From Affinundibacterium nitidum (lineage in GTDB: Bacteria > Pseudomonadota > Gammaproteobacteria > Burkholderiales > Burkholderiaceae_D), in NCBI RefSeq assembly GCF_014284155.1, contig NZ_JACOFZ010000003.1, forward strand, positions 248,001-312,000: DNA of 64,000 nucleotides, given 5' to 3'. The notes under the pieces are model-generated. The model was not told where the DNA came from. It did no database searches and saw nothing but the letters and a program-made list of their open reading frames with translations. Position numbers and translations under genes: made by a program. Position 1 is the first letter of the stretch, and each line of letters begins with the position of its first letter. This document shows, piece after piece, positions 1 through 64,000 of the stretch.

Positions 1-340
1 CTTTCTCACCCATGCCTAATTTGTGTGCAGCGCTCACCATACCCATGAGATGCGCATCGAATTCGTCCCGCACCAGTTGTTTAGCCAGATCCTGAGTCTC
101 GGCAACGAAAGAACCTTTGCCTTGCCGAGTAACGATCACGCCTGCCCGTTCAAGTTCGAGATAAGCGCGTTTCACCGTGATCACACTCACGCTACTGGCG
201 CTGGCTAGTTCACGTATCGAAGGCAAAGATTGGCCCGGACGCCAATCACCAGCCATTACCTTGGTAGTAATCTGCTCCATGATCTGTTCGTACATCGGCG
301 TACTATCGTGATTGGAGAGAAAAAGTTTATCTGTGGTCAT
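1..340 (-). CDS. GntR-family regulator, YtrA-like (5' part only)
   Basis: The frame opens with ATG at 338-340 and runs off the window edge, giving about 113 residues without a stop. The N-terminus has the GntR winged-helix pattern: PMYEQIMEQI, then GDWRPGQSLPSIRELA, then SVITVKRAYLELERAG and RQGKGSFVAE. After this DNA-binding domain (residues about 10-80) only a short helical stretch is visible, as expected for the short YtrA subfamily, which usually controls ABC-transporter operons. A good sigma70-like promoter lies just upstream (385-412) and overlaps a GTAT...ATAC dyad that could be its own operator. The target is unknown because downstream genes are outside the window. Confidence 0.85.
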   Translation of the reverse strand, partial: MTTDKLFLSNHDSTPMYEQIMEQITTKVMAGDWRPGQSLPSIRELASASSVSVITVKRAYLELERAGVIVTRQGKGSFVAETQDLAKQLVRDEFDAHLMGMVSAAHKLGMGEK

Positions 341-817
341 TTTTCGAAGCCTTGTTGATGTTCCGTGTTTAACTGAGCATATTAAGTATATACAGATAAA
401 TACAGGAGTCAAGCTTTATTGCGATTTGCTGATTTGCTGGTGTGGGGTTCCAAGCAAGAAACGATGGATTGAGAGCTGAGTAGGTGCGATTAGCTTGAAT
501 ATTTCCATTACTCACGTTAATATATTAATGGTATATTTAAAGTGTATTGCCACCGGCACTCGAATTTCCTTTGCTTCTTGATTATTGGTAATGTCTTGAG
601 TGGGGGCCTTTTGTTCAGCTGGCACTGATGCGGAAGAAAAAAGTGCGATCTTGATCGCAAACACGGCAGACCTTGGTCGCACAACTTCAACGGGCAGCAC
701 GCCGAGCAGCATGAGGGCGCAAGCCAATCAGCTGCGAGTTTCACCGAAGCTAGTTTCACTGTGATGACTTATTTGGCGCAATTGATACAGTAATGTTTTT
801 AAAGAATAGGAAATGTA
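341..817. other. Intergenic region between GntR and DapA-like genes
   Basis: It carries the gntR promoter, a half copy of the REP-like repeat at about 480-494 (GTAGGTGCGATTAGC), and the leader of the DapA-like gene. The short open frames here have no coherent protein character and no convincing ribosome-binding sites, so none is called. Confidence 0.5.
385..412 (-). promoter_or_regulatory. Promoter of the GntR gene
   Basis: Read on the minus strand: TTGACT (-35, 407-412), 16 bp spacer, TATACT (-10, 385-390). The spacer holds the dyad GTAT-N10-ATAC, a plausible autoregulatory operator. Confidence 0.55.
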
Positions 818-1786
818 ATGCAAACAGATCGTAAAGATTGGCGATATACAGTGATGCCGGCGGTTTTCACCTGGCTCAAAGAATCTGAATCCGGTGCGCT
901 TGAAATTGACTTTGATGTTACGCGACAACAAGCAGCACATGTTTTGAAAGCGCAGGGTAAGGGCGGTAGCCGATTTGGTGGCCTAGTCGCTTCGGGTACG
1001 CTCGGTGAAAACAGTTATCTGACGCCTGAACAGCGCCTCGCTTTGCTGAAATCCCTTTCTGATATTGCTCAAGAATATGAAGTCCCTTTGATCAGTGGCG
1101 CTGCGGCTGAAACCAAAGAAGCGCTGGCGACAATCATTGAAGGACTTGCCGCAGTTGGCGTGAATACCGTCATGGTCATGCCGCCGAAAACGAAGGAAGC
1201 TCCTTCTGACGAAGAGATGTATGCGTACTTTGCGCTGGCGGCAGCAACAGCGAAAAAAGTAGGCGTCACAATTATGCCGTACAACAATCCTGATGCCGCT
1301 GGGTATCATGCACTGTCAATTGATCTGCTTAGAAGGCTAACTGCATTACCCGAAGTCGTCGCACTTAAAATATCGACGCTCGATGTGTCGATTATCGAAA
1401 CGCTGATTGTAGGGAATAGTGCTGTAAAAGTTTTGGCAGGCGTTGATTCCGTCACTGTGCATGCAGGACTTGCTGGCGCATGCGGTGGCATTACAGGTGT
1501 CGGCACCATCTTCCCCAAAGCAAGTATCACGATGCAAGAGCATGTATTAAAAGGCGAATGGGCTGAGGCCAACAAAATTTCTCAGGCGCTCAATTCCATC
1601 TCCTATCTCGATGCGCAGCCCTTGCTGTTGGAATACCTGAAGTTCGCCATGGGCATTCATCACAATGATCCCGAAGGCGGGCTCCGTACCTACGGTAAGA
1701 AATTAACGCAACCGGAAATCGATGATGTCCGCGCAAGATATCTACTTGCGAAAGAGAGACTGGAACGCTTAGGTTTGGCGGACTGA
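818..1786 (+). CDS. Dihydrodipicolinate synthase/N-acetylneuraminate lyase family protein
   Basis: This 322-residue protein belongs to the DapA/NanA class I aldolase superfamily, TIM-barrel enzymes that condense or cleave pyruvate-type keto acids through a lysine Schiff base. The family landmarks are visible: SGTLGENSYLT (residues 59-69, counterpart of the GTTGE loop), MPYNNP with the catalytic Tyr155, and VALKIST with the Schiff-base Lys184. Its length is slightly above the usual 290-310. The ATG at 818 has AGGAA upstream, though a start at Met13 is possible. It stands alone downstream of a divergently read GntR gene. The real substrate cannot be told from sequence; the distant loop suggests a catabolic aldolase rather than the lysine-pathway DapA. 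Confidence 0.82.
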   Translation: MQTDRKDWRYTVMPAVFTWLKESESGALEIDFDVTRQQAAHVLKAQGKGGSRFGGLVASGTLGENSYLTPEQRLALLKSLSDIAQEYEVPLISGAAAETKEALATIIEGLAAVGVNTVMVMPPKTKEAPSDEEMYAYFALAAATAKKVGVTIMPYNNPDAAGYHALSIDLLRRLTALPEVVALKISTLDVSIIETLIVGNSAVKVLAGVDSVTVHAGLAGACGGITGVGTIFPKASITMQEHVLKGEWAEANKISQALNSISYLDAQPLLLEYLKFAMGIHHNDPEGGLRTYGKKLTQPEIDDVRARYLLAKERLERLGLAD

Positions 1787-1940
1787 TTGTTTCAAGCAGC
1801 AGGCTTACGCAAGATTGTGCTAGCGCGAGCCTGACTTTGAATTTTTGGGTCAAAAAATTCAGAGAAATTCAAAAGACACCCATTTTCAGAAGCGATTGAA
1901 AACTTGCTTTTGGGAGTGGAGGTTAACAGTGATTTCTTGC

Positions 1941-1970
1941 GTACGATTACGCTTTGCTAATCGTACCTAC
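1941..1970 (-). repeat. REP-like palindrome, copy 1
   Basis: A 30-bp element: GTAG tetranucleotide followed by a hairpin with arms GTACGATTA and TAATCGTAC around a GC-rich loop. The same element recurs at 2061, 2185, 26047, 56262 and 56991. Confidence 0.75.
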
Positions 1971-2060
1971 TGAGCTACCGGGCTGGTCACTTGAGAAATG
2001 GAACTTGACCGTCGAGGAAGCGAATTTCAAACCGCTCACCGCATTCATTTGCACGGCTGC

Positions 2061-2090
2061 GTAGGTGCGATTAGCAAAGCGTAATCGCAC
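2061..2090 (+). repeat. REP-like palindrome, copy 2
   Basis: GTAG followed by arms GTGCGATTA and TAATCGCAC; compensatory change in both arms relative to copy 1 keeps the hairpin. Confidence 0.75.
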
Positions 2091-2184
2091 GCATGCGTCA
2101 AATTTTGGGGCGAACTTAAGCGGGACGGAATGTGGTGTTTGTTTTGGGATGAGTGTGAGGGATGGGGAACGAAAACTTACATTC

Positions 2185-2214
2185 GTACGATTACGCTTCG
2201 CTAATCGTACCTAC
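2185..2214 (-). repeat. REP-like palindrome, copy 3
   Basis: GTAG plus arms GTACGATTA/TAATCGTAC; the loop differs by one base from copy 1. It lies just downstream of the stop of the 2247-2702 gene. Confidence 0.75.
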
Positions 2215-2246
2215 TGGACTGGGCTGGATATCGCGTGAATCCTCTA

Positions 2247-2702
2247 TCATTTAACGGATTTAGCCTTCTCCAGTATTTGCGTATATTTTTGTTCGGTTTC
2301 TTCAACCAATTGATCCACGTCTAGCGCACCTAACTTCACGACAAATTGTTCGCAGAATGGCTTTGCTTCACGTTTCCTCAAAGAGTCTAACATCAAAGTT
2401 TTTATTTTATTTAACGAAGATAGGTCTTCAAGTGATACTGGCTTATGGGCGTTCTCATCCGCTGATAACTTCATTATCCTTGGTTGGAGTGCCGCACGAA
2501 GGCGTACTTCCAACTTCTTGTTCTCCTCTTTCAATCTTGACGAAAGCTCAGGCACGGCACTTGCGCAGTACTCGGAGATCAGATCTGGCACAAATGTCAC
2601 CGACTTTTCGAAATACTCAATTTGCGTCACAGCACGTTGCCCATGTGAAGACATCACCGGAACAAAAAGTAAGATTGCCAAACCAAAATTTTTAACACGC
2701 AT
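2247..2702 (-). CDS. Secreted hypothetical protein, helical
   Basis: A 151-residue protein with an N-terminal signal peptide (MRVKNFGLAILLFVPVMSSHGQ, likely cleaved after SHG). The mature part is highly charged and predicted helical (many E, K, L; SSRLKEENKKLEVRLRAAL could form a coiled coil) with two Cys that may pair. I do not recognise the family. It is a single gene upstream of a REP cluster and divergent to nothing nearby. Probably periplasmic. Confidence 0.6.
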   Translation of the reverse strand: MRVKNFGLAILLFVPVMSSHGQRAVTQIEYFEKSVTFVPDLISEYCASAVPELSSRLKEENKKLEVRLRAALQPRIMKLSADENAHKPVSLEDLSSLNKIKTLMLDSLRKREAKPFCEQFVVKLGALDVDQLVEETEQKYTQILEKAKSVK

Positions 2703-2789
2703 TAAATTAATCTTTCTATCGAGTCTTCGAAGTGCATGAAAGCATACAAGAAATCAAAACAAGAGGAGTATAGCCCCAAGAGAGGGTGA

Positions 2790-3929
2790 TCAATTATTGG
2801 GCAAAACCACAACACCAACTGCCAGCTCCGCCATCTTCACCAATCTGCGATAAGCATCCTGATTATCCGATGCACCTGCCACGGCAACTCCCGTTGCGGG
2901 TGCATAATAGGCTACCGTGCCCCAATAGCCGCTGTGCCAGTAATAATCTTGCCCATTCACGGTTTTCACAAACACGCCGAGTCGATAGGTATCTGCCCCT
3001 TTGTGCGTGCCACGCCACAACATTTCTTTGAGAGTTTCGGGATGTTTAAACAGCTTGCCTTCAAACAGTGCGCCGGTGAGGGTAGCGAGATCGCGTGTGG
3101 ACATGGCGAGCCCGCCACCGCCATACAAGTCTATGCTTGCATCCAATTTGCTGGCTTCAAAGTCGCCAATAAACTGCCGTGCGCGAGGTGCTGCAGTGCT
3201 GGGCTGCTCTTCCATAATCTCCCACCAGGTTGAGCGCAAGTGATAACTGTCGAGTTGCAGTTGTTCGCGCACTGCCTTGCCCAAAGACTGACCGGTGATA
3301 CGTTCAATGATATCGCCGATTAAGATATAGCCCGTATCGGAATAGTGAAACGCCGTGCCCGTTGCAGACAAGGGACGCCCCCAAGTCACAGCGAGACGTA
3401 CCAAGTCTTCGCGAGTCCAGCGCCGTTCTGGCTGCGAGAGAATCAGCCCTAGATAACGATCATCAGCCGCATGATCGTAAATGCCAGCGCTATGGCTCAA
3501 AAGCTGCCTCACCGTGATGCGGGCCGTGTCATAACCACCGCTTTGCAGAAGTTGATCAATGGCTGGTGTGAGCAACGGGCCAATCGCAGCATCGAGATCG
3601 ATTCGCTTGTCTTCCCACAATCTCAACACGGTCGCAGCAACAAAAGTCTTAGTGTTGCTAGCAACACGCACTGGCGTATCCACATCGAGCGTAGCGCCCG
3701 TTGAAGATTTGCCTTGGCCTACCAATGCGAGCGGTTGTGCCATGTTCTTACAAGTGACGAACAAGGCGATGGGTCTGTGGTCTGATTGCACTGCGGTTTG
3801 TAGAAACTCTGCGCTAGGCATTTGCGCCTTTGCGGCCGTTGCGATGGTGGCACACATGCACAAAGCAAACTGCAGAACCAAGGCGGCTGAATACCCCCGA
3901 AACTGAATGGCTCTTGTGTAGGCATGCAT
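2790..3929 (-). CDS. Serine hydrolase of the beta-lactamase class C / penicillin-binding family
   Basis: A 379-residue exported enzyme of the AmpC/EstB/D-aminopeptidase fold. Signal peptide at residues 1-36. Active-site motifs in order: S91-N-T-K94 (SxxK, nucleophile and base), Y196-S-D (YxN-type), and HSG in the late KTG-equivalent strand (around residue 335). The HSG form and YSD are typical of esterase/peptidase-like members rather than true cephalosporinases. It likely acts in the periplasm on esters or D-amino-acid peptides; the substrate is unknown. Monocistronic. Confidence 0.82.
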   Translation of the reverse strand: MHAYTRAIQFRGYSAALVLQFALCMCATIATAAKAQMPSAEFLQTAVQSDHRPIALFVTCKNMAQPLALVGQGKSSTGATLDVDTPVRVASNTKTFVAATVLRLWEDKRIDLDAAIGPLLTPAIDQLLQSGGYDTARITVRQLLSHSAGIYDHAADDRYLGLILSQPERRWTREDLVRLAVTWGRPLSATGTAFHYSDTGYILIGDIIERITGQSLGKAVREQLQLDSYHLRSTWWEIMEEQPSTAAPRARQFIGDFEASKLDASIDLYGGGGLAMSTRDLATLTGALFEGKLFKHPETLKEMLWRGTHKGADTYRLGVFVKTVNGQDYYWHSGYWGTVAYYAPATGVAVAGASDNQDAYRRLVKMAELAVGVVVLPNN

Positions 3930-4037
3930 GCTAAGTCTCCGTCTTTCGAATATTGGTGTAACTGGCGGTTTAGTTTATCGTAGAAGACACGCGCTTCACA
4001 TAGCTTCTTCCAATTTGTCCGAGGCAGAAAAAATGCT

Positions 4038-4415
4038 TCACCTAGGGTGCCAGGTTTGGGTGATGATCAATTGATTTCCATCCGGACTGATGAATGTATT
4101 CTTATTGCACAGCTTGCGGAATGAATTTGAGAATGTCGCGCAAAACGGGGTTGCTTGTTTTGGCGCTGGGATTGGCTTCGACTCACCGACCACAACTTCG
4201 TACACCACATCATATTGTTCACCGATGAGAAAGTAGCATTTCCCGCTCGAAGAAGCCTCACACTGAAGCAAGAGCTGTCCTTCAGCAAGCACTGGTTCCA
4301 CTTTGATCGCAATACTGCCGGGAATATGATTAACGAGCGTAATACATCCGCCGAGCGAGGCAAGCAACGCGACGGAAAACGATACAAGAATCTGCTTCTT
4401 AAAAAATACGGGCAT
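4038..4415 (-). CDS. Hypothetical lipoprotein
   Basis: A 125-residue protein with a lipoprotein signal (hydrophobic stretch then LGGC at residues 21-24). The mature part has four further Cys. The family was not recognised. It probably sits in the membrane facing the periplasm. Confidence 0.55.
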   Translation of the reverse strand: MPVFFKKQILVSFSVALLASLGGCITLVNHIPGSIAIKVEPVLAEGQLLLQCEASSSGKCYFLIGEQYDVVYEVVVGESKPIPAPKQATPFCATFSNSFRKLCNKNTFISPDGNQLIITQTWHPR

Positions 4416-4613
4416 TTAATCGATCTAAAAAGTTGAAGTGCAATTCACGTACAACTATTCTTAGTTGCCTCATGAAAGTGCTCAATTATAGCTAGCAACT
4501 AGAACAGAGAGATAAATCTAGGGCACGCATTTCGAGAAGCTAGAATAAGGTAGCTTTTTAAGTTGGGTGTTTTGTGAATTTTCTGACCCCGCTCTTTTCA
4601 AAATATGAGTATC

Positions 4614-5327
4614 TTATTTGGTGGCCTGGCCTTTTTTTGGTCTAGGCTTCTGTAATAATTTAACTTCAATAGAGAGCTCCGAATCGTTCGACAGTTCGTC
4701 AAATGTATCGATTAACTGTTGTCCAGTTAACACACGCTTCAGCGCACGTAACATTAAAATTCGACTTGGACCATTATGCTTATTTCTTAGCAACTGAAGT
4801 AGCGCCTCTTTGGTTTCGTTTGTAGTAGACGCTGCCAAAGTACAAGCTAAAGCATCTTTGAGACCCAACTCGTACACACCTGTATCGCCAGGTGCCACGA
4901 AACCTTTTCCCGTCTTGGCCTCTAAATATATGGTTTCGATCATTTTCCAGGCGGCGATTACCTCTGGTTCAGGTACGGCCAAACATCTTGCTATCGTCGA
5001 TCTGACCACGTCTGAATACGGCAGTTGCAAGTGCCTCAACAAAATTGGTATCGCCGTTGGGTATGGGGTCGATCTCCCTATCAGTTCACCGACAGATTCA
5101 ACTTCTATTCCAGCATCACGTAATTCATTCAAAATAGGCAAAGCTTCGATGCGAGTTCGCTCAATACTTTGCTGGCGATCTTCCTCCCTTGCTAGATTAA
5201 TTTCACGATATCTCCTTTTTTCGTCATCAGTCAGTTTTATTCTCAAGAACTCCTGGACTGTAAGAGATTCAATTTCATCGTTAGTTAAAGGCGGTCTAGT
5301 ATCAACTCTCACTTTGCTAGTATTCAT
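4614..5327 (-). CDS. Hypothetical HEAT-repeat-like protein
   Basis: A 237-residue cytoplasmic protein without signal or membrane segment. The N-terminal third is charged and helical. Residues about 60-210 form short helix pairs (AIPILLRHLQLPYSDVVRST, LKDALACTLAAS, SRILMLRALKRVL) resembling HEAT/ARM repeats used for protein-protein contact. The C-terminus is basic (KPRPKKGQ). Near-identical 25-bp direct repeats flank the gene (about 4559 and 5330), which may mark a duplication or insertion event. Confidence 0.55.
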   Translation of the reverse strand: MNTSKVRVDTRPPLTNDEIESLTVQEFLRIKLTDDEKRRYREINLAREEDRQQSIERTRIEALPILNELRDAGIEVESVGELIGRSTPYPTAIPILLRHLQLPYSDVVRSTIARCLAVPEPEVIAAWKMIETIYLEAKTGKGFVAPGDTGVYELGLKDALACTLAASTTNETKEALLQLLRNKHNGPSRILMLRALKRVLTGQQLIDTFDELSNDSELSIEVKLLQKPRPKKGQATK

Positions 5328-5360
5328 TTAAGTTGGGGGTCTTGTGAATTGTTCGAAAAT

Positions 5361-5864
5361 TTAGGATGGGCGCCCAATGGTTTGCTTGGATTCTTCGGTT
5401 TTATGGGTGTCGGACGACTTTTTAATCGGTGCCCAATACCAAACGCCGCGCTCATTCTTTATCTTTCCAATATTGAGTTGGATTCGTCGCAACTCCTTAT
5501 TATGCTGAGAGGGCAAACTCGGGTTAAAACTAAGATGAAACGCGCATGGATACTCTTGATCCTGCATCGCTATTGCTACTTCCTGTGAGGTTATGTAGCC
5601 CTCCCAAAATATTCGCTTTAAACTAATTTCGCTAATTTGTACCTGTTCATTATCTAGTTTAATTTGCCGCATCGCCTTACCATCATAAAAATATTGACGG
5701 ACCCTTGTCGGAAAATGAGAGTCTTTTCGAAAGTTACAATCTTTGCTTTCCGAATCCATACTTTGTATGTACAAAGAACCACCTTTAAATGGCGGAGCTG
5801 TCGCATTTATTTCAAACGAAATCGCTAGGAAAAAGATAATGGTCATTGAAAGACACTTTTTCAT
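5361..5864 (-). CDS. Secreted hypothetical protein
   Basis: A 167-residue protein with signal peptide (MKKCLSMTIIFFLAISFEIN, cleavage near NATA). The mature part has two Cys and is beta-rich with a W/Y-rich end (GVWYWAP). No family recognised. The region around it is AT-rich compared with the glutamate dehydrogenase gene, suggesting accessory DNA. Confidence 0.5.
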   Translation of the reverse strand: MKKCLSMTIIFFLAISFEINATAPPFKGGSLYIQSMDSESKDCNFRKDSHFPTRVRQYFYDGKAMRQIKLDNEQVQISEISLKRIFWEGYITSQEVAIAMQDQEYPCAFHLSFNPSLPSQHNKELRRIQLNIGKIKNERGVWYWAPIKKSSDTHKTEESKQTIGRPS

Positions 5865-5925
5865 AATTATTTCATTTATAAATTAAAAAACATCAATGGA
5901 CACCCATCTCATAAAAGAAATGGAG

Positions 5926-6588
5926 CTACTTAATCTGAATTTTCGCGGCATATGACCAAGATTCGTCGACTTCTTCACTGACCTCCCAAACGCCAAAGCT
6001 ACCAGAAGCAGAACGCAGTGCCGGCAGATGATCAGAAAGTTTGATTTCTGAATTTAGCCTTTTGCAGTAAAACAAAAATTGGTGAAACCCATCTGAAGTG
6101 ATAGCCCCGACGTAAAGACAGTCCTCTATTTGCGCCCCTTCGATCAGAGCATCCTCGTAGCGAGATATCCGTTGTGCTTCCTCAGAATTAGGCAAACGAT
6201 GAGATCCTTCAGAATCAAATATCAGACCTAGTCTAACCATGATCGGATATTGAAGTTGCACATCTCGTGACGGCAACTCAGCGAGTCTCTTTACGATAAA
6301 CCTCTCGTCGTCAATGACAAATGATGACTCAACCAAATTACCCACTACTTTTGAAGTAGTTCGCATAACCGTATTGTCTTGGACTGTTGCATGTGCATCG
6401 CCATTCGCGGGCGGGAATTGCACCAGTCCTATATGATTTCGTGGCTCGAAAAATTCATTGCGATATTCTGCACCTATCGATTCTGGAGCAATCGAGGCAA
6501 AAGAAAAAACGAACAGAAAGACGAGAGTACGTAATCGGAAAGTACGCAAAGTGTAGTGGAATGCAAAGTGAGCCATCAGATATTTCAT
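5926..6588 (-). CDS. Secreted hypothetical protein
   Basis: I chose the ATG at 6586-6588 (or 6574-6576) over the upstream start because it gives a conventional signal sequence (LRTLVFLFVFSFASIAP). About 220 residues. The mature part contains a Cys pair (EDCLYV...FYCKRL) and ends SWSYAAKIQIK. Family not recognised; probably periplasmic. Confidence 0.5.
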   Translation of the reverse strand: MKYLMAHFAFHYTLRTFRLRTLVFLFVFSFASIAPESIGAEYRNEFFEPRNHIGLVQFPPANGDAHATVQDNTVMRTTSKVVGNLVESSFVIDDERFIVKRLAELPSRDVQLQYPIMVRLGLIFDSEGSHRLPNSEEAQRISRYEDALIEGAQIEDCLYVGAITSDGFHQFLFYCKRLNSEIKLSDHLPALRSASGSFGVWEVSEEVDESWSYAAKIQIK

Positions 6589-6676
6589 TCTATTGCTTTT
6601 CAAACTAGGTGCATTGGAGTGGACACCCACACCAAACGCACACCAAACCAATCAGTTAAAAGTCGAAAGTCAGCGA

Positions 6677-7012
6677 TTACCCTCGAAACAATCGCTTTTG
6701 TAGAAACGCCTCGAAATCTTGGCGCTCGGTGCAGATGAGGTACACGTAGATGTGTTGGCGATGCTTGTCGATTTCGTATACCACCTTATTCTTTTTGAGC
6801 ACTACCATTTGCCGCCAGTTCAGCATGCCTAGTTCTACAAGCTCTGGCATCGGGGTGCCTAGGAGTGGGTTTTCCTCTAACATCAGAATCTTTGTTTTGA
6901 TTTCAATGTAGAGTTCATTGGCAAGCTTCTCTGAAAAATGGTGCTTGATGTATGAGTGGATGTCCCGCACATCCCGCTCCGCATCATCCAGCATATACAC
7001 GGTGTAGCTCAC
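6677..7012 (-). CDS. ParE/RelE-family toxin
   Basis: A 111-residue toxin of the RelE/ParE superfamily. N-terminal YTVYMLDDAERDVRDIHSYI is the typical strand plus helix with D/E-rich face. LEENPLLGTPMPEL and WRQMVVLKKNKVVYEI match the family's P-x-x-G-x-P turn and central sheet, and the end (IYVYLICTERQDFEAFLQKRLF) matches ParE-type C-termini. Its ATG overlaps the stop of the antitoxin gene (ATGA at 7009-7012), the standard TA arrangement. ParE members poison gyrase and RelE members cleave mRNA; the absence of clear RelE catalytic residues favours ParE. Confidence 0.85.
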   Translation of the reverse strand: MSYTVYMLDDAERDVRDIHSYIKHHFSEKLANELYIEIKTKILMLEENPLLGTPMPELVELGMLNWRQMVVLKKNKVVYEIDKHRQHIYVYLICTERQDFEAFLQKRLFRG

Positions 7013-7281
7013 TTCAGAATTTCCTTATCCATACGTTTAAAAACCTCACGCGCTGGCTTAAATTTTCCTTTCTCAATTTGCCCACGACCAAGCGCCAAAA
7101 GCTTGAGCAAGGCCATCGTATTTTTTGACTCTTCATAACTTTTGATGTCTTGAATGACGCAGGTTGCTTCGCCATTTTGGGTAATGATGAGCGGCTCGCG
7201 TGTTTCAGTCATCTCTGAAATGGCCTTTGCTGCATTGTCTTTAAAATAGCTAATCGGTTTTACTTGTTCGGATAGTCGCAT
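7009..7281 (-). CDS. Phd/YefM-family antitoxin
   Basis: About 90 residues. The start is ATG at 7279-7281, preceded by GAGG at correct spacing; the upstream GTG at 7293 is less likely. The N-terminal half (VKPISYFKDNAAKAISEMTETREPLIITQNGEATCVIQDIKSYEE) is a classic Phd DNA-binding/dimerisation domain. The basic C-terminal tail neutralises the toxin. Translationally coupled to the toxin. Expression is probably autoregulated through the palindrome in its promoter. Confidence 0.88.
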   Translation of the reverse strand: MRLSEQVKPISYFKDNAAKAISEMTETREPLIITQNGEATCVIQDIKSYEESKNTMALLKLLALGRGQIEKGKFKPAREVFKRMDKEILK

Positions 7282-7314
7282 GGCATACCTCACTGGCGCG
7301 GATTGATTGAAGTC

Positions 7315-7343
7315 AGTTTAAAGTCTTAATTTAGACCTGTCAA
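7315..7343 (-). promoter_or_regulatory. Toxin-antitoxin promoter with operator palindrome
   Basis: Minus strand: TTGACA (-35, 7338-7343), 17-bp spacer, TAAACT (-10, 7315-7320). The spacer contains the palindrome GTCT-N6-AGAC (7323-7336), a likely Phd-type operator. Confidence 0.7.
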
Positions 7344-7558
7344 TCAAGCTTTTTTCACAAGAAGTTGAAGGAGCCGCACTCGACTTCCCCTAATTCAGTA
7401 GACATTTAATAATGTCAAAACCTGAAAAGGAAGTACATCATGACAAACTGAATACTCATTTCAAATTCACTCCAGAAATCAAAATGAACGCCAGTTGAAT
7501 CTACGAAACCGGAGTCAGTTCTAAAATTAATGCATCTTGCTCCTGAAAGTCGATAAAG

Positions 7559-7584
7559 AAATGGGCGCAAATCTGCGCCCATTT
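7559..7584 (-). terminator. Terminator of glutamate dehydrogenase gene
   Basis: Hairpin with arms GGGCGC/GCGCCC extended by AAAT/ATTT, followed on the minus strand by a T-rich run; 24 bp after the stop codon. Confidence 0.7.
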
Positions 7585-7607
7585 CTTTTACCTACATTTC
7601 AAAACCA

Positions 7608-10600
7608 TCAAGCCAAACTACGCAACTCCCTAAGCGCCACAGACACAGGCGCCAAATCCGCTCCTTGCGTCGTAATCGTCGTCAACAATTGATTCAGCTT
7701 AAAGATCGCTTGCTCATGTTGTGCGCGCCATGTGGCGAGTGCTTCTTTGCGTGATAGCAGGCTGCGCGTGACTTGGCTGGCGATGGAGTAGACGTCGTCG
7801 CGGGCGCTGCCGCGGGCTTGTGTTTGCCATAGCGTGTCGGTTGGCAGGCGATTGATTTGATCGCGCCAGCCGGTGAGGCTGAGTTCTGCGTCTACGCCGA
7901 AGTAGGCGCGGGCTGTGGTTTCCAAATCGCTGCCTGTGCTTTGGGCGAGGTCGACCAAATCTAAGGCTGGGAAGATGAATTCCAAGGCGGCTAAGTTTTC
8001 AGCTAAGCCTGCTTCTACCCCTGCGTCGCTCAAAGCTTTGCTGGCTTCTTGCAAGCTGGCGTAGGCCGCTGCTGGTAACCATGCTGCCAAGTTGGCGCGC
8101 AGTTCACGTGCGCTTGGTTGGTAGCGTTGGATCAGCGTTGGCAAGTCTGCATTCGCTGTGCGGGCGCGCAGCATCCAGCGTGAGGCACGTTGGGCGATGG
8201 CGGTGAGCTTGGTTAACAAGTCTAACTGCAACTTGGCGTCGACTTTGTAATCAAGCGCATCGATTTGATCCCACAGCGCTTCTAAGTCAAAAATTTCGCG
8301 TGCCAAAGTGAAGGCGCGAATCACATCGGCGGCTGATGCGGCAGCCTCCGTCGCGATGAAGTTGACGAAGGTAGCGCCAGTGCGATTGACCACGGTGTTG
8401 GTAATGAAGGTAGCGATGATTTCGCGCTTCAATTGGTGGTTAGAAATCGCTTCTGGGAACTTCTCTGACAACACTTTCGGGAAGTAGGCTTTCAGTGCAC
8501 GGCTAAAGAACGGGTCGTCTGGTAAGTTAGACGCCACCAATTCATCAAACACCGCCATCTTCGCGTAGGCCAAGACCACTGCGTTTTCTGGTGCGGTGAG
8601 GCCTTGCTTATGCGCTTTGCGGCGGGCGATTTCTTCGTCGGATGGTAAGAACTCAATCGCACGGTTCAAGCGGCTTTGGCGCTCTAAGGATTGCATCAAA
8701 CGTTGCTGGCCGTCGAGTACATATAGCGGACGGTGGCAAGCGATGTCGAGTGCTTGTGATTGATAGTAGTTGTCAGTCAAAACTAAGTGGCCGACTTCAT
8801 CTGTCATCGAGGCCAACAAGTCATTACGTTGTTTGAGCGTGAGGTCACCGGCTTCCGTAATCGCGCCCACCAAGATCTTGATATTGACTTCGTGATCTGA
8901 GCAATCGACACCGGCGGAGTTATCAATCGCGTCGGTGTAGATGCGGCCACCTTTTTGTGCGAACTCGATACGGCCGTTTTGTGTGCAACCTAAGTTACCG
9001 CCTTCTGCCAAGACTTTGCAGCGCAGCTCGTTACCGTTAACGCGGAATGCATCGCCCGCCTTATCGCCGACTTGCGCATGCGTTTCATACGTGGCTTTGA
9101 CGTAAGTGCCGATACCACCGTTGTACAAGAGGTCAACTGGCGCTTGCAAAATCACTTTGAGTAATTCGACTGGCGTTAAGTCCGCGGTTTCAATGCCCAA
9201 TACTGCACGTGCTTCTGGGCTTAATGAAATCGACTTCGCTGTACGTGGGTAGACGCCACCGCCTTTGGAGATCAAGCTCTTATCGTAATCATCCCAGCTA
9301 GAGCGCGGCAAGTTGAACAAGCGTTGGCGTTCTGCGTAAGACTTCGCGACGTCCGGTGATGGGTCGATGAAAATATGACGATGGTCAAACGCGGCCACCA
9401 ATTTGATTTGCTCAGACAAGAGCATACCGTTACCAAACACGTCGCCCGACATATCGCCGATACCGGCTACGGTGAAAGGTGTGGTTTGCGTATTGTGACC
9501 GAATGAACGGAAATGACGTTTAACCGATTCCCATGCACCGCGTGCCGTGATACCCATTTTCTTGTGGTCGTAACCAACTGAGCCACCCGATGCAAACGCA
9601 TCGCCGAGCCAGAAGCCGTAATCGGCTGAGACGCCGTTAGCGATATCAGAGAAGGTTGCTGTACCTTTGTCTGCAGCCACCACCAAATAAGGATCATCTG
9701 GATCATGACGCACCACTTTGGTTGGTGGTACTACTGCACCTTTGACGATGTTGTCCGTGACGTCCAGCAAGCCAGACAAGAAGATCTTGTAGCATGCCAC
9801 GCCTTCAGCTTGATAGGCTTCACGATCTGTCATCGGTGGCGCATTCTTCAAGACGAAACCGCCTTTAGAGCCCACTGGCACGATGACGGTGTTTTTAACT
9901 TGCTGCGCTTTGACCAAACCGAGAATTTCAGTACGGAAGTCTTCACGACGATCAGACCAACGCAAACCACCGCGAGCGACTTTACCGCCGCGCAAATGCA
10001 CACCTTCGACACGTGGTGAGTAGACCCAGATTTCAAACAGCGGTTTTGGTTCTGGCACGCCTGGCACTTCACGCGGATTGAGTTTAAAACTCATATACGG
10101 TTTGAAGTTGCCGTTGGCATCGGTTTGCCACAGGTTAGTACGCAGTGTGGCTACGATAGTGGCGATGAATTGGCGCAAGATGCGGTCTTCATCCAAACTT
10201 GCTACTTGGCTCATCGCCGCTTCGAGTTGTTCGCGGATGTGTTTTTGAGCTGCATCGCGGTCACCAACGAAGTCTGGCTTGAAACGTGCGCCAAACAATT
10301 CTGCGATCAATTGCGTGATGCCATTATTTTTGTTCAATGCCGCTTCAATGTAAGTTTGGCTGTAAGCAAAACCAAGCTGTTTGAAGTAGCGTGAGCAAGC
10401 ACGCAAGACTACGATGGAACGTGCGTCGAGTGCGGTGTTCAAGACCAAGCGGTTCAAATCATCGCTTTCAACTTCGCCGCGCCATGCCATTTTGAACAAA
10501 TCTTCGAAGCGTACTTTGACCGCGGCGAGATCGGTTTCTGCTGGCAATTGCAAACCGAGATCATGAATCCACAAAGCCGTGTCACCAATCGCTACGCGGT

Positions 10601-12374
10601 AGGGATGTTCGTCAAGAACACGTGCGCCCATGTGTTCCAACACCGGCAAGGAATCAGACAAGGCCACTTTAGAGAGGTTGTAAATCTTAAAGCGCAACAA
10701 GCCTGCACTGGCGTCGAGTGGGCGATACAACTTCACCGCCAATGGCGAAGCGTCGGACAAACCCGCGAGGATATCGGCATCTTCTGCACCGGCTTGTGGT
10801 GAGAAGTCTTCGCGATACACATTCGGGAAAGCATTGGCAAAGCGCGTCGCCAAATCAAGGCCACGGCCTTCACCATGCGTGCGCAAGAGCTCGGTGCTGC
10901 AATCATCTTCCCAACGTTGCGCTAATTTAGCAATGCGGGCTTCGAGTGCGCTGACGTTCACATTGGTGCTCATTGGAGCATCGGCCTTAGCGCGCACCAA
11001 GTAGTGAATACGAGCGAGTGGGCTGTCGGTCAACATCGGTGTGAATTCGATCGATTGGCCGTCTAAAGCCGCCATCAATTCGCTACTGATCTTGACGCGC
11101 AATTCGGTGTTGTAACGATCACGTGGCACAAAGACCTGCGCAGAAGTGAAACGACCAAACGGATCGCGACGCAAGAACAAACGTACACGCTGACGTTCTT
11201 GCAAGCGCAAAATACCAATCGCGTGATCAGTCAAAGTAGCGGTATCGACTTGCAAGAGTTCGTCACGTGGATAGTCATCCAAGATGGATTGCAGCGCTTT
11301 TGCTGCATGGCTTTCTGGTACCACGCCCGCCGCGTTCATCACCGCTGCCGTACGTTGGCGCACTTGTGGGATTTCGCTGACTGCAGCGGAATAAGCGGTT
11401 GAGGTGTACAGACCTAAGAAGCGGGATTCACCGACGACTTCACCGGCATCGTTAAAACGTTTCACGGCGATGTAATCAAGCCAGGCTGGGCGATGCACGG
11501 TGGCGCGCGTCATGGCTTTGGTGACCAATACCGTTTGTTCAGAATCGATCAAGGCCACAACTTCAGGTGGCAACATGGTTTCGTTCGTTTGTACTTTGCC
11601 GCGCAAAATACCGAGGCCAGAATCTGGCAAGGCCACCAAGCTCACTTGATTGCCATTGCGTTTGAGTTCGTAATCACGTGCACCCAAGAAGGTGAAGTGA
11701 CGGTCTTCTAACCACTTCAAGAAGGCGATGCCTTCGCCATGGCTTTCTTGTGACTTTGCGAATTTTTCTGAAGCGGCAGTCAAGGACTTCACGCGGCTTA
11801 ACATAGCCTGCCAATCCTCAACGGCGGCGCGTACATCAGCTAATACGCGTTGTAATTCTTCGATCAAAGCTTGTTGATCAGCGGCGCTGACGATGCGATC
11901 ACATTCGACCAAGATTAAAGATTCAACTGGGTCATTGCGGCCTGCGGCTGTTGCAGCGGCTACGGTGCTGGCGTTATCGACGGTGCCATCGGCATTACGC
12001 GCCACGCTCATCAAAGGATGAACGATCCAGTGCGCCGTACGGCCAGTTTTGTTGATCGCCATGGTGACGGAATCGACCAAGAAAGGCATGTTGTCATTGA
12101 CGATTTGCACGACCGTGTGTTCGCTGACAAAGCCATCTTCAGCCAAGCTCGGGTTAAATACGCGAATCTTCGGCGTTTTTGGTGCGCGTTGGGAATCTAA
12201 TAAACGCCAATGCGCATTGGCTAAAGCAAACAAATTCGCCGCACCGCGCGCCGTGATCTCGTCAGGGTCGGTGTTTTCAAAGTAAGCTGCAATAAAGCCG
12301 CCTTGACGTTTGCTGGTAGCGCTGGAATGTTCTTGGGCATATGCCATTAATTCGGCAAAGTGGGATGAGGTCAT
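7608..12374 (-). CDS. gdhB: NAD-specific glutamate dehydrogenase, large (GDH-180) type
   Basis: A 1588-residue enzyme of the large bacterial NAD-glutamate dehydrogenase family (Bac_GDH, usual length 1580-1650). It oxidatively deaminates glutamate to 2-oxoglutarate and ammonia with NAD+, a catabolic role. Regulatory N-terminal half (residues 1 to about 700) with ACT-like segments. The catalytic core starts about residue 760 (FKLNPREVPGVPEP), with HLRGGKVARGGLRWSDR and the substrate-binding lysine loop VGSKGGFVLK (about 835), then the dinucleotide-binding segment GIGDMSGDVFGNG (about 973). A short helical C-terminal domain follows. Monocistronic with a clear terminator. No frameshift seen. Confidence 0.95.
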   Translation of the reverse strand: MTSSHFAELMAYAQEHSSATSKRQGGFIAAYFENTDPDEITARGAANLFALANAHWRLLDSQRAPKTPKIRVFNPSLAEDGFVSEHTVVQIVNDNMPFLVDSVTMAINKTGRTAHWIVHPLMSVARNADGTVDNASTVAAATAAGRNDPVESLILVECDRIVSAADQQALIEELQRVLADVRAAVEDWQAMLSRVKSLTAASEKFAKSQESHGEGIAFLKWLEDRHFTFLGARDYELKRNGNQVSLVALPDSGLGILRGKVQTNETMLPPEVVALIDSEQTVLVTKAMTRATVHRPAWLDYIAVKRFNDAGEVVGESRFLGLYTSTAYSAAVSEIPQVRQRTAAVMNAAGVVPESHAAKALQSILDDYPRDELLQVDTATLTDHAIGILRLQERQRVRLFLRRDPFGRFTSAQVFVPRDRYNTELRVKISSELMAALDGQSIEFTPMLTDSPLARIHYLVRAKADAPMSTNVNVSALEARIAKLAQRWEDDCSTELLRTHGEGRGLDLATRFANAFPNVYREDFSPQAGAEDADILAGLSDASPLAVKLYRPLDASAGLLRFKIYNLSKVALSDSLPVLEHMGARVLDEHPYRVAIGDTALWIHDLGLQLPAETDLAAVKVRFEDLFKMAWRGEVESDDLNRLVLNTALDARSIVVLRACSRYFKQLGFAYSQTYIEAALNKNNGITQLIAELFGARFKPDFVGDRDAAQKHIREQLEAAMSQVASLDEDRILRQFIATIVATLRTNLWQTDANGNFKPYMSFKLNPREVPGVPEPKPLFEIWVYSPRVEGVHLRGGKVARGGLRWSDRREDFRTEILGLVKAQQVKNTVIVPVGSKGGFVLKNAPPMTDREAYQAEGVACYKIFLSGLLDVTDNIVKGAVVPPTKVVRHDPDDPYLVVAADKGTATFSDIANGVSADYGFWLGDAFASGGSVGYDHKKMGITARGAWESVKRHFRSFGHNTQTTPFTVAGIGDMSGDVFGNGMLLSEQIKLVAAFDHRHIFIDPSPDVAKSYAERQRLFNLPRSSWDDYDKSLISKGGGVYPRTAKSISLSPEARAVLGIETADLTPVELLKVILQAPVDLLYNGGIGTYVKATYETHAQVGDKAGDAFRVNGNELRCKVLAEGGNLGCTQNGRIEFAQKGGRIYTDAIDNSAGVDCSDHEVNIKILVGAITEAGDLTLKQRNDLLASMTDEVGHLVLTDNYYQSQALDIACHRPLYVLDGQQRLMQSLERQSRLNRAIEFLPSDEEIARRKAHKQGLTAPENAVVLAYAKMAVFDELVASNLPDDPFFSRALKAYFPKVLSEKFPEAISNHQLKREIIATFITNTVVNRTGATFVNFIATEAAASAADVIRAFTLAREIFDLEALWDQIDALDYKVDAKLQLDLLTKLTAIAQRASRWMLRARTANADLPTLIQRYQPSARELRANLAAWLPAAAYASLQEASKALSDAGVEAGLAENLAALEFIFPALDLVDLAQSTGSDLETTARAYFGVDAELSLTGWRDQINRLPTDTLWQTQARGSARDDVYSIASQVTRSLLSRKEALATWRAQHEQAIFKLNQLLTTITTQGADLAPVSVALRELRSLA

Positions 12375-12763
12375 GCTTGGGATCCTTAGCTTGGTTTATT
12401 TCAGGTTTTGCGCCCTCCATATTCCGCCATCAACAGGGATTTGATCGCGGACGGTTTTCTAAGGTCTAGCTGCCGACAGAAGAAAAGACGCAAATTCTAA
12501 AGTTTAAGAAATGCTATTTCTCTATTTTCGTTGTAGTAGTGCAAGTATCCACTATTCCCTAGGGAAAGACAAACTTCCACGACCAAAACCATACAAGGAA
12601 TGAGGGTAGAAATACCACTTCTTAAGATGTTCGAGAGTGTAATCGCAAGCGGGCTAACACCAGTCGATATATCAACTCACTTTTGTGATGGCGCAAAGCC
12701 TGGGTTTTGTGTGCGGCGGTCGGGGTGAACAGCGAGGCTTGTTTTGGTGTGCACTGCACAAAA
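12375..12763. other. Intergenic region upstream of glutamate dehydrogenase
   Basis: Leader and presumed promoter region of the glutamate dehydrogenase gene plus the space after the TfoX-like gene. No coherent coding frame or clear repeat was found. Confidence 0.4.
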
Positions 12764-13033
12764 TTAGCGTTTAGGCGCCAGGCCCATTTCTTCGAGCTTG
12801 AGGAGGATTTCGGTACGACGCTGCTGCTTAATTTCTTGCCAATGGCATTGCTCATGCGCGCCCAAAATGGCGTACAACATATTCAAACTCACACGCGAGT
12901 CTGCTTGTTTAAGTTGGGCATAGAGTTGATAGGGGTCGATCGCCAAGAATTGTTCTGCCGTGTGTATGCCTAGCGCTGCCAACATGGCGCTCGATTTGGG
13001 CCCTAAGCCACACAAAGTATTGATGCTTGCCAT
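12764..13033 (-). CDS. TfoX C-terminal-domain protein
   Basis: About 89 residues from ATG at 13031-13033 (AAGGA upstream). The sequence LCGLGPKSSAMLAALGIHTAEQFLAID, LKQADSRVSLNMLYAILGA and HWQEI matches the stand-alone TfoX/Sxy C-terminal domain, a helix-hairpin-helix-like module found in competence regulators and as free small proteins. The N-terminal TfoX domain is absent, so a direct competence-activator role is not implied. Confidence 0.8.
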   Translation of the reverse strand: MASINTLCGLGPKSSAMLAALGIHTAEQFLAIDPYQLYAQLKQADSRVSLNMLYAILGAHEQCHWQEIKQQRRTEILLKLEEMGLAPKR

Positions 13034-13124
13034 CGGCCACTTTCCTTCACACATTCAAGATACTGATCTCAACACCCATTTCTCTCTATAAGGCATCGGC
13101 GTCCATTTTTGTCGCTAGCATCTT

Positions 13125-13153
13125 TAAAAAAAAGAGGTGGCCGAGGCCACCTC
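13125..13153 (-). terminator. Rho-independent terminator of the TonB receptor gene
   Basis: Perfect 9-bp hairpin arms GAGGTGGCC/GGCCACCTC followed on the minus strand by a run of eight T. Confidence 0.88.
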
Positions 13154-13229
13154 AAAATACTCCCTTTGGATACTGCGAGTGATCAAACTCTTTACAGTGT
13201 TCTCACACGATAAGGTGTGAGGATTTTAC

Positions 13230-16200
13230 TTAGAACTTGTGGTTGTACTCCACACGTAACTTCATCGTACGAGCTGGTGCATATTGACGTACTTCGCCGT
13301 AGTTTGAAACTATAGCACCGTCGCCACCATCGTAAGTCTCTTGGCGTGTTAATGCCATTTGCTGATTGAAGACATTGAATACGTCGAAACCAATCACAAT
13401 GCCTTTCAATGACGCAGGTTTATACGTCAAGCTCAAGTCCAAACGAGATTCAGTTGGCATGCGACCTAAGCTGCCACGCGGTGCAGGCTTACCGTTACAC
13501 CAGAAATACACGGCACCGTAACCGCCCGTTCCCCACTCTGGACCATTCACGTTTTTCAAACCAGCTTCTGCGTCAAGATCTGTACCTTGGCAAGTTTTTG
13601 GACGACCCGATTGAACCAGCAAGTTGCCGCCGAGTGACCATTCCTTGTTAAATTCGTAGAAGCCGAATGCTTTGATGGCGTGCGTACGATCGTTCGGCAA
13701 GACACCACGTGTGAACGCCATGAACTCAGGGAAGTCCCAGTTCGCTGTCGTTGAAACGTCTTGTTGACCGGTATCGGAATTGGTTTGACCTTCCATATTG
13801 CCCGAGCTACGTGACCATGTGTAGTTCAGCTTGCCGTACCAACCGTTGGTGAGTGGATGTTCAGCAAAGAGATCGATCGCTGCGTATTTACGTTCTGCTT
13901 TCGGGAAGTCCATTTCCTTCGCAGTGAAAGTCACATAACGACCATTACCTGTCGCTAGACCTTGCGCATTATGGCTTTCTACCCAAATCGTGGCATCGCT
14001 ACCTGGGTTGAAGATGAAACAGTTCAAGTAACCGGTCGGATTACCTTCTTGTTTCAAGCCGACTTTCTTGGAATAAGCGGCGATCACACGTGTATCACAG
14101 TTATCGTCGATACCAGCACCTAAGTTACGGTAGGTGAATTTCGCACCCACATTGAGTTCACGGCTCATTGCGCGCTCTAAACCAAGCGTAAATTCGTCTT
14201 GGTAGTTAGGTTTCAAACCTTTTGCGACAACGGAACGTGGGTCTTTCGCTTGTCCGATTTCACCGTCTGGAGTACCGACCGCATTAATCGCACGTAAGCC
14301 CAATGGCTGACCATTGCTATCCACACCGGTATAGGTGAAGTCTTGGCGCGTTAAAGTAGAACGACTTGCCGCACGTGCGGATACTCGCGTTGGCATTTGC
14401 AGGAAGTAACGACCCGCGCTACCAAACACCTTCATCGTCGAGTCACCGTTCACATCCCATGAAGCAGACAAACGTGGTGCTAATTGATTTTTCATATCGA
14501 CGAATTTTTCACCATCGCCATTGGTATTGCTATATTGATCGCTGCGCAAACCAGCGACGATCAAGAGATTCTTCGTGGCTTGATAGCGGTCTTCAAAGTA
14601 CTGCGCTGTTTGTTGTGAACCCGCTTGCGTCAAGCTTGAAAAGATACTTTCCGTCACGTAGTAACCACGTGTGCCGTAGCCACCATAGTTCGCAACAATC
14701 GCAGGGCGGCTGATCGACAAGTTAGTCGGTACGTTTTCACTGCCGATAGGTACGCGGTTGTAAGTCCATGTACCACCACCGGATGTCTGCACACCAACGT
14801 TAGATGAAGCGAGGTCAACGCGATCGATACCCGCACGGAAAGTATGTTCGTTCCATTTGTATTCCAAATCTAGACGATAAGACTTTACATCATCGTCACC
14901 AGGACGCGTCAAATTGCCGCCGTACTTCACTTTATTAACGTAATTAGCCGGATCAATTTCAGGAACACGTGTACGCGCAGAAGAGACTACGGAATGCACC
15001 GTGCCGTTCGGATCACCATCAAAATAGCTGACGCCGCGCTTCGCTTTCAGTTGCCCAACTAAAGCTGTCAAGGTCAAGGCATCTGTTAATTGGCCCGTGT
15101 ATTTCAAGGCGTTGGAGTCCGCACCGGTAGAACCGAAATTCTTAGAATTCGTTTCCGAATACTTGACCGCATTGTGCGCACCCGTTGCCACATCGTAGCC
15201 GTAGCGACCATTTCTCGCGGTCGTGTTGTCGCCAATGGATGTCCACTCAAGACGATGATCGTCGGAGATATTCCAATCAAACTTAGCAAGATAACGTGTG
15301 GTTTCCGTACGCGTACTTAGCCAACCATCACGCGCCAAGGTATTGCTGGTCAAATCATTGACAACGCCACCGTCGGTCAGATTTTTTTCAACTGCAGCAA
15401 ACATAAACAATTTGTCTTGCACCAATGGCCCACCAACGTAACCACCGTATTGCGTGACCTTGTTGTAGCTCACGTCATTTCTGAAGTGCAAAGTGCCATC
15501 CAAATGATCATCACTACCTGTCTGAGGGAAGTAGATGTTACGTGGCTTAGAACGCAAACTATTTGGCGTAATGCTATAGGAAGCACCTGTCTCCCAGTTA
15601 TTGGTACCGCTCTTGGTCGTGATATTCAAGACGCCACCGATCGAGCGACCAAACTCAGCACCAAAACCACCGGTGATCACTGAAGTTTGAGAGATTGCGC
15701 CCCAAGGTAATTGCGTCGAACCAATTTGTGACAAAGGATTCGTTACTGGCAAACCGTTGATGTAGTAGGCATTTTCTGAAACACCACCACCACCAAAGCT
15801 GGCAACGTTACCGTAAGCGGCATCGCCACGTGTCGTGTTCGGCGCCAACAATACAATCGCGGTCAAGTTTGTTTGCATTGGCAACTTCGCCAATTCTTTC
15901 GCTGTGAAGATCGCGCCGTTATTGGTATTCGATACGTCGATCTTAGAACGTGTCGCAGAGACAGTAATTTGCTGCACACTAGATGCGGCGAAAGACGCTT
16001 CCACACCTTGGCCGATAATCATATCGAGCTCTTGTGTGCCGACGACTTTACCGTCGCGCATCAACTCCACTTTGTAATGACCCACAGGCAATGCAGTGAC
16101 TGTGTAGCGACCAGCGGCATCCAAATTGATGTTACGTTTCAAGCCGGTGTCGGTATTCAAAATTTGAACATTCGCGCCTGCTGGTGAACCGACGTTACCG

Positions 16201-16334
16201 TAAATGGTACCGGTCGCATTGGATTGCGCGTACGCATTTTCCACTGTCGCGAGGCCAACAACACCTACTCCAAACGCCAGCACCAAGGCATGGGCGATGA
16301 ATTTTTTCTTGAACACTCTGTTCTTATTTAACAT
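13230..16334 (-). CDS. TonB-dependent receptor, Oar-like with carboxypeptidase-regulatory domain
   Basis: 1034 residues from ATG at 16332-16334, chosen because it gives a clean signal peptide (VLAFGVGVVGLATVENAYAQ region). After the signal comes a CarboxypepD_reg beta-sandwich (about residues 37-115: GTIYGNVGSPAGANVQIL ... GRYTVTALPVGHYKVEL), then a plug domain (VTVSATRSKIDVSNT ... GAEFGRSIGGVLNITTKSGTN, about 125-245), then a beta-barrel ending EYNHKF with the terminal Phe needed for outer-membrane insertion. This architecture is shared with Oar-type receptors of Myxococcus and Xanthomonas. The ligand is unknown, perhaps peptides or glycans. The LytTR/LytS genes follow on the same strand upstream. 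Confidence 0.92.
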   Translation of the reverse strand: MLNKNRVFKKKFIAHALVLAFGVGVVGLATVENAYAQSNATGTIYGNVGSPAGANVQILNTDTGLKRNINLDAAGRYTVTALPVGHYKVELMRDGKVVGTQELDMIIGQGVEASFAASSVQQITVSATRSKIDVSNTNNGAIFTAKELAKLPMQTNLTAIVLLAPNTTRGDAAYGNVASFGGGGVSENAYYINGLPVTNPLSQIGSTQLPWGAISQTSVITGGFGAEFGRSIGGVLNITTKSGTNNWETGASYSITPNSLRSKPRNIYFPQTGSDDHLDGTLHFRNDVSYNKVTQYGGYVGGPLVQDKLFMFAAVEKNLTDGGVVNDLTSNTLARDGWLSTRTETTRYLAKFDWNISDDHRLEWTSIGDNTTARNGRYGYDVATGAHNAVKYSETNSKNFGSTGADSNALKYTGQLTDALTLTALVGQLKAKRGVSYFDGDPNGTVHSVVSSARTRVPEIDPANYVNKVKYGGNLTRPGDDDVKSYRLDLEYKWNEHTFRAGIDRVDLASSNVGVQTSGGGTWTYNRVPIGSENVPTNLSISRPAIVANYGGYGTRGYYVTESIFSSLTQAGSQQTAQYFEDRYQATKNLLIVAGLRSDQYSNTNGDGEKFVDMKNQLAPRLSASWDVNGDSTMKVFGSAGRYFLQMPTRVSARAASRSTLTRQDFTYTGVDSNGQPLGLRAINAVGTPDGEIGQAKDPRSVVAKGLKPNYQDEFTLGLERAMSRELNVGAKFTYRNLGAGIDDNCDTRVIAAYSKKVGLKQEGNPTGYLNCFIFNPGSDATIWVESHNAQGLATGNGRYVTFTAKEMDFPKAERKYAAIDLFAEHPLTNGWYGKLNYTWSRSSGNMEGQTNSDTGQQDVSTTANWDFPEFMAFTRGVLPNDRTHAIKAFGFYEFNKEWSLGGNLLVQSGRPKTCQGTDLDAEAGLKNVNGPEWGTGGYGAVYFWCNGKPAPRGSLGRMPTESRLDLSLTYKPASLKGIVIGFDVFNVFNQQMALTRQETYDGGDGAIVSNYGEVRQYAPARTMKLRVEYNHKF

Positions 16335-16846
16335 GATTTCCCTTATGTAGTTTAGTTGCCTATTGCATGAAAGAGATTTCTGCACAAGCGACTGTTCGGC
16401 AGTTGTGCATCGGTCTCCCGAAGAGAATCTGTATTCGGCGCAACGAATGTGGAACGAGCTAACTTTGATCGCTGTGCCACAAACGGTTTTGTTGATTGGA
16501 ATTGCATTGCCTGACGAGGCAATATCCGAGTCCGCGCTTTTTTATACATCCCATTTTCTCCTCAGTTCACTTCAGTCACGTGCGCAAAAAGCGCAGTGAA
16601 GAAAGCGGAATCTTGAATTACTGCAGTTGCTTGCCATGCGTGTATGACTTAGGCGAGTTCAGCAAACAAATGATTCCGTGAGGATGACTTTGACAGGGTG
16701 TTTTGATTTGAACTAGATTGCGGGGATCAAGTGCGCAAGATTTGTGATGAGATCTGATCGCGAGGGATGAACGCGGATTTACCTGTGATGAATCCGCGTT
16801 TCTGTTGTTTTACAGATGATGTCGAACGATGCTGCCACTCCATCAC
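16335..16846. other. Intergenic region between TonB receptor and response regulator
   Basis: It contains the receptor leader and promoter region and, at 16770-16803, a hairpin that can end the response-regulator transcript. No gene is supported. Confidence 0.5.
16770..16803 (-). terminator. Possible terminator after the LytTR regulator
   Basis: Arms ACGCGGATT/AATCCGCGT around an 11-nt loop, about 45 bp past the stop; the T-run is weak. Confidence 0.45.
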
Positions 16847-17638
16847 TTACTGCGAAAATTTCTGTTTGACTGCTTTCAAGTAACTTTCACTGATGCGAAC
16901 CTGATCGCCATTTAATAGAAGTGCGAAATAGGTACCATCACTACCAATTTCTAAACTACGTATTGCTCCAATACGCACAATTGCTGTTCGATGTACGCGA
17001 ATGAATTCTTGTTTATCGAGACGTTCTTCCATGGCAGACAAAGTCGTTCTATGCAAGACCACACGCTGATGCAAATGAATTTCGACGTAGTTTGCTGCCG
17101 TGCTCAGCCAAAGCACTTCATGCACTTCAATACGTTCAATTCTGCCCATTGAGCGCACCACGACGTGGCTTAGCAACGGTTTTTCAGCACCCGATTGTTC
17201 GGCATCGTGCTCGCGGAAGAAGTCTTGCAATGCGCCTCCCTGCGCCAACTGTTGCTTCATTTGCAGACTATTTTCAGCACGTGCCAGCATCGCAGCAAAG
17301 CGTTCGTCGTCATAGGGTTTCAACAGATAATCGAGTGCAAACACCTCAAAAGCGCTGACCGCATGTTTGTTATAGGCGGTGATAAAAACGATCAAAGGCG
17401 GATTGGCGGTGCGACTTAACTCGCGCGCGAAATCGAGGCCAGACTGCACTGGCATTTCGATATCGAGCAACAATAGATCAATGGACTCGCTATTTAAGAT
17501 GGCACGTGCTTGCGCGCTGGAATGGCAACTCGCCACCAATTGCCACTGCGGGTGTTGGCTTAAAACGTATTGCATATTCGTGAGTGCAGGCAGTTCGTCG
17601 TCGACGATCAAGACTTTATAGGTTTTATTTTCAGACAT
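16847..17638 (-). CDS. LytTR-family response regulator
   Basis: 263 residues. Receiver domain at 8-125 with acidic pocket D13/D14, phospho-acceptor D59 (LLLLDIEMP) and conserved K (YLLKPYDDERF). A linker leads to the LytTR DNA-binding domain (about 160-260: RSMGRIERIEVHEVLWLSTAANYVEIHL ... LDKQEFIRVHRTAIV). AlgR/LytR-type regulators bind direct repeats and usually control envelope or virulence genes. It sits 64 bp downstream of its likely cognate LytS-type kinase, with a second degenerate kinase before that. The neighbouring TonB receptor is a candidate target (inference). Confidence 0.92.
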   Translation of the reverse strand: MSENKTYKVLIVDDELPALTNMQYVLSQHPQWQLVASCHSSAQARAILNSESIDLLLLDIEMPVQSGLDFARELSRTANPPLIVFITAYNKHAVSAFEVFALDYLLKPYDDERFAAMLARAENSLQMKQQLAQGGALQDFFREHDAEQSGAEKPLLSHVVVRSMGRIERIEVHEVLWLSTAANYVEIHLHQRVVLHRTTLSAMEERLDKQEFIRVHRTAIVRIGAIRSLEIGSDGTYFALLLNGDQVRISESYLKAVKQKFSQ

Positions 17639-17701
17639 CAGTGTGACTCCATTAACTTCACTTGCTTTTCATTTGATTTTGACTTGGTTCAATCGCTCTG
17701 C

Positions 17702-18817
17702 TTATTGCGAATCGTCAGGGAAAATTATTTCCGCCATAAAACGATCAGGCAAACTTTGGGTATTCACACTGGCCTCGCGACCAAAGAAAATATCTAATCG
17801 CTCACGCGTGCTACTCAAACCTAAGCCATGACCATGCTTTGCCTTACTCCCTGCCAATAGCGGGTTCGCTATACGGAAATGGACCAAGCCCAGACGCACA
17901 TACAAATCGATTTGTATCACGCAATTTTCTTGATGGTTTTCGACACCATGGTGTATCGCATTCTCAACCAGCGGCTGAAACAACAGCGGAGCGCAGGGAA
18001 TTTTCTCCCAGTCACGGTCTTGAATTTCCCATTCAATGTGCAAACGCTTGCCAAAACGCAGCGACTGCATATCGAGATAATCTCGTACGAATTTCAATTC
18101 GTCTGCAACACTCAACCACTCGTACTTACCGGAGTTCACCACATAGCGCAAAAGACCATTAAGCTGATTTAAAGCGTTGCCAGCAAGATGGCGGTCTTCG
18201 CCTCGTACTAGGGCAGTGATACTGTTCAATGCGTTAAACAAAAAGTGAGGCTTCAATTGCCCTTGCAATAAATGCAGCCGAAGTTCTAAGCCCAAGCTGC
18301 GCGATAATTCGATCTCTTGCTCTTTGGCTCGAGCCCGTCGCCAAGCTGCAAAACTGGCCTGCGTACTAAATGCTAATAAAATTAAGCAAAAGTCCACCCA
18401 CAAAATGAAAGGTGAAACCCTATCCCATTCTTGCGAAAGGTCGGCTACCACACCACGATCAAAGTAAGTAGTGATCATAATTTTGTTGACCGTGAGTATC
18501 GGTAAGAAGGCAACACAACTAAGCAAGGCCAGCAGCGCGAGTAGTTTCGCTTGTAGCATCAACTCAAGCTTGCGCCAAAACAGCCACGCCAATAAACAAT
18601 TTAAGAGCGACAAGGGCAAAAACACTAAACAGTACTCGAGCGCCAACATGGCTTGCGGCTGCCCATAATGCACGCTGCCACTATCAAGTGCGCCCGCTAT
18701 CGCATGCGTGATCGCAACAAACATCCAAATCAAGAACGAAAAGCTCATCAATGCCGAAAATGAGACTGGTTCGACAATATGCTTTTCCAGCAGGCTATCC
18801 TTCTCCCAGCTATTCAT
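17702..18817 (-). CDS. LytS-like sensor histidine kinase
   Basis: 371 residues from ATG at 18815-18817 (AGGAG upstream). Four to five membrane helices occupy residues about 15-150. The cytoplasmic His_kinase domain has LKPHFLFNALNSI (phospho-accepting His), the N-box VENAIHHG, and the glycine-rich GHGLGLSSTRERL ATP lid. All are intact, so it should be active on the adjacent LytTR regulator. Its start overlaps the end of the preceding kinase-like gene by 8 bp, so the two are translationally coupled. Confidence 0.92.
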   Translation of the reverse strand: MNSWEKDSLLEKHIVEPVSFSALMSFSFLIWMFVAITHAIAGALDSGSVHYGQPQAMLALEYCLVFLPLSLLNCLLAWLFWRKLELMLQAKLLALLALLSCVAFLPILTVNKIMITTYFDRGVVADLSQEWDRVSPFILWVDFCLILLAFSTQASFAAWRRARAKEQEIELSRSLGLELRLHLLQGQLKPHFLFNALNSITALVRGEDRHLAGNALNQLNGLLRYVVNSGKYEWLSVADELKFVRDYLDMQSLRFGKRLHIEWEIQDRDWEKIPCAPLLFQPLVENAIHHGVENHQENCVIQIDLYVRLGLVHFRIANPLLAGSKAKHGHGLGLSSTRERLDIFFGREASVNTQSLPDRFMAEIIFPDDSQ

Positions 18818-20051
18818 CGCCACGCTCCTGTGCTGGGAAGGAAACAAACACCATCAAATGGCGACCCTGTTCATTCAGAATCACACGTTCATCACATTGC
18901 CCGGCGTCGGCGAATGTAAGACGTATGCGCTCTTGCACCTCGTCAAACGCACTGGCACTGGCCCGAATCGAGGCTATCTCGGTAGACACCTGAATACTAA
19001 AGCGTACTTGTTGATCCACCTGTTCACAGCGCAGAACAAACCGTTGTGGTTCGTGGAATAGTGTGCTGACATGGGCGCGTACCGTCGCATCAAGCAAAGG
19101 TAAAAACAGCATCGGTGGGCACGCATATTCTGACCATAGACGCGGCTCAAGCTGCCACTCCACTTGGAGATGGTCGCCAAATCGCAAACTCTGCAGACTC
19201 AAGTAATCTCGCAAGACGTTCAACTCATCATCGACACTGCGCCATTCTTCCTCCGCCGCTTCCAACACATGGCGTAGTAATTCTGAAAGACGCGCGAGCG
19301 CTTTAGTCGCCAACTGTGAATCTGCTTTCGTCACTAGCTCGGTGATGTCTTCTAAAGAACTCAACAGAAAATAGGGCTCTAATTGCCCTTGCAACTGCTG
19401 CAAACGTAGCTGCAAATAATGCTGGCGTGCGGCTTGCGCTTCAGCGAAACGGCGCTGATTTTTACGCCAAAATGCGTAGGCCAATTGCACTGAGTAGGCA
19501 AAATTAATCAGCACCATATTCAGCCACAAGGACATCGGTGAAATAGCATCAGTGACGGCGCCCCAGCTGATCATCGCCATATCGCGTCGTGCAACGATAT
19601 AAAAACCTTCAAACAAGAAATTAAGCGGCAAGAATACCAACATCAGCCAGAAAAAGATCGCAAACATGGCGCGGGCTCGCAGCGCTTCATCCAGATATTT
19701 CTCAAAATGAATGGCCAAATAACAGCTCATCAACATTTTCGGTGAGAGCCAAATCAGAAACAAATAGATCTGCGTAGAGATCGTTGCCTTGACACCCAAA
19801 ACGCGCAGATCAAAGAAATTCGCCACCGCAGCTAGGGTGGCAAATAAGAACCAGATTGCACAGACAGAAAGTATGATCTTGAAAGACTTAACAAGTCCCA
19901 AGGGGGCCCCGGACGACGCGCCCGTGTCTGAACGATTTAACTTGGCACCAGCAAAAGACATGTAAATGGGAAATAGAGAGATCGACGGTTGAGCATCAAG
20001 AATGACAGTAAAGCCCAAACTTGACGAGCGCACTGGGACTAAGTCATTCAA
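18810..20051 (-). CDS. Degenerate LytS-like kinase homologue (pseudokinase)
   Basis: 413 residues, same architecture as the downstream kinase: about 60-residue N-terminal extension, several membrane helices (residues about 55-185), coiled linker, then a His_kinase-like domain. The catalytic motifs are replaced: LEPYFLLSSLEDI has Tyr where the phospho-His belongs, LLDATVRAH replaces VENAIHHG, and the glycine-rich ATP lid is missing (SASAFDEVQERIRL). The flanking conserved parts (LSLQSLRFGDHLQVEWQLE) remain strong, so the frame is under protein-level constraint. It probably partners the active kinase as sensor or regulator. The N-terminal extension may be mis-started; a start at Met31 is possible. 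Confidence 0.85.
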   Translation of the reverse strand: MNDLVPVRSSSLGFTVILDAQPSISLFPIYMSFAGAKLNRSDTGASSGAPLGLVKSFKIILSVCAIWFLFATLAAVANFFDLRVLGVKATISTQIYLFLIWLSPKMLMSCYLAIHFEKYLDEALRARAMFAIFFWLMLVFLPLNFLFEGFYIVARRDMAMISWGAVTDAISPMSLWLNMVLINFAYSVQLAYAFWRKNQRRFAEAQAARQHYLQLRLQQLQGQLEPYFLLSSLEDITELVTKADSQLATKALARLSELLRHVLEAAEEEWRSVDDELNVLRDYLSLQSLRFGDHLQVEWQLEPRLWSEYACPPMLFLPLLDATVRAHVSTLFHEPQRFVLRCEQVDQQVRFSIQVSTEIASIRASASAFDEVQERIRLTFADAGQCDERVILNEQGRHLMVFVSFPAQERGDE

Positions 20052-20162
20052 AATAGGGACAAAACTCGATGCACTTAGTGCACAACACTCACAAATGTGG
20101 AGAGGCGCGCAGACACATCTTGCTGCCTATTATGCAGCTTTATACTACGAGCAGCAATCAAG

Positions 20163-20198
20163 AAAAAAGGCACTACCCGCTGGAGGTAATGCCTTTTG
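20163..20198 (-). terminator. Terminator after the X-Pro peptidase gene
   Basis: Minus-strand hairpin with AAAAGGCA.TACC paired to GGGTA.TGCCTTTT, followed by more T. It separates the peptidase gene from the downstream kinase operon. Confidence 0.75.
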
Positions 20199-20251
20199 AT
20201 GTCGTGGAATCATTGACCGTACCGGTAAGATGGGTACGGCGAGCCACAGAC

Positions 20252-22162
20252 TTATTCCACAGCCGCCTTCCATGCGGCTTGTCCGCCAACAACAGGAAAG
20301 CTTAAGGAGCTCTTCACTAAATCGACTTGTAACTCGGTCCCCGCCTTAGGCCATAAAGTGAAGTCACGGTCGCTCGAAAAAATCATCAAGGCCAAACGTT
20401 TACCCGCTGGGATGATGCGATCGCCCGGTTGCAAGTCAAAACGAAGGTCAACAAACTGACCTGGTTTCAATGGCACGCCCGCCGCTTTGGAATCATAGTT
20501 CCCACCTTGGGTGAGCGAGGCAAAGTTTTGCGGATCTGCCCAAGCACGCGACACCACGCCCATTTGTCCGGCTGAGCCAACAGCCTTCTGGTCGAATGGC
20601 AAGGTCACTAACCAAACCGATAAATTTGCCGCTGGTTTATTGGCTGCCAGTCGAATTTGAATGACTGGCGTACCCGACATATGTAAGGCTTCTTTCAACT
20701 CGGGAGTCGCATAAATCAAACGATTAGGAGACTGATCGGCGCTTGCCAAAATACCGCCAGCAAAAGTGACATCGTCGATAACGCGTTCGATCTTCATGGC
20801 GCTCGGTTTAGCCATGCTGAGCGCACCCGCACGATTACCACCAGCACCTAAGAAGAGTTGAACTGCACTCGCTTCAGGGTTCGGGAAATCTAAATAAGGC
20901 GTTGGCGGCGTACCACGCTCTGCACCTTCGCGCATGATCATCGCGCGTGCATCGTTTTCAACGCCATTGTCGATGCCGTACAAATAATGCGAGAACCAGC
21001 GATTACGCATCTCCATCGGTGGCGGGCCACCATGGCCGCCATGATGCAAATACAGTTGCGCAGGCGTGCCTTGCTTCTTCAAGGCTTCGTAGATGCGAAT
21101 GGAATGTTCAGGCATCACGTTCCAGTCATGTTGGCCATGCGCCAACAAAGTAGCCGCCTTCACACCCTTAATTTTGGTTAAGAGATCGCGCTCAGCCCAA
21201 AAATCATTGTAATCACCGCGCAAGCGATCAAAACCCGCCATCATTTTGCCGTCGCGAATGGTTTTATTGCAGTACTCACGCTTCTCTGGTTTGCCGCTAT
21301 AGATGAAGTCATACAATTGATCGACATCTTCACCCAAATAACCACCTGGGTGGCGAATCAAGCCATTACTGCGATAGTAGTGGTAGTAGGAAGTATTCGG
21401 CGCAATCGGAATAATCGCCTCTAAACCTGCTACACCGGTGGTGGCCGCGGCGAGAGGAATCGTGCCATTGTAAGAAGTGCCTGTCATGCCGACTTTGCCG
21501 GTAGACCAGCTCGCTTTGACTTCTTCATTGCCATCACGGCTGGTGTAGCCCTTGGCACGACCATTGAGCCAATCGATCACGGCCTTTGGCGCTAATTCTT
21601 CAGGTGCGCCACCAACGGTAGGGCAACCTTCCGATAAACCTGTGCCTGGCGCTTCGGAATGCACTACCGCGAAACCGCGTGGCACCCATGTATCGATTTC
21701 TGTTCTAGCAATTTCAGGGCGCACAGGAATGTAGGCCGCTTGTTCGTTCACTGGCCGTGGTGGAGGCGTTGCACCGAGTTCATGTTGTACGTCCCACATC
21801 TTCTGATTCTTCATGGTGCCTGCAAAGTAAGGCGAAGATTCATAGACCACCGCCACTTTCAAACCTTCGGTATCGGTTTGATACGGACGTGTGACATCCA
21901 CATGCATGCGGTCACGTTTGCCATCGGCATCGCTGTCAAATTCGGTCTCTACCCACAACTCTTGCTTAATCCACTTCGTCTTATCTTGAAATGCAGGCAC
22001 GACTTGGGCTTGGCCATTATGGAACTGGGGCGTCGCTGGCTTGACGACTTTACTCTCTGGCGCCTGCGCTGACGCAGCCAAACTAAACGCGGCGCTGATC
22101 GCTAGCACTAGGGCCAACGGGCGCGCTATTTGAGTCCATGTCGGAGATTCGAAACGATGCAT
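20252..22162 (-). CDS. Exported X-Pro dipeptidyl-peptidase-like S15 hydrolase
   Basis: 636 residues with a signal peptide (ALVLAISAAFSLAASAQA). It is an S15/CocE-NonD alpha/beta-hydrolase: GMTGTSYNGTIPLAAA around residues 225-240 carries the GxSYxG nucleophile elbow, and a late HHGGHGG segment supplies the His. The C-terminal beta-sandwich (XPD domain: FVDLRFDLQPGDRIIPAGKRLALMIFSSD) closes the protein. Such enzymes remove Xaa-Pro dipeptides or hydrolyse esters in the periplasm. Monocistronic with its own terminator. Confidence 0.9.
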   Translation of the reverse strand: MHRFESPTWTQIARPLALVLAISAAFSLAASAQAPESKVVKPATPQFHNGQAQVVPAFQDKTKWIKQELWVETEFDSDADGKRDRMHVDVTRPYQTDTEGLKVAVVYESSPYFAGTMKNQKMWDVQHELGATPPPRPVNEQAAYIPVRPEIARTEIDTWVPRGFAVVHSEAPGTGLSEGCPTVGGAPEELAPKAVIDWLNGRAKGYTSRDGNEEVKASWSTGKVGMTGTSYNGTIPLAAATTGVAGLEAIIPIAPNTSYYHYYRSNGLIRHPGGYLGEDVDQLYDFIYSGKPEKREYCNKTIRDGKMMAGFDRLRGDYNDFWAERDLLTKIKGVKAATLLAHGQHDWNVMPEHSIRIYEALKKQGTPAQLYLHHGGHGGPPPMEMRNRWFSHYLYGIDNGVENDARAMIMREGAERGTPPTPYLDFPNPEASAVQLFLGAGGNRAGALSMAKPSAMKIERVIDDVTFAGGILASADQSPNRLIYATPELKEALHMSGTPVIQIRLAANKPAANLSVWLVTLPFDQKAVGSAGQMGVVSRAWADPQNFASLTQGGNYDSKAAGVPLKPGQFVDLRFDLQPGDRIIPAGKRLALMIFSSDRDFTLWPKAGTELQVDLVKSSLSFPVVGGQAAWKAAVE

Positions 22163-22503
22163 GCTTGTTTCCTTTAGAGTTGAAGGCGAAAAGACTAAGA
22201 GCTTATGTTGACCAGCATTATGCCGATAAGTTTCGATAAAACGACTCTCGTCCTAGGAAAATTTGTGGGCTATTCCAAAATCCCCACGATTCATGCAGAA
22301 ACCAGCATGGTCGACGCAGATGATTCTGTATAAATAAGACTTACGCAAGATTGCGCTAACGAGGTGACAACAACGACGCTAGGGTCTGTTTTGCGTAAGT
22401 CCTATAAAGAAAATGCTTGCACAATTTTTCGTGCTTGATATGCTGCGCGCCTTGGGCGTTTTCGACGCGCTATTGATGAAATGATGTTTTTGGAATAATT
22501 GTT
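22163..22503. other. Intergenic region between divergent X-Pro peptidase and NHL protein genes
   Basis: It contains promoters for both genes (not resolved) and a 65-bp inverted-repeat element (22338-22402). No gene seen. Confidence 0.5.
22338..22402. repeat. Small inverted-repeat element (GGACTTACGC ends)
   Basis: Begins GACTTACGCAAGATTGCGCT and ends TTGCGTAAGTCC, so the termini are perfect inverted repeats of at least 9 bp. A longer relative with the same ends is at 52167-52266 and a decayed end is near 1802. It looks like a MITE or a transposon-end remnant. Confidence 0.6.
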
Positions 22504-24744
22504 ATGCGCCTACGTCTTCCCGGCTTAATTCTTGCAACTGTTTGTGCTGCACTCACTGGCGCCACCGTTTGGTATCTCTCACCAACTGAAAACCCAACAC
22601 CACTCAAACGTATCTTCGCCAAGAAACCGGTGCCGACCACCATGACATGGGAAGCCGACGTCAGCACCTACGCGCACCAATTTTCTGTGGCGACTGCCAA
22701 TAATGTCGCCCAAGCCAGCGACTGGAGTGATGCCTTTGGTATCGTATTTGACCGTAAAGGCAATACCTATATCGCCGATGCCGGTAACCATAATCGTATT
22801 TTGCGCATCAACAAAGAAGGTAAGGTGGAAGTATTTGCCGGTGGAGAAGAAGGCTTTGTTGATAGCCCAGCCGACGCCAAAGATAATCACGGCGCGCGTT
22901 TCAATACACCTTCGGCATTGGCTATCGATAGCCATGGCAATCTGTTTGTAGCCGACACCGCTAACCACGCAATTCGCAAAATCACGCCTGAGGGCAAAGT
23001 CAGTACCGTGGCGGGTACTGGCGTTGCCGGTTATCGCGATGGTGCCGCCGCACAAGCGCAATTTAATGGACCGATTGGCATCGCCATCAATAAGCAAGGT
23101 GAATTAATTGTAGGCGATACCTATAACGATAAAATCCGCGTCATCAAAACCGACGGCCAAGTCATCACACTCGCTGGCGGTGATGGCCCAGGGTATCAAG
23201 ATGGCGTAGGAAGCAATGCTTTGTTCGATACGCCGACTAATGTCGTCGTCAACAGTAAAAACGAGATCATCGTTGCCGACACACGAAATAACGCGGTGCG
23301 TAAAATCACCACCACTGGTGAAGTTAGCACACTCTTGTTCAGTGCTAAAGAAGATCAAAACGCCTTAATGCGCAGACCGATGGGTTTAGCGATTACGCAT
23401 GACGACTACTTGTATGTCGGTGAGCTATCGCATGGCCGCTTATTACAAATCGCGCCAACAGGAGAAAGCCGTGGCCTGACGGGCGTCGATATCGACATCG
23501 TTGCGGGTGACGACACCAGCCCACGCGCACAAAGCCCAGCGGCAATCGCGGTAAGCGCCGACGGTGAATTACTGGTCAGCGATAGTGCAAAAAATCGCGT
23601 CCATCGCATCAAAGCGAAAACCGACGCTCCATCGAAGAGTAAGTCAACATTGGTCAACCCTGCAGCAATACTCGTCGAAGCTAAAGCTGAAGCAGGCAAT
23701 TTGCCTTGGCCTTTACTACCGCAAGACCAGCCGCATGAAGTCGTCGGCACCATTGGCGAAGTGCGCGGCAACTATCAAGGAGAAAGTCGAGATCACTTTC
23801 ATCGCGGCCTCGATGTGCAAGGCGATATGGGTGAAAGCGTAGTGGCAGTGCGCAATGAAAAAGTCAGCTCACCGACATCAACATGGGCAGCGGGCACGAT
23901 TAACGAAGGCATGCGCATCAGCAAATTTTCCTACATTCACATGAAGGTCGGGCGCACCCAAAAAGAAGCGGTACTCAACCCGCAGAAGTTCCAGCTGATT
24001 AAAGACAGCAGCGGCAAACTGCAACAGGTGCGCGTGCAACGTGGCACACGATTTGCCGTTGGTGAAACGGTAGGTACTATCAATAGCATGTACCACGTTC
24101 ATCTGAACTATGCGCCAGAAGGCGAAGTCGTGAACCCCTTATCGCTGAAATTTGCTGGCTTCCAAGACAGCGTGGCACCACAGATCAATCACATCGACAT
24201 CGCCGACAAAGATGGCCGCATCTTGGGCCACGCGCTAAGTAAGGCACATGCACAATCCAAACGCGGCAAGCTCAACAACCTGCCCAGCAAGAACAACACC
24301 CACGATCTTGAAGAACCGATTTTGATACCACGCAGCCTTGAAGAAGTCAGCATCATCGTCGACGCCTTCGATCAAGCCGACGGCAATGCCGAACGCCGCC
24401 GCTTAGGTTTATACGAGCTCGGCTATCAAGTCTTCAAAAGCGATGGCACACCCTTAGCTGGCTATGAAAACCCACAAGTCACGATACGTTTTAATCTGCT
24501 ACCCACCGACGAAGAAGCCGTCAAAGTCGCCTACGCAGAAAACAGCGGCATCACCGTACACGGCAGCGCCACCACCCGCTTCTTGTACAACATCAGCAAT
24601 GAAATCAAGAGCGGCCACGCGGTGATCAAGTATTGGAAGATCAAAGACTTACCAGCTGGCGACTACAAGATACGCGTGTATGCGGCAGACTATGCAGGGA
24701 ATCGGGCTGGTTTGGGGAATGAGATTGCGGTTAGGGTGGAGTGA
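22504..24744 (+). CDS. NHL-repeat beta-propeller fused to an M23-like peptidase domain
   Basis: 746 residues with an N-terminal signal anchor (ILATVCAALTGATVWYL). Residues about 70-375 contain six NHL repeats (GIVFDRKGNTYIADAGNHNRILRI; ALAIDSHGNLFVADTANHAIRKI and so on), a propeller for ligand or protein binding. After a linker, residues about 410-550 resemble a LytM/M23 fold: H433-R-G-L-D437 matches HxxxD and H531-V-H533 matches the HxH zinc motif. The rest (550-746) is beta-sandwich-like. M23 enzymes cut peptidoglycan cross-links, so a periplasmic or cell-wall role is likely. All zinc ligands seem present, but activity is inferred. Confidence 0.78.
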   Translation: MRLRLPGLILATVCAALTGATVWYLSPTENPTPLKRIFAKKPVPTTMTWEADVSTYAHQFSVATANNVAQASDWSDAFGIVFDRKGNTYIADAGNHNRILRINKEGKVEVFAGGEEGFVDSPADAKDNHGARFNTPSALAIDSHGNLFVADTANHAIRKITPEGKVSTVAGTGVAGYRDGAAAQAQFNGPIGIAINKQGELIVGDTYNDKIRVIKTDGQVITLAGGDGPGYQDGVGSNALFDTPTNVVVNSKNEIIVADTRNNAVRKITTTGEVSTLLFSAKEDQNALMRRPMGLAITHDDYLYVGELSHGRLLQIAPTGESRGLTGVDIDIVAGDDTSPRAQSPAAIAVSADGELLVSDSAKNRVHRIKAKTDAPSKSKSTLVNPAAILVEAKAEAGNLPWPLLPQDQPHEVVGTIGEVRGNYQGESRDHFHRGLDVQGDMGESVVAVRNEKVSSPTSTWAAGTINEGMRISKFSYIHMKVGRTQKEAVLNPQKFQLIKDSSGKLQQVRVQRGTRFAVGETVGTINSMYHVHLNYAPEGEVVNPLSLKFAGFQDSVAPQINHIDIADKDGRILGHALSKAHAQSKRGKLNNLPSKNNTHDLEEPILIPRSLEEVSIIVDAFDQADGNAERRRLGLYELGYQVFKSDGTPLAGYENPQVTIRFNLLPTDEEAVKVAYAENSGITVHGSATTRFLYNISNEIKSGHAVIKYWKIKDLPAGDYKIRVYAADYAGNRAGLGNEIAVRVE

Positions 24745-24886
24745 AATTTGTCTGTTGACTGGATTGAAGTTGAGTCAACGATTTTCAAGACGACTCCTTT
24801 TTATAGTGCATTTAATTTTTGAGCTTTCTCTTTCTAATTGCGTCGCGATCCTGCCAAGAATTAAAAAAGTGTAGTCAAAACACCCG

Positions 24887-25957
24887 CTAATCGTAGCTGA
24901 GAAATTCAGAACCTGAAAATGCATTAACGAACGCGAGATCGTAAATCGGGTAAGAATTTGTCAAGCCAAGCGCCTTTATCACGACCGCTCGGCTGTGTTC
25001 ATTATCTATGAGCAGGACATCAGATCGACCTCTGACTTTCGCATCAAACGTGCGACAACGCCCCGAATTACAAACGTAAATAATATTTTTCTCTGATTCC
25101 TTAACAGGAACTAAGATGAGTCCATCCGCGCACGATATTTCTTTCGACAAAACAAAACGAGCTGACATTTGATCAAAAGGCAGGTTCCTTTTCCCTTTGA
25201 ATACAAAGCTGATGGGATCGAAAACAAAATAGCTCATCTGTGGTCTACCGGCGTTTGGGCCTTTGGTCGTCCGCAATACAAAGATGAGATCATTATTTTC
25301 TCGTTTAACCGTAAAGATAGGGCTTGAATGCGTATCCATTGAGGGGCCCGAATTCTGGTTCACTTCATCTGAGTTCGCTAAAGAGAGCAACTCGGACTTC
25401 GTTTTTTCCGGAAACCTGCCAACGGCTTCGTCGTCTACGCTGAATAACCGGCCACAGAAATATAACTTTGTTCCCAAGCGAACAACATCAACACCCCAGA
25501 AGGCTCTTTCACATTCGTAGGAGTGTGCCTTGCTACTATTTTTGTTTATGACTGTCGCCAAATGGTTCTTTAACGCAATTGAAAAATCAGGATCCGCATA
25601 AATGATGTCATTCAATTCGCCAGCAAAAGATACGTCTATTTTTCTGTCTATATTCTTGTGATCTAGCGTTATAAGTTTATTGAAATCTTCCGTCTTATAT
25701 TCTGTATGTGAGTTATGAGGATCAAAGAAATTGAATTTTTCTGGATGTTCTATCACTCGGGTTCGTTGCATTTGTATGTTTAGGCTATTTCCAAAAAGTC
25801 GCGCACTTGAAAAATCAAAGTAAACGTTTTCATGCTTTCTATCGTTTTTTTCGATAGGATTTTTTTTAGTTGTATCGCAGCCGGTTAAAATGAATAAAGC
25901 AACAACCGCAGAAAGAAGCGAGTAGAGATATCTAGGGCTTCGTACTAATCTACACAT
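24887..25957 (-). CDS. Hypothetical lipoprotein
   Basis: About 356 residues from the ATG at 25955-25957; the frame opens upstream only with TTG. Lipobox LTGC follows a hydrophobic segment (SLLSAVVALFILTGC). The mature protein is mixed alpha/beta with short strands (FVFDPISFVFKGKR, DVLLIDNEHSRAVVI) that could be propeller-like, and several Cys (CERAFWG, YFCGRLF, CNSGRCRTF). No family recognised. AT-rich compared with the core genes. Confidence 0.55.
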   Translation of the reverse strand: MCRLVRSPRYLYSLLSAVVALFILTGCDTTKKNPIEKNDRKHENVYFDFSSARLFGNSLNIQMQRTRVIEHPEKFNFFDPHNSHTEYKTEDFNKLITLDHKNIDRKIDVSFAGELNDIIYADPDFSIALKNHLATVINKNSSKAHSYECERAFWGVDVVRLGTKLYFCGRLFSVDDEAVGRFPEKTKSELLSLANSDEVNQNSGPSMDTHSSPIFTVKRENNDLIFVLRTTKGPNAGRPQMSYFVFDPISFVFKGKRNLPFDQMSARFVLSKEISCADGLILVPVKESEKNIIYVCNSGRCRTFDAKVRGRSDVLLIDNEHSRAVVIKALGLTNSYPIYDLAFVNAFSGSEFLSYD

Positions 25958-26046
25958 TGAACATTCCCACAAAAAAATAAACGCTCGAACACGATTACCA
26001 TCGACAACATTCTCCCATAACTTTCCAAGTCCATCGGCTAAAGCCC

Positions 26047-26076
26047 GAAGATACGATTAGCAAAGCGTAATCGCAC
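26047..26076 (+). repeat. REP-like palindrome, copy 4
   Basis: GAAG then arms ATACGATTA/TAATCGCAC. The arms are slightly mismatched. It lies just past the zinc-ribbon gene, inside what may be a disrupted attC. Confidence 0.65.
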
Positions 26077-26100
26077 ATTCTTTGAGGTCTACCGCATGAG

Positions 26101-26322
26101 TTAAGAAACGTCATGTGCGTAGGATTCAAGGCGACCACAATTTTTACAACGATACGTGACTACAGGCATTTTCTTACTTCCGGATTTAACGACAGACGTA
26201 CGCCAGAACGAAGTATTGGGATCTCCACTTGCCCATGTGGCCTGACTGGCAAGGTCATAGTCACCCTTATCGATTACGAAGCCTTTTTCAAGTTCCCCGT
26301 CACATCTAATGCATCTTTCCAT
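26101..26322 (-). CDS. Small zinc-ribbon protein
   Basis: 73 residues with two CxxC knuckles (MERCIRCDGEL at the start and YRCKNCGRLESY near the end), the pattern of a treble-clef or zinc-ribbon protein such as the PF20097-type family. The middle (WASGDPNTSFWRTSVVKSG) matches that group as I know it. Its stop lies inside a GTTAAGA core sequence (26100-26106), as in the integron cassettes, so it may be the second cassette of array A. Function unknown. Confidence 0.65.
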   Translation of the reverse strand: MERCIRCDGELEKGFVIDKGDYDLASQATWASGDPNTSFWRTSVVKSGSKKMPVVTYRCKNCGRLESYAHDVS

Positions 26323-26346
26323 ATTTACCTCAATCTATGTGGAGCG

Positions 26347-26436
26347 TTTTAACGCCGAAATGACGAGATCGCCATGACGGTCATAATTTTGAGTGAAATA
26401 GTCTTTGGCGATTCTCTGTCGATTGACCTGTTAAGC
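26347..26436 (-). other. attC site, array A
   Basis: TTTTAAC (26347-26353) to GTTAAGC (26430-26436), 90 bp. The inner arms GAGATCGCC and GGCGATTCTC pair. The outer GTTAAGC is complementary to the first 7 bases of the cassette at the attI junction, as for a true cassette. Confidence 0.8.
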
Positions 26437-26437
26437 C

Positions 26438-26989
26438 TCATGCGGATCTCGCCTCAAGAAATTCGTTTGCGAATACTTCTAAGGATGCTTTGGCAGCAGT
26501 ACCCAAGAACACTCCAGATGTGCAACGCCCCACCTTCCTACCCGCTGATCCAACTGGATGCCAGACGCGGAAAAATCCCAATGGGCTACAAAAATTAGAG
26601 GGAAATGAATGTAAGACTGCAAGATTCCCGCCTGGAGGAAGGCCTACCACCGCATTTGATCCATCAGGTAATTCGATGGCGGTGGTAACATGAAAAATGA
26701 AATACGTTCCATGTCCTTGTATGTTGATTGGTAGCCATTCAATTTCGGGAAATTCCGTCATTTTATTTTTTAGCGAAGCCGAAAAAGCGAGCGCATTTGG
26801 GTTGAACAAAATGGGTGTTGCAGGCTGATCAGCAATATGAAGCTTCAAATTGGGCATGGTCCATTGCTCAATTAGCGACAACGGACTACGCAATCGCGGA
26901 TCATCCCAAAGACGCGTGTCATTGTCGAACCAAGCAGGCGCGAAAGAACCGTCAGTATTCGAGCGGATTGATAGTTTGAAAGCGGCCAT
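26438..26989 (-). CDS. Cassette A1: hypothetical, immunity-like protein
   Basis: 183 residues, no signal peptide. Sequence such as IEWLPINIQGHGTYFIFHV followed by a late FLGTAAKASLEVFANEFLE recalls the Imm11/DUF1629 type of immunity protein, in which a paired beta-sheet is followed by a short helix; this similarity is weak. It lies directly between attI-like site A and the attC at 26347, so it is the first cassette of array A and should be transcribed from the Pc promoter there. Confidence 0.6.
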   Translation of the reverse strand: MAAFKLSIRSNTDGSFAPAWFDNDTRLWDDPRLRSPLSLIEQWTMPNLKLHIADQPATPILFNPNALAFSASLKNKMTEFPEIEWLPINIQGHGTYFIFHVTTAIELPDGSNAVVGLPPGGNLAVLHSFPSNFCSPLGFFRVWHPVGSAGRKVGRCTSGVFLGTAAKASLEVFANEFLEARSA

Positions 26990-26996
26990 AGACGAG

Positions 26997-27060
26997 GCTT
27001 AACTGGTTCTAAAGGGAAAGAAACCGAAGTTAACACAAACATGTAAATTGAGCAACGCAG
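26997..27060 (-). other. attI-like site A
   Basis: On the minus strand the site ends ...TTTAGAACCA then GTTAAGC, the GTTRRRY crossover core where cassette A1 joins. The 45 bp before it are nearly identical to sites B (36.0 kb) and C (50.9 kb), and resemble the AAAACAAAGTTAGGC end of attI1. Confidence 0.72.
27027..27055 (-). promoter_or_regulatory. Candidate Pc promoter of array A
   Basis: Minus strand: TTGCTC, 17 bp, TAACTT, with TGT just before the -10. The same arrangement is conserved in the other two attI-like modules and points into the cassettes. Confidence 0.5.
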
Positions 27061-27108
27061 TTTCAAGCTGTTTGTAAGCTCTACTCTGATTGGGCGAATT
27101 TTGTTGAA

Positions 27109-27124
27109 CTGCACAAACATACAG
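27109..27124. promoter_or_regulatory. LexA box beside attI-like site A
   Basis: CTGCACAAACATACAG, fitting CTG-N10-CAG, embedded in a 28-bp perfect-arm palindrome (GTTGAACTG/CAGTTCAAC, 27103-27130). In known integrons a LexA box here represses intI, but no intI follows. Confidence 0.65.
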
Positions 27125-27266
27125 TTCAACATCGGGAACTTCGCATGAGCGTTTCCCCCACCCAATCCAAACCACGATGCCTGATCAATAGCCGTCTACT
27201 AGACTCCACAGAACTTACACTGATGAATTTGATAGGGTGAGTACACGAACAAATTCGAATACAAGA

Positions 27267-28010
27267 TTATTTCAAATCCTCAGTTTCGAAATACAAAACC
27301 ACACCAGGGCTGCGATGGGTATTCTTCGCACTCAACAGGGGTTTCTTCAAGCTTGATGCTTCGGGAAACGCGAGGTTAGTTGTGGGAAGCTTGATGATGT
27401 TGGGTAAGTTCGGCTTGACGAATTCATTCAGTTTAAAAATCACATCAAAATCCGGGCGTCGATCAATTTCTTTGACGAGGAATCTTTCCTTGCCTTGTCC
27501 AATCACATGATATTGCCCTTGCGTTTCGGTTTTGTTTTCCATCTTGAGGGGTCTAAACATCATCACCTTGTCGACGATGACAGTCTGGCCGAGATAGCGT
27601 TGTTGACCGCCACGTTCGAAATGGCCTTCGAAGAAATCCGCGCTGAACTTTGTTAGCGGCGTAGCGGGAGCAGACGAGAGTCTTTGTAAGTCAAAGTCTT
27701 CTGGGTCTAAGGACCAAAACTGTGATTTGTTTATTAGCGCTTGCGCTAATTCATCATGCACTTTGGTGTCAGCCAAATGAAATTGGACTACCACTTGAAG
27801 GTCATGCGGCGCATGGAACATCGGCATGTGGGAAGCAAACAAAGCTGGTTTACCGCCAAACACGACCATGCCATGTTTGCCCCAGCTTTTTGCAGTTGCG
27901 TGCGCTGGCGCTGGTACTGCCGTAGATTGCTGCGCCTCGCTGATGCAAGACAAGCTAAGAAGTAGTATGAGGCATATCGCTCTTGCTACTGAGAAAAGAG
28001 TTGTGTTCAT
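27267..28010 (-). CDS. Secreted hypothetical protein
   Basis: About 248 residues from ATG at 28008-28010, giving a standard signal peptide (ICLILLLSLSCISEAQ). The protein is rich in His/Phe around residues 60-85 (FASHMPMFHAPHDLQVVVQFHLAD) and otherwise beta-rich. Family not named with confidence; its start is divergent to the LysR gene at 28141, which could regulate it through the shared 130-bp region. Confidence 0.6.
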   Translation of the reverse strand: MNTTLFSVARAICLILLLSLSCISEAQQSTAVPAPAHATAKSWGKHGMVVFGGKPALFASHMPMFHAPHDLQVVVQFHLADTKVHDELAQALINKSQFWSLDPEDFDLQRLSSAPATPLTKFSADFFEGHFERGGQQRYLGQTVIVDKVMMFRPLKMENKTETQGQYHVIGQGKERFLVKEIDRRPDFDVIFKLNEFVKPNLPNIIKLPTTNLAFPEASSLKKPLLSAKNTHRSPGVVLYFETEDLK

Positions 28011-28140
28011 GTGTACATCGCCTAGCTTTAAAGTCACTGCATCGAAATAATGCAGCATGATATTCCGTTTGCTGTCGACCAAAAAGCAACTTAAAATCCA
28101 TAGCTGTGCACTTATTGGAATCAGGCAAAAGGGAGAAATG

Positions 28141-29064
28141 ATGGAAATCGGCGACTTACGGGCATTTCTTGTTATTGCGCGTCATGCCAATATTCGTTCT
28201 GCGTCTGCAGAGTTATTCCAAAGTCCCTCTGCACTTTCTAAGGCCATGAAACGGCTTGAGGTCTCTCTTAACACGCCGCTGTTCGACCGTATTGGCAGGA
28301 GCTTACGACTGAATCCCGAAGGGGAAGCCTTGCTGCGACGAGCCGAACAACTAGTGAGTTTAGCGAACCAAACCGAAGCCGAATTTCGGGGTGAAGCTCA
28401 GCAGATTCATTGTCGCATTGTCGGGCCGGCCATTTTGCAGTGGCATTCGGGCGCGCATTTATCCACTATGTTGCAAACCCAATTCCCGGGTAGCGGTATT
28501 GCCTTCAGCTCGCAATTCGAAGATGCCGCCATCAACGCGCTCAACAAAGGTGCTGCCGACTTCGCTCTCGTTACACAGGCGGCGATTAGCAATAGTTTGG
28601 CCTACGGATTAGAAGCCATTTCACTCGGTAGCTTTACGATGAAGTTATGCGCGAGCAGCGCCCATCCTTTATCAGCGCATCTCAGCGTACAAGGTCGCAA
28701 GAAGAAATCGATCAAGCTCAAGATGAACGATGTACTAGCTTACGACTTTGCCAGCCCAGATCGTTCCTTATTTTGCGGCATCGATCGCGGCGTGCGTTCA
28801 GACGGATGGAAAGACCAGCAAGCACCAAGAAAAATTCGCTTTTGGGTCGAAGATTTACAACTACTCTTGAGCCTAGTACAGCGCGGCCAAGCATTGGCTT
28901 ATTTGCCCGACTTCGCGCTAAGCGATCCGAATTTGTTTGCGATTGACATTCGATCAAACAATAAAGAATCGAATCAAGATTGCCTTGAACAATGTTGGCT
29001 GGTATGGCGCCCGGCAGTGGCGAGTGGGTGGCAGAAACGTTTTGTTGACCGACTAGGGCGTTGA
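28141..29064 (+). CDS. LysR-family transcriptional regulator
   Basis: 307 residues from ATG at 28141, which has GGGAG at proper spacing; the upstream ATG at 28057 is in frame but lacks a site. The N-terminal winged helix (MEIGDLRAFLVIARHANIRSASAELF, SALSKAMKRLEVSLNTPLFDR) is typical, followed by a type-2 periplasmic-binding-like effector domain (about 90-300). It is divergent to the secreted protein gene at 27267, a usual LysR target arrangement. The last third is present again as a decayed copy at 30350-30881. Confidence 0.9.
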   Translation: MEIGDLRAFLVIARHANIRSASAELFQSPSALSKAMKRLEVSLNTPLFDRIGRSLRLNPEGEALLRRAEQLVSLANQTEAEFRGEAQQIHCRIVGPAILQWHSGAHLSTMLQTQFPGSGIAFSSQFEDAAINALNKGAADFALVTQAAISNSLAYGLEAISLGSFTMKLCASSAHPLSAHLSVQGRKKKSIKLKMNDVLAYDFASPDRSLFCGIDRGVRSDGWKDQQAPRKIRFWVEDLQLLLSLVQRGQALAYLPDFALSDPNLFAIDIRSNNKESNQDCLEQCWLVWRPAVASGWQKRFVDRLGR

Positions 29065-29144
29065 TGAAATTGGAAATTCGGCCACCAAATAGATAGTCGC
29101 TCTGAAGCGGCTCGGAAGAAACGACATTAAACAACGATCAAACT

Positions 29145-29465
29145 ATGGAATCTAGCGACATCACGATCTACTTCACTTTGCTTCTCAACTTCGCATTGGC
29201 ATCTGCATGCGCGCTGTATTTTCGGCGTGCGGTGTTACATCAAAGACTAGAGGAAGCGAGCGCCAAAAGGAGATTCACTTGGCTTTGCATCGCCAGTAGT
29301 CTCTTTTCGGGAATCGCTGTTTTCTTTACGGTTCTAGTGGTCTTTAATGTGGGTACAGGCCATGGCACGCTACTCATCATCGGCCCCGTGCTTCACTTAC
29401 TGCTGTGTGTTGTGCTGGTACTGCTTGGGCGGATTTTGGTGGGGTGGGAGGCGATGTCTTGGTAG
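29145..29465 (+). CDS. Small membrane protein
   Basis: 106 residues with three hydrophobic helices (about 7-25, 45-68, 76-97). No family recognised. It follows the LysR gene by 80 bp and may be co-transcribed with it. Confidence 0.5.
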   Translation: MESSDITIYFTLLLNFALASACALYFRRAVLHQRLEEASAKRRFTWLCIASSLFSGIAVFFTVLVVFNVGTGHGTLLIIGPVLHLLLCVVLVLLGRILVGWEAMSW

Positions 29466-29646
29466 CACCTATTTAACCCAAAAAAAGAATTGCCACAAAC
29501 AGCACGTGACCATGGACTTTACTTGGAATTAGTTAGTATTCTCTAATTTCGCGATAACATTGCTGCTTATTCAATTATCTGTGCAAGAATGACCAAATCG
29601 AGTTTTCTTCTATTTTGCAACTCCAACTCAATTGGAAAGGAAATGC

Positions 29647-30267
29647 ATGGATCGTCGTCAGTTTGTAACCCGCACTTTAGGAATCGCTTCGACAATTGCA
29701 CTGACTGGTTGTGCCACTGATTCATTAAAGGCAGTCTATGAAGACACCAATGAGAAAATTACTTCGGTCTTGATTTCTCAGGACGCAAAAAAATTAGTCG
29801 TGATCGGTGCCAAATATCACTATGTCTTCGACAATGTTTCTGCGCTGAGCGCTGTCTTAAACTCTTCATTCAGACCAAAACTTAATGGTGATTTTGAGAG
29901 TTTCGAAGTCGATCGAAATAATCACATCACAGGTGGATATCGTCTCACAATTTCTAGCCCCCTGAGCGATGAGCAAACAGCCGAAGCGATCAAACTAGGT
30001 TTCGCATTAAGGGATAACAGCTATGTCTTCAAAGGAAGAGTAGCCGGCACGCGTTTCTCACGTAACGAAATCAAGATCCCGGGAAACGACTCAAAACTAA
30101 ATCGAGAATATGCAATTCAAATTCGTGAACACGTGGGGTTTCGTCAGCCGGAACCCAGTCCTTTGACGCAACTTGCTTCTGGCGCTGTTTTGATCGTTGC
30201 GATTCCCTTATTCTTCATCATGTATATTTTTGGTGCCTGCATACCTTGCATGAAGCGTAACGGATAA
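29647..30267 (+). CDS. Tat-type lipoprotein with C-terminal membrane helix
   Basis: About 206 residues. The ATG at 29647 has AAGGAAATGC before it. The N-terminus MDRRQFVTRTLGIASTIAL contains RRxF (twin-arginine) and a lipobox LTGC. The middle is a mixed fold (KKLVVIGAKYHYVFDNVSALSAVL), and a single helix plus Cys-rich end (PLFFIMYIFGACIPCMKRNG) closes it. Function unknown; probably membrane-anchored outside the cytoplasm. Confidence 0.62.
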   Translation: MDRRQFVTRTLGIASTIALTGCATDSLKAVYEDTNEKITSVLISQDAKKLVVIGAKYHYVFDNVSALSAVLNSSFRPKLNGDFESFEVDRNNHITGGYRLTISSPLSDEQTAEAIKLGFALRDNSYVFKGRVAGTRFSRNEIKIPGNDSKLNREYAIQIREHVGFRQPEPSPLTQLASGAVLIVAIPLFFIMYIFGACIPCMKRNG

Positions 30268-30349
30268 CAGTTATCTATTTTCTCACCCGATATCAGATTC
30301 GATGTGATTATTTGCAATTGCAATACATTGTACACACGCAGGGCAAGTG

Positions 30350-30881
30350 CAATTAAATTGATAAAGCCGCGGATTTTCCTCTCGTTACCCACGCGGCGGT
30401 CAGCAATATTTTAGCCTTCGGGCTAGAAGCCATTTCACTCGGTAGGTTCGCAATGAAGTTATGCGCCAGCACCGCCCATCCTTTATCAGCGCATCTCAGC
30501 GTACAAAGTCGTAAGAAGAATTCGATCAAGCTCAAGATGAACGATGTACTAGCTTACGATTTTGCCAGCCCAGATCGTTCCTTATTTTGCGGCATCGATC
30601 GCGGCGTGCGTTCAGACGGATGGAAAGACCAGCAAGTACCAAGATAAATTCGCTTTTGGGTCGAAGATTTACAACTACTCTTGAGCCTAGTACAGCGCGG
30701 CCAAGCATTGGCTTATTTGCCCGACTTCGCGCTAAGCGATCCGAATTTGTTTGCGATTGACATTCGATCAAACAATAAAGAATCGAATCAAGATTGCCTT
30801 GAACAATGTTGGCTGGTATGGCGCCCGGCTGTAGCGAGTGGGTGGCAGAAACGTTTTGTTGATCGACTGCATCGTTCATGA
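30350..30881 (+). pseudogene. Decayed copy of the LysR 3' half
   Basis: Positions about 30350-30881 repeat the effector-domain end of the LysR gene at 28547-29064 with very high identity after about 30430. There is no start region or DNA-binding domain. A single A-to-T change creates a TAA in the motif corresponding to APRKIRFW (near 30644), so it cannot encode the full segment. It is a segmental duplication remnant about 1.8 kb downstream of its source. Confidence 0.85.
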
Positions 30882-30892
30882 ATTTGGCGATC

Positions 30893-31390
30893 TCAAAAGC
30901 TTCGAACCCAACGCACCGTAATGCTCTCCGTGCCTTCTTCGTACTTTTGCTCGACCTCAAATACATCGTAGCTCTTATGGACAATGGAAAAAGAGCTTGT
31001 TGTGCCGTCGACGCGTCTCTCGAACTGACCTCGAGCAGTTGCTTTTCTCAAGTCTGCGGCATCTATGTGCTCCCAAAACTCAGAAGCGATTCGATTTGCC
31101 ATCTGAAATACCACTGATTTCTTCGAGGCAAACTTTTGCTTCTTACTAGCAGTAATGGCAAACCCAAGGTGACTGCAACCACCGTAGACCAATAACCACC
31201 GAGTACGGTCTCGCCCTACCCAAGATACCTCCCTCTCTTCGGCATTGACTCGCGCATCTGGCTTGGTCGCGGCGATGGTCTGTAGCTTCTCAAGTTGGTT
31301 GGCTTGATCGTACAAGCAATCTTCACTGGCAGCGTGTGCCGTGATGGGAAGCGAAAACATTAACGCTAACAATACAAAGAATTTGATCAT
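30893..31390 (-). CDS. Secreted hypothetical protein
   Basis: 165 residues with signal peptide (MIKFFVLLALMFSLPITAHA, cleavage AHA-A). Two Cys (EDCLYD, GGCSHLG) may form a disulphide. Helix-strand mix ending YEEGTESITVRWVRSF. No family recognised. Faces the LysR remnant tail to tail, with 11 bp between the two stops. Confidence 0.58.
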   Translation of the reverse strand: MIKFFVLLALMFSLPITAHAASEDCLYDQANQLEKLQTIAATKPDARVNAEEREVSWVGRDRTRWLLVYGGCSHLGFAITASKKQKFASKKSVVFQMANRIASEFWEHIDAADLRKATARGQFERRVDGTTSSFSIVHKSYDVFEVEQKYEEGTESITVRWVRSF

Positions 31391-31444
31391 AAAAGTTAGA
31401 ACACTGGTTACAAGACAGCAAAGCGCTGTAAAACTAAGGGCTGC

Positions 31445-31900
31445 CTAAACACTCTTCACCACTTTAAAGAAACTGGGTTCAATTTCGACAGAGAATGGTT
31501 CGGCCATTTCAACTTGTCGACTCATCCTCAATATTCCACTTTTTTTAATTTTGTAGGGGATATATATAAAGCGAGAGAAACCCTCACTCTCCAATTGGAC
31601 ACGCACACCATCGGGATAGTTTGGGGCGTAGTGCGAGGGAATATTAACGTCTGCAACTAGCGCTGCGCCCAAGATTTCGCCTTTTTGAGCACTAGAGCTA
31701 AACGCTTCAGCCAACAAAAGAAATATCTCTTGAGGTTTTGGATGTTCCTCACCGTTGTCACCCCCTACTGCACAAACCTTTCCATCGGTCGATAAGGTCC
31801 CGCCAAAGGGATAGAATTCACCGGACTTTTCTAGCATCGTGCGCGAAAAATCAATGCAGTGAAGCAGTAACGCGTGTAATTGTTCAGGTGTAGCAGCCAT
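31445..31900 (-). CDS. Hypothetical cytoplasmic protein
   Basis: 151 residues from ATG at 31898-31900 (MAATPEQLHALLLHCIDFSRTMLE). Earlier ATG at 32005 would overlap the preceding gene. Contains EFYPFGGTLSTDGKVCAVGGDNGEEHPKPQEIF, a pattern seen in small proteins annotated only as hypothetical. No attC at either end, so I do not call it a cassette. Confidence 0.55.
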   Translation of the reverse strand: MAATPEQLHALLLHCIDFSRTMLEKSGEFYPFGGTLSTDGKVCAVGGDNGEEHPKPQEIFLLLAEAFSSSAQKGEILGAALVADVNIPSHYAPNYPDGVRVQLESEGFSRFIYIPYKIKKSGILRMSRQVEMAEPFSVEIEPSFFKVVKSV

Positions 31901-31923
31901 AGTGTAGATAAATTTGAGTTGCG

Positions 31924-32715
31924 TTAGGCCTTGTTTTTCGGTCCCTTTAAGCGCCGCCAAACAATCCGGCTTACCCAAATAAACATGAGAATAAAAAATA
32001 TCCAAGGAAGGAGATAGGCAATTCCTGTGATGGCAATCGACACGCCCTGAGATAGATTATTGCCAAAGTCTGACATGGAAATTGAAATGGGATGCCAAAA
32101 CCCTTGATTTTGAACAGAGCCAATGGAAACGGTGAGAATCTGTGTTTCTACACGCTGCATCAATTGTGCATTCTTTCCTGTCGCCGCTTCAAGTTCGGTT
32201 TGCACTTGCGACAGCTCTCTATTTATTTTGATTAAAGCGTCGACATCGTTGTTTGCGCGATTACGTAAAGCTTCAAGTTTTGACCTGTAGTCATTCAACA
32301 TTGTCAGTTTCTTCGCGGTGTCTTCGATAGGCGCAGCTAGATCTTCTGCAGTCGTCGATTGATTTGTGATTTTCGCTTGTTTGCTCAGAGATCCGATAAG
32401 TTTGTGAATGCCCGTCGGTTTGGCGCGAAACTTTAACGACGCAGACGATGAACGTCCAGTTTCGATTCGCGATTCTAAAACGGTGCAGAAATCGCCAGAC
32501 GCCTCACGACAAACTGCCTGCGCTGCCTCGAAAATTTCCCGGATCTTATGCTCGTCGGTGTCTAACTGTATGTGGTGTTGGTATGCCAAGTAGCGAGCAG
32601 CGTTGTTTGCAGAGTTAGCCATTGATTGCCCTGAAGTGGCAACTCCAGTCTCCACGTTCTTGGAGCAGCCTACCACCGCGGACAATATAAATAAAACCAC
32701 CAAAAACCGTTTCAT
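31924..32715 (-). CDS. DUF4349-family lipoprotein
   Basis: About 264 residues from ATG at 32713-32715. Lipobox VVGC follows a short signal (MKRFLVVLFILSAVVGC). The body matches DUF4349: long coiled helices (LTMLNDYRSKLEALRNRANNDVDALIKINRELSQVQTELEAATG) then a C-terminal membrane helix (LLPWIFFILMFIWVSRIVW) and basic tail. The role is unknown; members are envelope proteins. Ends 24 bp upstream of the next gene's start. Confidence 0.75.
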   Translation of the reverse strand: MKRFLVVLFILSAVVGCSKNVETGVATSGQSMANSANNAARYLAYQHHIQLDTDEHKIREIFEAAQAVCREASGDFCTVLESRIETGRSSSASLKFRAKPTGIHKLIGSLSKQAKITNQSTTAEDLAAPIEDTAKKLTMLNDYRSKLEALRNRANNDVDALIKINRELSQVQTELEAATGKNAQLMQRVETQILTVSIGSVQNQGFWHPISISMSDFGNNLSQGVSIAITGIAYLLPWIFFILMFIWVSRIVWRRLKGPKNKA

Positions 32716-32755
32716 GTGTTCTCCAAAAATACTAAAGTTTGGGCGCATAGGCGCC

Positions 32756-32817
32756 GCGTAACAGCATCGTAGGCGTGATAGGCAGCCAAGACACAATTTC
32801 TATCGACTTAGTTGTTC
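32756..32817 (-). other. Possible degenerate attC at the end of array B
   Basis: GCGTAAC (32756-32762) to GTTGTTC (32811-32817), 62 bp, with imperfect pairing of inner arms. The stop of the hydrolase gene lies inside, as in other cassettes. Confidence 0.3.
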
Positions 32818-33327
32818 AAGTAATTTGAAACCATCACTCCAAGCTCCAAATCCACTACTGATGTTTATATGGCCAGCATCACCGATATTTACCAACTTAC
32901 TTCCCCAGTTCGAGGCACACTGCTCTGAAAATTCAATTGAACTATACGGATCATTCGTGCTTGCGACAACCATGCTTGGAAAGTTAAACTTTGTGATCGG
33001 CAAAGGTGAAAAACCGACAGCCGCATCAGGAAAATGACTGCCATCAGGATTTGGCGGCGCAACGAGAAATGCCGCTTTTATTTTTGTATGGCGCGCTGAA
33101 GCCCAATGCGCAATCGTGATACAGGCTAAACTGTGCGCTACGATTACTGCAGAATCACCAGCTTCTATTACGGTATCTTCCAGCACATCAACCCATTCAC
33201 TGCAGACTGGATAATTCCAGTCACGTTGAGGAACACGAACGGCATCAATACCACTTTTTTCCCATAACGATTGCCAGTGCTCCGGGCCTGAATTACCAAT
33301 GCCTGGAAAAATAATGAATTTTGACAT
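32800..33327 (-). CDS. Cassette B6: RBBP9/YdeN-family alpha/beta hydrolase
   Basis: 175 residues, the usual length for the RBBP9/YdeN serine-hydrolase family. Visible are the N-terminal IIFPGIGNSGPEHWQSLWE, the nucleophile elbow VAHSLACI with Ser, the VAPP loop, the late ASTNDPYSS with Asp, and GDAGHIN with catalytic His. The substrate is unknown. It is one of the few cassettes with a recognisable enzyme. It lies after the attC at 33346 and so reads as the last clear cassette of array B. Confidence 0.85.
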   Translation of the reverse strand: MSKFIIFPGIGNSGPEHWQSLWEKSGIDAVRVPQRDWNYPVCSEWVDVLEDTVIEAGDSAVIVAHSLACITIAHWASARHTKIKAAFLVAPPNPDGSHFPDAAVGFSPLPITKFNFPSMVVASTNDPYSSIEFSEQCASNWGSKLVNIGDAGHINISSGFGAWSDGFKLLEQLSR

Positions 33328-33345
33328 CGTTTCCCCTTAAGATGC

Positions 33346-33433
33346 AGATAACGCTGAATAGAAATACGTTCGCAGTCCGATAGATTTTGATAGCTCGGCT
33401 ATTCGCGAGTCATTATCGAAAGTCATGTTAGAC
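33346..33433 (-). other. attC site, array B
   Basis: AGATAAC to GTTAGAC, 88 bp. Belongs to the commonest attC type here (ACGCTGAAT...GAAA near one end, TCGAAAGTCATGTTAG at the other). Confidence 0.8.
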
Positions 33434-33436
33434 ATC

Positions 33437-33802
33437 TTACTCAATTGTTTGCGCATGCCCACAGTTCTCATGAAAAACAAAGTACTGTTTTGCCCGCAAG
33501 AGGTGTGGCGTATTCTCAAACCACCAACTTGCGGCTTCTGGTGCCGATTTCGACAAAAGATCGATTGCCACCTTTGATTCAACAAGGAATCCAGTTTCTC
33601 GTTTTAGTTTTCCACTGAATAGAGCTACCAAACATTCCCAAAAGCCAAGTGGCCCAGCTAGCAATCCTGTGGTTCGAAACTCCAAAGGTTTTGTCGTCGA
33701 TTGAACCAGTGGAATTGACAATCCAACCCACTTCTCACGCACCCACAAAGGGGCTTCCCCTGGAGGTACTTCCGTTATCACTAACTTTAATGTTGATACC
33801 AT
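33437..33802 (-). CDS. Cassette B5: hypothetical protein
   Basis: 121 residues from ATG at 33800-33802; the longer frame would translate the preceding attC. No signal peptide. Sequence like VREKWVGLSIPLVQ and LGFWECLVALFSGKLKRETGFLVESKVAIDLL recurs among integron-cassette hypotheticals, as far as I recall. Function unknown. Confidence 0.6.
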   Translation of the reverse strand: MVSTLKLVITEVPPGEAPLWVREKWVGLSIPLVQSTTKPLEFRTTGLLAGPLGFWECLVALFSGKLKRETGFLVESKVAIDLLSKSAPEAASWWFENTPHLLRAKQYFVFHENCGHAQTIE

Positions 33803-33810
33803 CTTTATAT

Positions 33811-33897
33811 GTCTAATGTAAAGGTGAGGGGCGACAGGCCAGCTCCGCCGACACAGCGTCCCAGCAGCGAAGCCGCGCCTCGACATTATGGTTATGC
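33811..33897 (-). other. attC site, array B
   Basis: GTCTAAT to GTTATGC, 87 bp; the left core is AAT instead of AAC. The stop of the following gene lies in the right core. Confidence 0.65.
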
Positions 33898-34317
33898 ATC
33901 GGCGTATACCTTCAAGAGGCTTTCTTCCCTGCTCTGGGAAGAAATGTGGACTAGCACCGTGCGCTCCAGTTGAACCGTTGGGTGGCGCGCGGAGTTCTTG
34001 GCGAACCAGAAGACTTCCTCAAGAAGCTCGTGTTCATGCCATGTGGTCATCACGAACTTGTCGTCTGGTGCTTCCGCTGGAAGGAATTGATCAATGTTCG
34101 CGAAATCTACTGAGTCGTCCCAAGAGCTGCAATTTGTCCCCCACGCCATCATGTAGAGGCAACCCGAGCGAACCAACCAATCGCTAGCAGAGGCTTGCCA
34201 TTCCGTTGAAACAGGGGCTTCCACGATCACAACCGCGCGATAGGGCGGTGCGGAGCCAACCGCTGGCAACGAAACTCCCGGCTCAAGCCTGATGTACTCG
34301 GCGGTGGATTCAATCAT
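33892..34317 (-). CDS. Cassette B4: hypothetical protein (DUF7684-like)
   Basis: 141 residues, cytoplasmic. Contains YRAVVIVEAPVSTEWQASASDWLVRSGCLYMMAWG and WHEHELLEEVFWFAKNSA, a pattern I associate with the DUF7684 family. Flanked by attC sites at 33811 and 34321. Function unknown. Confidence 0.65.
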   Translation of the reverse strand: MIESTAEYIRLEPGVSLPAVGSAPPYRAVVIVEAPVSTEWQASASDWLVRSGCLYMMAWGTNCSSWDDSVDFANIDQFLPAEAPDDKFVMTTWHEHELLEEVFWFAKNSARHPTVQLERTVLVHISSQSREESLLKVYADA

Positions 34318-34320
34318 GAT

Positions 34321-34413
34321 GCATAACGCTGAGGCGTCGGGATCGCCGCCATCAGAAAATTAATAAACAAAGAAATCACCATTGGCGATTCCATGAAGAC
34401 CGTCGTGTTAGTT
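34321..34413 (-). other. attC site, array B
   Basis: GCATAAC to GTTAGTT, 93 bp, with inner arms GGATCGCC/GGCGATTCC pairing. Confidence 0.8.
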
Positions 34414-34419
34414 TTGTAT

Positions 34420-34851
34420 TTACCATACCTTCCACCATGGTTTTTTAGTATTCACTCCAACCGAGACGGGAGGTTGTTCATCAACTGCATTCCCGTCAAC
34501 ACCGTACAACTCACCTTCATCTCCTTGAACCTTTGCAGAGAGTGCTTTGGCAATCGACCACATTTTTTTCAGAATTTCAATGTCTGGATTCTTTACAACT
34601 ATGTTTCCTCTTCGAAAATCAAACCATGCCATATTTCCATTTTCTTGATGTCCCGAATAGCCAAGCCAAACGGACAATCCTGCACTTTCGACTCGCAAAG
34701 TATCGCCCGAATTGCTCATTGCTTCAGCAAATCTGTCAAGACGCATTTCAGCATCGCCAGTTACATAAGCAATCCATTCCGCGAGCTCGATTTCTGATCC
34801 TTCGTCGTCGAACCACAGATTTTTTCTGGTGATATGAATGTCGTAGCCCAT
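34420..34851 (-). CDS. Cassette B3: hypothetical protein
   Basis: 143 residues starting MGYDIHITRK, a motif common in small hypothetical proteins of mobile DNA. Alternating acidic helices and strands (AWFDFRRGNIVVKNPDIEILKKMWSIA); ends KPWWKVW. Cytoplasmic, function unknown, possibly an immunity-type protein (speculative). Confidence 0.6.
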   Translation of the reverse strand: MGYDIHITRKNLWFDDEGSEIELAEWIAYVTGDAEMRLDRFAEAMSNSGDTLRVESAGLSVWLGYSGHQENGNMAWFDFRRGNIVVKNPDIEILKKMWSIAKALSAKVQGDEGELYGVDGNAVDEQPPVSVGVNTKKPWWKVW

Positions 34852-34863
34852 AAGTCCTCTGAA

Positions 34864-34985
34864 AGCTAATGTTGAGCTGAACGGAACAGCGCACGACGCA
34901 CGCCGACCGAAGCGCTGGTAATTGAAAAAACGAGAACGTCGGAACGTGACTAAGCGCTGTATCCGTCTCGGGCGTCATGTTAAAA
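34864..34985 (-). other. attC site, array B
   Basis: AGCTAAT to GTTAAAA, 122 bp, the longest in array B; ends GGGCGTCATGTTA like the common type. Confidence 0.65.
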
Positions 34986-34995
34986 CTATTGCCCG

Positions 34996-35499
34996 TTACA
35001 CGGGTGCATTAGCTTGGTCAGGGAAGACCTTTCTTGCGACAAACCAAGGCTTCATTACCAAAAAAAATCCTATTAGCGATTGAGCGAGCGGAGCAATCAT
35101 AGAAAACATTCGATCTGGAGTTAAATACGTCCCCATTCCATAATCATTTCGGGTGTAAATCAAAATAGTTATATGAGTCATGATTTGCGGCGATGCAGTT
35201 ACAATCACCCAGATCCCGATAATCGCAGACGCGGCAGCGACAATTTCTCGTACTGGCAATTTGAGTTTATTATCATCATAAGTTCGCGGCACAAGTTTGT
35301 GCGCTATGAACATTGGAAAAAACCATAAAATGGCGGAGCAAACTAACGGCAGCATCGGTAATACATAAATTAAATGTCCTCCTTCGCCCTTTAACTGCTC
35401 ACGCATCGCTGAAGCAATCATCAACATTTGAAACGCGATCAAAATAAGCCAGATTGAAAAAAGACGAGCTGCTAGTCCTACAATTTGTTGTGGAGTCAT
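34996..35499 (-). CDS. Cassette B2: membrane protein
   Basis: 167 residues with four hydrophobic helices (about 10-32, 43-66, 88-110, 130-150). No family recognised. Cassette between attC sites 34864 and 35514. Confidence 0.6.
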   Translation of the reverse strand: MTPQQIVGLAARLFSIWLILIAFQMLMIASAMREQLKGEGGHLIYVLPMLPLVCSAILWFFPMFIAHKLVPRTYDDNKLKLPVREIVAAASAIIGIWVIVTASPQIMTHITILIYTRNDYGMGTYLTPDRMFSMIAPLAQSLIGFFLVMKPWFVARKVFPDQANAPV

Positions 35500-35513
35500 A
35501 AAGTTTTAACGTT

Positions 35514-35614
35514 TGAGTTAACCGGCGTGCGCCAGAGTGGCGGAGCCGGGCAAGAATGAAATGATGCCCGGCGCAGCCACGCCGAAGCACGTCCGGTTGA
35601 ACGATGGGTTAGGT
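35514..35614 (-). other. attC site, array B
   Basis: TTTTAAC to GTTAGGT, 101 bp, with strong inner arms (CCGGCGTGCGCC... and ...GGCGCAGCCACGCC-type pairing). GTTAGGT is complementary to the ACCTAAC at attI B, as expected for the first cassette. Confidence 0.82.
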
Positions 35615-36022
35615 CGCATTTTTTGCCCTCTGACCCCATTCGTTCCAGTAATTCTCACTAGCGGCAATTAGTTCATCGCGAGTGACAGTTCGACCAGATG
35701 GCAAAAGTACGCGCATTGACTCGTACTCTAGTTCTAGAACGCCCATCGAGCAATCCAGCACAAGCGGTTGCTCGGAAGAAACGTAAAGTAGATCAATTTC
35801 CCTAGCCTGGATTTCTGAGAGCTCCTCGGTCGGGGGATTGTCGTATTCGCTGTATCTGAACTTTGTGCAGCAACCTAGCTCAATGATGAAGTAATCGCCA
35901 GATTCGTCAAATTGATTGCGGAGATACTCAATCTGGATGCGCAGTACCAAATCGCCTGGAACGGTGCCGTCTATCCGAACAAGAATGCCATCGTGGAATA
36001 CACCCCAGACGTCGTGTTTCAT
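35609..36022 (-). CDS. Cassette B1: hypothetical protein
   Basis: 137 residues from ATG at 36020-36022, 8 bp from the attI-like core. Contains LVLRIQIEYLRNQFDESGDYFIIELGCC and a C-terminal helix LIAASENYWNEWGQRA. Found right after attI B, so it is the array's first and best-expressed cassette if Pc works. Function unknown. Confidence 0.62.
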   Translation of the reverse strand: MKHDVWGVFHDGILVRIDGTVPGDLVLRIQIEYLRNQFDESGDYFIIELGCCTKFRYSEYDNPPTEELSEIQAREIDLLYVSSEQPLVLDCSMGVLELEYESMRVLLPSGRTVTRDELIAASENYWNEWGQRAKNAT

Positions 36023-36027
36023 GTGTG

Positions 36028-36090
36028 ACCTAACTTGTTTTAAAGTGAAAGAAACCGAAGTTAACACAAGCATGCAAATTTAGCAACGCC
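36028..36090 (-). other. attI-like site B
   Basis: Minus strand ends TTTAAAACAA then GTTAGGT. The adjacent 60 bp match site C (50.9 kb) almost base for base; homology fades after about 36135, where a LexA box would be expected. Confidence 0.75.
36058..36086 (-). promoter_or_regulatory. Candidate Pc promoter of array B
   Basis: TTGCTA, 17 bp, TAACTT on the minus strand; same spacing as in modules A and C. Confidence 0.5.
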
Positions 36091-36264
36091 GTTTCAACCG
36101 GCTCGCAAGCCTTACATGGCTTAGGTCTATTTGGTTAACCTACGCAAAATCTAACGGCACGAGCCTCCGTATCTGTATTGCGATAACAAACCAGTCTTTG
36201 CGCCTATTGTGTTTAACGAAGAGATCGTAGATCAAGCCTTTGTTTTCGTACGTCGAAGCTTGAT

Positions 36265-36969
36265 ATGCTGTATGGTGCACTGACGCTGCTTCGTGGCGCA
36301 TTCACTGAAAGCACCATCCTCATGGTCGCACTGAGTAGTTCACCGATGTTACCCAACTCTTATTTCGACGATGCCATGAGATTGCGCCTGTTACACAATC
36401 TCAACACTCAGGCTTGGTCGCAACATAGCCTGTTTTTACCGGAAACCTTACGTGCCGATCTGGCCGATGAGTGCAATGCCATGCAATTAAGCGGTGCTTT
36501 GCGGGAAGCGGGTATGGGCCACGCACTTTCCCGTATTACAGACTCAACACTACGTGGCGACCAGATTTTATGGCTAGAAGCGGGGCGATCGCAGGCGTGT
36601 GATCGCTATCTGGCAATCATGGAAGACTTGCGCTTGGTCTTGAATCGCCATTTGTTTCTGGGCTTAGAAAGTTTCGAAAGTCACTTCGCATTTTATGCGC
36701 CCGGCACTGCATACACGGTACATCGCGATCAATTCCATGACGATGATAGTCGCGTGATTTCTGTCGTTATTTATCTCAACCAAGACTGGTTGCCAGAGGA
36801 AGGTGGCGCTCTGCGCCTACACCCGATCGATGCTGCAGCAGAAGATGTCGTGCCAACAGGCGCGCATATGGTTTTGTTCTTGTCAGCGGAGATGCGACAT
36901 GAGGTCTTGCCATCGACACGTAATAGAATATCGCTGGCGGGTTGGTTTCGGCGTCGACCGGTAGATTAG
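36265..36969 (+). CDS. 2OG-Fe(II) oxygenase (prolyl 4-hydroxylase-like)
   Basis: 234 residues, possibly starting at Met20. It shows the double-stranded beta-helix dioxygenase signature: H153-R-D155 (iron ligands), VVIYLNQDWLPEEGGALRL, H212 (third ligand) and R221 in RNRISLAGWFRRR (2-oxoglutarate anchor). It would hydroxylate a protein or small molecule using Fe(II), O2 and 2-oxoglutarate. Sits between arrays B and C on the opposite strand, in the place where intI would be expected. Confidence 0.85.
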   Translation: MLYGALTLLRGAFTESTILMVALSSSPMLPNSYFDDAMRLRLLHNLNTQAWSQHSLFLPETLRADLADECNAMQLSGALREAGMGHALSRITDSTLRGDQILWLEAGRSQACDRYLAIMEDLRLVLNRHLFLGLESFESHFAFYAPGTAYTVHRDQFHDDDSRVISVVIYLNQDWLPEEGGALRLHPIDAAAEDVVPTGAHMVLFLSAEMRHEVLPSTRNRISLAGWFRRRPVD

Positions 36970-37094
36970 AGACACCGACCAATTTGTTTGCAGGCAAAGG
37001 CCGCTTTAGCAAAACAATACGCAGGCTTTTCGGTATGATCTGATCCTTGGTCATGTGAGTTTCTTGAAACGCCCACCCACTGAATGCAGGAGCA

Positions 37095-38657
37095 ATGATG
37101 AAGTCAACAGCTAAACGACTACTCGCTAAGACGAGCACAAGGGGACTTTTGTGCGGTTTAGTTTGCAGCGTATCGCTTGGCACGCTATTCGCTGCGCCTA
37201 CCTATGTCTCTGCTGCCACAGTCACTCCTGTGAGCGAGCTCAGTGCAGACGCTGCAGCGCAAGACGTGCGCATCTTAAAGGCCTCACTGCTTGCGCTACA
37301 CCCCGCTCTCACCAAATACCGCACGCAAGCCGAAGTCGATGAGGCCTTCGCACGCTTTGAACAACGCGGTAAAGCAGCAAGAACCAGCAGCATGATGTAC
37401 TTGGCTGCCACTGAGCTCGCGGCAGCCATACGTTGTGGGCATACTTGGACCAACGTGTTAAATCAGAGCGGTGGCAGCAAGGCGGCCTTACTCGAAATCG
37501 CCAACAAACTACCGTTCACCATGACTCTTGTTGAAGACCGTTGGCTAGTGTTGGCCAGCGCGGTGCCGTCGATCAAGGCGGGTGACGAGATTGTGGCGGT
37601 CAATGGCATCAAAGCACATGACATGGTGCAAATGATGTTGCCGTACCTGCGAGCAGACGGCAGCAGTGATGGTAAGCGCTTGCGCCAACTCGGACATGAT
37701 CGCAATGACTTCAGTCAAATGGATATCGTCTGGCCGCTATTATCGCCACCGCAAGCTGGGCATTACGATTTACAAATTCGTCGCTCGGTAAAAGCCAAAG
37801 ATCAAGTCCTCACAATTCGAGAAAAAGCGATCACGATCGCTGCACGAAGCAAAATAGTAGAGCGCCACGCTTTGCCGAAGACCGATGAGACATGGCGCCT
37901 CAAAATTGAAAACCAAGTCGCATACCTGTATCTGCCAACTTTCTCTTTTTGGAACTCCAAGTTCGATTGGAATCAGTTTATTGACCAAAGCTTTGCAACA
38001 ATGCAGGAGAAACATGTAACGCATCTCGTCATCGATATTAGGGACAATGAAGGTGGTGACGGTGCTATCGGCGGTAAGCTTCTAAGCCACTTGGTCAAGA
38101 AGCCTTTTCCATTTGTCTCAGATCAAGCGGTCACCAATTACGAACGCGTTCCCTACAAACTGGCTCGCTACTTAGATACCTGGGATTACAGTTTCTTTGA
38201 CCGTACCGGCAAGGTTGAGAAAATCATGGAAGGCACAGCAAAAGGAAAGTATCTGGTAACAGCCCGCGCTGGCGTCGTGCAAACCATAGAACCAGTAGCT
38301 AAGCCATTCGAAGGAAAAGTTTTTTTGCTAGTGAGCGCAGAGAATAGTTCTGCGACCTTCCAACTCGCCAAGCTAACACAAGAAAGCGGTGCAGCAACCT
38401 TGGTCGGCCAACCAACGGGCGGCAATCAGCGTGGCTTAAATGGCGGTGAACTTACCTGGGTGAATCTACCTAACTCTGGGGTGGCGGTCGATATTCCACT
38501 ATTGGCCACGCGTTATACCGAGACAACGCCAGATGCTAGCGTCACCCCAGACATCCAAATAAAACGCACTTTCGCCGCCCGCCAAGCTGGACGCGATTTG
38601 GAAATGGAAGCGGTGAATGCGATTATTCGGCAGGCTTCGGCTGGAAGTAATCCATAA
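37095..38657 (+). CDS. Secreted S41-family (C-terminal-processing-like) peptidase
   Basis: 520 residues with signal peptide (residues 1-40, ending VSAA). A helical N-terminal domain is followed by a short PDZ-like segment (SIKAGDEIVAVNGIKAHDM, about 157-175) and the S41 core: THLVIDIRDNEGGDG (about 312-326) and a late VSAENSSATFQLAKLTQE carrying the candidate nucleophile Ser, then VGQPTGGNQRG. The classical CtpA Ser/Lys pair is not obvious, so it may belong to the Ser/Tricorn-like branch. Follows the oxygenase gene by 126 bp on the same strand. Confidence 0.82.
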   Translation: MMKSTAKRLLAKTSTRGLLCGLVCSVSLGTLFAAPTYVSAATVTPVSELSADAAAQDVRILKASLLALHPALTKYRTQAEVDEAFARFEQRGKAARTSSMMYLAATELAAAIRCGHTWTNVLNQSGGSKAALLEIANKLPFTMTLVEDRWLVLASAVPSIKAGDEIVAVNGIKAHDMVQMMLPYLRADGSSDGKRLRQLGHDRNDFSQMDIVWPLLSPPQAGHYDLQIRRSVKAKDQVLTIREKAITIAARSKIVERHALPKTDETWRLKIENQVAYLYLPTFSFWNSKFDWNQFIDQSFATMQEKHVTHLVIDIRDNEGGDGAIGGKLLSHLVKKPFPFVSDQAVTNYERVPYKLARYLDTWDYSFFDRTGKVEKIMEGTAKGKYLVTARAGVVQTIEPVAKPFEGKVFLLVSAENSSATFQLAKLTQESGAATLVGQPTGGNQRGLNGGELTWVNLPNSGVAVDIPLLATRYTETTPDASVTPDIQIKRTFAARQAGRDLEMEAVNAIIRQASAGSNP

Positions 38658-38725
38658 AAGCCCTGCGCTTTACGGAGCGTACCCGCAATTCAGATTGATC
38701 GAAGTGGCGCGAACCTGAGCGCCAT

Positions 38726-38732
38726 GTTAGAC
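38726..38732 (-). other. Truncated attC at the distal end of array C
   Basis: Only the right core (GTTAGAC) with CGCCATGTTAG context is clear; the left half has decayed. It overlaps the stop region of the last cassette. Confidence 0.45.
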
Positions 38733-39086
38733 CCTTAGTTGCGCAGACTTTGCGGCACGCAGAAGCAGATAACCAAGCAATACCGAAAGTATCGAAGCAA
38801 GAAGTGCCAGCCCGATTTCGATGCGAAGAAATGGATAAGGATCCGTTACACTTGGTTCAAATGCGAAAGCGGATGGGTGTATCACAATCCCGAGTTGCAG
38901 CAATAAGTGGAATATGCGAGAAAGAAATGAGTAAACTGCCGACATGGCCAAGACACTGAGGATCAGAAAGATCCAAGGACGTTGAACTTTCTTCCACCAC
39001 GCAATAGAGCATCCTAGGCTAATTCCGAGCGGCACAAAAGTGCCCAAAATACTAAGGACTAAGGATGAAGTTGCGATATCAAACAT
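38727..39086 (-). CDS. Cassette C19: membrane protein
   Basis: 119 residues from ATG at 39084-39086. Three or four hydrophobic helices (VLSILGTFVPLGISLGCSIAWW; IFLILSVLAMSAVYSFL; LALLASILSVLLGYLLL). Family unknown. It is the oldest, promoter-distal cassette. Confidence 0.58.
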   Translation of the reverse strand: MFDIATSSLVLSILGTFVPLGISLGCSIAWWKKVQRPWIFLILSVLAMSAVYSFLSRIFHLLLQLGIVIHPSAFAFEPSVTDPYPFLRIEIGLALLASILSVLLGYLLLRAAKSAQLRV

Positions 39087-39090
39087 TGTG

Positions 39091-39181
39091 TTCCTTACAT
39101 AGATTTGATTGCTGCGCGTACCAATCAGCATATTTGAGGGAAGAGCTTCGACGCACGGTACTTTCGAGAGTCATGTTAGTT
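39091..39181 (-). other. attC site, array C (degenerate left core)
   Basis: Left core reads CTTACAT instead of an AAC form; right core GTTAGTT at 39175-39181. Internal sequence matches the common attC type (TTTCGAGAGTCATGTTAG). Confidence 0.55.
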
Positions 39182-39616
39182 ACTCTCTTGAATTTGAGCG
39201 CATTCTTCTTCCGGTGTTGAAATTTGATAAATCGTAATAATGAAGCTGGCGCCTACTGTCACCACTTTTTCCAATGTTCCCAGAGATATCTCGGCTTTAT
39301 AGTGCGGTCGCACATTACCACTTTCAAAACCAAAATCAAACGTTTTTGACTTTGCTCTATTCCATAATTCTTTGAGTTCGATAGGAAGCTTAGCAATCTC
39401 TTCGACAAAAAACTTGGCGCAGTTTTCTGGCGTCTTTTCCTCCTCGCTAAGCCAGCATGGCTCTAATCTCAAATAAAACAGACCATCTACGCATTGATTT
39501 CCAAGAACAAATGCCGGCTCTTCAAAATAATTTGCCAACGGCGTCAAGTCTTCTTCCGAGACGATATCAACATCAAGCGTGATAAAAGTTGGTGGATTGC
39601 ATGATTCCATAGGCAA
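39176..39616 (-). CDS. Cassette C18: hypothetical protein
   Basis: 146 residues, or 144 if Met3 starts. Acidic, cytoplasmic, strand-helix mix (LANYFEEPAFVLGNQCVDGLFYLRLEPCW; FVEEIAKLPIELKELWNRAKS). Stop lies inside the attC core. Function unknown. Confidence 0.6.
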   Translation of the reverse strand: MPMESCNPPTFITLDVDIVSEEDLTPLANYFEEPAFVLGNQCVDGLFYLRLEPCWLSEEEKTPENCAKFFVEEIAKLPIELKELWNRAKSKTFDFGFESGNVRPHYKAEISLGTLEKVVTVGASFIITIYQISTPEEECAQIQESN

Positions 39617-39732
39617 CTAACGCAGCGGTGAGCGAATGGCCGCACACAAATTAATAAAGTACTTCGCCATTTTGCGGGCAGTTCGGTTGCCCCTCTTATC
39701 AGGCATCTTTCCACTTAGGCTGAATGTTGGGC
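39614..39732 (-). other. attC site, array C
   Basis: CAACTAACGCAGCGGTGAGC at the left to GTTGGGC (39726-39732); second attC type, shared with the sites at 40143 and 44042. Fully inside an open frame. Confidence 0.65.
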
Positions 39733-40138
39733 ATGAGCTTGAGGCACCTTTGCAGTAAGCATAGACAAGCGAAAGTTCGTTTTGAACGGATGAGAGATGG
39801 CTCAGCTCTGGTACCGGCTGTTGATCACAGTCTCGTTCGCAAACAAGATTCCAAGATTGGGTATCTCGCAGCAGCTTACCCAACGACAGCTCAAACGCTT
39901 CTGCGCTTGGCCAAGCATACTTTCGATTTGGATCAAGATTTGGCAAGAGGTTGATTGTCAGACCATTGCCTCTTTTTTGATGGGTCACATTACCAACGAG
40001 TATTCCGGAGTAGTAACAAAGGAGCTCGTCGGTTGTCCCGAATGCAGATTCAAATGCGCGAACCTCTAACCCCACTGGGGTTTCAAAAAGACGCAGCCAG
40101 AACGAATCAGGGGCGTAGACGTATGGCTTTTCGTTCAT
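39617..40138 (-). CDS. Cassette C17: hypothetical protein reading through its attC
   Basis: The open frame gives 173 residues. Residues 1 to about 135 look like a normal cytoplasmic protein (MNEKPYVYAPDSFWLRLFET ... HQKRGNGLTINLLPNL). The last about 40 residues are the translation of the attC itself (39614-39732). A TCA codon stands just before the GCCCAAC core where neighbouring cassettes have TAA, so a stop-loss is likely. The native product is probably about 133 residues. Function unknown. Confidence 0.6.
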   Translation of the reverse strand: MNEKPYVYAPDSFWLRLFETPVGLEVRAFESAFGTTDELLCYYSGILVGNVTHQKRGNGLTINLLPNLDPNRKYAWPSAEAFELSLGKLLRDTQSWNLVCERDCDQQPVPELSHLSSVQNELSLVYAYCKGASSSCPTFSLSGKMPDKRGNRTARKMAKYFINLCAAIRSPLR

Positions 40139-40142
40139 AGAA

Positions 40143-40237
40143 CTCTAACGTAACGGTGAGCGGATAGCCGCGCACGAATGGATAAAATACAGAGTCGCAT
40201 TGAGGCCAGTCCAACCGACGATTTCATTATGTTCTAC
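40143..40237 (-). other. attC site, array C
   Basis: CTCTAAC to GTTCTAC, 95 bp; second attC type (ACGGTGAGCGGATAGCCG... ...GAGGCCAGTCC). Confidence 0.75.
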
Positions 40238-40608
40238 TTTCCCCATTTTATCGATTTAAATCCATCCTCACGCTCATAAAATGCCTTAACACCAATCGCT
40301 TCAGCGATAAGAAAAATATCTACTAAATGTTGGGGAGTCATTTCTTCACCACCCAAACATAATCGAATCTCTTCTATTTTGTATTTTTTCTTTTCTTCAA
40401 TTAACGTAGCCTCTAATTCTTGAGGTAGCCAAGCTTTTCCTCGCCACACATACTTACCATCGACGGCTACAGTAACATCTATAGCTGACCTCGTGGTCGT
40501 CGTAACTTGCTCCAAATGAGCTGGCTCTATTTGCCTAGGCTCCATTGATTTTTCTGGCGTAGTGCAGGCGGAAAGTGCTAAAAGAAACAAAGTAGTAATT
40601 AATTTCAT
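40234..40608 (-). CDS. Cassette C16: lipoprotein with ExbD/TolR-like domain
   Basis: 124 residues from ATG at 40606-40608. Lipobox LSAC after MKLITTLFLLA. The mature part (ALDVTVAVDGKYVWRG-like strand, then LPQELEATLIEEKKKYKIEEIRLCLGG and LVDIFLIAEAIGVKAFY) follows the strand-helix-strand-helix order of the periplasmic ExbD/TolR domain, which in the family binds TonB/TolA or peptidoglycan. As a lipoprotein without the motor helix it could only be a partial mimic. The resemblance is moderate. Confidence 0.6.
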   Translation of the reverse strand: MKLITTLFLLALSACTTPEKSMEPRQIEPAHLEQVTTTTRSAIDVTVAVDGKYVWRGKAWLPQELEATLIEEKKKYKIEEIRLCLGGEEMTPQHLVDIFLIAEAIGVKAFYEREDGFKSIKWGK

Positions 40609-40623
40609 GAATTTCCTTACGAT

Positions 40624-40713
40624 ACCTAATTCTGAGTTGTGCGACGCTCGCATCGATTATTAAAACATGGCGAGGCGCTATCCCGTGCTTCCGCTACTAG
40701 TGTCAGGTTATAT
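40624..40713 (-). other. attC site, array C
   Basis: ACCTAAT to GTTATAT, 90 bp, with TGAGTTGTGCG near the left as in the 46135 site. Confidence 0.65.
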
Positions 40714-40717
40714 GTCT

Positions 40718-41332
40718 TTATCGATTCCAGCGATGGTTACCCCAAACTAAGGTACCGTCGACGATAAGCCGCCCAGCGCACTGCGGGTAACCAGGTGGGT
40801 TGGTCTTAACATTTTGCATTATCGATCTAATGTCGATTTTCTTAAAGTCATCTAGAACTTCTACAGGCACGGGATTCAAGTCTGGCAACGAATAATAGAT
40901 AAATTCGCCGAGCGACATAAATAGCCAATCTTCAACTGATTGCTCGTCTTCAAGAGGTCTAAAATGACTAGTAGACTTGGCCATTTCGACAAAGCGAGCC
41001 GAGTCTCTTAGTTTCCAACCGCAATATTCCAAAACCTCGCTCGTATCGATTCCCATACAACTAGAAAGCCAATCTACATTTTCTGTGCTCAGCAATTTTT
41101 CATTTTCATCGGTTAGTTGTTCAAGAATGAAACTGGCGACAAGTACCTCAAGTCGATGAATAACTAACGCGGGATGCTCACCACTACCGCCGCCGAGTAC
41201 TAGATTTCGCGGTGAGCAAGAGAATTCAGCGTTACCCCATTTCCCGCATGTTTCAGTGACCAAAGGGTGATAAATCGGAAGGTATCCAAGATTCCCTAGG
41301 TATTCATGATCAAAGGTGTCGATGTAGCTCAT
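40718..41332 (-). CDS. Cassette C15: hypothetical protein
   Basis: 204 residues, acidic, cytoplasmic. Helix-rich (ALVIHRLEVLVASFILEQLTDENEKLL) with a Trp/Cys-containing middle and a C-terminal AGRLIVDGTLVWGNHRWN strand. Not recognised; could be an immunity-type protein (speculative). Confidence 0.6.
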   Translation of the reverse strand: MSYIDTFDHEYLGNLGYLPIYHPLVTETCGKWGNAEFSCSPRNLVLGGGSGEHPALVIHRLEVLVASFILEQLTDENEKLLSTENVDWLSSCMGIDTSEVLEYCGWKLRDSARFVEMAKSTSHFRPLEDEQSVEDWLFMSLGEFIYYSLPDLNPVPVEVLDDFKKIDIRSIMQNVKTNPPGYPQCAGRLIVDGTLVWGNHRWNR

Positions 41333-41340
41333 TTTAAGAT

Positions 41341-41464
41341 GCTGAACGTTTAGCTAAACGGAGTTGCGCGTAGTGCAGTTTAACCGAAGAGCAAATGGTT
41401 GAAAAAGTTTTGAACGCCGTGATATTAAGATGCGCAGATCCTGACTTGAGCGTAATGATTAGAA
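41341..41464 (-). other. attC site, array C
   Basis: GCTGAAC to ATTAGAA, 124 bp; right core is degenerate (ATT for GTT). Inner palindromic stretch GCTAAACGGAGTTGCGCG is visible. Confidence 0.55.
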
Positions 41465-41465
41465 A

Positions 41466-41930
41466 TCATTTATTGCCTACGGAAGCGTGATAATCGGCAG
41501 GGTTAAAATGCCCAGACGTTACGAAGAATGTTTTCATGTTCTGTACAACTAACAATCGAAATGCTGATTCAAGCTCCGGTCGTTTTGGGCTGAAGTGAAT
41601 CCAGTAGACCTTATCTTGTGCAGTTAGATTTCCTAGTTGCCACCAGCTAGCCTCACTCTCAACCAACCTTACTATACCGAGAATTTCTGGTGACAAGGTT
41701 CTGACTTGTTGAAGCTGATGCTCAGAGATAAATTTTTCGACGAGCTCTGGCTTCGTGTCGAACATAAAGTACATTGGGCAGTGCAGGCAGGATGCTTTCC
41801 CACCTCGGAGATTGTGGATCTCTTCCTGCTTTACGGATACGCCATGCGATTTGAACATGGCCTCTGCGTTGAAGTCGCTGCAACCGCTCAACATCAAAAA
41901 TAGCAAGACCTTTACTAGTGAGCTGCTCAT
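41466..41930 (-). CDS. Cassette C14: lipoprotein
   Basis: About 154 residues from the second in-frame ATG (41928-41930). Lipobox LSGC after MSSSLVKVLLFLM. Contains GGKASCLHCPMYFMFD, a CxxC that could bind metal or a disulphide. Function unknown. Confidence 0.6.
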   Translation of the reverse strand: MSSSLVKVLLFLMLSGCSDFNAEAMFKSHGVSVKQEEIHNLRGGKASCLHCPMYFMFDTKPELVEKFISEHQLQQVRTLSPEILGIVRLVESEASWWQLGNLTAQDKVYWIHFSPKRPELESAFRLLVVQNMKTFFVTSGHFNPADYHASVGNK

Positions 41931-41946
41931 GTCAGAATCCATAGAT

Positions 41947-42024
41947 GTCTAACGCAAATTTGAGCCGCACGTGCTTGCGCATCCCGCGGAACGAGGTGGA
42001 GCGAAATCGGATGTCTGCTTATGC
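41947..42024 (-). other. attC site, array C
   Basis: GTCTAAC to CTTATGC, 78 bp; third attC type, close to the one at 47115 (GCACGTGCTTGCGCATCC ... GGAACGAGGTGGAGCG). Confidence 0.75.
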
Positions 42025-42294
42025 ATCTTTTCCAATCATTTTGTCAAATTTATCTGTAAATTCGGCGCCGAGTAGAGTGTCGGGAAATTTCAAAGCTTTG
42101 ATCGCATCAAGAACATCAAAAGACTTATCATCAAGCACGGCTAAGGCTTGATTGTGTAAGGCATATGCGAGATGAGCAGCCTGACGAACCGGCATGTCTC
42201 CATCATTCTCGCTCCCGAGATAGCCGCTGAGAAGCAAACGAATCTCGTACAGCGCTAGTGCAATGACCTTTGCTTGATCGCTATTTTCCTGCAT
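42019..42294 (-). CDS. Cassette C13, second gene: hypothetical protein
   Basis: 91 residues from ATG at 42292-42294, with AAGGAG at correct spacing. Helical (KVIALALYEIRLLLSGYLG; LAYALHNQALAVLDD). No attC separates it from the gene at 42328, so the two form one bicistronic cassette. Function unknown; helical pairs of this size often bind a partner. Confidence 0.6.
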   Translation of the reverse strand: MQENSDQAKVIALALYEIRLLLSGYLGSENDGDMPVRQAAHLAYALHNQALAVLDDKSFDVLDAIKALKFPDTLLGAEFTDKFDKMIGKDA

Positions 42295-42327
42295 AGAAAC
42301 TCCTTGATGCATATCGTTTAATTCTCA

Positions 42328-42702
42328 CTACGTAGCGTACGAATAAGGTTCGACCTGTAGGTACGGTTGCACCCACAATCGAAAACCATAGGGGGCTGCT
42401 GACGATTCGTCGTAGCGGCCAGCGAACGCCTTAGGAGCCGAGAACTCCATGCAGCGGCCGCGCTTGTCTTGAACAACGCGAACTGCTTGACACTCAAGCA
42501 GCTGAAGGTTGATGAACGGCTCGGACTGGTGCCCGCAACTGATCTTCAAAGAAACGTCTCCATCACAGGGATAGACGGCGAGTTCCAGCCGGACACCACT
42601 CCGTTCAAGTCGATACAAGTAAGACGTTCCGTACTCGCCCTCAACAGGAACGACTTCCAGCAGATCGAGAACATCGACGGGATTCCATGCTAGCGCTGGC
42701 AT
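42328..42702 (-). CDS. Cassette C13, first gene: hypothetical protein
   Basis: 124 residues, beta-rich and cytoplasmic (VEGEYGTSYLYRLERSGVRLELAVYPCDGDVSLKI). It ends 34 bp before the following gene's start, with no recombination site between. Family not recognised. Confidence 0.6.
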   Translation of the reverse strand: MPALAWNPVDVLDLLEVVPVEGEYGTSYLYRLERSGVRLELAVYPCDGDVSLKISCGHQSEPFINLQLLECQAVRVVQDKRGRCMEFSAPKAFAGRYDESSAAPYGFRLWVQPYLQVEPYSYAT

Positions 42703-42719
42703 ATGGGGCCTCTCAATGA

Positions 42720-42774
42720 AGGATAAAGCCTCACGCGGTTCCCGCTTTGTAGAAGGGGATTGTTCGCGTTACGC
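42720..42774 (-). other. Possible short attC, array C
   Basis: Degenerate left core (GGATAAAG) to GTTACGC (42768-42774). The arms CACGCGG and CCCGC-type are weak. The following gene's stop lies in the right core, as in other cassettes. Confidence 0.35.
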
Positions 42775-43047
42775 ACGGAAGGCCTGCGCAATGGACATAG
42801 CAATTGCAACTGCACCTAACCAGGCACCGACGCGCTTGATTAGCGCGGTGTCTAATGTTCTCGCATTGGCTGTTTGGCTATAACTGAAGCCAACTACAAA
42901 CGCATGGGCTGGAAGAACCACCACAAGCAGGAATGCCACCACCAAACTCATGGTGTCGTTGCCAAAGTGGGACCAAAGTAAGGGCATGACTATCCCTGTG
43001 AAGGCCCCTGCAATTGCCGCACTGATCGGTGTAGGTGTGATTTTCAC
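42769..43047 (-). CDS. Cassette C12: small membrane protein
   Basis: 92 residues with three hydrophobic helices (ISAAIAGAFTGIVMPLL; MSLVVAFLLVVVLPAHAFVVGF; VGAWLGAVAIAMSIAQAF). No family recognised. The 87 bp upstream of its ATG before the next attC are unusually long for this array and may hold an own promoter. Confidence 0.58.
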   Translation of the reverse strand: MKITPTPISAAIAGAFTGIVMPLLWSHFGNDTMSLVVAFLLVVVLPAHAFVVGFSYSQTANARTLDTALIKRVGAWLGAVAIAMSIAQAFRA

Positions 43048-43134
43048 GGTGTCGTATCCATCTTTCTTGAGAACGAAAAGCTAGGGTTGTGTGCGCTGCT
43101 ACTGAGAATGAGATGGCACATTTGAATGCTTGAG

Positions 43135-43224
43135 GCCTGACGCAAAGTTGAAAGGCATGCGCGCCAATCTATAAATTTTAACAGAGCGCTTCATCGTGCA
43201 TCATTTTTGAATGTCATGTTAGGT
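43135..43224 (-). other. attC site, array C
   Basis: GCCTGAC (AAC mutated to GAC) to GTTAGGT, 90 bp, common type. Confidence 0.68.
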
Positions 43225-43227
43225 CAG

Positions 43228-43647
43228 TCACCAATTCTTCGTAATATCAACTGAATTTCCGTCGAGATTTAATTGATACGATTCGAATCCCTGCTTATCC
43301 GTCAAAAGTTTAAGTTCATTCCCATTTGAAAATCGGAACACAATTTCGTTATCAGGCAATTTTTCAAAGGCAGTAATTACTTGCCCAAGCAGTACAGTTA
43401 AACAACCACTTTTTTCGCCTAAATCCTCGTTGGATGTCTTTTGGGTACACCGGTCTAAATCCCACAATTCATAGCCAGATTCGATGTCAATTGCAGCACC
43501 TTTCTCCCATTTATCAAACAACTCCGCTCCCATCATGCGTTTATAGAAATTAATTCGAACATGTTGACTACCAATACATATTTGAGTCACCTCTTGCCCG
43601 ATGAAACTGTTTAAGGGAAAGTCTGATGGGATCGGGAAGCCTGCCAT
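43228..43647 (-). CDS. Cassette C11: hypothetical protein (DUF6188-like)
   Basis: 139 residues. The pattern LNSFIGQEVTQICIGSQHVRINF and IDIESGYELWD, with a late SYQLNLDGNSVDI, is that of the small DUF6188-type proteins. Cytoplasmic, function unknown. Confidence 0.62.
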   Translation of the reverse strand: MAGFPIPSDFPLNSFIGQEVTQICIGSQHVRINFYKRMMGAELFDKWEKGAAIDIESGYELWDLDRCTQKTSNEDLGEKSGCLTVLLGQVITAFEKLPDNEIVFRFSNGNELKLLTDKQGFESYQLNLDGNSVDITKNW

Positions 43648-43655
43648 TTTTTTAA

Positions 43656-43744
43656 ACCTAACACTGAATTGAAATGCGCGCGAAAATTAGGAAAATTTGT
43701 GGATGCGCAAAATCCGCCCGACATTTTCAAATGAACTGTTGTGC
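43656..43744 (-). other. attC site, array C
   Basis: ACCTAAC to GTTGTGC, 89 bp; common type with a diverged middle. Confidence 0.75.
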
Positions 43745-43745
43745 A

Positions 43746-44003
43746 TTACTTTTGCGATGCCTTATTTTTCAATTGAATATCAAAACCAAATAATGCAGCT
43801 GTAAGAAAAGTTATCCAAAAACCGGCCCCGATAATGACATAAGGGCCAAACCAATAGGACATTATTTGATGTAGAACGCCGTCATGGTTTAAAGTTCCGA
43901 TAGTCAATAGAGTAACGCACAATAAACAAGCTAATAGACTGATTATCACCATGCTAGTGGTTACTGATTTTGATGTATGTTGTGTTTTCTCTTGAATATC
44001 CAT
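43746..44003 (-). CDS. Cassette C10: two-helix membrane protein
   Basis: 85 residues; helices at about 17-38 (MVIISLLACLLCVTLLTIG) and 50-73 (FGPYVIIGAGFWITFLTAALFG); charged tails. Unknown function. Confidence 0.58.
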   Translation of the reverse strand: MDIQEKTQHTSKSVTTSMVIISLLACLLCVTLLTIGTLNHDGVLHQIMSYWFGPYVIIGAGFWITFLTAALFGFDIQLKNKASQK

Positions 44004-44041
44004 CTTGGAACTCCGTTCGATATGAACTTGATGTGATCGAT

Positions 44042-44131
44042 GCCTAACGTAACGGTGAGCGGAGGGCCGTCCACAAATTTATAAAATATGCAGCCGCATC
44101 GCGGCCAGTCCGATCGACCATCAAGTTAGGG
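44042..44131 (-). other. attC site, array C
   Basis: GCCTAAC to GTTAGGG, 90 bp, the clearest member of the second type. Confidence 0.82.
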
Positions 44132-44500
44132 AATACTTGGATCATCGTTCTCTTTTATGATTTCAATGTGCTGCTTCACTTCTTTCTCTGATGCCCAATT
44201 TCGAAACTCATCTTGAGTAAGGAGCCGAATTACCTCGGGTGAATAAACAACTTTTGCACGCCAATTTGTTATCCAGTCTGATCGTATAATCATTTTAGAA
44301 AATTTCTTTGAGCCGCGATGTCTGCCAACCACAACAATTTTCTCGTAGCCATCTCCCCACTTTACAGGCAAACAGAACACTTTTGTCCCCGCCGAAAAGT
44401 GCTTGGTGCCAGCTCTTTCTTCGAGCCCATTTGGACCATAAAAGCGTTTATCTTTTATGTTCCCAACAAGACACCACTGTGATGAAATTTGGTTCGCCAA
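44126..44500 (-). CDS. Cassette C9: hypothetical protein
   Basis: 124 residues, basic, cytoplasmic. WCLVGNIKDKRFYGPNGLEERAGTKHF followed by KVFCLPVKWGDGYEKIVVVGRHRGSKKF: a small beta-barrel-like fold, common among cassette hypotheticals. Stop inside the attC. Confidence 0.62.
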   Translation of the reverse strand: MANQISSQWCLVGNIKDKRFYGPNGLEERAGTKHFSAGTKVFCLPVKWGDGYEKIVVVGRHRGSKKFSKMIIRSDWITNWRAKVVYSPEVIRLLTQDEFRNWASEKEVKQHIEIIKENDDPSIP

Positions 44501-44507
44501 TGAAGGT

Positions 44508-44597
44508 CCCTAACGCTGAATTGAAAGGCCCGCGCACCGATCAAAAAAGTTTGTAAAGGCGCTTAGTCGCGCGTCATTTTCGAATGCTATGTTAGTC
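44508..44597 (-). other. attC site, array C
   Basis: CCCTAAC to GTTAGTC, 90 bp; a good example of the common type. Folding the ends pairs CTAAC, ATT-GAAA and CGCGC with one unpaired base. Confidence 0.85.
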
Positions 44598-44602
44598 ACG
44601 CT

Positions 44603-45148
44603 TCACCATTTAGAAAGCTCATAGACAACTTCATCTTCAGAAGGATCGTCAGGCAGAAATCCGCAAAAAGTTTCAAGCAGTACCGCGTGCTGGCTGTTTT
44701 GCGACGCAATGGCCACTTCTTCGAAATCATTTAAGGACAGCATTTTATATGCCTCAAGTGCATCGGAAACTTTAAGGACATATCCCGGAAAATTCGATAC
44801 CCATGAAGTTGTCCCATCAAACGAAACTCCATTACCGCCCCCAAGTACAAAAACGTATTCGTCCTCTGGTAGCTCCGATGCCCAGCGAAAGAAATGCTCT
44901 AGTGCTTTTTCTTTGGAAGAGGTCATCATTGTTTTTGTGCCGACCGTGGGCAAATCGATAAGCTTTTGAAGCTCAATGGATTGATGAATAATTGGCGAAA
45001 AAAATTCTGAGAGCTCAGGATGATAGATTACCTTTGCTCCCTCAAAGATCGTCTTCAACTTTCCAGGCAACGATGACACAAATTCACTTGCAGCATTTCG
45101 CTGAGAATTTTTTGTTGCAAGATCGAAGAGCTTTCTATTCGTGTGCAT
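44603..45148 (-). CDS. Cassette C8: hypothetical protein
   Basis: 181 residues from ATG at 45146-45148. Contains DEYVFVLGGGNGVSFDGTTSWV, a glycine-rich loop, and a C-terminal QHAVLLETFCGFLPDDPSEDE. Acidic, cytoplasmic. Not recognised. Confidence 0.6.
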   Translation of the reverse strand: MHTNRKLFDLATKNSQRNAASEFVSSLPGKLKTIFEGAKVIYHPELSEFFSPIIHQSIELQKLIDLPTVGTKTMMTSSKEKALEHFFRWASELPEDEYVFVLGGGNGVSFDGTTSWVSNFPGYVLKVSDALEAYKMLSLNDFEEVAIASQNSQHAVLLETFCGFLPDDPSEDEVVYELSKW

Positions 45149-45154
45149 CTTAGT

Positions 45155-45247
45155 GACTAATACCCAAATATGGGGCCGCAATGTAGGCGCGAAGCGCCGG
45201 AATGAAGGTCCCAGCCGCTCAGCGGCGACATTATTTGTTTGTTATGT
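45155..45247 (-). other. attC site, array C
   Basis: GACTAAT to GTTATGT, 93 bp, with palindromic GGCGCGAAGCGCC inside. Confidence 0.72.
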
Positions 45248-45254
45248 GTTTAAT

Positions 45255-45593
45255 TTAGGATTTCCATCTCAGTTCGGAGTTGAGAGCTGAAAAATTAGCA
45301 CTGAAAGACTCGATAAATTCACAGATTTCCGGATCTGGCTTTTTAATACATTTGAACTCGACAATACTCTTTGCATTTTTATTATGCTGGTCCGAGTTGA
45401 GATAACCTAGATATGTTTCGAGCTTTTCAGAAATTAAATGTCGGATTTCATCCGTATTTTCCAGGTGCTTAATTACTACTATTGGCAATAGAACAGCGCC
45501 ATCTTTGTAATCGATTTTCATATCTATTTGATCTAATCTTTGAATTGCTGGGCCGCTTAAAAATTTGCTGACCACCTGCATTAACAATCCCAT
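45255..45593 (-). CDS. Cassette C7: hypothetical protein
   Basis: 112 residues, mostly helical (LISEKLETYLGYLNSDQHNKNA). No recognisable domain. Confidence 0.58.
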   Translation of the reverse strand: MGLLMQVVSKFLSGPAIQRLDQIDMKIDYKDGAVLLPIVVIKHLENTDEIRHLISEKLETYLGYLNSDQHNKNAKSIVEFKCIKKPDPEICEFIESFSANFSALNSELRWKS

Positions 45594-45613
45594 GGTTTAC
45601 TCCTGGTTAAAAC

Positions 45614-45703
45614 AAATAACGCCGAATTGAAAGGCGTGCACACCTAACAGTAAGTTTTAAACAAGCGCTTGCTCGCGCGTCATTTTCGAATGTCATGTTA
45701 GCG
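45614..45703 (-). other. attC site, array C
   Basis: AAATAAC to GTTAGCG, 90 bp, common type. Confidence 0.82.
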
Positions 45704-46126
45704 ACTCATCTTTCCCAGTTTAACCAGCAACTCATAATACAATTCACCTTCAGTTTCATAAATTGGAATAATAGCGCCAGTCTCTTTACTAACAAAAAAT
45801 ATCCCAAACGTCATTGGACGTGGGGTGACTACGCCACATCCACCAACTTTAACGTCCAGCAACGGTTTAGGTTTTCCAACAAACACTTTCGTGACGAGCA
45901 GATTCAAATTTTGTGTTTGAGTTACATCAGTAAACCATCGTTGATTGTCACCTCTCGATAGACTCTTTAGCCTATCTTTCTCATATCCAATGAGATGAAC
46001 TCCGGAAACTTCACCGATAAAAATTTCAGAATACTTCTCCCAATTTTCGTCGGGCATTAATTTCGCCATGCATGCGTGTGCTTGGCCGTAGAGCATAAGT
46101 ACAATAGCAAAGATTATTTTTCTCAT
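45698..46126 (-). CDS. Cassette C6: secreted hypothetical protein
   Basis: 142 residues with signal peptide (MRKIIFAIVLMLYGQAHA). Motif ACMAKLMPDENWEKYSEIFIGEVSGVHLIG and a late VGGCGVVTPRP resemble the small Cys-containing secreted proteins often annotated hypothetical in gammaproteobacteria. Probably periplasmic. Confidence 0.6.
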   Translation of the reverse strand: MRKIIFAIVLMLYGQAHACMAKLMPDENWEKYSEIFIGEVSGVHLIGYEKDRLKSLSRGDNQRWFTDVTQTQNLNLLVTKVFVGKPKPLLDVKVGGCGVVTPRPMTFGIFFVSKETGAIIPIYETEGELYYELLVKLGKMSR

Positions 46127-46134
46127 TTTTTGAT

Positions 46135-46191
46135 CGCTAACGTTTGAGTTGTGTGGCGGCGAAGCCGTCTGAAACGGACGACCAGTTATAT
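46135..46191 (-). other. attC site, array C (short)
   Basis: CGCTAAC to GTTATAT, 57 bp, close to the short attC type of class 1 integron cassettes; hairpin GTGTGGCGGC/GCCGTC visible. Confidence 0.78.
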
Positions 46192-46194
46192 GAT

Positions 46195-46623
46195 TTACGC
46201 ATCGAAATATCCATCTCTTGCCACGCCGATAGCTTCAAAATATCTTCCGTTTTCGTCACTTTCGTTTTCTGGCAGAATACCCCGCCAAAGACTGATTTGC
46301 AATTTCGGATAAATATAGCTATATCCTGTTTCAGTATCGTCTTCTTCTAACTCGCCATATTTCGACATCAGCGCCACTGCTTCGATTGCCGTGATTCCAT
46401 GAAGATTCTGCCCATCAAAATCTGCGATAAATTTCTCAGATCGAGCCATCTCAATAAATTCAACAGTTCCTGCTTTGTCAAAATCAATCATCAAACCAGA
46501 TAGGAAACATTCACGATTTCCGTTTCTGTACTCAGGCTCCCCTAGAGCAGCATACACACTAGCACGCGCCATGTTGAACTCGACTGGGCCAACGCCAACG
46601 AGCGGCCGAATTACGAATTTCAT
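46195..46623 (-). CDS. Cassette C5: hypothetical protein
   Basis: 142 residues starting MKFVIRPLVGVGPVEFNMARASVYAALGEPEYR, a pattern widespread in cassette and mobile-region proteins annotated only as hypothetical. Acidic, cytoplasmic. Confidence 0.65.
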   Translation of the reverse strand: MKFVIRPLVGVGPVEFNMARASVYAALGEPEYRNGNRECFLSGLMIDFDKAGTVEFIEMARSEKFIADFDGQNLHGITAIEAVALMSKYGELEEDDTETGYSYIYPKLQISLWRGILPENESDENGRYFEAIGVARDGYFDA

Positions 46624-46639
46624 CGCCGAGCTTCCTTAC

Positions 46640-46729
46640 ATATAACGTTGATTTGAAAGGCGCGCACGCCGATTTAAAATTTTACAAGAAGTGCTCAATC
46701 GCGCGTCATTTTCGAAAGTCATGTTAAGA
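46640..46729 (-). other. attC site, array C
   Basis: ATATAAC to GTTAAGA, 90 bp, common type. Confidence 0.82.
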
Positions 46730-47107
46730 GGCATGGTTACGCTCCAAGACTTTTGCAATTAAAGGCTGTGTATGCAGAACCTCAGGACTGAGGCGCATAT
46801 CGTCACCTGAATGATGGAACTCGCCTTCGTCAAATGCTTGATAGACCGCAAATAAGATAGGGGGCACTTCATTGTCGGTTACTGCCCAAAAGTCAGGCGA
46901 AGTCGCAAGCAAGAAAAGTGAGTTCATAATGCAGCCCCCGCAATCATATGTCATCCTTCCGCCGGCATATTCGCGGGCAACGTGAAGCGCCACCATGTCG
47001 CAACACGCAAGCAACGACAGTTCGACCGATTCAGCAAAGAACCTCAGCTCTCGAACTTTAAGAGAACTGTTTTCCGCGGCATTGAGAATGTCAACGAGTT
47101 CGATGAT
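46724..47107 (-). CDS. Cassette C4: hypothetical protein with unclear start
   Basis: The first conventional candidate start is a TTG at 47014 (96 residues), but the same frame stays open and protein-like up to a stop at 47117 (IIELVDILNAAENSSLKVRELRFFAESVELSL). A GAGG sits just before an ATC/ATC pair near 47107. I therefore extend the gene there and suppose a rare start codon or a lost ATG. Sequence includes CxxC-like YDCGGCIMNSLF. Function unknown. Confidence 0.5.
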   Translation of the reverse strand: MIELVDILNAAENSSLKVRELRFFAESVELSLLACCDMVALHVAREYAGGRMTYDCGGCIMNSLFLLATSPDFWAVTDNEVPPILFAVYQAFDEGEFHHSGDDMRLSPEVLHTQPLIAKVLERNHAS

Positions 47108-47114
47108 TTTTGCC

Positions 47115-47192
47115 TCTTAACGCTAAATTGAGCGGCACGCGCTTGCGCGTCCGGCGGAACGAAGTGGAGCGAACTCGAATGTCATGTTAGTG
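47115..47192 (-). other. attC site, array C
   Basis: TCTTAAC to GTTAGTG, 78 bp, third type; strong inner palindrome GGCACGCGCTTGCGCGTCC. Confidence 0.82.
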
Positions 47193-47795
47193 CATCCCAT
47201 TGTTTTGTGAGAAGAGACGTTCATACTCTTTCCCTTTCTCCGGTTGCCCCGATGCCATATAACAGGCCGCAAGCTCACCGTATAAAAAGTAAGAAGATGG
47301 GGCTTCATTGACAGATATTTGAAACATCTTGGCCGCGTCATCATACTTTTCTTCGTCGCGGAAAATATATCCTAGATCTTCAGCAATCGCGCTCTTTCTG
47401 GCGGAATTGGTCAATCCAACTTTGAGAATATCAATCCCAATAGCGGGATTTATCTTTGAGTAAAACAACTCATAAACGCCAAAGCAATCGATTGGTACTG
47501 CACAGATGATGTCACCGTTGAAGTTAAACGAATAGTCAACTCTAAGGTTTACTCCATCAAAAAAGTATACCAAATCGTTGATTCGTTCCGGTAATGATAT
47601 GTCCAAGTAACAGTCTTGGACTTTACCATCAGGAAGTATATTTTTAGCTTTCACGATATAGAATCCTTCCCCCTCCATCAAAATATCGAGAGTAAGAGGT
47701 TCGACTTCCCAGTTCGAGTAATCGTTTTCTTCAGATCCGATCACGCGAAAGATGCTCGTTTCAGGACATTCGATGAAGGCTTGAATAAGTTTCAT
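47187..47795 (-). CDS. Cassette C3: TPR-like hypothetical protein
   Basis: 202 residues from ATG at 47793-47795; a longer frame would include the attC. The C-terminal third has TPR-type helices (AEDLGYIFRDEEKYDDAAKMFQISVNEAPSSYFLYGELAACYMASGQPEKGKEYERLF). The N-terminal part is beta-rich. Scaffold or partner-binding protein, specifics unknown. Confidence 0.68.
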   Translation of the reverse strand: MKLIQAFIECPETSIFRVIGSEENDYSNWEVEPLTLDILMEGEGFYIVKAKNILPDGKVQDCYLDISLPERINDLVYFFDGVNLRVDYSFNFNGDIICAVPIDCFGVYELFYSKINPAIGIDILKVGLTNSARKSAIAEDLGYIFRDEEKYDDAAKMFQISVNEAPSSYFLYGELAACYMASGQPEKGKEYERLFSQNNGMH

Positions 47796-47825
47796 TTGAT
47801 CGTTTTTGGAGATACTAGAACCTAG

Positions 47826-47900
47826 CACTAACGTTTTAGTTGTGCGGCACCCCGAAGGGGGAACCGCGTAGCGGTGTCCGCTACCAATGCCTTGTTGCAC
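47826..47900 (-). other. attC site, array C (copy 1 of the transposase-cassette attC)
   Basis: CACTAAC to GTTGCAC, 75 bp. Identical to the site at 49357 except for the outer 4 bases (CACT versus GTGC), because those belong to the next cassette, as integron recombination predicts. Confidence 0.85.
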
Positions 47901-49360
47901 GGCGCGTCTACAGCTGGTTGCAAATTAGTTATGGAGATTTTAAGAGTTATCAGAACGAGAAGCAATCTGATTTATTCTTAAAATCAAAAGAATGTTGACG
48001 ATCAAGTGGGCGATAGTTGGCGAGCATTGGAACAATATTCTCTGATGGAAATGAAAACGCGATAAACGTGGAAGTTGAGACGAGTTGAGATAAGCACGAA
48101 TCAACAAAGTGCTACACATGTTGACCTCTTAATGGGCGCGGTCGTGGTGGATCATGATGCGGAGCGATGTTACGGACATGGCCGATAGTCGCACCACACA
48201 AAGTACAAACATGCGCAGTGGGTTGGGTGACGTGTTTCGCGTAATACGCTTGCCACGTCAATGGTTCAAGCTTGGTGATGGGCGCTTGACGGAATACGAT
48301 ACGTGCCAAATTCAATCGTGCTGTTTTACGCGGCGCGTACAAACCATAACCGCGCACCGTGTGTTTGCCTGGTTCGGGTACATGTTGCAACACCAGTTTC
48401 AGAAAACGTTCCGGCGTGTGCGCCGCGCAAACCGAGCGATACGAAGTAGCGCTATCACCATGCGGTGTATACGTAAAATTGACCTGCTGATGCGTGAGCC
48501 GAATCTGACCATCATGTAGCGGTCCACCGCGAACATAACGTGCCAAATAATGCACCAAGCCTTGACCATGATCGTAGCGGGTTTCAATGCGCACATTCCA
48601 CTTCTTACGAAACAGGTGGTTCAAGCACGAATGCATGCGTTCATAACTCACATCATCGGGTAAGCGCAGCGTTTGCCGCTCGATGGCCCGTCGCAACAGC
48701 GCGAGTAATTTACCGCGAAATTTGGTCATCAGTACCCGTGCGGGTAATAAACAACTGCCTTTCGGTTGCTGCCAACCTGCGTCAGAGAGACCGCCATCGG
48801 TGATCAAACAATGCAAGTGCGGATGCAAAGAGAGGGAGCGTCCCCAGGTATGCAGAGCCATGAGATAACCAGGCTCAGCGCCAGCGAGTCGCCGCTCATC
48901 GTTAAGTAATTCTTGCAGACATTGACTGGCACATTGAAACAGTAATTCCATCATGGCGGCGGTGTTGAATTGCCATAACGTGTTTAATTCATGGGGGATG
49001 GTGAAGATGATGTGATAGTGCGGGCAATGCAGTAAGCGTTCGCGCTGTTGCTGCAACCAACGCGCCATCTGCAAGCCTTTACATTGTGGACAGCTACGAT
49101 GCTTACAGGAGTTATACCAGACCCGTTCAATATGGCCTTGAGGGCAAGCCTGCACATGACCACCTAATGCAGCAGTACGACAGCGAGAAAGTTTATTCGC
49201 AGCGCGATACCAATGCGGCGGTAAGCGTTCAGTAGCAGCCAACTGCGAGAAATGGCGCTGAAAAAGACGCTGCAATGTACTGGCCATTGGTCACCTCTCT
49301 TAACGCAAAGAGCCAGTCAGCCGGCGCCTTACGCGTCCTCCCGCGCAGCGGGACTAGTGC
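47830..49360 (-). mobile_element. Transposase-carrying cassette, copy 1
   Basis: First of two identical 1531-bp tandem units. The unit runs from the attC crossover to the next crossover and contains one IS91-like transposase gene. Confidence 0.88.
48112..49287 (-). CDS. IS91-family Y2 transposase, copy 1 (cassette C2)
   Basis: 391 residues, usual for the family. The N-terminal zinc-binding region has CPQGH (C48) and SCKHRSCPQC (C61, C66, C69). The HUH motif is H155-P-H157-L-H159 and the tyrosine pair is Y247-LAR-Y251 (YxxxY), both typical of rolling-circle IS91 transposases. Start ATG preceded by GAGAGGTGACC. The gene sits wholly inside an integron cassette and seems intact. Function: nicking and strand transfer at the element's ori/ter ends; whether those ends exist inside the cassette is unclear. 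Confidence 0.88.
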   Translation of the reverse strand: MASTLQRLFQRHFSQLAATERLPPHWYRAANKLSRCRTAALGGHVQACPQGHIERVWYNSCKHRSCPQCKGLQMARWLQQQRERLLHCPHYHIIFTIPHELNTLWQFNTAAMMELLFQCASQCLQELLNDERRLAGAEPGYLMALHTWGRSLSLHPHLHCLITDGGLSDAGWQQPKGSCLLPARVLMTKFRGKLLALLRRAIERQTLRLPDDVSYERMHSCLNHLFRKKWNVRIETRYDHGQGLVHYLARYVRGGPLHDGQIRLTHQQVNFTYTPHGDSATSYRSVCAAHTPERFLKLVLQHVPEPGKHTVRGYGLYAPRKTARLNLARIVFRQAPITKLEPLTWQAYYAKHVTQPTAHVCTLCGATIGHVRNIAPHHDPPRPRPLRGQHV

Positions 49361-49431
49361 AACGTTTTAGTTGTGCGGCACCCCGAAGGGGGAACCGCGT
49401 AGCGGTGTCCGCTACCAATGCCTTGTTGCAC
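49357..49431 (-). other. attC site between the two transposase cassettes
   Basis: GTGCAAC to GTTGCAC, 75 bp, perfectly complementary outer cores. Confidence 0.88.
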
Positions 49432-50891
49432 GGCGCGTCTACAGCTGGTTGCAAATTAGTTATGGAGATTTTAAGAGTTATCAGAACGAGAAGCAATCTG
49501 ATTTATTCTTAAAATCAAAAGAATGTTGACGATCAAGTGGGCGATAGTTGGCGAGCATTGGAACAATATTCTCTGATGGAAATGAAAACGCGATAAACGT
49601 GGAAGTTGAGACGAGTTGAGATAAGCACGAATCAACAAAGTGCTACACATGTTGACCTCTTAATGGGCGCGGTCGTGGTGGATCATGATGCGGAGCGATG
49701 TTACGGACATGGCCGATAGTCGCACCACACAAAGTACAAACATGCGCAGTGGGTTGGGTGACGTGTTTCGCGTAATACGCTTGCCACGTCAATGGTTCAA
49801 GCTTGGTGATGGGCGCTTGACGGAATACGATACGTGCCAAATTCAATCGTGCTGTTTTACGCGGCGCGTACAAACCATAACCGCGCACCGTGTGTTTGCC
49901 TGGTTCGGGTACATGTTGCAACACCAGTTTCAGAAAACGTTCCGGCGTGTGCGCCGCGCAAACCGAGCGATACGAAGTAGCGCTATCACCATGCGGTGTA
50001 TACGTAAAATTGACCTGCTGATGCGTGAGCCGAATCTGACCATCATGTAGCGGTCCACCGCGAACATAACGTGCCAAATAATGCACCAAGCCTTGACCAT
50101 GATCGTAGCGGGTTTCAATGCGCACATTCCACTTCTTACGAAACAGGTGGTTCAAGCACGAATGCATGCGTTCATAACTCACATCATCGGGTAAGCGCAG
50201 CGTTTGCCGCTCGATGGCCCGTCGCAACAGCGCGAGTAATTTACCGCGAAATTTGGTCATCAGTACCCGTGCGGGTAATAAACAACTGCCTTTCGGTTGC
50301 TGCCAACCTGCGTCAGAGAGACCGCCATCGGTGATCAAACAATGCAAGTGCGGATGCAAAGAGAGGGAGCGTCCCCAGGTATGCAGAGCCATGAGATAAC
50401 CAGGCTCAGCGCCAGCGAGTCGCCGCTCATCGTTAAGTAATTCTTGCAGACATTGACTGGCACATTGAAACAGTAATTCCATCATGGCGGCGGTGTTGAA
50501 TTGCCATAACGTGTTTAATTCATGGGGGATGGTGAAGATGATGTGATAGTGCGGGCAATGCAGTAAGCGTTCGCGCTGTTGCTGCAACCAACGCGCCATC
50601 TGCAAGCCTTTACATTGTGGACAGCTACGATGCTTACAGGAGTTATACCAGACCCGTTCAATATGGCCTTGAGGGCAAGCCTGCACATGACCACCTAATG
50701 CAGCAGTACGACAGCGAGAAAGTTTATTCGCAGCGCGATACCAATGCGGCGGTAAGCGTTCAGTAGCAGCCAACTGCGAGAAATGGCGCTGAAAAAGACG
50801 CTGCAATGTACTGGCCATTGGTCACCTCTCTTAACGCAAAGAGCCAGTCAGCCGGCGCCTTACGCGTCCTCCCGCGCAGCGGGACTAGTGC
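49361..50891 (-). mobile_element. Transposase-carrying cassette, copy 2
   Basis: Second identical 1531-bp unit, next to attI C. The duplicate boundary is AAC/GTT, the cassette recombination point, so this is integron-type duplication. Confidence 0.88.
49643..50818 (-). CDS. IS91-family Y2 transposase, copy 2 (cassette C1)
   Basis: Same 391-residue protein as copy 1 (no difference seen): C48 and C61/C66/C69 zinc ligands, HUH at 155-159, Y247/Y251. It lies directly behind attI C, the position of the most recently integrated cassette, about 70 bp from the conserved Pc. Confidence 0.88.
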   Translation of the reverse strand: MASTLQRLFQRHFSQLAATERLPPHWYRAANKLSRCRTAALGGHVQACPQGHIERVWYNSCKHRSCPQCKGLQMARWLQQQRERLLHCPHYHIIFTIPHELNTLWQFNTAAMMELLFQCASQCLQELLNDERRLAGAEPGYLMALHTWGRSLSLHPHLHCLITDGGLSDAGWQQPKGSCLLPARVLMTKFRGKLLALLRRAIERQTLRLPDDVSYERMHSCLNHLFRKKWNVRIETRYDHGQGLVHYLARYVRGGPLHDGQIRLTHQQVNFTYTPHGDSATSYRSVCAAHTPERFLKLVLQHVPEPGKHTVRGYGLYAPRKTARLNLARIVFRQAPITKLEPLTWQAYYAKHVTQPTAHVCTLCGATIGHVRNIAPHHDPPRPRPLRGQHV

Positions 50892-50953
50892 AACTTGTTT
50901 TAAAGTGAAAGAAACCGAAGTTAACACAAACATGCAAATTGAGCAACGCGGTT
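50888..50953 (-). other. attI-like site C
   Basis: Minus strand ends TTTAAAACAA then GTTGCAC. Nearly identical over 60 bp to site B and about 80% to site A. Confidence 0.78.
50918..50946 (-). promoter_or_regulatory. Candidate Pc promoter of array C
   Basis: TTGCTC, 17 bp, TAACTT on the minus strand, aimed at cassette C1. Confidence 0.5.
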
Positions 50954-50999
50954 TCAATTGGCTCGAAAGCCTTATGGTGCTTGGGTCTATTTTGTTAAA

Positions 51000-51015
51000 C
51001 TGTACAAATATACAG
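51000..51015. promoter_or_regulatory. LexA box beside attI-like site C
   Basis: CTGTACAAATATACAG fits CTGT-N8-ACAG exactly. It is within GTTAAACTG/CAGTTCAAC arms, homologous to the box at 27109. No integrase gene follows on the plus strand. Confidence 0.75.
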
Positions 51016-51104
51016 TTCAACAGCGAGAACATGGTTTTTGCCATTTTCCGATCACACCCAAACGACTATTCCTGCTCAATAGCAATCCTCCTCACCTAGC
51101 CAGA

Positions 51105-52028
51105 TTACATCTGTAATGCACTATGCGCCCGTAAGGCCTGCGCCATGAAGTCGACAAAGCTGCGGATTTTTGCTGAGCCGTCTCTGCCTTCGCGGTGGAT
51201 GATGTGAATCGGTAGCGGTGCGGATTCGTATTCGCTCAGTACGGTTTTGAGAACGCCGCTTTGTAAATGGTGGGCGACTTGGTAAGACAATAGCCGTGTG
51301 ATGCCTGCGCCGTGTTTGACTGCCATGATGGCCGCGTCATTGGTGGTGACGGTGAGTCTGGGTTTAATGCGAATGGTGTTCGTGCTGGTACTTGCGTGTG
51401 CGGTGCCTTCGCCCTCTCCAAATTTCCATTCTATGCTGGGCGTGACACCGCTGGCGGCGACGATGTGGTGTTGGTGTAAATCTTCTGGGCGTTGTGGAAT
51501 GCCGTGTTTTGCTAAGTAGTCTGGCGAGGCGCATAAGACGCGTTTGACTTGTCCCACGCGCACCGCACGCATACTGGAATCGGGTAGCGCACCGATGCGC
51601 ACACCAACTTCAACGCCTTCTTCCATCATGTTCACCACACGGTCTAATAGCATGGCCGAGATCTCTACCTGTGGGTTGTGCTGCATGTATTCAACGATGT
51701 GGGGCATCACAAATATTTTGCCGAACAAGACGGGCGCGGTCATCGTTAGGTGTCCGCGTGGTGCGGCATTGATACCGGCTGCGCCTTCGTCTGCCTCTTG
51801 CAGCTTGGCCAAAATTTGACGCGCATCGTCGAGATAGCGTTGCCCTGCATCGGTAGGGCGCACGTAGCGGGTGGTGCGATTTAAGAGTTTGACACCTAAG
51901 CTTTCTTCCAAGGCCGCCACCGCTCGCGTCACCGCCGGTGGCGATAAACCCAAGCGCCGCGCTCCGGCGGCAAAGCTTTCTTCCTCGGCTACCGCTACGT
52001 AGACGCTCATTTGATGAAATCGGTCCAT
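51105..52028 (-). CDS. LysR-family regulator
   Basis: 307 residues. N-terminal winged helix (MSVYVAVAEEESFAAGARRLGLSPPAVTRAVAALEESLGVKLLNRTTRYVRPTDAG) and type-2 periplasmic-binding effector domain (about 90-300). Divergently placed to the AhpD-like gene at 52299, with 270 bp between including the 52167 repeat element. It probably regulates that cluster. The array-C module lies directly behind it. Confidence 0.9.
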   Translation of the reverse strand: MDRFHQMSVYVAVAEEESFAAGARRLGLSPPAVTRAVAALEESLGVKLLNRTTRYVRPTDAGQRYLDDARQILAKLQEADEGAAGINAAPRGHLTMTAPVLFGKIFVMPHIVEYMQHNPQVEISAMLLDRVVNMMEEGVEVGVRIGALPDSSMRAVRVGQVKRVLCASPDYLAKHGIPQRPEDLHQHHIVAASGVTPSIEWKFGEGEGTAHASTSTNTIRIKPRLTVTTNDAAIMAVKHGAGITRLLSYQVAHHLQSGVLKTVLSEYESAPLPIHIIHREGRDGSAKIRSFVDFMAQALRAHSALQM

Positions 52029-52166
52029 ATCGCCTCATTATTCCACTTATCGCAATAATTAATTGTAATTCATGAGGATTCTTATTTCAAATGGATGTAG
52101 GCACAATGCATCCATTCGCTGAACAACGCCAATCGGATGAAGCGAACTGACTGCAAAGGTCAATAA

Positions 52167-52266
52167 GGACTTACGCCAAATTGCGCTGGCTAGGCACGGA
52201 GCCGAAGACAGTACGAAAGTAGGGCGAGGCGATGTAACAAGGCCAGCGTCTATTTCGCGTAAGTCC
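52167..52266. repeat. Inverted-repeat element (GGACTTACGC ends)
   Basis: Starts GGACTTACGCCAAATTGCGC and ends ATTTCGCGTAAGTCC: perfect 10-bp terminal inverted repeats. Related to 22338-22402. It is located in the promoter region of the LysR/AhpD pair. Confidence 0.65.
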
Positions 52267-52298
52267 CGACTTTAATCATTTACTTAAAAGGAAACATC

Positions 52299-52835
52299 AT
52301 GAGCCGCATCAACCTCGTCACTAACGAAACAGCAACAACCGAACAATTGGAACTGTTCAACGCCATCCAATCGCAATTGGGCGTTGTTCCTAACTTCTTG
52401 AAAATCTTCGCTAACTCGCCAGCGGCATTGCGCTCTTTCTTGGGCTTTTACAGCATTGCACACGAAGGCACGCTCGATGGTTTGACACGCGAACGTATCG
52501 CGCTCGCCGTCGCTCAACAAAATTCTTGCGAATACTGCGTATCTGCGCACACAGCGCTCGGCGAAAAAGCGGGCTTGAGCACAGATGAAATCACTGCCAA
52601 CCGTGCCGGCTCTAGCCAAGACGCGAAAGCGGCGATTGCGGTGAAGTTGGCGCGTTCTATCGCCGAACACAAAGGCGAAATCGCGACTGCTGAATTAATC
52701 GAAGCACGCAATGCTGGCTTTAGCGATAGCGACATCGTTGAAATCATCACGCACGTTGGTTTGAACTACTTGACGAACATCTTGGGCAAAGCGAGCCGTG
52801 TGGAAATCGACTTCCCAAAGGTGAGCTTGAACTAA
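52299..52835 (+). CDS. AhpD-like carboxymuconolactone decarboxylase-family peroxidase
   Basis: 178 residues, with AhpD-type catalytic motif NSCEYCVSAH: C77, C80 and H84. Helical all-alpha fold (DGLTRERIALAVAQQ). Proteins of this type reduce alkyl hydroperoxides with thiol cofactors. It is the first gene of a plus-strand cluster (YHS protein, PNPOx/ferredoxin fusion, DUF1348 protein), suggesting a redox or xenobiotic-response operon. Confidence 0.88.
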   Translation: MSRINLVTNETATTEQLELFNAIQSQLGVVPNFLKIFANSPAALRSFLGFYSIAHEGTLDGLTRERIALAVAQQNSCEYCVSAHTALGEKAGLSTDEITANRAGSSQDAKAAIAVKLARSIAEHKGEIATAELIEARNAGFSDSDIVEIITHVGLNYLTNILGKASRVEIDFPKVSLN

Positions 52836-52938
52836 TTTCGCCTAGCGCCCAGACAGATTCTTGCAACTGGATGGGCGTCGATTTGCATATCAGTTACCAC
52901 CTTATTTGATCACGATCTCTTTTTATCAAGGACTTATC

Positions 52939-53442
52939 ATGTTGCACTCTACTTTACGTCGTACTTTCATCGCTGCTAGCTTGCTCGGCGCCGTTGCTTT
53001 CTCCGCCGCTTTGCCTGCACCAGCACACGCACAAGATCAAAACTCTACTGCCGCTGTCAATGTTGATACAGCAGGCGTAGCACTGCACGGTTATGACCCA
53101 GTGGCTTATTTCACCTTGAAGACCCCAACTTTGGGTAAAGCGATGTACACCCATAGCTTTGATGGCGCGACCTATCGCTTCGCATCTAAAGAGCATTTAG
53201 AAAAATTCAAAGCAAATCCAGCGATGTACGCACCGCAATTTGGTGGCTTCTGCGCGATGGGCGTGGTCTTGGAAAAAAAGCTCGATGGCGACCCACAAGC
53301 GTGGCGCGTAGTCGACAACAAACTGTACTTGAACGTCAACAAAGACATTCAAAAGAAATGGTTAGAAGATGTTCTGGGAAATATTTCCAAAGCCGGAAAA
53401 ACTTGGTCTGAAATCAAAAACAAAGCGCCGAAAGATTTGTAA
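52939..53442 (+). CDS. Exported YHS-domain protein
   Basis: 167 residues from ATG at 52939; the upstream frame has no site. Signal peptide (FIAASLLGAVAFSAALPAPAHAQ). YHS domain: GVALHGYDPVAYFTLKTP ... HSFDGATYRFASKEHLEKFKANPAMYAPQFGGFCAMGV, a metal-binding-like module seen in copper and other metal proteins. Follows the AhpD-like gene on the same strand. Probably periplasmic. Confidence 0.85.
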   Translation: MLHSTLRRTFIAASLLGAVAFSAALPAPAHAQDQNSTAAVNVDTAGVALHGYDPVAYFTLKTPTLGKAMYTHSFDGATYRFASKEHLEKFKANPAMYAPQFGGFCAMGVVLEKKLDGDPQAWRVVDNKLYLNVNKDIQKKWLEDVLGNISKAGKTWSEIKNKAPKDL

Positions 53443-53554
53443 TTGATTAAAAGAATTGTCCTGTTTCGAGACTGCTTATCAATGCTCATGCGAGCACAAC
53501 GCTGCTGAATACTATGCATTAAGTCTAATTTCATCGCTATATCTGGAATAACCC

Positions 53555-54241
53555 ATGCCACGCGCTTTTTCCAAAATTAGTTTCACCCCGAGCGTGAAAG
53601 CCGCTCAGAGTCTGTATCGCAGCCGCGAAGCGAATCTGGGCTTTGAGCTGGCCGACGATGATCGCAGTGAAATCACCGAGCGCGAGGCGCAATTCATTGA
53701 GGCGCGCGATAGCTTTTATCAAGCGACCGTGAATCAAGATGGCTGGCCTTATGTGCAGCACCGTGGTGGGCCAGTAGGCTTTTTAAAAGTCATCGATGCG
53801 CATACGATAGGCTTTGCTGACTTTAGTGGTAACCGCCAGTATCTGAGCGTGGGTAACTTGTTCGCCAATGATCGTATCTCTCTGATACTGATGGATTACA
53901 AAGAGAAACGCCGCCTCAAAATCTGGGGCCGTGTGCAGATCGTGCATGAACGCGAAGCACCGGACGTCATCGCCAAACTCGAAATGCCGGCCTACCGTGC
54001 ACGTATCGAACGTGCTTTTATCATTCGCGTGGAAGCCTGGGATTGGAATTGCCCTCAGCATATTACGGCACGTTACACCGACGCTGATATCGAACAACTG
54101 GTAGCGCCCTTACAAGCGCAATTGGCTGAACTGCAAAAGACGCAGACGCAGGCACAAACACGATCACAAACAGCGGCAAACCCGATACCGAAAGAGCTGG
54201 GGCAAGGTGAATTGTCACTCGTCGTCAGTGGTGTACGCTAA
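53555..54241 (+). CDS. Pyridoxamine 5'-phosphate oxidase-like domain (N-terminal half of an interrupted fusion)
   Basis: 228 residues ending at an in-frame TAA (54239-54241). Residues about 35-180 are the flavin-binding PNPOx-like split barrel (DSFYQATVNQDGWPYVQHRGGPVGFLKVID; RLKIWGRVQIVHE). After a Gln-rich linker it ends LSLVVSGVR, the usual start of the FAD-binding reductase domain. The following frame continues LTPRIRAIELRDIDG without shift. The family is a single PNPOx-FAD reductase-2Fe-2S protein of about 530 residues. Confidence 0.85.
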   Translation: MPRAFSKISFTPSVKAAQSLYRSREANLGFELADDDRSEITEREAQFIEARDSFYQATVNQDGWPYVQHRGGPVGFLKVIDAHTIGFADFSGNRQYLSVGNLFANDRISLILMDYKEKRRLKIWGRVQIVHEREAPDVIAKLEMPAYRARIERAFIIRVEAWDWNCPQHITARYTDADIEQLVAPLQAQLAELQKTQTQAQTRSQTAANPIPKELGQGELSLVVSGVR

Positions 54242-55153
54242 CTCACGCCGCGCATCCGCGCGATCGAACTGCGCGATATTGATGGCCAAGATTTGCCTGT
54301 GGTGGCAGCCGGTGCGCATTTAGCACTGCCGGTTATTCTCGCCAATGGCAAAGCCGCTGTGCGTCATTATTCCATCGCATCGAACCCTGCTCGGCGCGAT
54401 ATCTATGAGATTGCGGTGTTACACGAAGCGCAGGGTGCAGGTGGCTCGGGCTTTGTACATGGGGCTTACCAGATTGGGACTGTCATTCATTGCGATCTGC
54501 CTAAGCAGTATTTTTCTTTGCGTGATGGCAGTAAGGCCGCTCTCTTGATTGCGGGTGGCATCGGCATTACGGCGATTAAGCCTATGGCACAACGCTTGAA
54601 AGCACAGGGCACGGCATTCCAGTTGCACTATGCAGCGAGCAATCGTCAACACATGGCGTATGGCGATCGTTTGCGGCGCGACCTCGGTGAGCAAGTGCTG
54701 TGTTATTTTTCAGATCAAGGCCAACGCCTCGATTTAGAGACGCTTCTCACCAATACGGCCCGCGACACCGACATCTATGTTTGCGGACCGACACGCATGT
54801 TAGAGCAAGTACAGAGCATCGCGGCTCGTCTAGGTTTCGCCAAAGATCGCGTACATGTTGAAGCATTCGGTGTAGCACCAAAAGCCAATGACCGCGCCTT
54901 TCGCGTGACGCTGCATCGATCACAAAAAACGATAGAAGTGGCGGCGGACCAAAGCGTGTTACAGGTATTAGATGCAGCGAACATTCCTGCGGCATCGGCT
55001 TGTGGCACAGGCCAATGTGGCACATGTGCGGTGAAACTACTCGCGGGTGCAGCAGACCATCGGGATCAGGTTTTAAGCGAAGCGCAGAAGGAAGGTATGT
55101 TCTGCCCTTGCGTCTCTCGCGCTGCCGATTCACACATTACGCTTGATCTCTAA
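54242..55153 (+). pseudogene. FAD-binding oxidoreductase and 2Fe-2S ferredoxin part of the interrupted fusion
   Basis: Same frame as the upstream half; only the TAA separates them. It encodes the flavin domain (LPVVAAGAHLALPVIL, RHYSIASNP), the NAD(P) domain (LLIAGGIGITAIKPMAQRL, DIYVCGPTRMLEQV) and a C-terminal plant-type ferredoxin with SACGTGQCGTCA (three Cys) plus the fourth in GMFCPC. A TTG at 54293 could start a separate protein, but this truncates the flavin domain. More likely a CAA/CAG-to-TAA nonsense change. Confidence 0.8.
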
Positions 55154-55175
55154 ACCATCAATACCAGGAGCGACA

Positions 55176-55661
55176 ATGATCAATATAAAACCGGCGCCGC
55201 AACGCCCACCTTTACCGCCATTCAATCTAGACAGCGCAACACAAAAAGTGAGGCTCGCTGAAGACGGCTGGAATACGCGCGACCCTCAACAGGTGGCCCT
55301 GGTCTATACCGAAGACAGCCAATGGCGCAACCGCCATGAATTCCCTCGCGGCCGAGCGGAGATCATCGCCTTCTTAGAGCACAAGTGGCAACGCGAACAC
55401 GAGTATCGCCTGATCAAAGAAATCTGGGCCCATGACAGCCACCGCATTGCTGTGCGTTTCGCCTACGAATGGCACGACGACCACGGTCAATGGTATCGCT
55501 CTTACGGCAACGAGAATTGGGAGTTTGACGACAATGGTCTAATGCAGAAACGCTATGCCAGTATCAATGATCTCGCGATCGACGCTTCGCGGCGATTGTT
55601 CTATTGGCCGCAGGGACGACGCCCTGATGACCATCCGGGTTTGTCGGAGCTTGGGTTATAG
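55176..55661 (+). CDS. DUF1348 (NTF2-like) protein
   Basis: 161 residues from ATG at 55176 with GGAG in front. The sequence ([50 protein letters not shown]) is the DUF1348 NTF2-like fold. Often next to oxidoreductases; the precise role is unknown. Overlaps the interrupted fusion's end by no more than a few bases of leader, so probably cotranscribed. Confidence 0.88.
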
Positions 55662-55831
55662 GAAGGGATTTTGCACGAGGTGGGAGGGATCGGTGCACCA
55701 CAACTTCCGCGCTAGGCTCATTCAATTGATTGCAGGCTTGCGACGACACGTCGCGCATCGTGCCGAGCGCACTTGAGATACACTAGTCTTTCACGCGATA
55801 ACATTTCGTTTCGAACTTGAGGGGCTCATTC

Positions 55832-56239
55832 ATGACCAGCGGATACTCAGGAACACCACTCGCCAAAAAACTCGGCATCAAGGAAGGCAGCACGGTGTAC
55901 ACCATTGACGCACCTGCAAACTACCATGAGCTACTTGCACCCTTGCCAGAAGACGTGCAATTTGTCGCTAGACTCACGGCATCAACTGAAGTGATTCATT
56001 TGTTCGTCGACAAAAAACAAACGCTACAAAAAACACTCAAGAGCCTTCGAGACAAGATGCCAGTGGACGCCATGATTTGGGTTTCGTGGCCGAAGAAGGC
56101 ATCAAAAGTGCCGACCGATGTCACCGAAGATGTGATTCGCGAAGTCGCTTTGCCGCTGGGCTTGGTTGATATCAAGGTGTGCGCGGTGAGCGAAGTGTGG
56201 TCTGGGTTGAAGTTAGTGGTGCGTAAGGAGTTGCGGTAA
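55832..56239 (+). CDS. DUF3052 protein
   Basis: 135 residues from ATG at 55832. Typical opening GYSGTPLAKKLGIKEGSTVYTIDAP and the DAMIWVSWPKKASKVPTDVTEDVIREVALPLGLVDIKVCAV core of DUF3052. Function unknown. Confidence 0.88.
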   Translation: MTSGYSGTPLAKKLGIKEGSTVYTIDAPANYHELLAPLPEDVQFVARLTASTEVIHLFVDKKQTLQKTLKSLRDKMPVDAMIWVSWPKKASKVPTDVTEDVIREVALPLGLVDIKVCAVSEVWSGLKLVVRKELR

Positions 56240-56261
56240 CAGGAGTTGCGGCAATACAGGC

Positions 56262-56291
56262 GTACGATTACGCTTTGCTAATCGTACCTAC
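56262..56291 (-). repeat. REP-like palindrome, copy 5
   Basis: GTAG plus arms GTACGATTA/TAATCGTAC, between two convergent genes. Confidence 0.75.
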
Positions 56292-56310
56292 AGCACTGAA
56301 CGCTAGCGAC

Positions 56311-56733
56311 TCAATTCTTTTTTCCAAATTTGACGGCGAATTTACCCGCGATAAATGCCATCGGTAGATATGCAGCAATCACATCCAAGGCATTAAACCA
56401 AACGGGGCCTGGCAGGAGAAAGATATTCGCGACGCCACCGGCTAAAAACAAACAGCCTATACCATAAGCAAATCGCATTTTATGCTGCGCTACGATCAAA
56501 GCCGCAACAAACGCACCGACTAAAGTTCCCACGGCGTGAGCGAGAAATGGAAAAATGAAGTGCTTTGGTTCGAACAGATGAAGCGAAGCTTTGAGACCTT
56601 CGAGCGTGGTGACGACCGCACCTTCAGGTGGCGGGATCAGTGACGGGCCGATGGTCACCAAACACATGTTTGCCACACTTCCCAGTACCGCCCCGACAAT
56701 CACGGCCAGTATGTTTCTCAAGATTGGATGCAT
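56311..56733 (-). CDS. Membrane protein, four helices
   Basis: 140 residues with four hydrophobic helices (about 5-28, 58-82, 88-108, 112-132) and a Lys-rich end (FGKKN). No family recognised. It faces the DUF3052 gene tail to tail with a REP between. Confidence 0.6.
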   Translation of the reverse strand: MHPILRNILAVIVGAVLGSVANMCLVTIGPSLIPPPEGAVVTTLEGLKASLHLFEPKHFIFPFLAHAVGTLVGAFVAALIVAQHKMRFAYGIGCLFLAGGVANIFLLPGPVWFNALDVIAAYLPMAFIAGKFAVKFGKKN

Positions 56734-56879
56734 TTGACATTCCTCCCCATAATTGGATGTTCTCGATTAATTCATGCGACCTGTGAACCGACTGATGGCT
56801 TGACTTCACTATGCCATGTTTTGGCGATATTAAAAATCAAGAAAATAAGCATTTCAAGACAAAACAAGAACGCTATTGA

Positions 56880-56975
56880 TCACAAAGCCTTCAACATCAC
56901 CAAATCCTGCTCCACCTTAGTCCCAAAGTGATACTCCAAAAAGCCCATTTCTTCGAAACCAACTTTGAAACAGCA
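56880..56975 (-). pseudogene. Fragment of the GNAT acetyltransferase 3' end
   Basis: Encodes about 30 residues matching the C-terminus of the GNAT gene at 60815 (KVGFEEMGFLEYHFGTKVEQDLVML against KVGFEEVGLMEYHFGTKVEQDLVLL). It has no start and lies on the other side of the DUF4214 lipoprotein gene. A duplication or insertion remnant. Confidence 0.8.
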
Positions 56976-56990
56976 AGCCTCAACCCATGC

Positions 56991-57020
56991 GTACGATTAC
57001 GCGTTGCTAATCGTACCTAC
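56991..57020 (-). repeat. REP-like palindrome, copy 6
   Basis: GTAG plus arms GTACGATTA/TAATCGTAC. It lies right beside the GNAT fragment. Confidence 0.75.
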
Positions 57021-57238
57021 TGAGCTTCTTTTTTCAAAAGCTCACTTGGGCCAAAGTTCCTCGATATTTTGCCATTTCACCTTTTTCGATCTTTGCTATG
57101 AAGTACAAAGTTGAGCGCGGATCGAGAGCTGTAAAATGCAGACATTTCGTTGTAAAGGAAATGGCACCGCACACATTGCATGAGAATGGATATGAGTTTG
57201 GCGCACGAAGGAAGCGACTAATCGCCACTTCCGCCTTT

Positions 57239-60200
57239 TTACTTGATTGTCTGCCGATAAGTCTTTCGTTCTCTATCCTTATAGCGGGCATACGAAGTCT
57301 CGCCCAACAGTGACTCTCCCCGCAGACCTACTGGCGGAGCAGCTTGATTCGTATTTGAGCCTAGACCAGTCGAGGGAGATGCTTCCCAATTGAGCTCCCC
57401 TCTTAGAGCTGCGGTTCTATACTCACAATGCTGTTCAAAGCGAGCATGGATACTTGTCAGCTTGTTTTCAACATAAGTTACTTTATCAATTGCAAACCAC
57501 CCGATCGATACGTTGCATGCGCTACCGTTTGCAGTCCATGTTAGACCACCAAAAGCAAAGTTCTGGAATGGGTATCGCATCGTTCTATCGTAAAAACCGA
57601 CCTGAAATTGTTTCACGCCCACCATCGCTTGAAATGCGCCATTCCAACTTCCAACTTGTCCATTACTCGATTGCGCCCAGATTTGGAAGAAAGCATCATC
57701 AGTTCGAATAGGGGTGGTTGAAGTCAAGAATGTAGTATCCGTTGAAGTCATTAGCGCAGTTATTCCAGATTGTCGATTGCCGACAAGGTCATCAGGTTCA
57801 GAACTAATGTAAAGATAATTACCACCTGAGGGTAAAGATTCTTTCGGTGCACGCCACAGGTTTGATGGAATAGGAGAGGTCGGTCCGGCCGGCTTACGCA
57901 GGTCACTCGCGGACCAATGGATTTCGCCACGCAATGCGCCGGGTTCGTTCTCACAATGTTGCTCAAAGCGGAGATCAATTTCGGTGAGTTGTCCACTGAC
58001 ATAAGTCACTTTATCAACAATGACTCCCGAGGTCGCATTATTGCATCCATGCCCGTTCCCCCCAAGGTTAAAACTTCCCTTCGCTGGATTACCATAGGGC
58101 AAATTATCAAGCCCAGCATAATATCCAACCTGGATCTGTTTCAGGTTGTCCATCGTCACAAATCGCCCGTTCCAACTCTCATCGCCGTTCATCCTAAATT
58201 CAATCGCGTTCCCATCCCCTTGAACGACAGAAATGCTATCCAACGGCGTATATAAATACGAATCTTGGTCACCAACAAAGTCACTTCGATCACTCTCTAA
58301 ATAAATGTAGTTCCCAATAGATGGGGTGCGTCCAGATTTTGGACGCCAGAAGGTATTTGGTGCAGGTAACACTGGTCCTGCAAAATTGTTGGTTTGTTCC
58401 GCTCGCCAATGGAGCTGTCCGTGTAGAAAGCCCAACGCATTCAGTCCCAGTTGCTCAAACCTGAGATCCACGGCAACCAACTTCCCTCCCACGTAGCTGA
58501 CGTGATCAATCACTAACCATCCACGGGGATCATTGTTCGAGTAACCATCTCCCGAAATCGACAGAGATCCATCGACTCCTACGCTGCTTGGGTATCCACT
58601 CATATTTGGGTATTCCCCACGCACAAATTGGTTTTGTCCCGATCGAGCAATAAAATTACCCCTCCAGTTGTGCACACCACGAACCTCAAAGATCAGGGTG
58701 TTATCTTGAACGTATGCTTCAACCTTCGCTGTTGAACTCGTTTGCAGAAATGCCATTCCCTTAGCTATTGATTCACCGAGATCACTTTGGATGTAAAGAT
58801 AGTTCCCTTGGTTGGGTATCTCGTTCGAAGGTGGTCGCCATGAACCAACGGCAGACGTGCTCGTGATAGGAGAAAGCTGAGATGTATCTGGCTTTACCCA
58901 ATGAATGACGCCATGCAGAGCAGCTGCACGATCCTCACAATGTTGTTCAAAACGTAGATCGAAGGCGAGAGGGCTATCATATACATCAGTCTTCACATGA
59001 TCAATTGCAAACCATCCACTCGACTTACTACAACCCCGACCTTCACCTGTCCAACTCAATCCTCCTTTAACCACATTGTGAAATCGAGATCCTTTCGTTC
59101 CAGGATAGTAGCCAGCTGTTAGTTTGGGATTCGGCGTGTCCATGCCGCGAAGTTCCGCTGTCCATAGCTCGTTGCCTTTAACCGTGATCACAAGGTTAGA
59201 GACGCTTCCCTGAACTGATATCGACGTCGAGCGTTGATCGTAACGATAAGTTTTCCCTAATCCAACGTAGTCATTGTTCTCACTCTCAAAATAAGCATAA
59301 TTACCGATACTATTTGCTAAGTCACTCGGTGGTTTCCAGAGTGTCGCGGGAATAGGTAAGACCGGTGGAGGCGGCGTAGTCGAATCATCGGCATAAAATT
59401 TGATTTGACCATGTAGAGCCGCAGCCCCACCATTGCAGCGACGCTCAAAGCGCAAAGAAAATTCCGTCAGCCTTAAACCTGAGTATTTAATGTTATCGAT
59501 TGAAAACCACCCTTTAGAATTGAAGCAATACCGAGTTTCGCCATACCAAGCAACTGCACTCTGATTCCAAGGTAGGCCGCTATAGTAACTGTTAGCATCA
59601 GTAACGACACCGGGTTTCAATTCTGATTGTTCACTGCCCCCGGTTTGAAACACTCCAATCCATGTTTCATCACCTGAGACCCTGATAACCACTTTATTCT
59701 TCTCAGTGCTGACTTCAATTTTTGCATTAGTTTGGTCGTAAGCGTAGGCTTGTCCAGCACCTTGGAGATCGCCTGCATCGCTCTGCAATCGAATCGTTGT
59801 TCGCCTCAAATTAGGTGAAGTCGTCGATGCAGCCAAACGCAAATCGAGAGTACTTTCCGAACTTGATAATTTTCCTTTGGCTTGGGATATATCAAGAAAT
59901 GTAACTGCTGATGCTATCTCCATTCCTTTAGAAATCGACTCCTCAGCGGTGTTAAAGCTGAGTCCTTGTTGAATGGAAAAAAACGTAGCTATCTCAATCT
60001 TATTATCGATCAAATCAGCCACCCATCCATATTGGGAATCGCCTTTAAAACTGTGTGCTGAATTAAGAATAGTATTAATCAAGCTACTACGTGTTTGTGC
60101 GCCAATGCTACCAGCTGGCTTTGCAAGCGCTGAAGTCCAATAGTTCAGACCTTCTTGATCAACCTCACTCCGTCCTAATACATTTTTATAGATTATCCTC

Positions 60201-60721
60201 ACAAAATCTGCGTCACTCATTGAATCGGAGTAACCGGTAAGGTTCGAATACAGAATTGCAGCCTTGTAAAAATTATCGGCCAACTGTTCCAATGTCATCC
60301 CGCCCTTAATTTGATCAATCCAGTATGACATTCCGTCCGCGTCGGGCACGCGATTAAAGAACGCGATATACAGCTCGATCAGCGACTTCAGCTTTGCAGG
60401 GGGAATTAATGTTGATTTATCACCGACTAACAAATTAACCGTGACGTCGGCAAATCTCGCCCTTGTTTTCGGTAAATTGATCGTCGTGGTGCCGCCGCCG
60501 ATTCCTACATCAGTCACTACAAAGCCGGTAGCAGTGCGACTTATCGTGTAGTTTGAACGTATACCAGGAAATACCTCGGTCGTACTATCAAGTGATGGGC
60601 TCGGTGGCCCATTCATCGCTTTCTGTGCCTCTTTGCTGTCAGAGCCGCCACCACATCCACTGAGCAACATGGCTAAACTTATCGCTACGCCCACAAAGTA
60701 ATTTTTGAATTGATTTGTCAT
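57239..60721 (-). CDS. Large lipoprotein with DUF4214 domain and five internal repeats
   Basis: 1160 residues from ATG at 60719-60721. Lipobox LSGCGGG. Residues about 120-265 are DUF4214 (LIELYIAFFNRVPDADGMSYWIDQIKGGMTLEQLADNFY), a helical module found in surface and S-layer-like proteins. From about 320 to 1135 there are five 150-170-residue modules, each with a W-x-PP/PK start, IGNYAYFES-type strand, a Cys-linked GWFAIDHV-type strand, and an FEQHC...LHG.IHW ending. The module family is not known to me. Probably on the outer-membrane surface. Confidence 0.78.
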   Translation of the reverse strand: MTNQFKNYFVGVAISLAMLLSGCGGGSDSKEAQKAMNGPPSPSLDSTTEVFPGIRSNYTISRTATGFVVTDVGIGGGTTTINLPKTRARFADVTVNLLVGDKSTLIPPAKLKSLIELYIAFFNRVPDADGMSYWIDQIKGGMTLEQLADNFYKAAILYSNLTGYSDSMSDADFVRIIYKNVLGRSEVDQEGLNYWTSALAKPAGSIGAQTRSSLINTILNSAHSFKGDSQYGWVADLIDNKIEIATFFSIQQGLSFNTAEESISKGMEIASAVTFLDISQAKGKLSSSESTLDLRLAASTTSPNLRRTTIRLQSDAGDLQGAGQAYAYDQTNAKIEVSTEKNKVVIRVSGDETWIGVFQTGGSEQSELKPGVVTDANSYYSGLPWNQSAVAWYGETRYCFNSKGWFSIDNIKYSGLRLTEFSLRFERRCNGGAAALHGQIKFYADDSTTPPPPVLPIPATLWKPPSDLANSIGNYAYFESENNDYVGLGKTYRYDQRSTSISVQGSVSNLVITVKGNELWTAELRGMDTPNPKLTAGYYPGTKGSRFHNVVKGGLSWTGEGRGCSKSSGWFAIDHVKTDVYDSPLAFDLRFEQHCEDRAAALHGVIHWVKPDTSQLSPITSTSAVGSWRPPSNEIPNQGNYLYIQSDLGESIAKGMAFLQTSSTAKVEAYVQDNTLIFEVRGVHNWRGNFIARSGQNQFVRGEYPNMSGYPSSVGVDGSLSISGDGYSNNDPRGWLVIDHVSYVGGKLVAVDLRFEQLGLNALGFLHGQLHWRAEQTNNFAGPVLPAPNTFWRPKSGRTPSIGNYIYLESDRSDFVGDQDSYLYTPLDSISVVQGDGNAIEFRMNGDESWNGRFVTMDNLKQIQVGYYAGLDNLPYGNPAKGSFNLGGNGHGCNNATSGVIVDKVTYVSGQLTEIDLRFEQHCENEPGALRGEIHWSASDLRKPAGPTSPIPSNLWRAPKESLPSGGNYLYISSEPDDLVGNRQSGITALMTSTDTTFLTSTTPIRTDDAFFQIWAQSSNGQVGSWNGAFQAMVGVKQFQVGFYDRTMRYPFQNFAFGGLTWTANGSACNVSIGWFAIDKVTYVENKLTSIHARFEQHCEYRTAALRGELNWEASPSTGLGSNTNQAAPPVGLRGESLLGETSYARYKDRERKTYRQTIK

Positions 60722-60814
60722 AATGGCTTTACACTTACCGCTAACTGGAATGAATTGCACCGCTTGATTTCCACGAATTTCCAGACGAAAACGCGCTTGC
60801 TCAATAAAAATTTC

Positions 60815-61336
60815 TCACAAGCGCTTCAACAACACCAAATCCTGCTCGACCTTAGTCCCAAAGTGATACTCCATCAGACCGACTTCTTCAAATCCAACTT
60901 TCAAATAGTAGGCTTTGGCTCTTTGGTTGGGTGCCCACATGCTAAGCCATAGGTACTCGGCGCCGGAGTCGTGTGCGGCTTTTTCGATTTCTTGTAGTAG
61001 TGGGGTGGCAATGCCTTTGCCGTGCCATTCTTGTTTGACGTAATAGCGGTAAAGGCAAATCGTTTTTTCCACTTTGACGCAGTCGGGTGCGGGGCGTTGC
61101 ACGACTTCGGTGAAGGCGATTAACTCGTCTTGGTGGTAGACCAAGATCACAATGTAATTGGGGTCTTCGATTTCGCTTAACTGCTGAGCAACGCCGAAAG
61201 ATTTGTCGCAATGTAGGCGCACGTCTTCCGGGTCAGTGTAAGGCCCATAGGTATCGATGAAGGTTTGGCGCGCTAAGTCGGCCAGCGCGGCGGCGTCACT
61301 GGCTTGCGCGCGGCGGAAAGTCAAAGGAACTGTCAT
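60815..61336 (-). CDS. GNAT-family N-acetyltransferase
   Basis: 173 residues from the ATG at 61334-61336. Acetyl-CoA loop QEWHGKGIATPLL (Q/RxxGxG/A), preceding beta4 strand with RYYVKQEW, and final KAYYLKVGFEEVG. Acts on an amine of unknown identity. Its 3' end is repeated at 56880-56975. Confidence 0.88.
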   Translation of the reverse strand: MTVPLTFRRAQASDAAALADLARQTFIDTYGPYTDPEDVRLHCDKSFGVAQQLSEIEDPNYIVILVYHQDELIAFTEVVQRPAPDCVKVEKTICLYRYYVKQEWHGKGIATPLLQEIEKAAHDSGAEYLWLSMWAPNQRAKAYYLKVGFEEVGLMEYHFGTKVEQDLVLLKRL

Positions 61337-61449
61337 ACCAAGAAAATGCAAAAGTGAAGTATAAATGCGACTGAGGAAAGCGCATCTTACGCTAAGCTGT
61401 GGCGCGGGCGAAGTGGCATTTGCCAGCTTCGCCTAAATACAAAGTATAT

Positions 61450-61833
61450 TTATTCGGCAGACGTTTTGACCGAACATTTCATGTTGCGATCGAGTGGCCC
61501 AAAAACTTTTTGTGTGCCAGCGAAGCCGCCTACTTGGATGATGTAAATCGTTTTTTGGTCTGGGCTGACGTACAGCGTATGACGATAACCATCGCGGATA
61601 CGACCTGTTTCATTGAGTTGGAAAAAACTGCCCTTCTCTAGAATCGTTGGCTTGCCTTCGACCAAGGGCAAATCCTGCGTTAGACCTACTGCATTGACGC
61701 AATCTTTAAATTGCATCACTAACGGATTCTTATAATCCACCACTGGGGTAAATGCCGGCAAAGTAGTTTGTGCGATAGCTGTCATTGCCAATGGCCCTAA
61801 CATGGTCAGTACAGCGGCTTTAGAAATACTCAT
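61450..61833 (-). CDS. Secreted hypothetical protein
   Basis: 127 residues from ATG at 61831-61833. Signal peptide (AAVLTMLGPLAMTAIAQ). The mature part has two Cys (KDCVNAVG and MKCSVK) and a strand-rich core (TLYVSPDQKTIYIIQVGGFAG). Family unknown. Confidence 0.62.
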   Translation of the reverse strand: MSISKAAVLTMLGPLAMTAIAQTTLPAFTPVVDYKNPLVMQFKDCVNAVGLTQDLPLVEGKPTILEKGSFFQLNETGRIRDGYRHTLYVSPDQKTIYIIQVGGFAGTQKVFGPLDRNMKCSVKTSAE

Positions 61834-61901
61834 TTGTTCTCCCATTTCTTGATTTGCTTTTTGTCGCTATTTTTATCGAACACGGCTGGTTCGCAATCTG
61901 C

Positions 61902-62297
61902 TTAAACCGCCGTGCCTTCATACACTGTATAAAGTAATACCAGTGAGGTCAAGCCTATCGAAGTAAAGGTCAAAATCATACCTACCATACGGAAAATTAA
62001 CTTTTCTTTGAGCTGGCTCACGCCGTAGGCATGAATTAAGCGGCCCGCTAACAACAAAGACGCGAACACGTGCACTAAGACTCGTGAGTAAGCTTGGGAT
62101 TCGAGTAAAAATAAGAGAACTAAGGCCAAAGGCACGTATTCGGCAAAATTACCATGCACACGAATCGCACGATTCAGCGCAGCATCGCCGCCATCGCCTA
62201 AAGAACGACGACTTTTACGACGTAAATTAATCGTTCTAAAGCTAAGGAAAATATAGAACAAACCAAAAATTGCTGCATACAGAGGCAGGACATGCAT
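61902..62297 (-). CDS. MAPEG-family membrane protein (YecN-like)
   Basis: 131 residues, four helices. MAPEG landmarks: N-terminal LPLYAAIFGLFYIFLSFRTINLRR, then ALNRAIRVHGNFAEYVPLALVLLFLLE, and LLAGRLIHAYG. MAPEG proteins include glutathione-dependent enzymes; the bacterial function is unknown. Confidence 0.85.
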   Translation of the reverse strand: MHVLPLYAAIFGLFYIFLSFRTINLRRKSRRSLGDGGDAALNRAIRVHGNFAEYVPLALVLLFLLESQAYSRVLVHVFASLLLAGRLIHAYGVSQLKEKLIFRMVGMILTFTSIGLTSLVLLYTVYEGTAV

Positions 62298-62362
62298 TGG
62301 AACTCTCCTTCTGAATTAGGAAAGCCATTGTATGCCGAATTGGGTTCGAGGTGATCAAGTGA

Positions 62363-62764
62363 TCAGCTGCTGAGGCTGAAGCCTTCATCGATCCAGCCTG
62401 TGATGCCACCAATCATGATTTTCACTGGCCGCCCCAATTGCGCCAAAGCAATCGCGGCTTTCGTCGCGCCATTGCAATGGGGGCCTGCACAGTAAGTAAC
62501 GAACAGCGTGTCGGCTGGGTATTGGGCAAGTTTGGAGGCGATGATTTTGCCACGCGGCAAATTGATCGCGCCTGGGACATGGCCACGTTCGAACAAATTT
62601 GGGCCCCGCACATCTAGCAACACAAAGCCAGGATCGCCTTTTGCAAAAGCATCATGCACATCCCAACAATCGGTTTCGTAACGCAAACTTGAAGCAAAGT
62701 GTTCGATAGCGCTGGCGCTATCAGCAGCAGGTACGGTGAGTACGGAATTGGTGATCGAAGTCAT
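62363..62764 (-). CDS. Rhodanese-like sulfurtransferase
   Basis: 133 residues, one rhodanese domain: FVLLDVRGPNLFERGHVPGAINLP, then active-site loop TYCAGPHCNGA (Cys92, with a second Cys97). Thiosulfate or polysulfide transfer is likely. The CxGxxC loop is unusual and may form a disulphide. Confidence 0.88.
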   Translation of the reverse strand: MTSITNSVLTVPAADSASAIEHFASSLRYETDCWDVHDAFAKGDPGFVLLDVRGPNLFERGHVPGAINLPRGKIIASKLAQYPADTLFVTYCAGPHCNGATKAAIALAQLGRPVKIMIGGITGWIDEGFSLSS

Positions 62765-62953
62765 GCTGTTACCTTTTGAAGTGGACGGATGAAGATGAAA
62801 GTAGATCGCTATCGCCTGATAACTAAAGTCAAGCAGATAGGCAGTATTGTCGACTAGGTGCGCTTGATGTTACAGTGGCAGAAATGTCATAGTGCGGTAA
62901 GATATCGCCAAAGCACTTCTTGCTGCTATCAAGACCAAAGAGGAGGCCAACAG

Positions 62954-63922
62954 ATGAAATCAAGACCAGCGCATCGTGTGGTTGCACTCGCTTATGATCA
63001 ACTGTGTACCTTCGAGTTTGGCTGCACAGTGGAAGTCTTTGCCCTCGAGCGACCCGAGTTAGAGGTCGATTGGTATCGCTTCGACGTCTGCGCCGCTGAG
63101 CCCGGCAAATTGCGGGCGGCGGGTGGTATCACTATCGATGCGCCTTACACTTTGCGCCTGCTCGATCTCGCAGACACGATTATCATCCCCGGTTGGCGCG
63201 GTGCAGACCAAGCACCACCCGAAGCCCTACTCAAGAAGATTCGCGCTGCGTATCAACGCGGTGCTCGCCTGTGTACGATTTGTTCTGGCGTATTTGTGCT
63301 GGCTGCTGCAGGCATTCTTGATGGTAAAACAGTGACCACCCATTGGCGCTATGTCGACAAACTATCGCAACGCTACCCGCAACTGACCGTGAACCCCGAT
63401 GCGCTGTACATCGACGAGGGGCAAATCATCACCTCAGCAGGCTCTGCCGCTGGCCTCGATATGTTGTTGCACTTGGTGCGCAAAGATTATGGGGTAAAGG
63501 TGGCGAACCAAGTCGCGCAACGCTTAGTCATCCCGCCGCATCGCGAAGGCGGGCAGGCGCAGTTTGTGCCGCGTCCGGTGGCCAGTGATGAACGTGGTCG
63601 TTTAAGCCAGCTGCTTGATGATTTACGGCGCTATCCGGCCGCCCCCCACAGCTTGGCAAGCATGGCCGACAAAGCAGCGATGAGCGAACGTAGTTTGCAA
63701 AGGCATTTTGTCGAACTCACGGGCTTTACGCCCTACGATTGGTTGATACGTGAACGCGTGGCTTGCGCCAAAGATCTGCTCGAAAGTTCGGAACATAGCC
63801 TCGCCCGTATTAGCGAATTATCAGGGTTTGGCTCTGAAGAATCTTTCCGCCGACATTTTCGTCGTATTACCAGCACATCACCAAATCATTATCGCAAACA
63901 GTTTGCAACAAAATCAGCATGA
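62954..63922 (+). CDS. GlxA/FtrA-type AraC regulator
   Basis: 322 residues from ATG at 62954, preceded by AGGAGG. The N-terminal DJ-1/PfpI-like domain (about 5-200) has ICSGVFVLAAAG at its nucleophile elbow. Two AraC helix-turn-helix motifs fill residues about 220-322 (SMADKAAMSERSLQRHFVEL; LARISELSGFGSEESFRRHFRRITSTSPNHYR). Controls neighbouring genes in response to a small molecule. Divergent to the rhodanese gene. Confidence 0.92.
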   Translation: MKSRPAHRVVALAYDQLCTFEFGCTVEVFALERPELEVDWYRFDVCAAEPGKLRAAGGITIDAPYTLRLLDLADTIIIPGWRGADQAPPEALLKKIRAAYQRGARLCTICSGVFVLAAAGILDGKTVTTHWRYVDKLSQRYPQLTVNPDALYIDEGQIITSAGSAAGLDMLLHLVRKDYGVKVANQVAQRLVIPPHREGGQAQFVPRPVASDERGRLSQLLDDLRRYPAAPHSLASMADKAAMSERSLQRHFVELTGFTPYDWLIRERVACAKDLLESSEHSLARISELSGFGSEESFRRHFRRITSTSPNHYRKQFATKSA

Positions 63923-63965
63923 ATCGTTTATGCTAGACACTAACCCCACTCGATGAGAAATCACC

Positions 63966-64000
63966 ATGTACACCTTGTATATTGCCAATAAAGTTTATTC
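63966..64000 (+). CDS. Glutathione S-transferase-like gene (start only)
   Basis: ATG at 63966 then MYTLYIANKVYS up to the window end. This matches the usual N-terminus of small bacterial glutathione S-transferases (MYTLYIANKNYS...). Only 11-12 codons are seen. Confidence 0.55.
   Translation, partial: MYTLYIANKVY

Follow-up and report, generated by a model that had tools for sequence, protein, structure and literature searches.

Sedentary chromosomal integrons (intI-attI-Pc-attC array) are the described systems closest to the locus reported here, and integrons typically carry one attI close to the integrase (PMC9024848). In the available part of that source, attI sites are said to be poorly described and not to be detected outside class 1, so arrays such as the present ones would be filed as plain CALIN, the attC arrays without an integrase gene that are recognised by IntegronFinder 2.0 (PMC9024848). 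In Xanthomonas, a conserved integrase home is accompanied by CALINs at other conserved loci away from ilvD, and these are said to be mobilisable in trans (PMC12444791). Cassettes of the Delta-attI type and attI1-ORF-attI1 place an attI at a second position, where it recombines with IntI1, and attG insertion, described in the same paper, takes cassettes outside the integron (PMC12901181).

The window (the whole stretch of 64,000 nucleotides that was analysed) carries three cassette arrays headed by attI-like modules. It resembles a sedentary chromosomal integron in its attI homology, its Pc-like sequence, its attC arrays and a LexA box at the former intI promoter, and differs from one in that several attI occur per genome, intI is absent beside 45 of the 47 strong modules found in the genus, and the genome that carries the window has no IntI above cut-off anywhere. 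The arrays are like CALIN, as described in the available part of PMC9024848, in having no integrase gene, and arrays 2 and 3 each have at least two attC with no integrase nearby, while array 1 has one attC match only; they are unlike CALIN in that an attI with a candidate promoter stands at the head of each. The Xanthomonas arrays share with them the arrangement of a conserved integrase home and arrays at other conserved loci, but no attI is mentioned at those arrays in the available text of that report (PMC12444791). In the Delta-attI type, as far as the available text describes it, the attI replaces the attC of a cassette in a mobile integron, whereas here whole platforms occupy separate chromosomal loci and the first window cassettes end in attC with the attI before them; attG insertion goes into a degenerate genomic site, whereas insertion here is at attI (PMC12901181). 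Judged from titles, none of the literature found deals with integrons of Undibacterium, and under partial coverage of the literature no description of a chromosome with several attI-Pc platforms was found. Within that coverage, we file the modules and arrays of the window as a previously unreported form of integron.

Modules and cassette arrays in the window

The initial annotation had placed three related attI-like modules at 27.0, 36.0 and 50.9 kb, and all three are present on the minus strand, each heading a cassette array (Table 1). Their pairwise identity is 77-88% over 110-192 bp, a homology longer than the 45-60 bp first assigned to the modules. The AAAACAA-like end that had been described for them does not apply to m1, which ends AGAACCAG, and the GTTRRRY core does not apply to m3. 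As for the shared promoter candidate TTGCTC-17-TAACTT, the spacing of 17 and the TAACTT occur in all three modules and the TTGCTC in m1 and m3, while m2 has TTGCTA. A 34-base core, allowing up to three mismatches, gave six matches in the genome and none when the pattern was reversed. The LexA-box-like sequence of m3 had gone unrecorded. An Rfam scan of the window at gathering thresholds returned no match. The proposal that m1 and m3 retain the first intI codons was dropped, as sensitive tblastn gave no support for it (E=0.40 for m1, close to the 0.53 of a shuffled control).

Table 1. Features of the modules, arrays and neighbouring genes (window coordinates)
Feature	Position	Strand	Remarks
m1, putative attI-Pc module	27001..27131	-	crossover G at 27003, core GTTAAGC; degenerate LexA box upstream
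m2, putative attI-Pc module	36032..36141	-	crossover G at 36034, core GTTAGGT; LexA box lost
m3, putative attI-Pc module	50892..51022	-	crossover G at 50894, core GTTGCAC; LexA-box-like CTGTACAAATATACAG
Array 1	24750..27003	-	ORFs 26438-26989, 26101-26322, 24887-25972; last ORF may not be a cassette
Array 1 attC	26347-26436	-	covariance model, 70.8 bits
Array 2, ~9 cassette ORFs	30893..36034	-	first as listed 35609-36073, last 30893-31390
Array 2 attC	35504-35614, 34864-34985, 34321-34413, 33346-33433	-	covariance model
Array 2 attC	33811-33897	-	by eye
Array 3, ~20 cassette ORFs	38700..50894	-	covariance-model attC plus others by eye
Array 3 attC	47115-47192, 46640-46729, 45614-45703, 44508-44597, 44042-44131, 43656-43744, 43135-43224, 41947-42024, 39092-39181	-	covariance model
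Array 3 weak attC	40624-40713	-	covariance model
IS91-type transposase gene (Y2_Tnp + zinc-binding domain), first cassette of array 3	49643..50818	-	Pfam
attC of first IS91-type cassette, array 3	49357-49431	-	by eye
Second tandem copy of IS91-type cassette, array 3	48112..49287	-	99.87% identical over 1542 bp
attC of second IS91-type cassette copy	47900 to ~47826	-	by eye
Duplicated 3' piece of LysR gene 28057-29064	30366..30887	+	93%; abuts distal end of array 2
Left neighbour, NHL-repeat protein gene	22504..24744	+	left edge of 26-kb stretch absent from congeners
Right neighbour, LysR gene	51105..52028	-	right edge of stretch absent from congeners

The modules can be identified as attI sites because two congeners carry the same module beside an intact intI. 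In U. macrobrachii (G002) and in an Oxalobacteraceae MAG (G008), the module core lies ~130 bp from an IntI match, with the LexA-type palindrome GTTATACTGTATATTTATACAGTATAAC between the two, and m3 is homologous to the attI that adjoins intact intI in congeners; a third genome (G062) has a weak module match (24.6 bits) 93 bp from IntI. The module end CTTTAAAACAAG, followed by TT, resembles attI1 as quoted in the available part of PMC12901181 (L box CCCTAAA; AAACAAAGTTRRRY). Across the module alignment, TTGNNN-17-TAACTT is largely conserved and is a likely candidate for Pc, so that each module, judged by its sequence, is an attI with a candidate Pc and a putative remnant of the intI promoter, without intI. 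The modules may also have Pc activity.

For the attC sites, a covariance model was built on ten window attC, in which covariation was 0.280 compared with 0.109 in shuffles (0/500). The model gave 15 window matches (E up to 5), ten of which are training members; all are on the minus strand and within the arrays, and the model also detects attC in arrays outside its training set. A failure of covariance search to recognise the attC sites had been named in advance as a possible refutation, and the sites were recognised. An earlier search by regular expression and folding could not distinguish the strands and was superseded by intergenic reading and the covariance model. The parts of a complete integron that were found are the attI, by homology to the sites beside intact intI in two congeners, and an attC array with palindromic structure, by covarying pairs and model matches; an IntI above cut-off was found neither in the window nor in the genome. 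In all three arrays, the outer 7-mer of the first-cassette attC is the exact complement of the attI junction at 7/7 bases, as had been observed before, and this is the geometry expected of a cassette inserted at that site. Few of the 28 cassette ORFs of arrays 1-3 (IS91-type gene excluded) had a Pfam match above the curated cut-off; the matches were DUF7684, serine hydrolase and DUF4349.

Dispersal of the modules in Undibacterium

An attI model trained on 20 of the modules, with strict search filters by which weak matches are lost, detected 47 modules of at least 40 bits in 12 of the 44 genomes of the genus (Undibacterium), and intact intI adjoins only two of them. Six of the strong modules belong to the window genome: besides the three of the window, contig C11 carries three, of which one follows glmS and another an 819-aa gene. 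The possibility that the modules belong to an unrelated repeat found far from cassettes did not hold, as the copies outside the window also precede cassette-like ORFs. Eleven strong modules are in U. flavidum. The sequence TGGGGTCAYYCA, at the left ends of several U. flavidum units, was considered as a transposon end; it has no exact match in the window, and its exact matches occur at 8 of 182 loci, most of them on U. flavidum contig C92. Of 60 genomes, 10 match the core pattern and all of these belong to the genus; the 24 other genomes of the order have no match. In a degenerate-core scan with one genome per species, each of the 16 stretches recovered came from Undibacterium or an Oxalobacteraceae MAG. 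A plasmid collection contained no match to the module.

Several module loci are common to species, which indicates that much of the dispersal is old: the module at the glmS locus is common to 4 of 13 genomes compared, being decayed in two, and that at the gltB locus to 5 of 11. The core is clearly better conserved than its flanks at gltB and partly so at glmS, whereas the remaining loci compared do not show this. By eye, no empty site that would fix the left insertion boundary was seen beside glmS or gltB in species that lack the module. The genes that flank the 24.75-51.1 kb stretch of the window are 1.1-3.5 kb apart in G002, G008 and G060. At the same locus the sister genome (G017) has one module, and its cassettes are reshuffled: next to its attI stands the one that is penultimate in array 3, with altered junction bases and the core CTTGGTT. 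The names glmS, gltB, groES/groEL, SNF2-like gene and LexA box denote what we take these features to be, by sequence recognition.

For 42 of the 47 modules, up to 1.5 kb of upstream sequence (311-1207 bp in three cases) was searched for a coding trace of intI, and a significant trace was absent in 38. The IntI similarity at the other four consists of two intact genes, one pseudogene and one fragment; the pseudogene is the U. flavidum remnant (C13), which is interrupted by a stop and has lost an internal segment, and an IntI remnant also lies beside a module of U. seohonense (C84). Remnants beside these two modules indicate that decay also happens. Three further IntI matches (E 0.26-0.40) do not stand out from the shuffled control (0.53). 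Eight orphan modules align at the DNA level (E up to 0.1) to an intact integron, and in seven of them the homology ends at query positions 97-109, that is, 1-13 bp before the intI start codon at 110, while the alignment of the eighth ends at 74. Many orphans occur in two forms. One has the LexA box (m3, G017:C113 and others; degenerate in m1), and the second, type B (m4, G017:C235, G025, G031:C27 and others), has the outer arms GTTATACC-N12-GGTATAAC, which in our reading coincide with the -35 and -10 of the old intI promoter. Because deep support in the module tree is weak, with several inner nodes at 29-61%, one common origin of type B is unproven.

The groES locus and the loading of orphan sites

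With the TIGR02249 profile, no integron integrase above cut-off was found in the whole genome, which is 99.69% complete; the best match, a tyrosine recombinase adjoining an IS91-type gene, scored 104.8 against a cut-off of 265 bits. The earlier statement that the arrays have no integrase gene is thus borne out at this cut-off for the window and for the genome. One intI remnant is present in the genome, on contig C22 and with a different attI, and two stretches of 384-433 bp, matching at 92-97%, are common to the arrays of C22 and C43. In the genus, 12 of 44 genomes have IntI above cut-off, and 5 of the 12 module-bearing genomes do not (G000, G024, G025, G031 and G034, of which G025 is 73% complete).

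The groES gene was found in 11 of 12 genomes searched, eight of which are among the 12 IntI-bearing genomes. In seven of these eight, intI is near groES (G002, G008, G033, G017, G010, G061 and G060); in G009, IntI is on another contig than groES. The groES region of the window genome aligns at 95% to that of the sister genome G017, which retains intI near groES, until 65 bp before the IntI match. The alignment resumes 41 bp later inside an IS91-type cassette, ~58% into its gene, and beyond that point the end of the cassette is followed by further attC matches. At this locus the window genome lacks intI together with its attI and the 5' half of the leading cassette, and we infer that this gap is a deletion. 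The suggestion of a spreading module, possibly served by an integrase elsewhere, fits better than independent decay of duplicated integrons, with the reservation that the elsewhere is no longer in the window genome. The home integrase of the sister genome has a different attI (ATATCTAG, followed by TT) and is 60-62% identical to the integrases that adjoin the matching attI, and for these reasons it may not use the present modules.

Cassette loading was assessed from the R'' partner of each junction in 33 modules, of which 25 were usable and eight were dropped (N, short sequence, no expected GTT). An exact R'' partner within 2.3 kb and followed by GTT was found in 16 of the 25, compared with 2.1 (sd 1.3, max 8) in 2000 shuffled pairings, which indicates that loading happened at the sites. 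With the covariance model, 22 of 42 modules had an attC on the same strand within 3 kb downstream and none had one on the opposite strand; m3 was missed because the attC of its IS91-type cassettes are unlike the model. Neither an R'' partner nor an attC match was found at G010:C87 and G034:C1, and G034:C9 has a 6/7 R'' partner only. In U. macrobrachii, the first 201-202 bp of one palindromic element, 99-100% identical, occupy the leading position at three attI, of which one is linked to intI and the others are orphan; in the draft assembly an N follows directly behind two of these copies. At m3, the IS91-type cassette copies match the one at the intI-linked, different attI of G017 with identities of 98.7% (555 bp) and 99.8% (537 bp). 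Insertion of cassettes at orphan modules is supported by the sequence, and the loading probably took place largely in trans. IntI enzymes reportedly prefer their cognate attI, and this preference, together with the different home attI of the sister genome, counts against trans loading.

Competing explanations and implications

Our preferred explanation, to which we assign a probability of roughly 0.6, is that attI-Pc platforms are dispersed in Undibacterium and were loaded largely in trans by one integrase that is now lost here. Orphan platforms would be scattered over Undibacterium chromosomes as one family, each would be loaded by ordinary attI x attC recombination, and the integrase would act, probably largely in trans, from one home locus near groES. 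With intI gone from the home locus, along with the attI there and the 5' half of the cassette that came first, the six platforms of the window genome would have become stranded, and they would yet keep their arrays and promoter-like sequence. As to how the platforms multiplied, the attI-Pc may disperse as a discrete unit whose boundary is the intI start codon, with a single integrase loading and expressing cassettes at many chromosomal ports that outlive it; we hold this extended form tentatively, at somewhat less than an even chance.

Repeated decay, in which complete integrons were duplicated or transferred to many loci and each lost its intI after its array had been loaded in cis, is unlikely in our judgement, although it is the alternative with the most to recommend it. 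It would account for the IntI remnants in U. flavidum and U. seohonense, for the remnant on C22 (with its different attI) and for the LexA box retained in m3, and integrase loss is common generally, as nearly one third of intI genes are pseudogenes according to the available part of PMC2426708. However, an intI trace beyond chance is lacking at 38 of 42 modules, and the same 1-13 bp boundary recurs in 7 of 8 alignable orphans, a repetition not expected from random decay. The derived type B dyad, common to several loci, also argues against it, with the proviso that the tree is weak evidence for one origin. The initial annotation had left undecided whether an attI module spreads or duplicated integrons decay independently; because of the missing trace and the shared end of homology before the start codon, spread fits better.

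A tandem or segmental duplication of a flanking gene end together with attI and cassettes would require no special module and no role for an integrase in trans. Four U. flavidum modules on C92 have 516-656 bp in common, comprising the module and the end of an SNF2-like gene, and differ at their left ends, which points to local segmental duplication, and since these copies carry pieces of flanking genes, plain duplication plays a part. The duplicated LysR piece at array 2 and the uniform orientation in all seven clusters of strong modules within 30 kb are in keeping with such a process. As a full account it is improbable, because the neighbouring genes differ between most loci examined and in 16 of 25 cases the first cassette fits the junction at which it stands. 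IS91 and ISCR elements can perform one-ended transfer, and copying of the adjacent attI by one-ended rolling-circle transposition of the IS91-type cassettes was also considered. Known starts of such cassettes follow m3, m4, m6, G017:C235 and G010:C84, but they were not seen at the other module junctions compared, and we regard this explanation as very improbable.

The usual description of an integron has one integrase, one attI, one promoter and one array. Throughout Undibacterium, by contrast, the platform for capture and expression occurs in multiple copies apart from the enzyme, which suggests that some arrays filed as CALIN are stranded or trans-served platforms. Multiplied platforms would put several cassettes first in line for expression at once, and the natural variants of the site make the specificity of IntI for attI directly testable.

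IS91-type transposase genes as cassettes

IS91-type (Y2/HUH) transposase genes are carried by cassettes with attC-like ends. Such cassettes lie in tandem at m3, the attI-Pc module at 50.9 kb of the window, and one is also present at m4, a further module copy on another contig of the same genome. At m6, another copy of the module, a transposase cassette occurs together with a tyrosine recombinase gene, and the sister genome with intI near groES has one at its intI-linked attI.

Coordinates of the features (L, loci; G, genomes; C, contigs)
Feature	Location
IS91-type (Y2/HUH) transposase gene as cassette	window 48112-49287 and 49643-50818; L021:3072-5107
Partial IntI matches (n=3)	G002 (U. macrobrachii):C3:240915; G022:C156; G029:C51
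~305-bp element	L065:7925-8126; L156:5324-5525; L152:6158-6358; L148:9615-9816
~100-bp repeat, ends ggacttacg...cgtaagtcc	window 52166-52266

Partial integrase matches, another array and attC-like sites

All three partial IntI matches in congeners were limited to profile residues ~1-130, with open frames of 149-194 aa. In the genome of the window, contig C22 (L014/L080) holds an additional array with an intI remnant and a LexA box; its attI differs (AAATAAAC|GTTATAC). GC-rich attC-like matches were observed on the minus strand of contig C65 (L015), close to a tyrosine recombinase gene (382 aa).

Repeats and small elements

The palindromic motif TGGGGTCAYYCA is found at the left ends of several duplicated units in U. 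flavidum C92 (L143/L144); no exact copy was found within the 64-kb window. The ~100-bp repeat has many copies spread across many genomes of the genus, in places in tandem. The ~305-bp element has similar inverted ends and a LexA-box-like sequence inside; it is positioned exactly at attI in two species, with further copies at other array positions.
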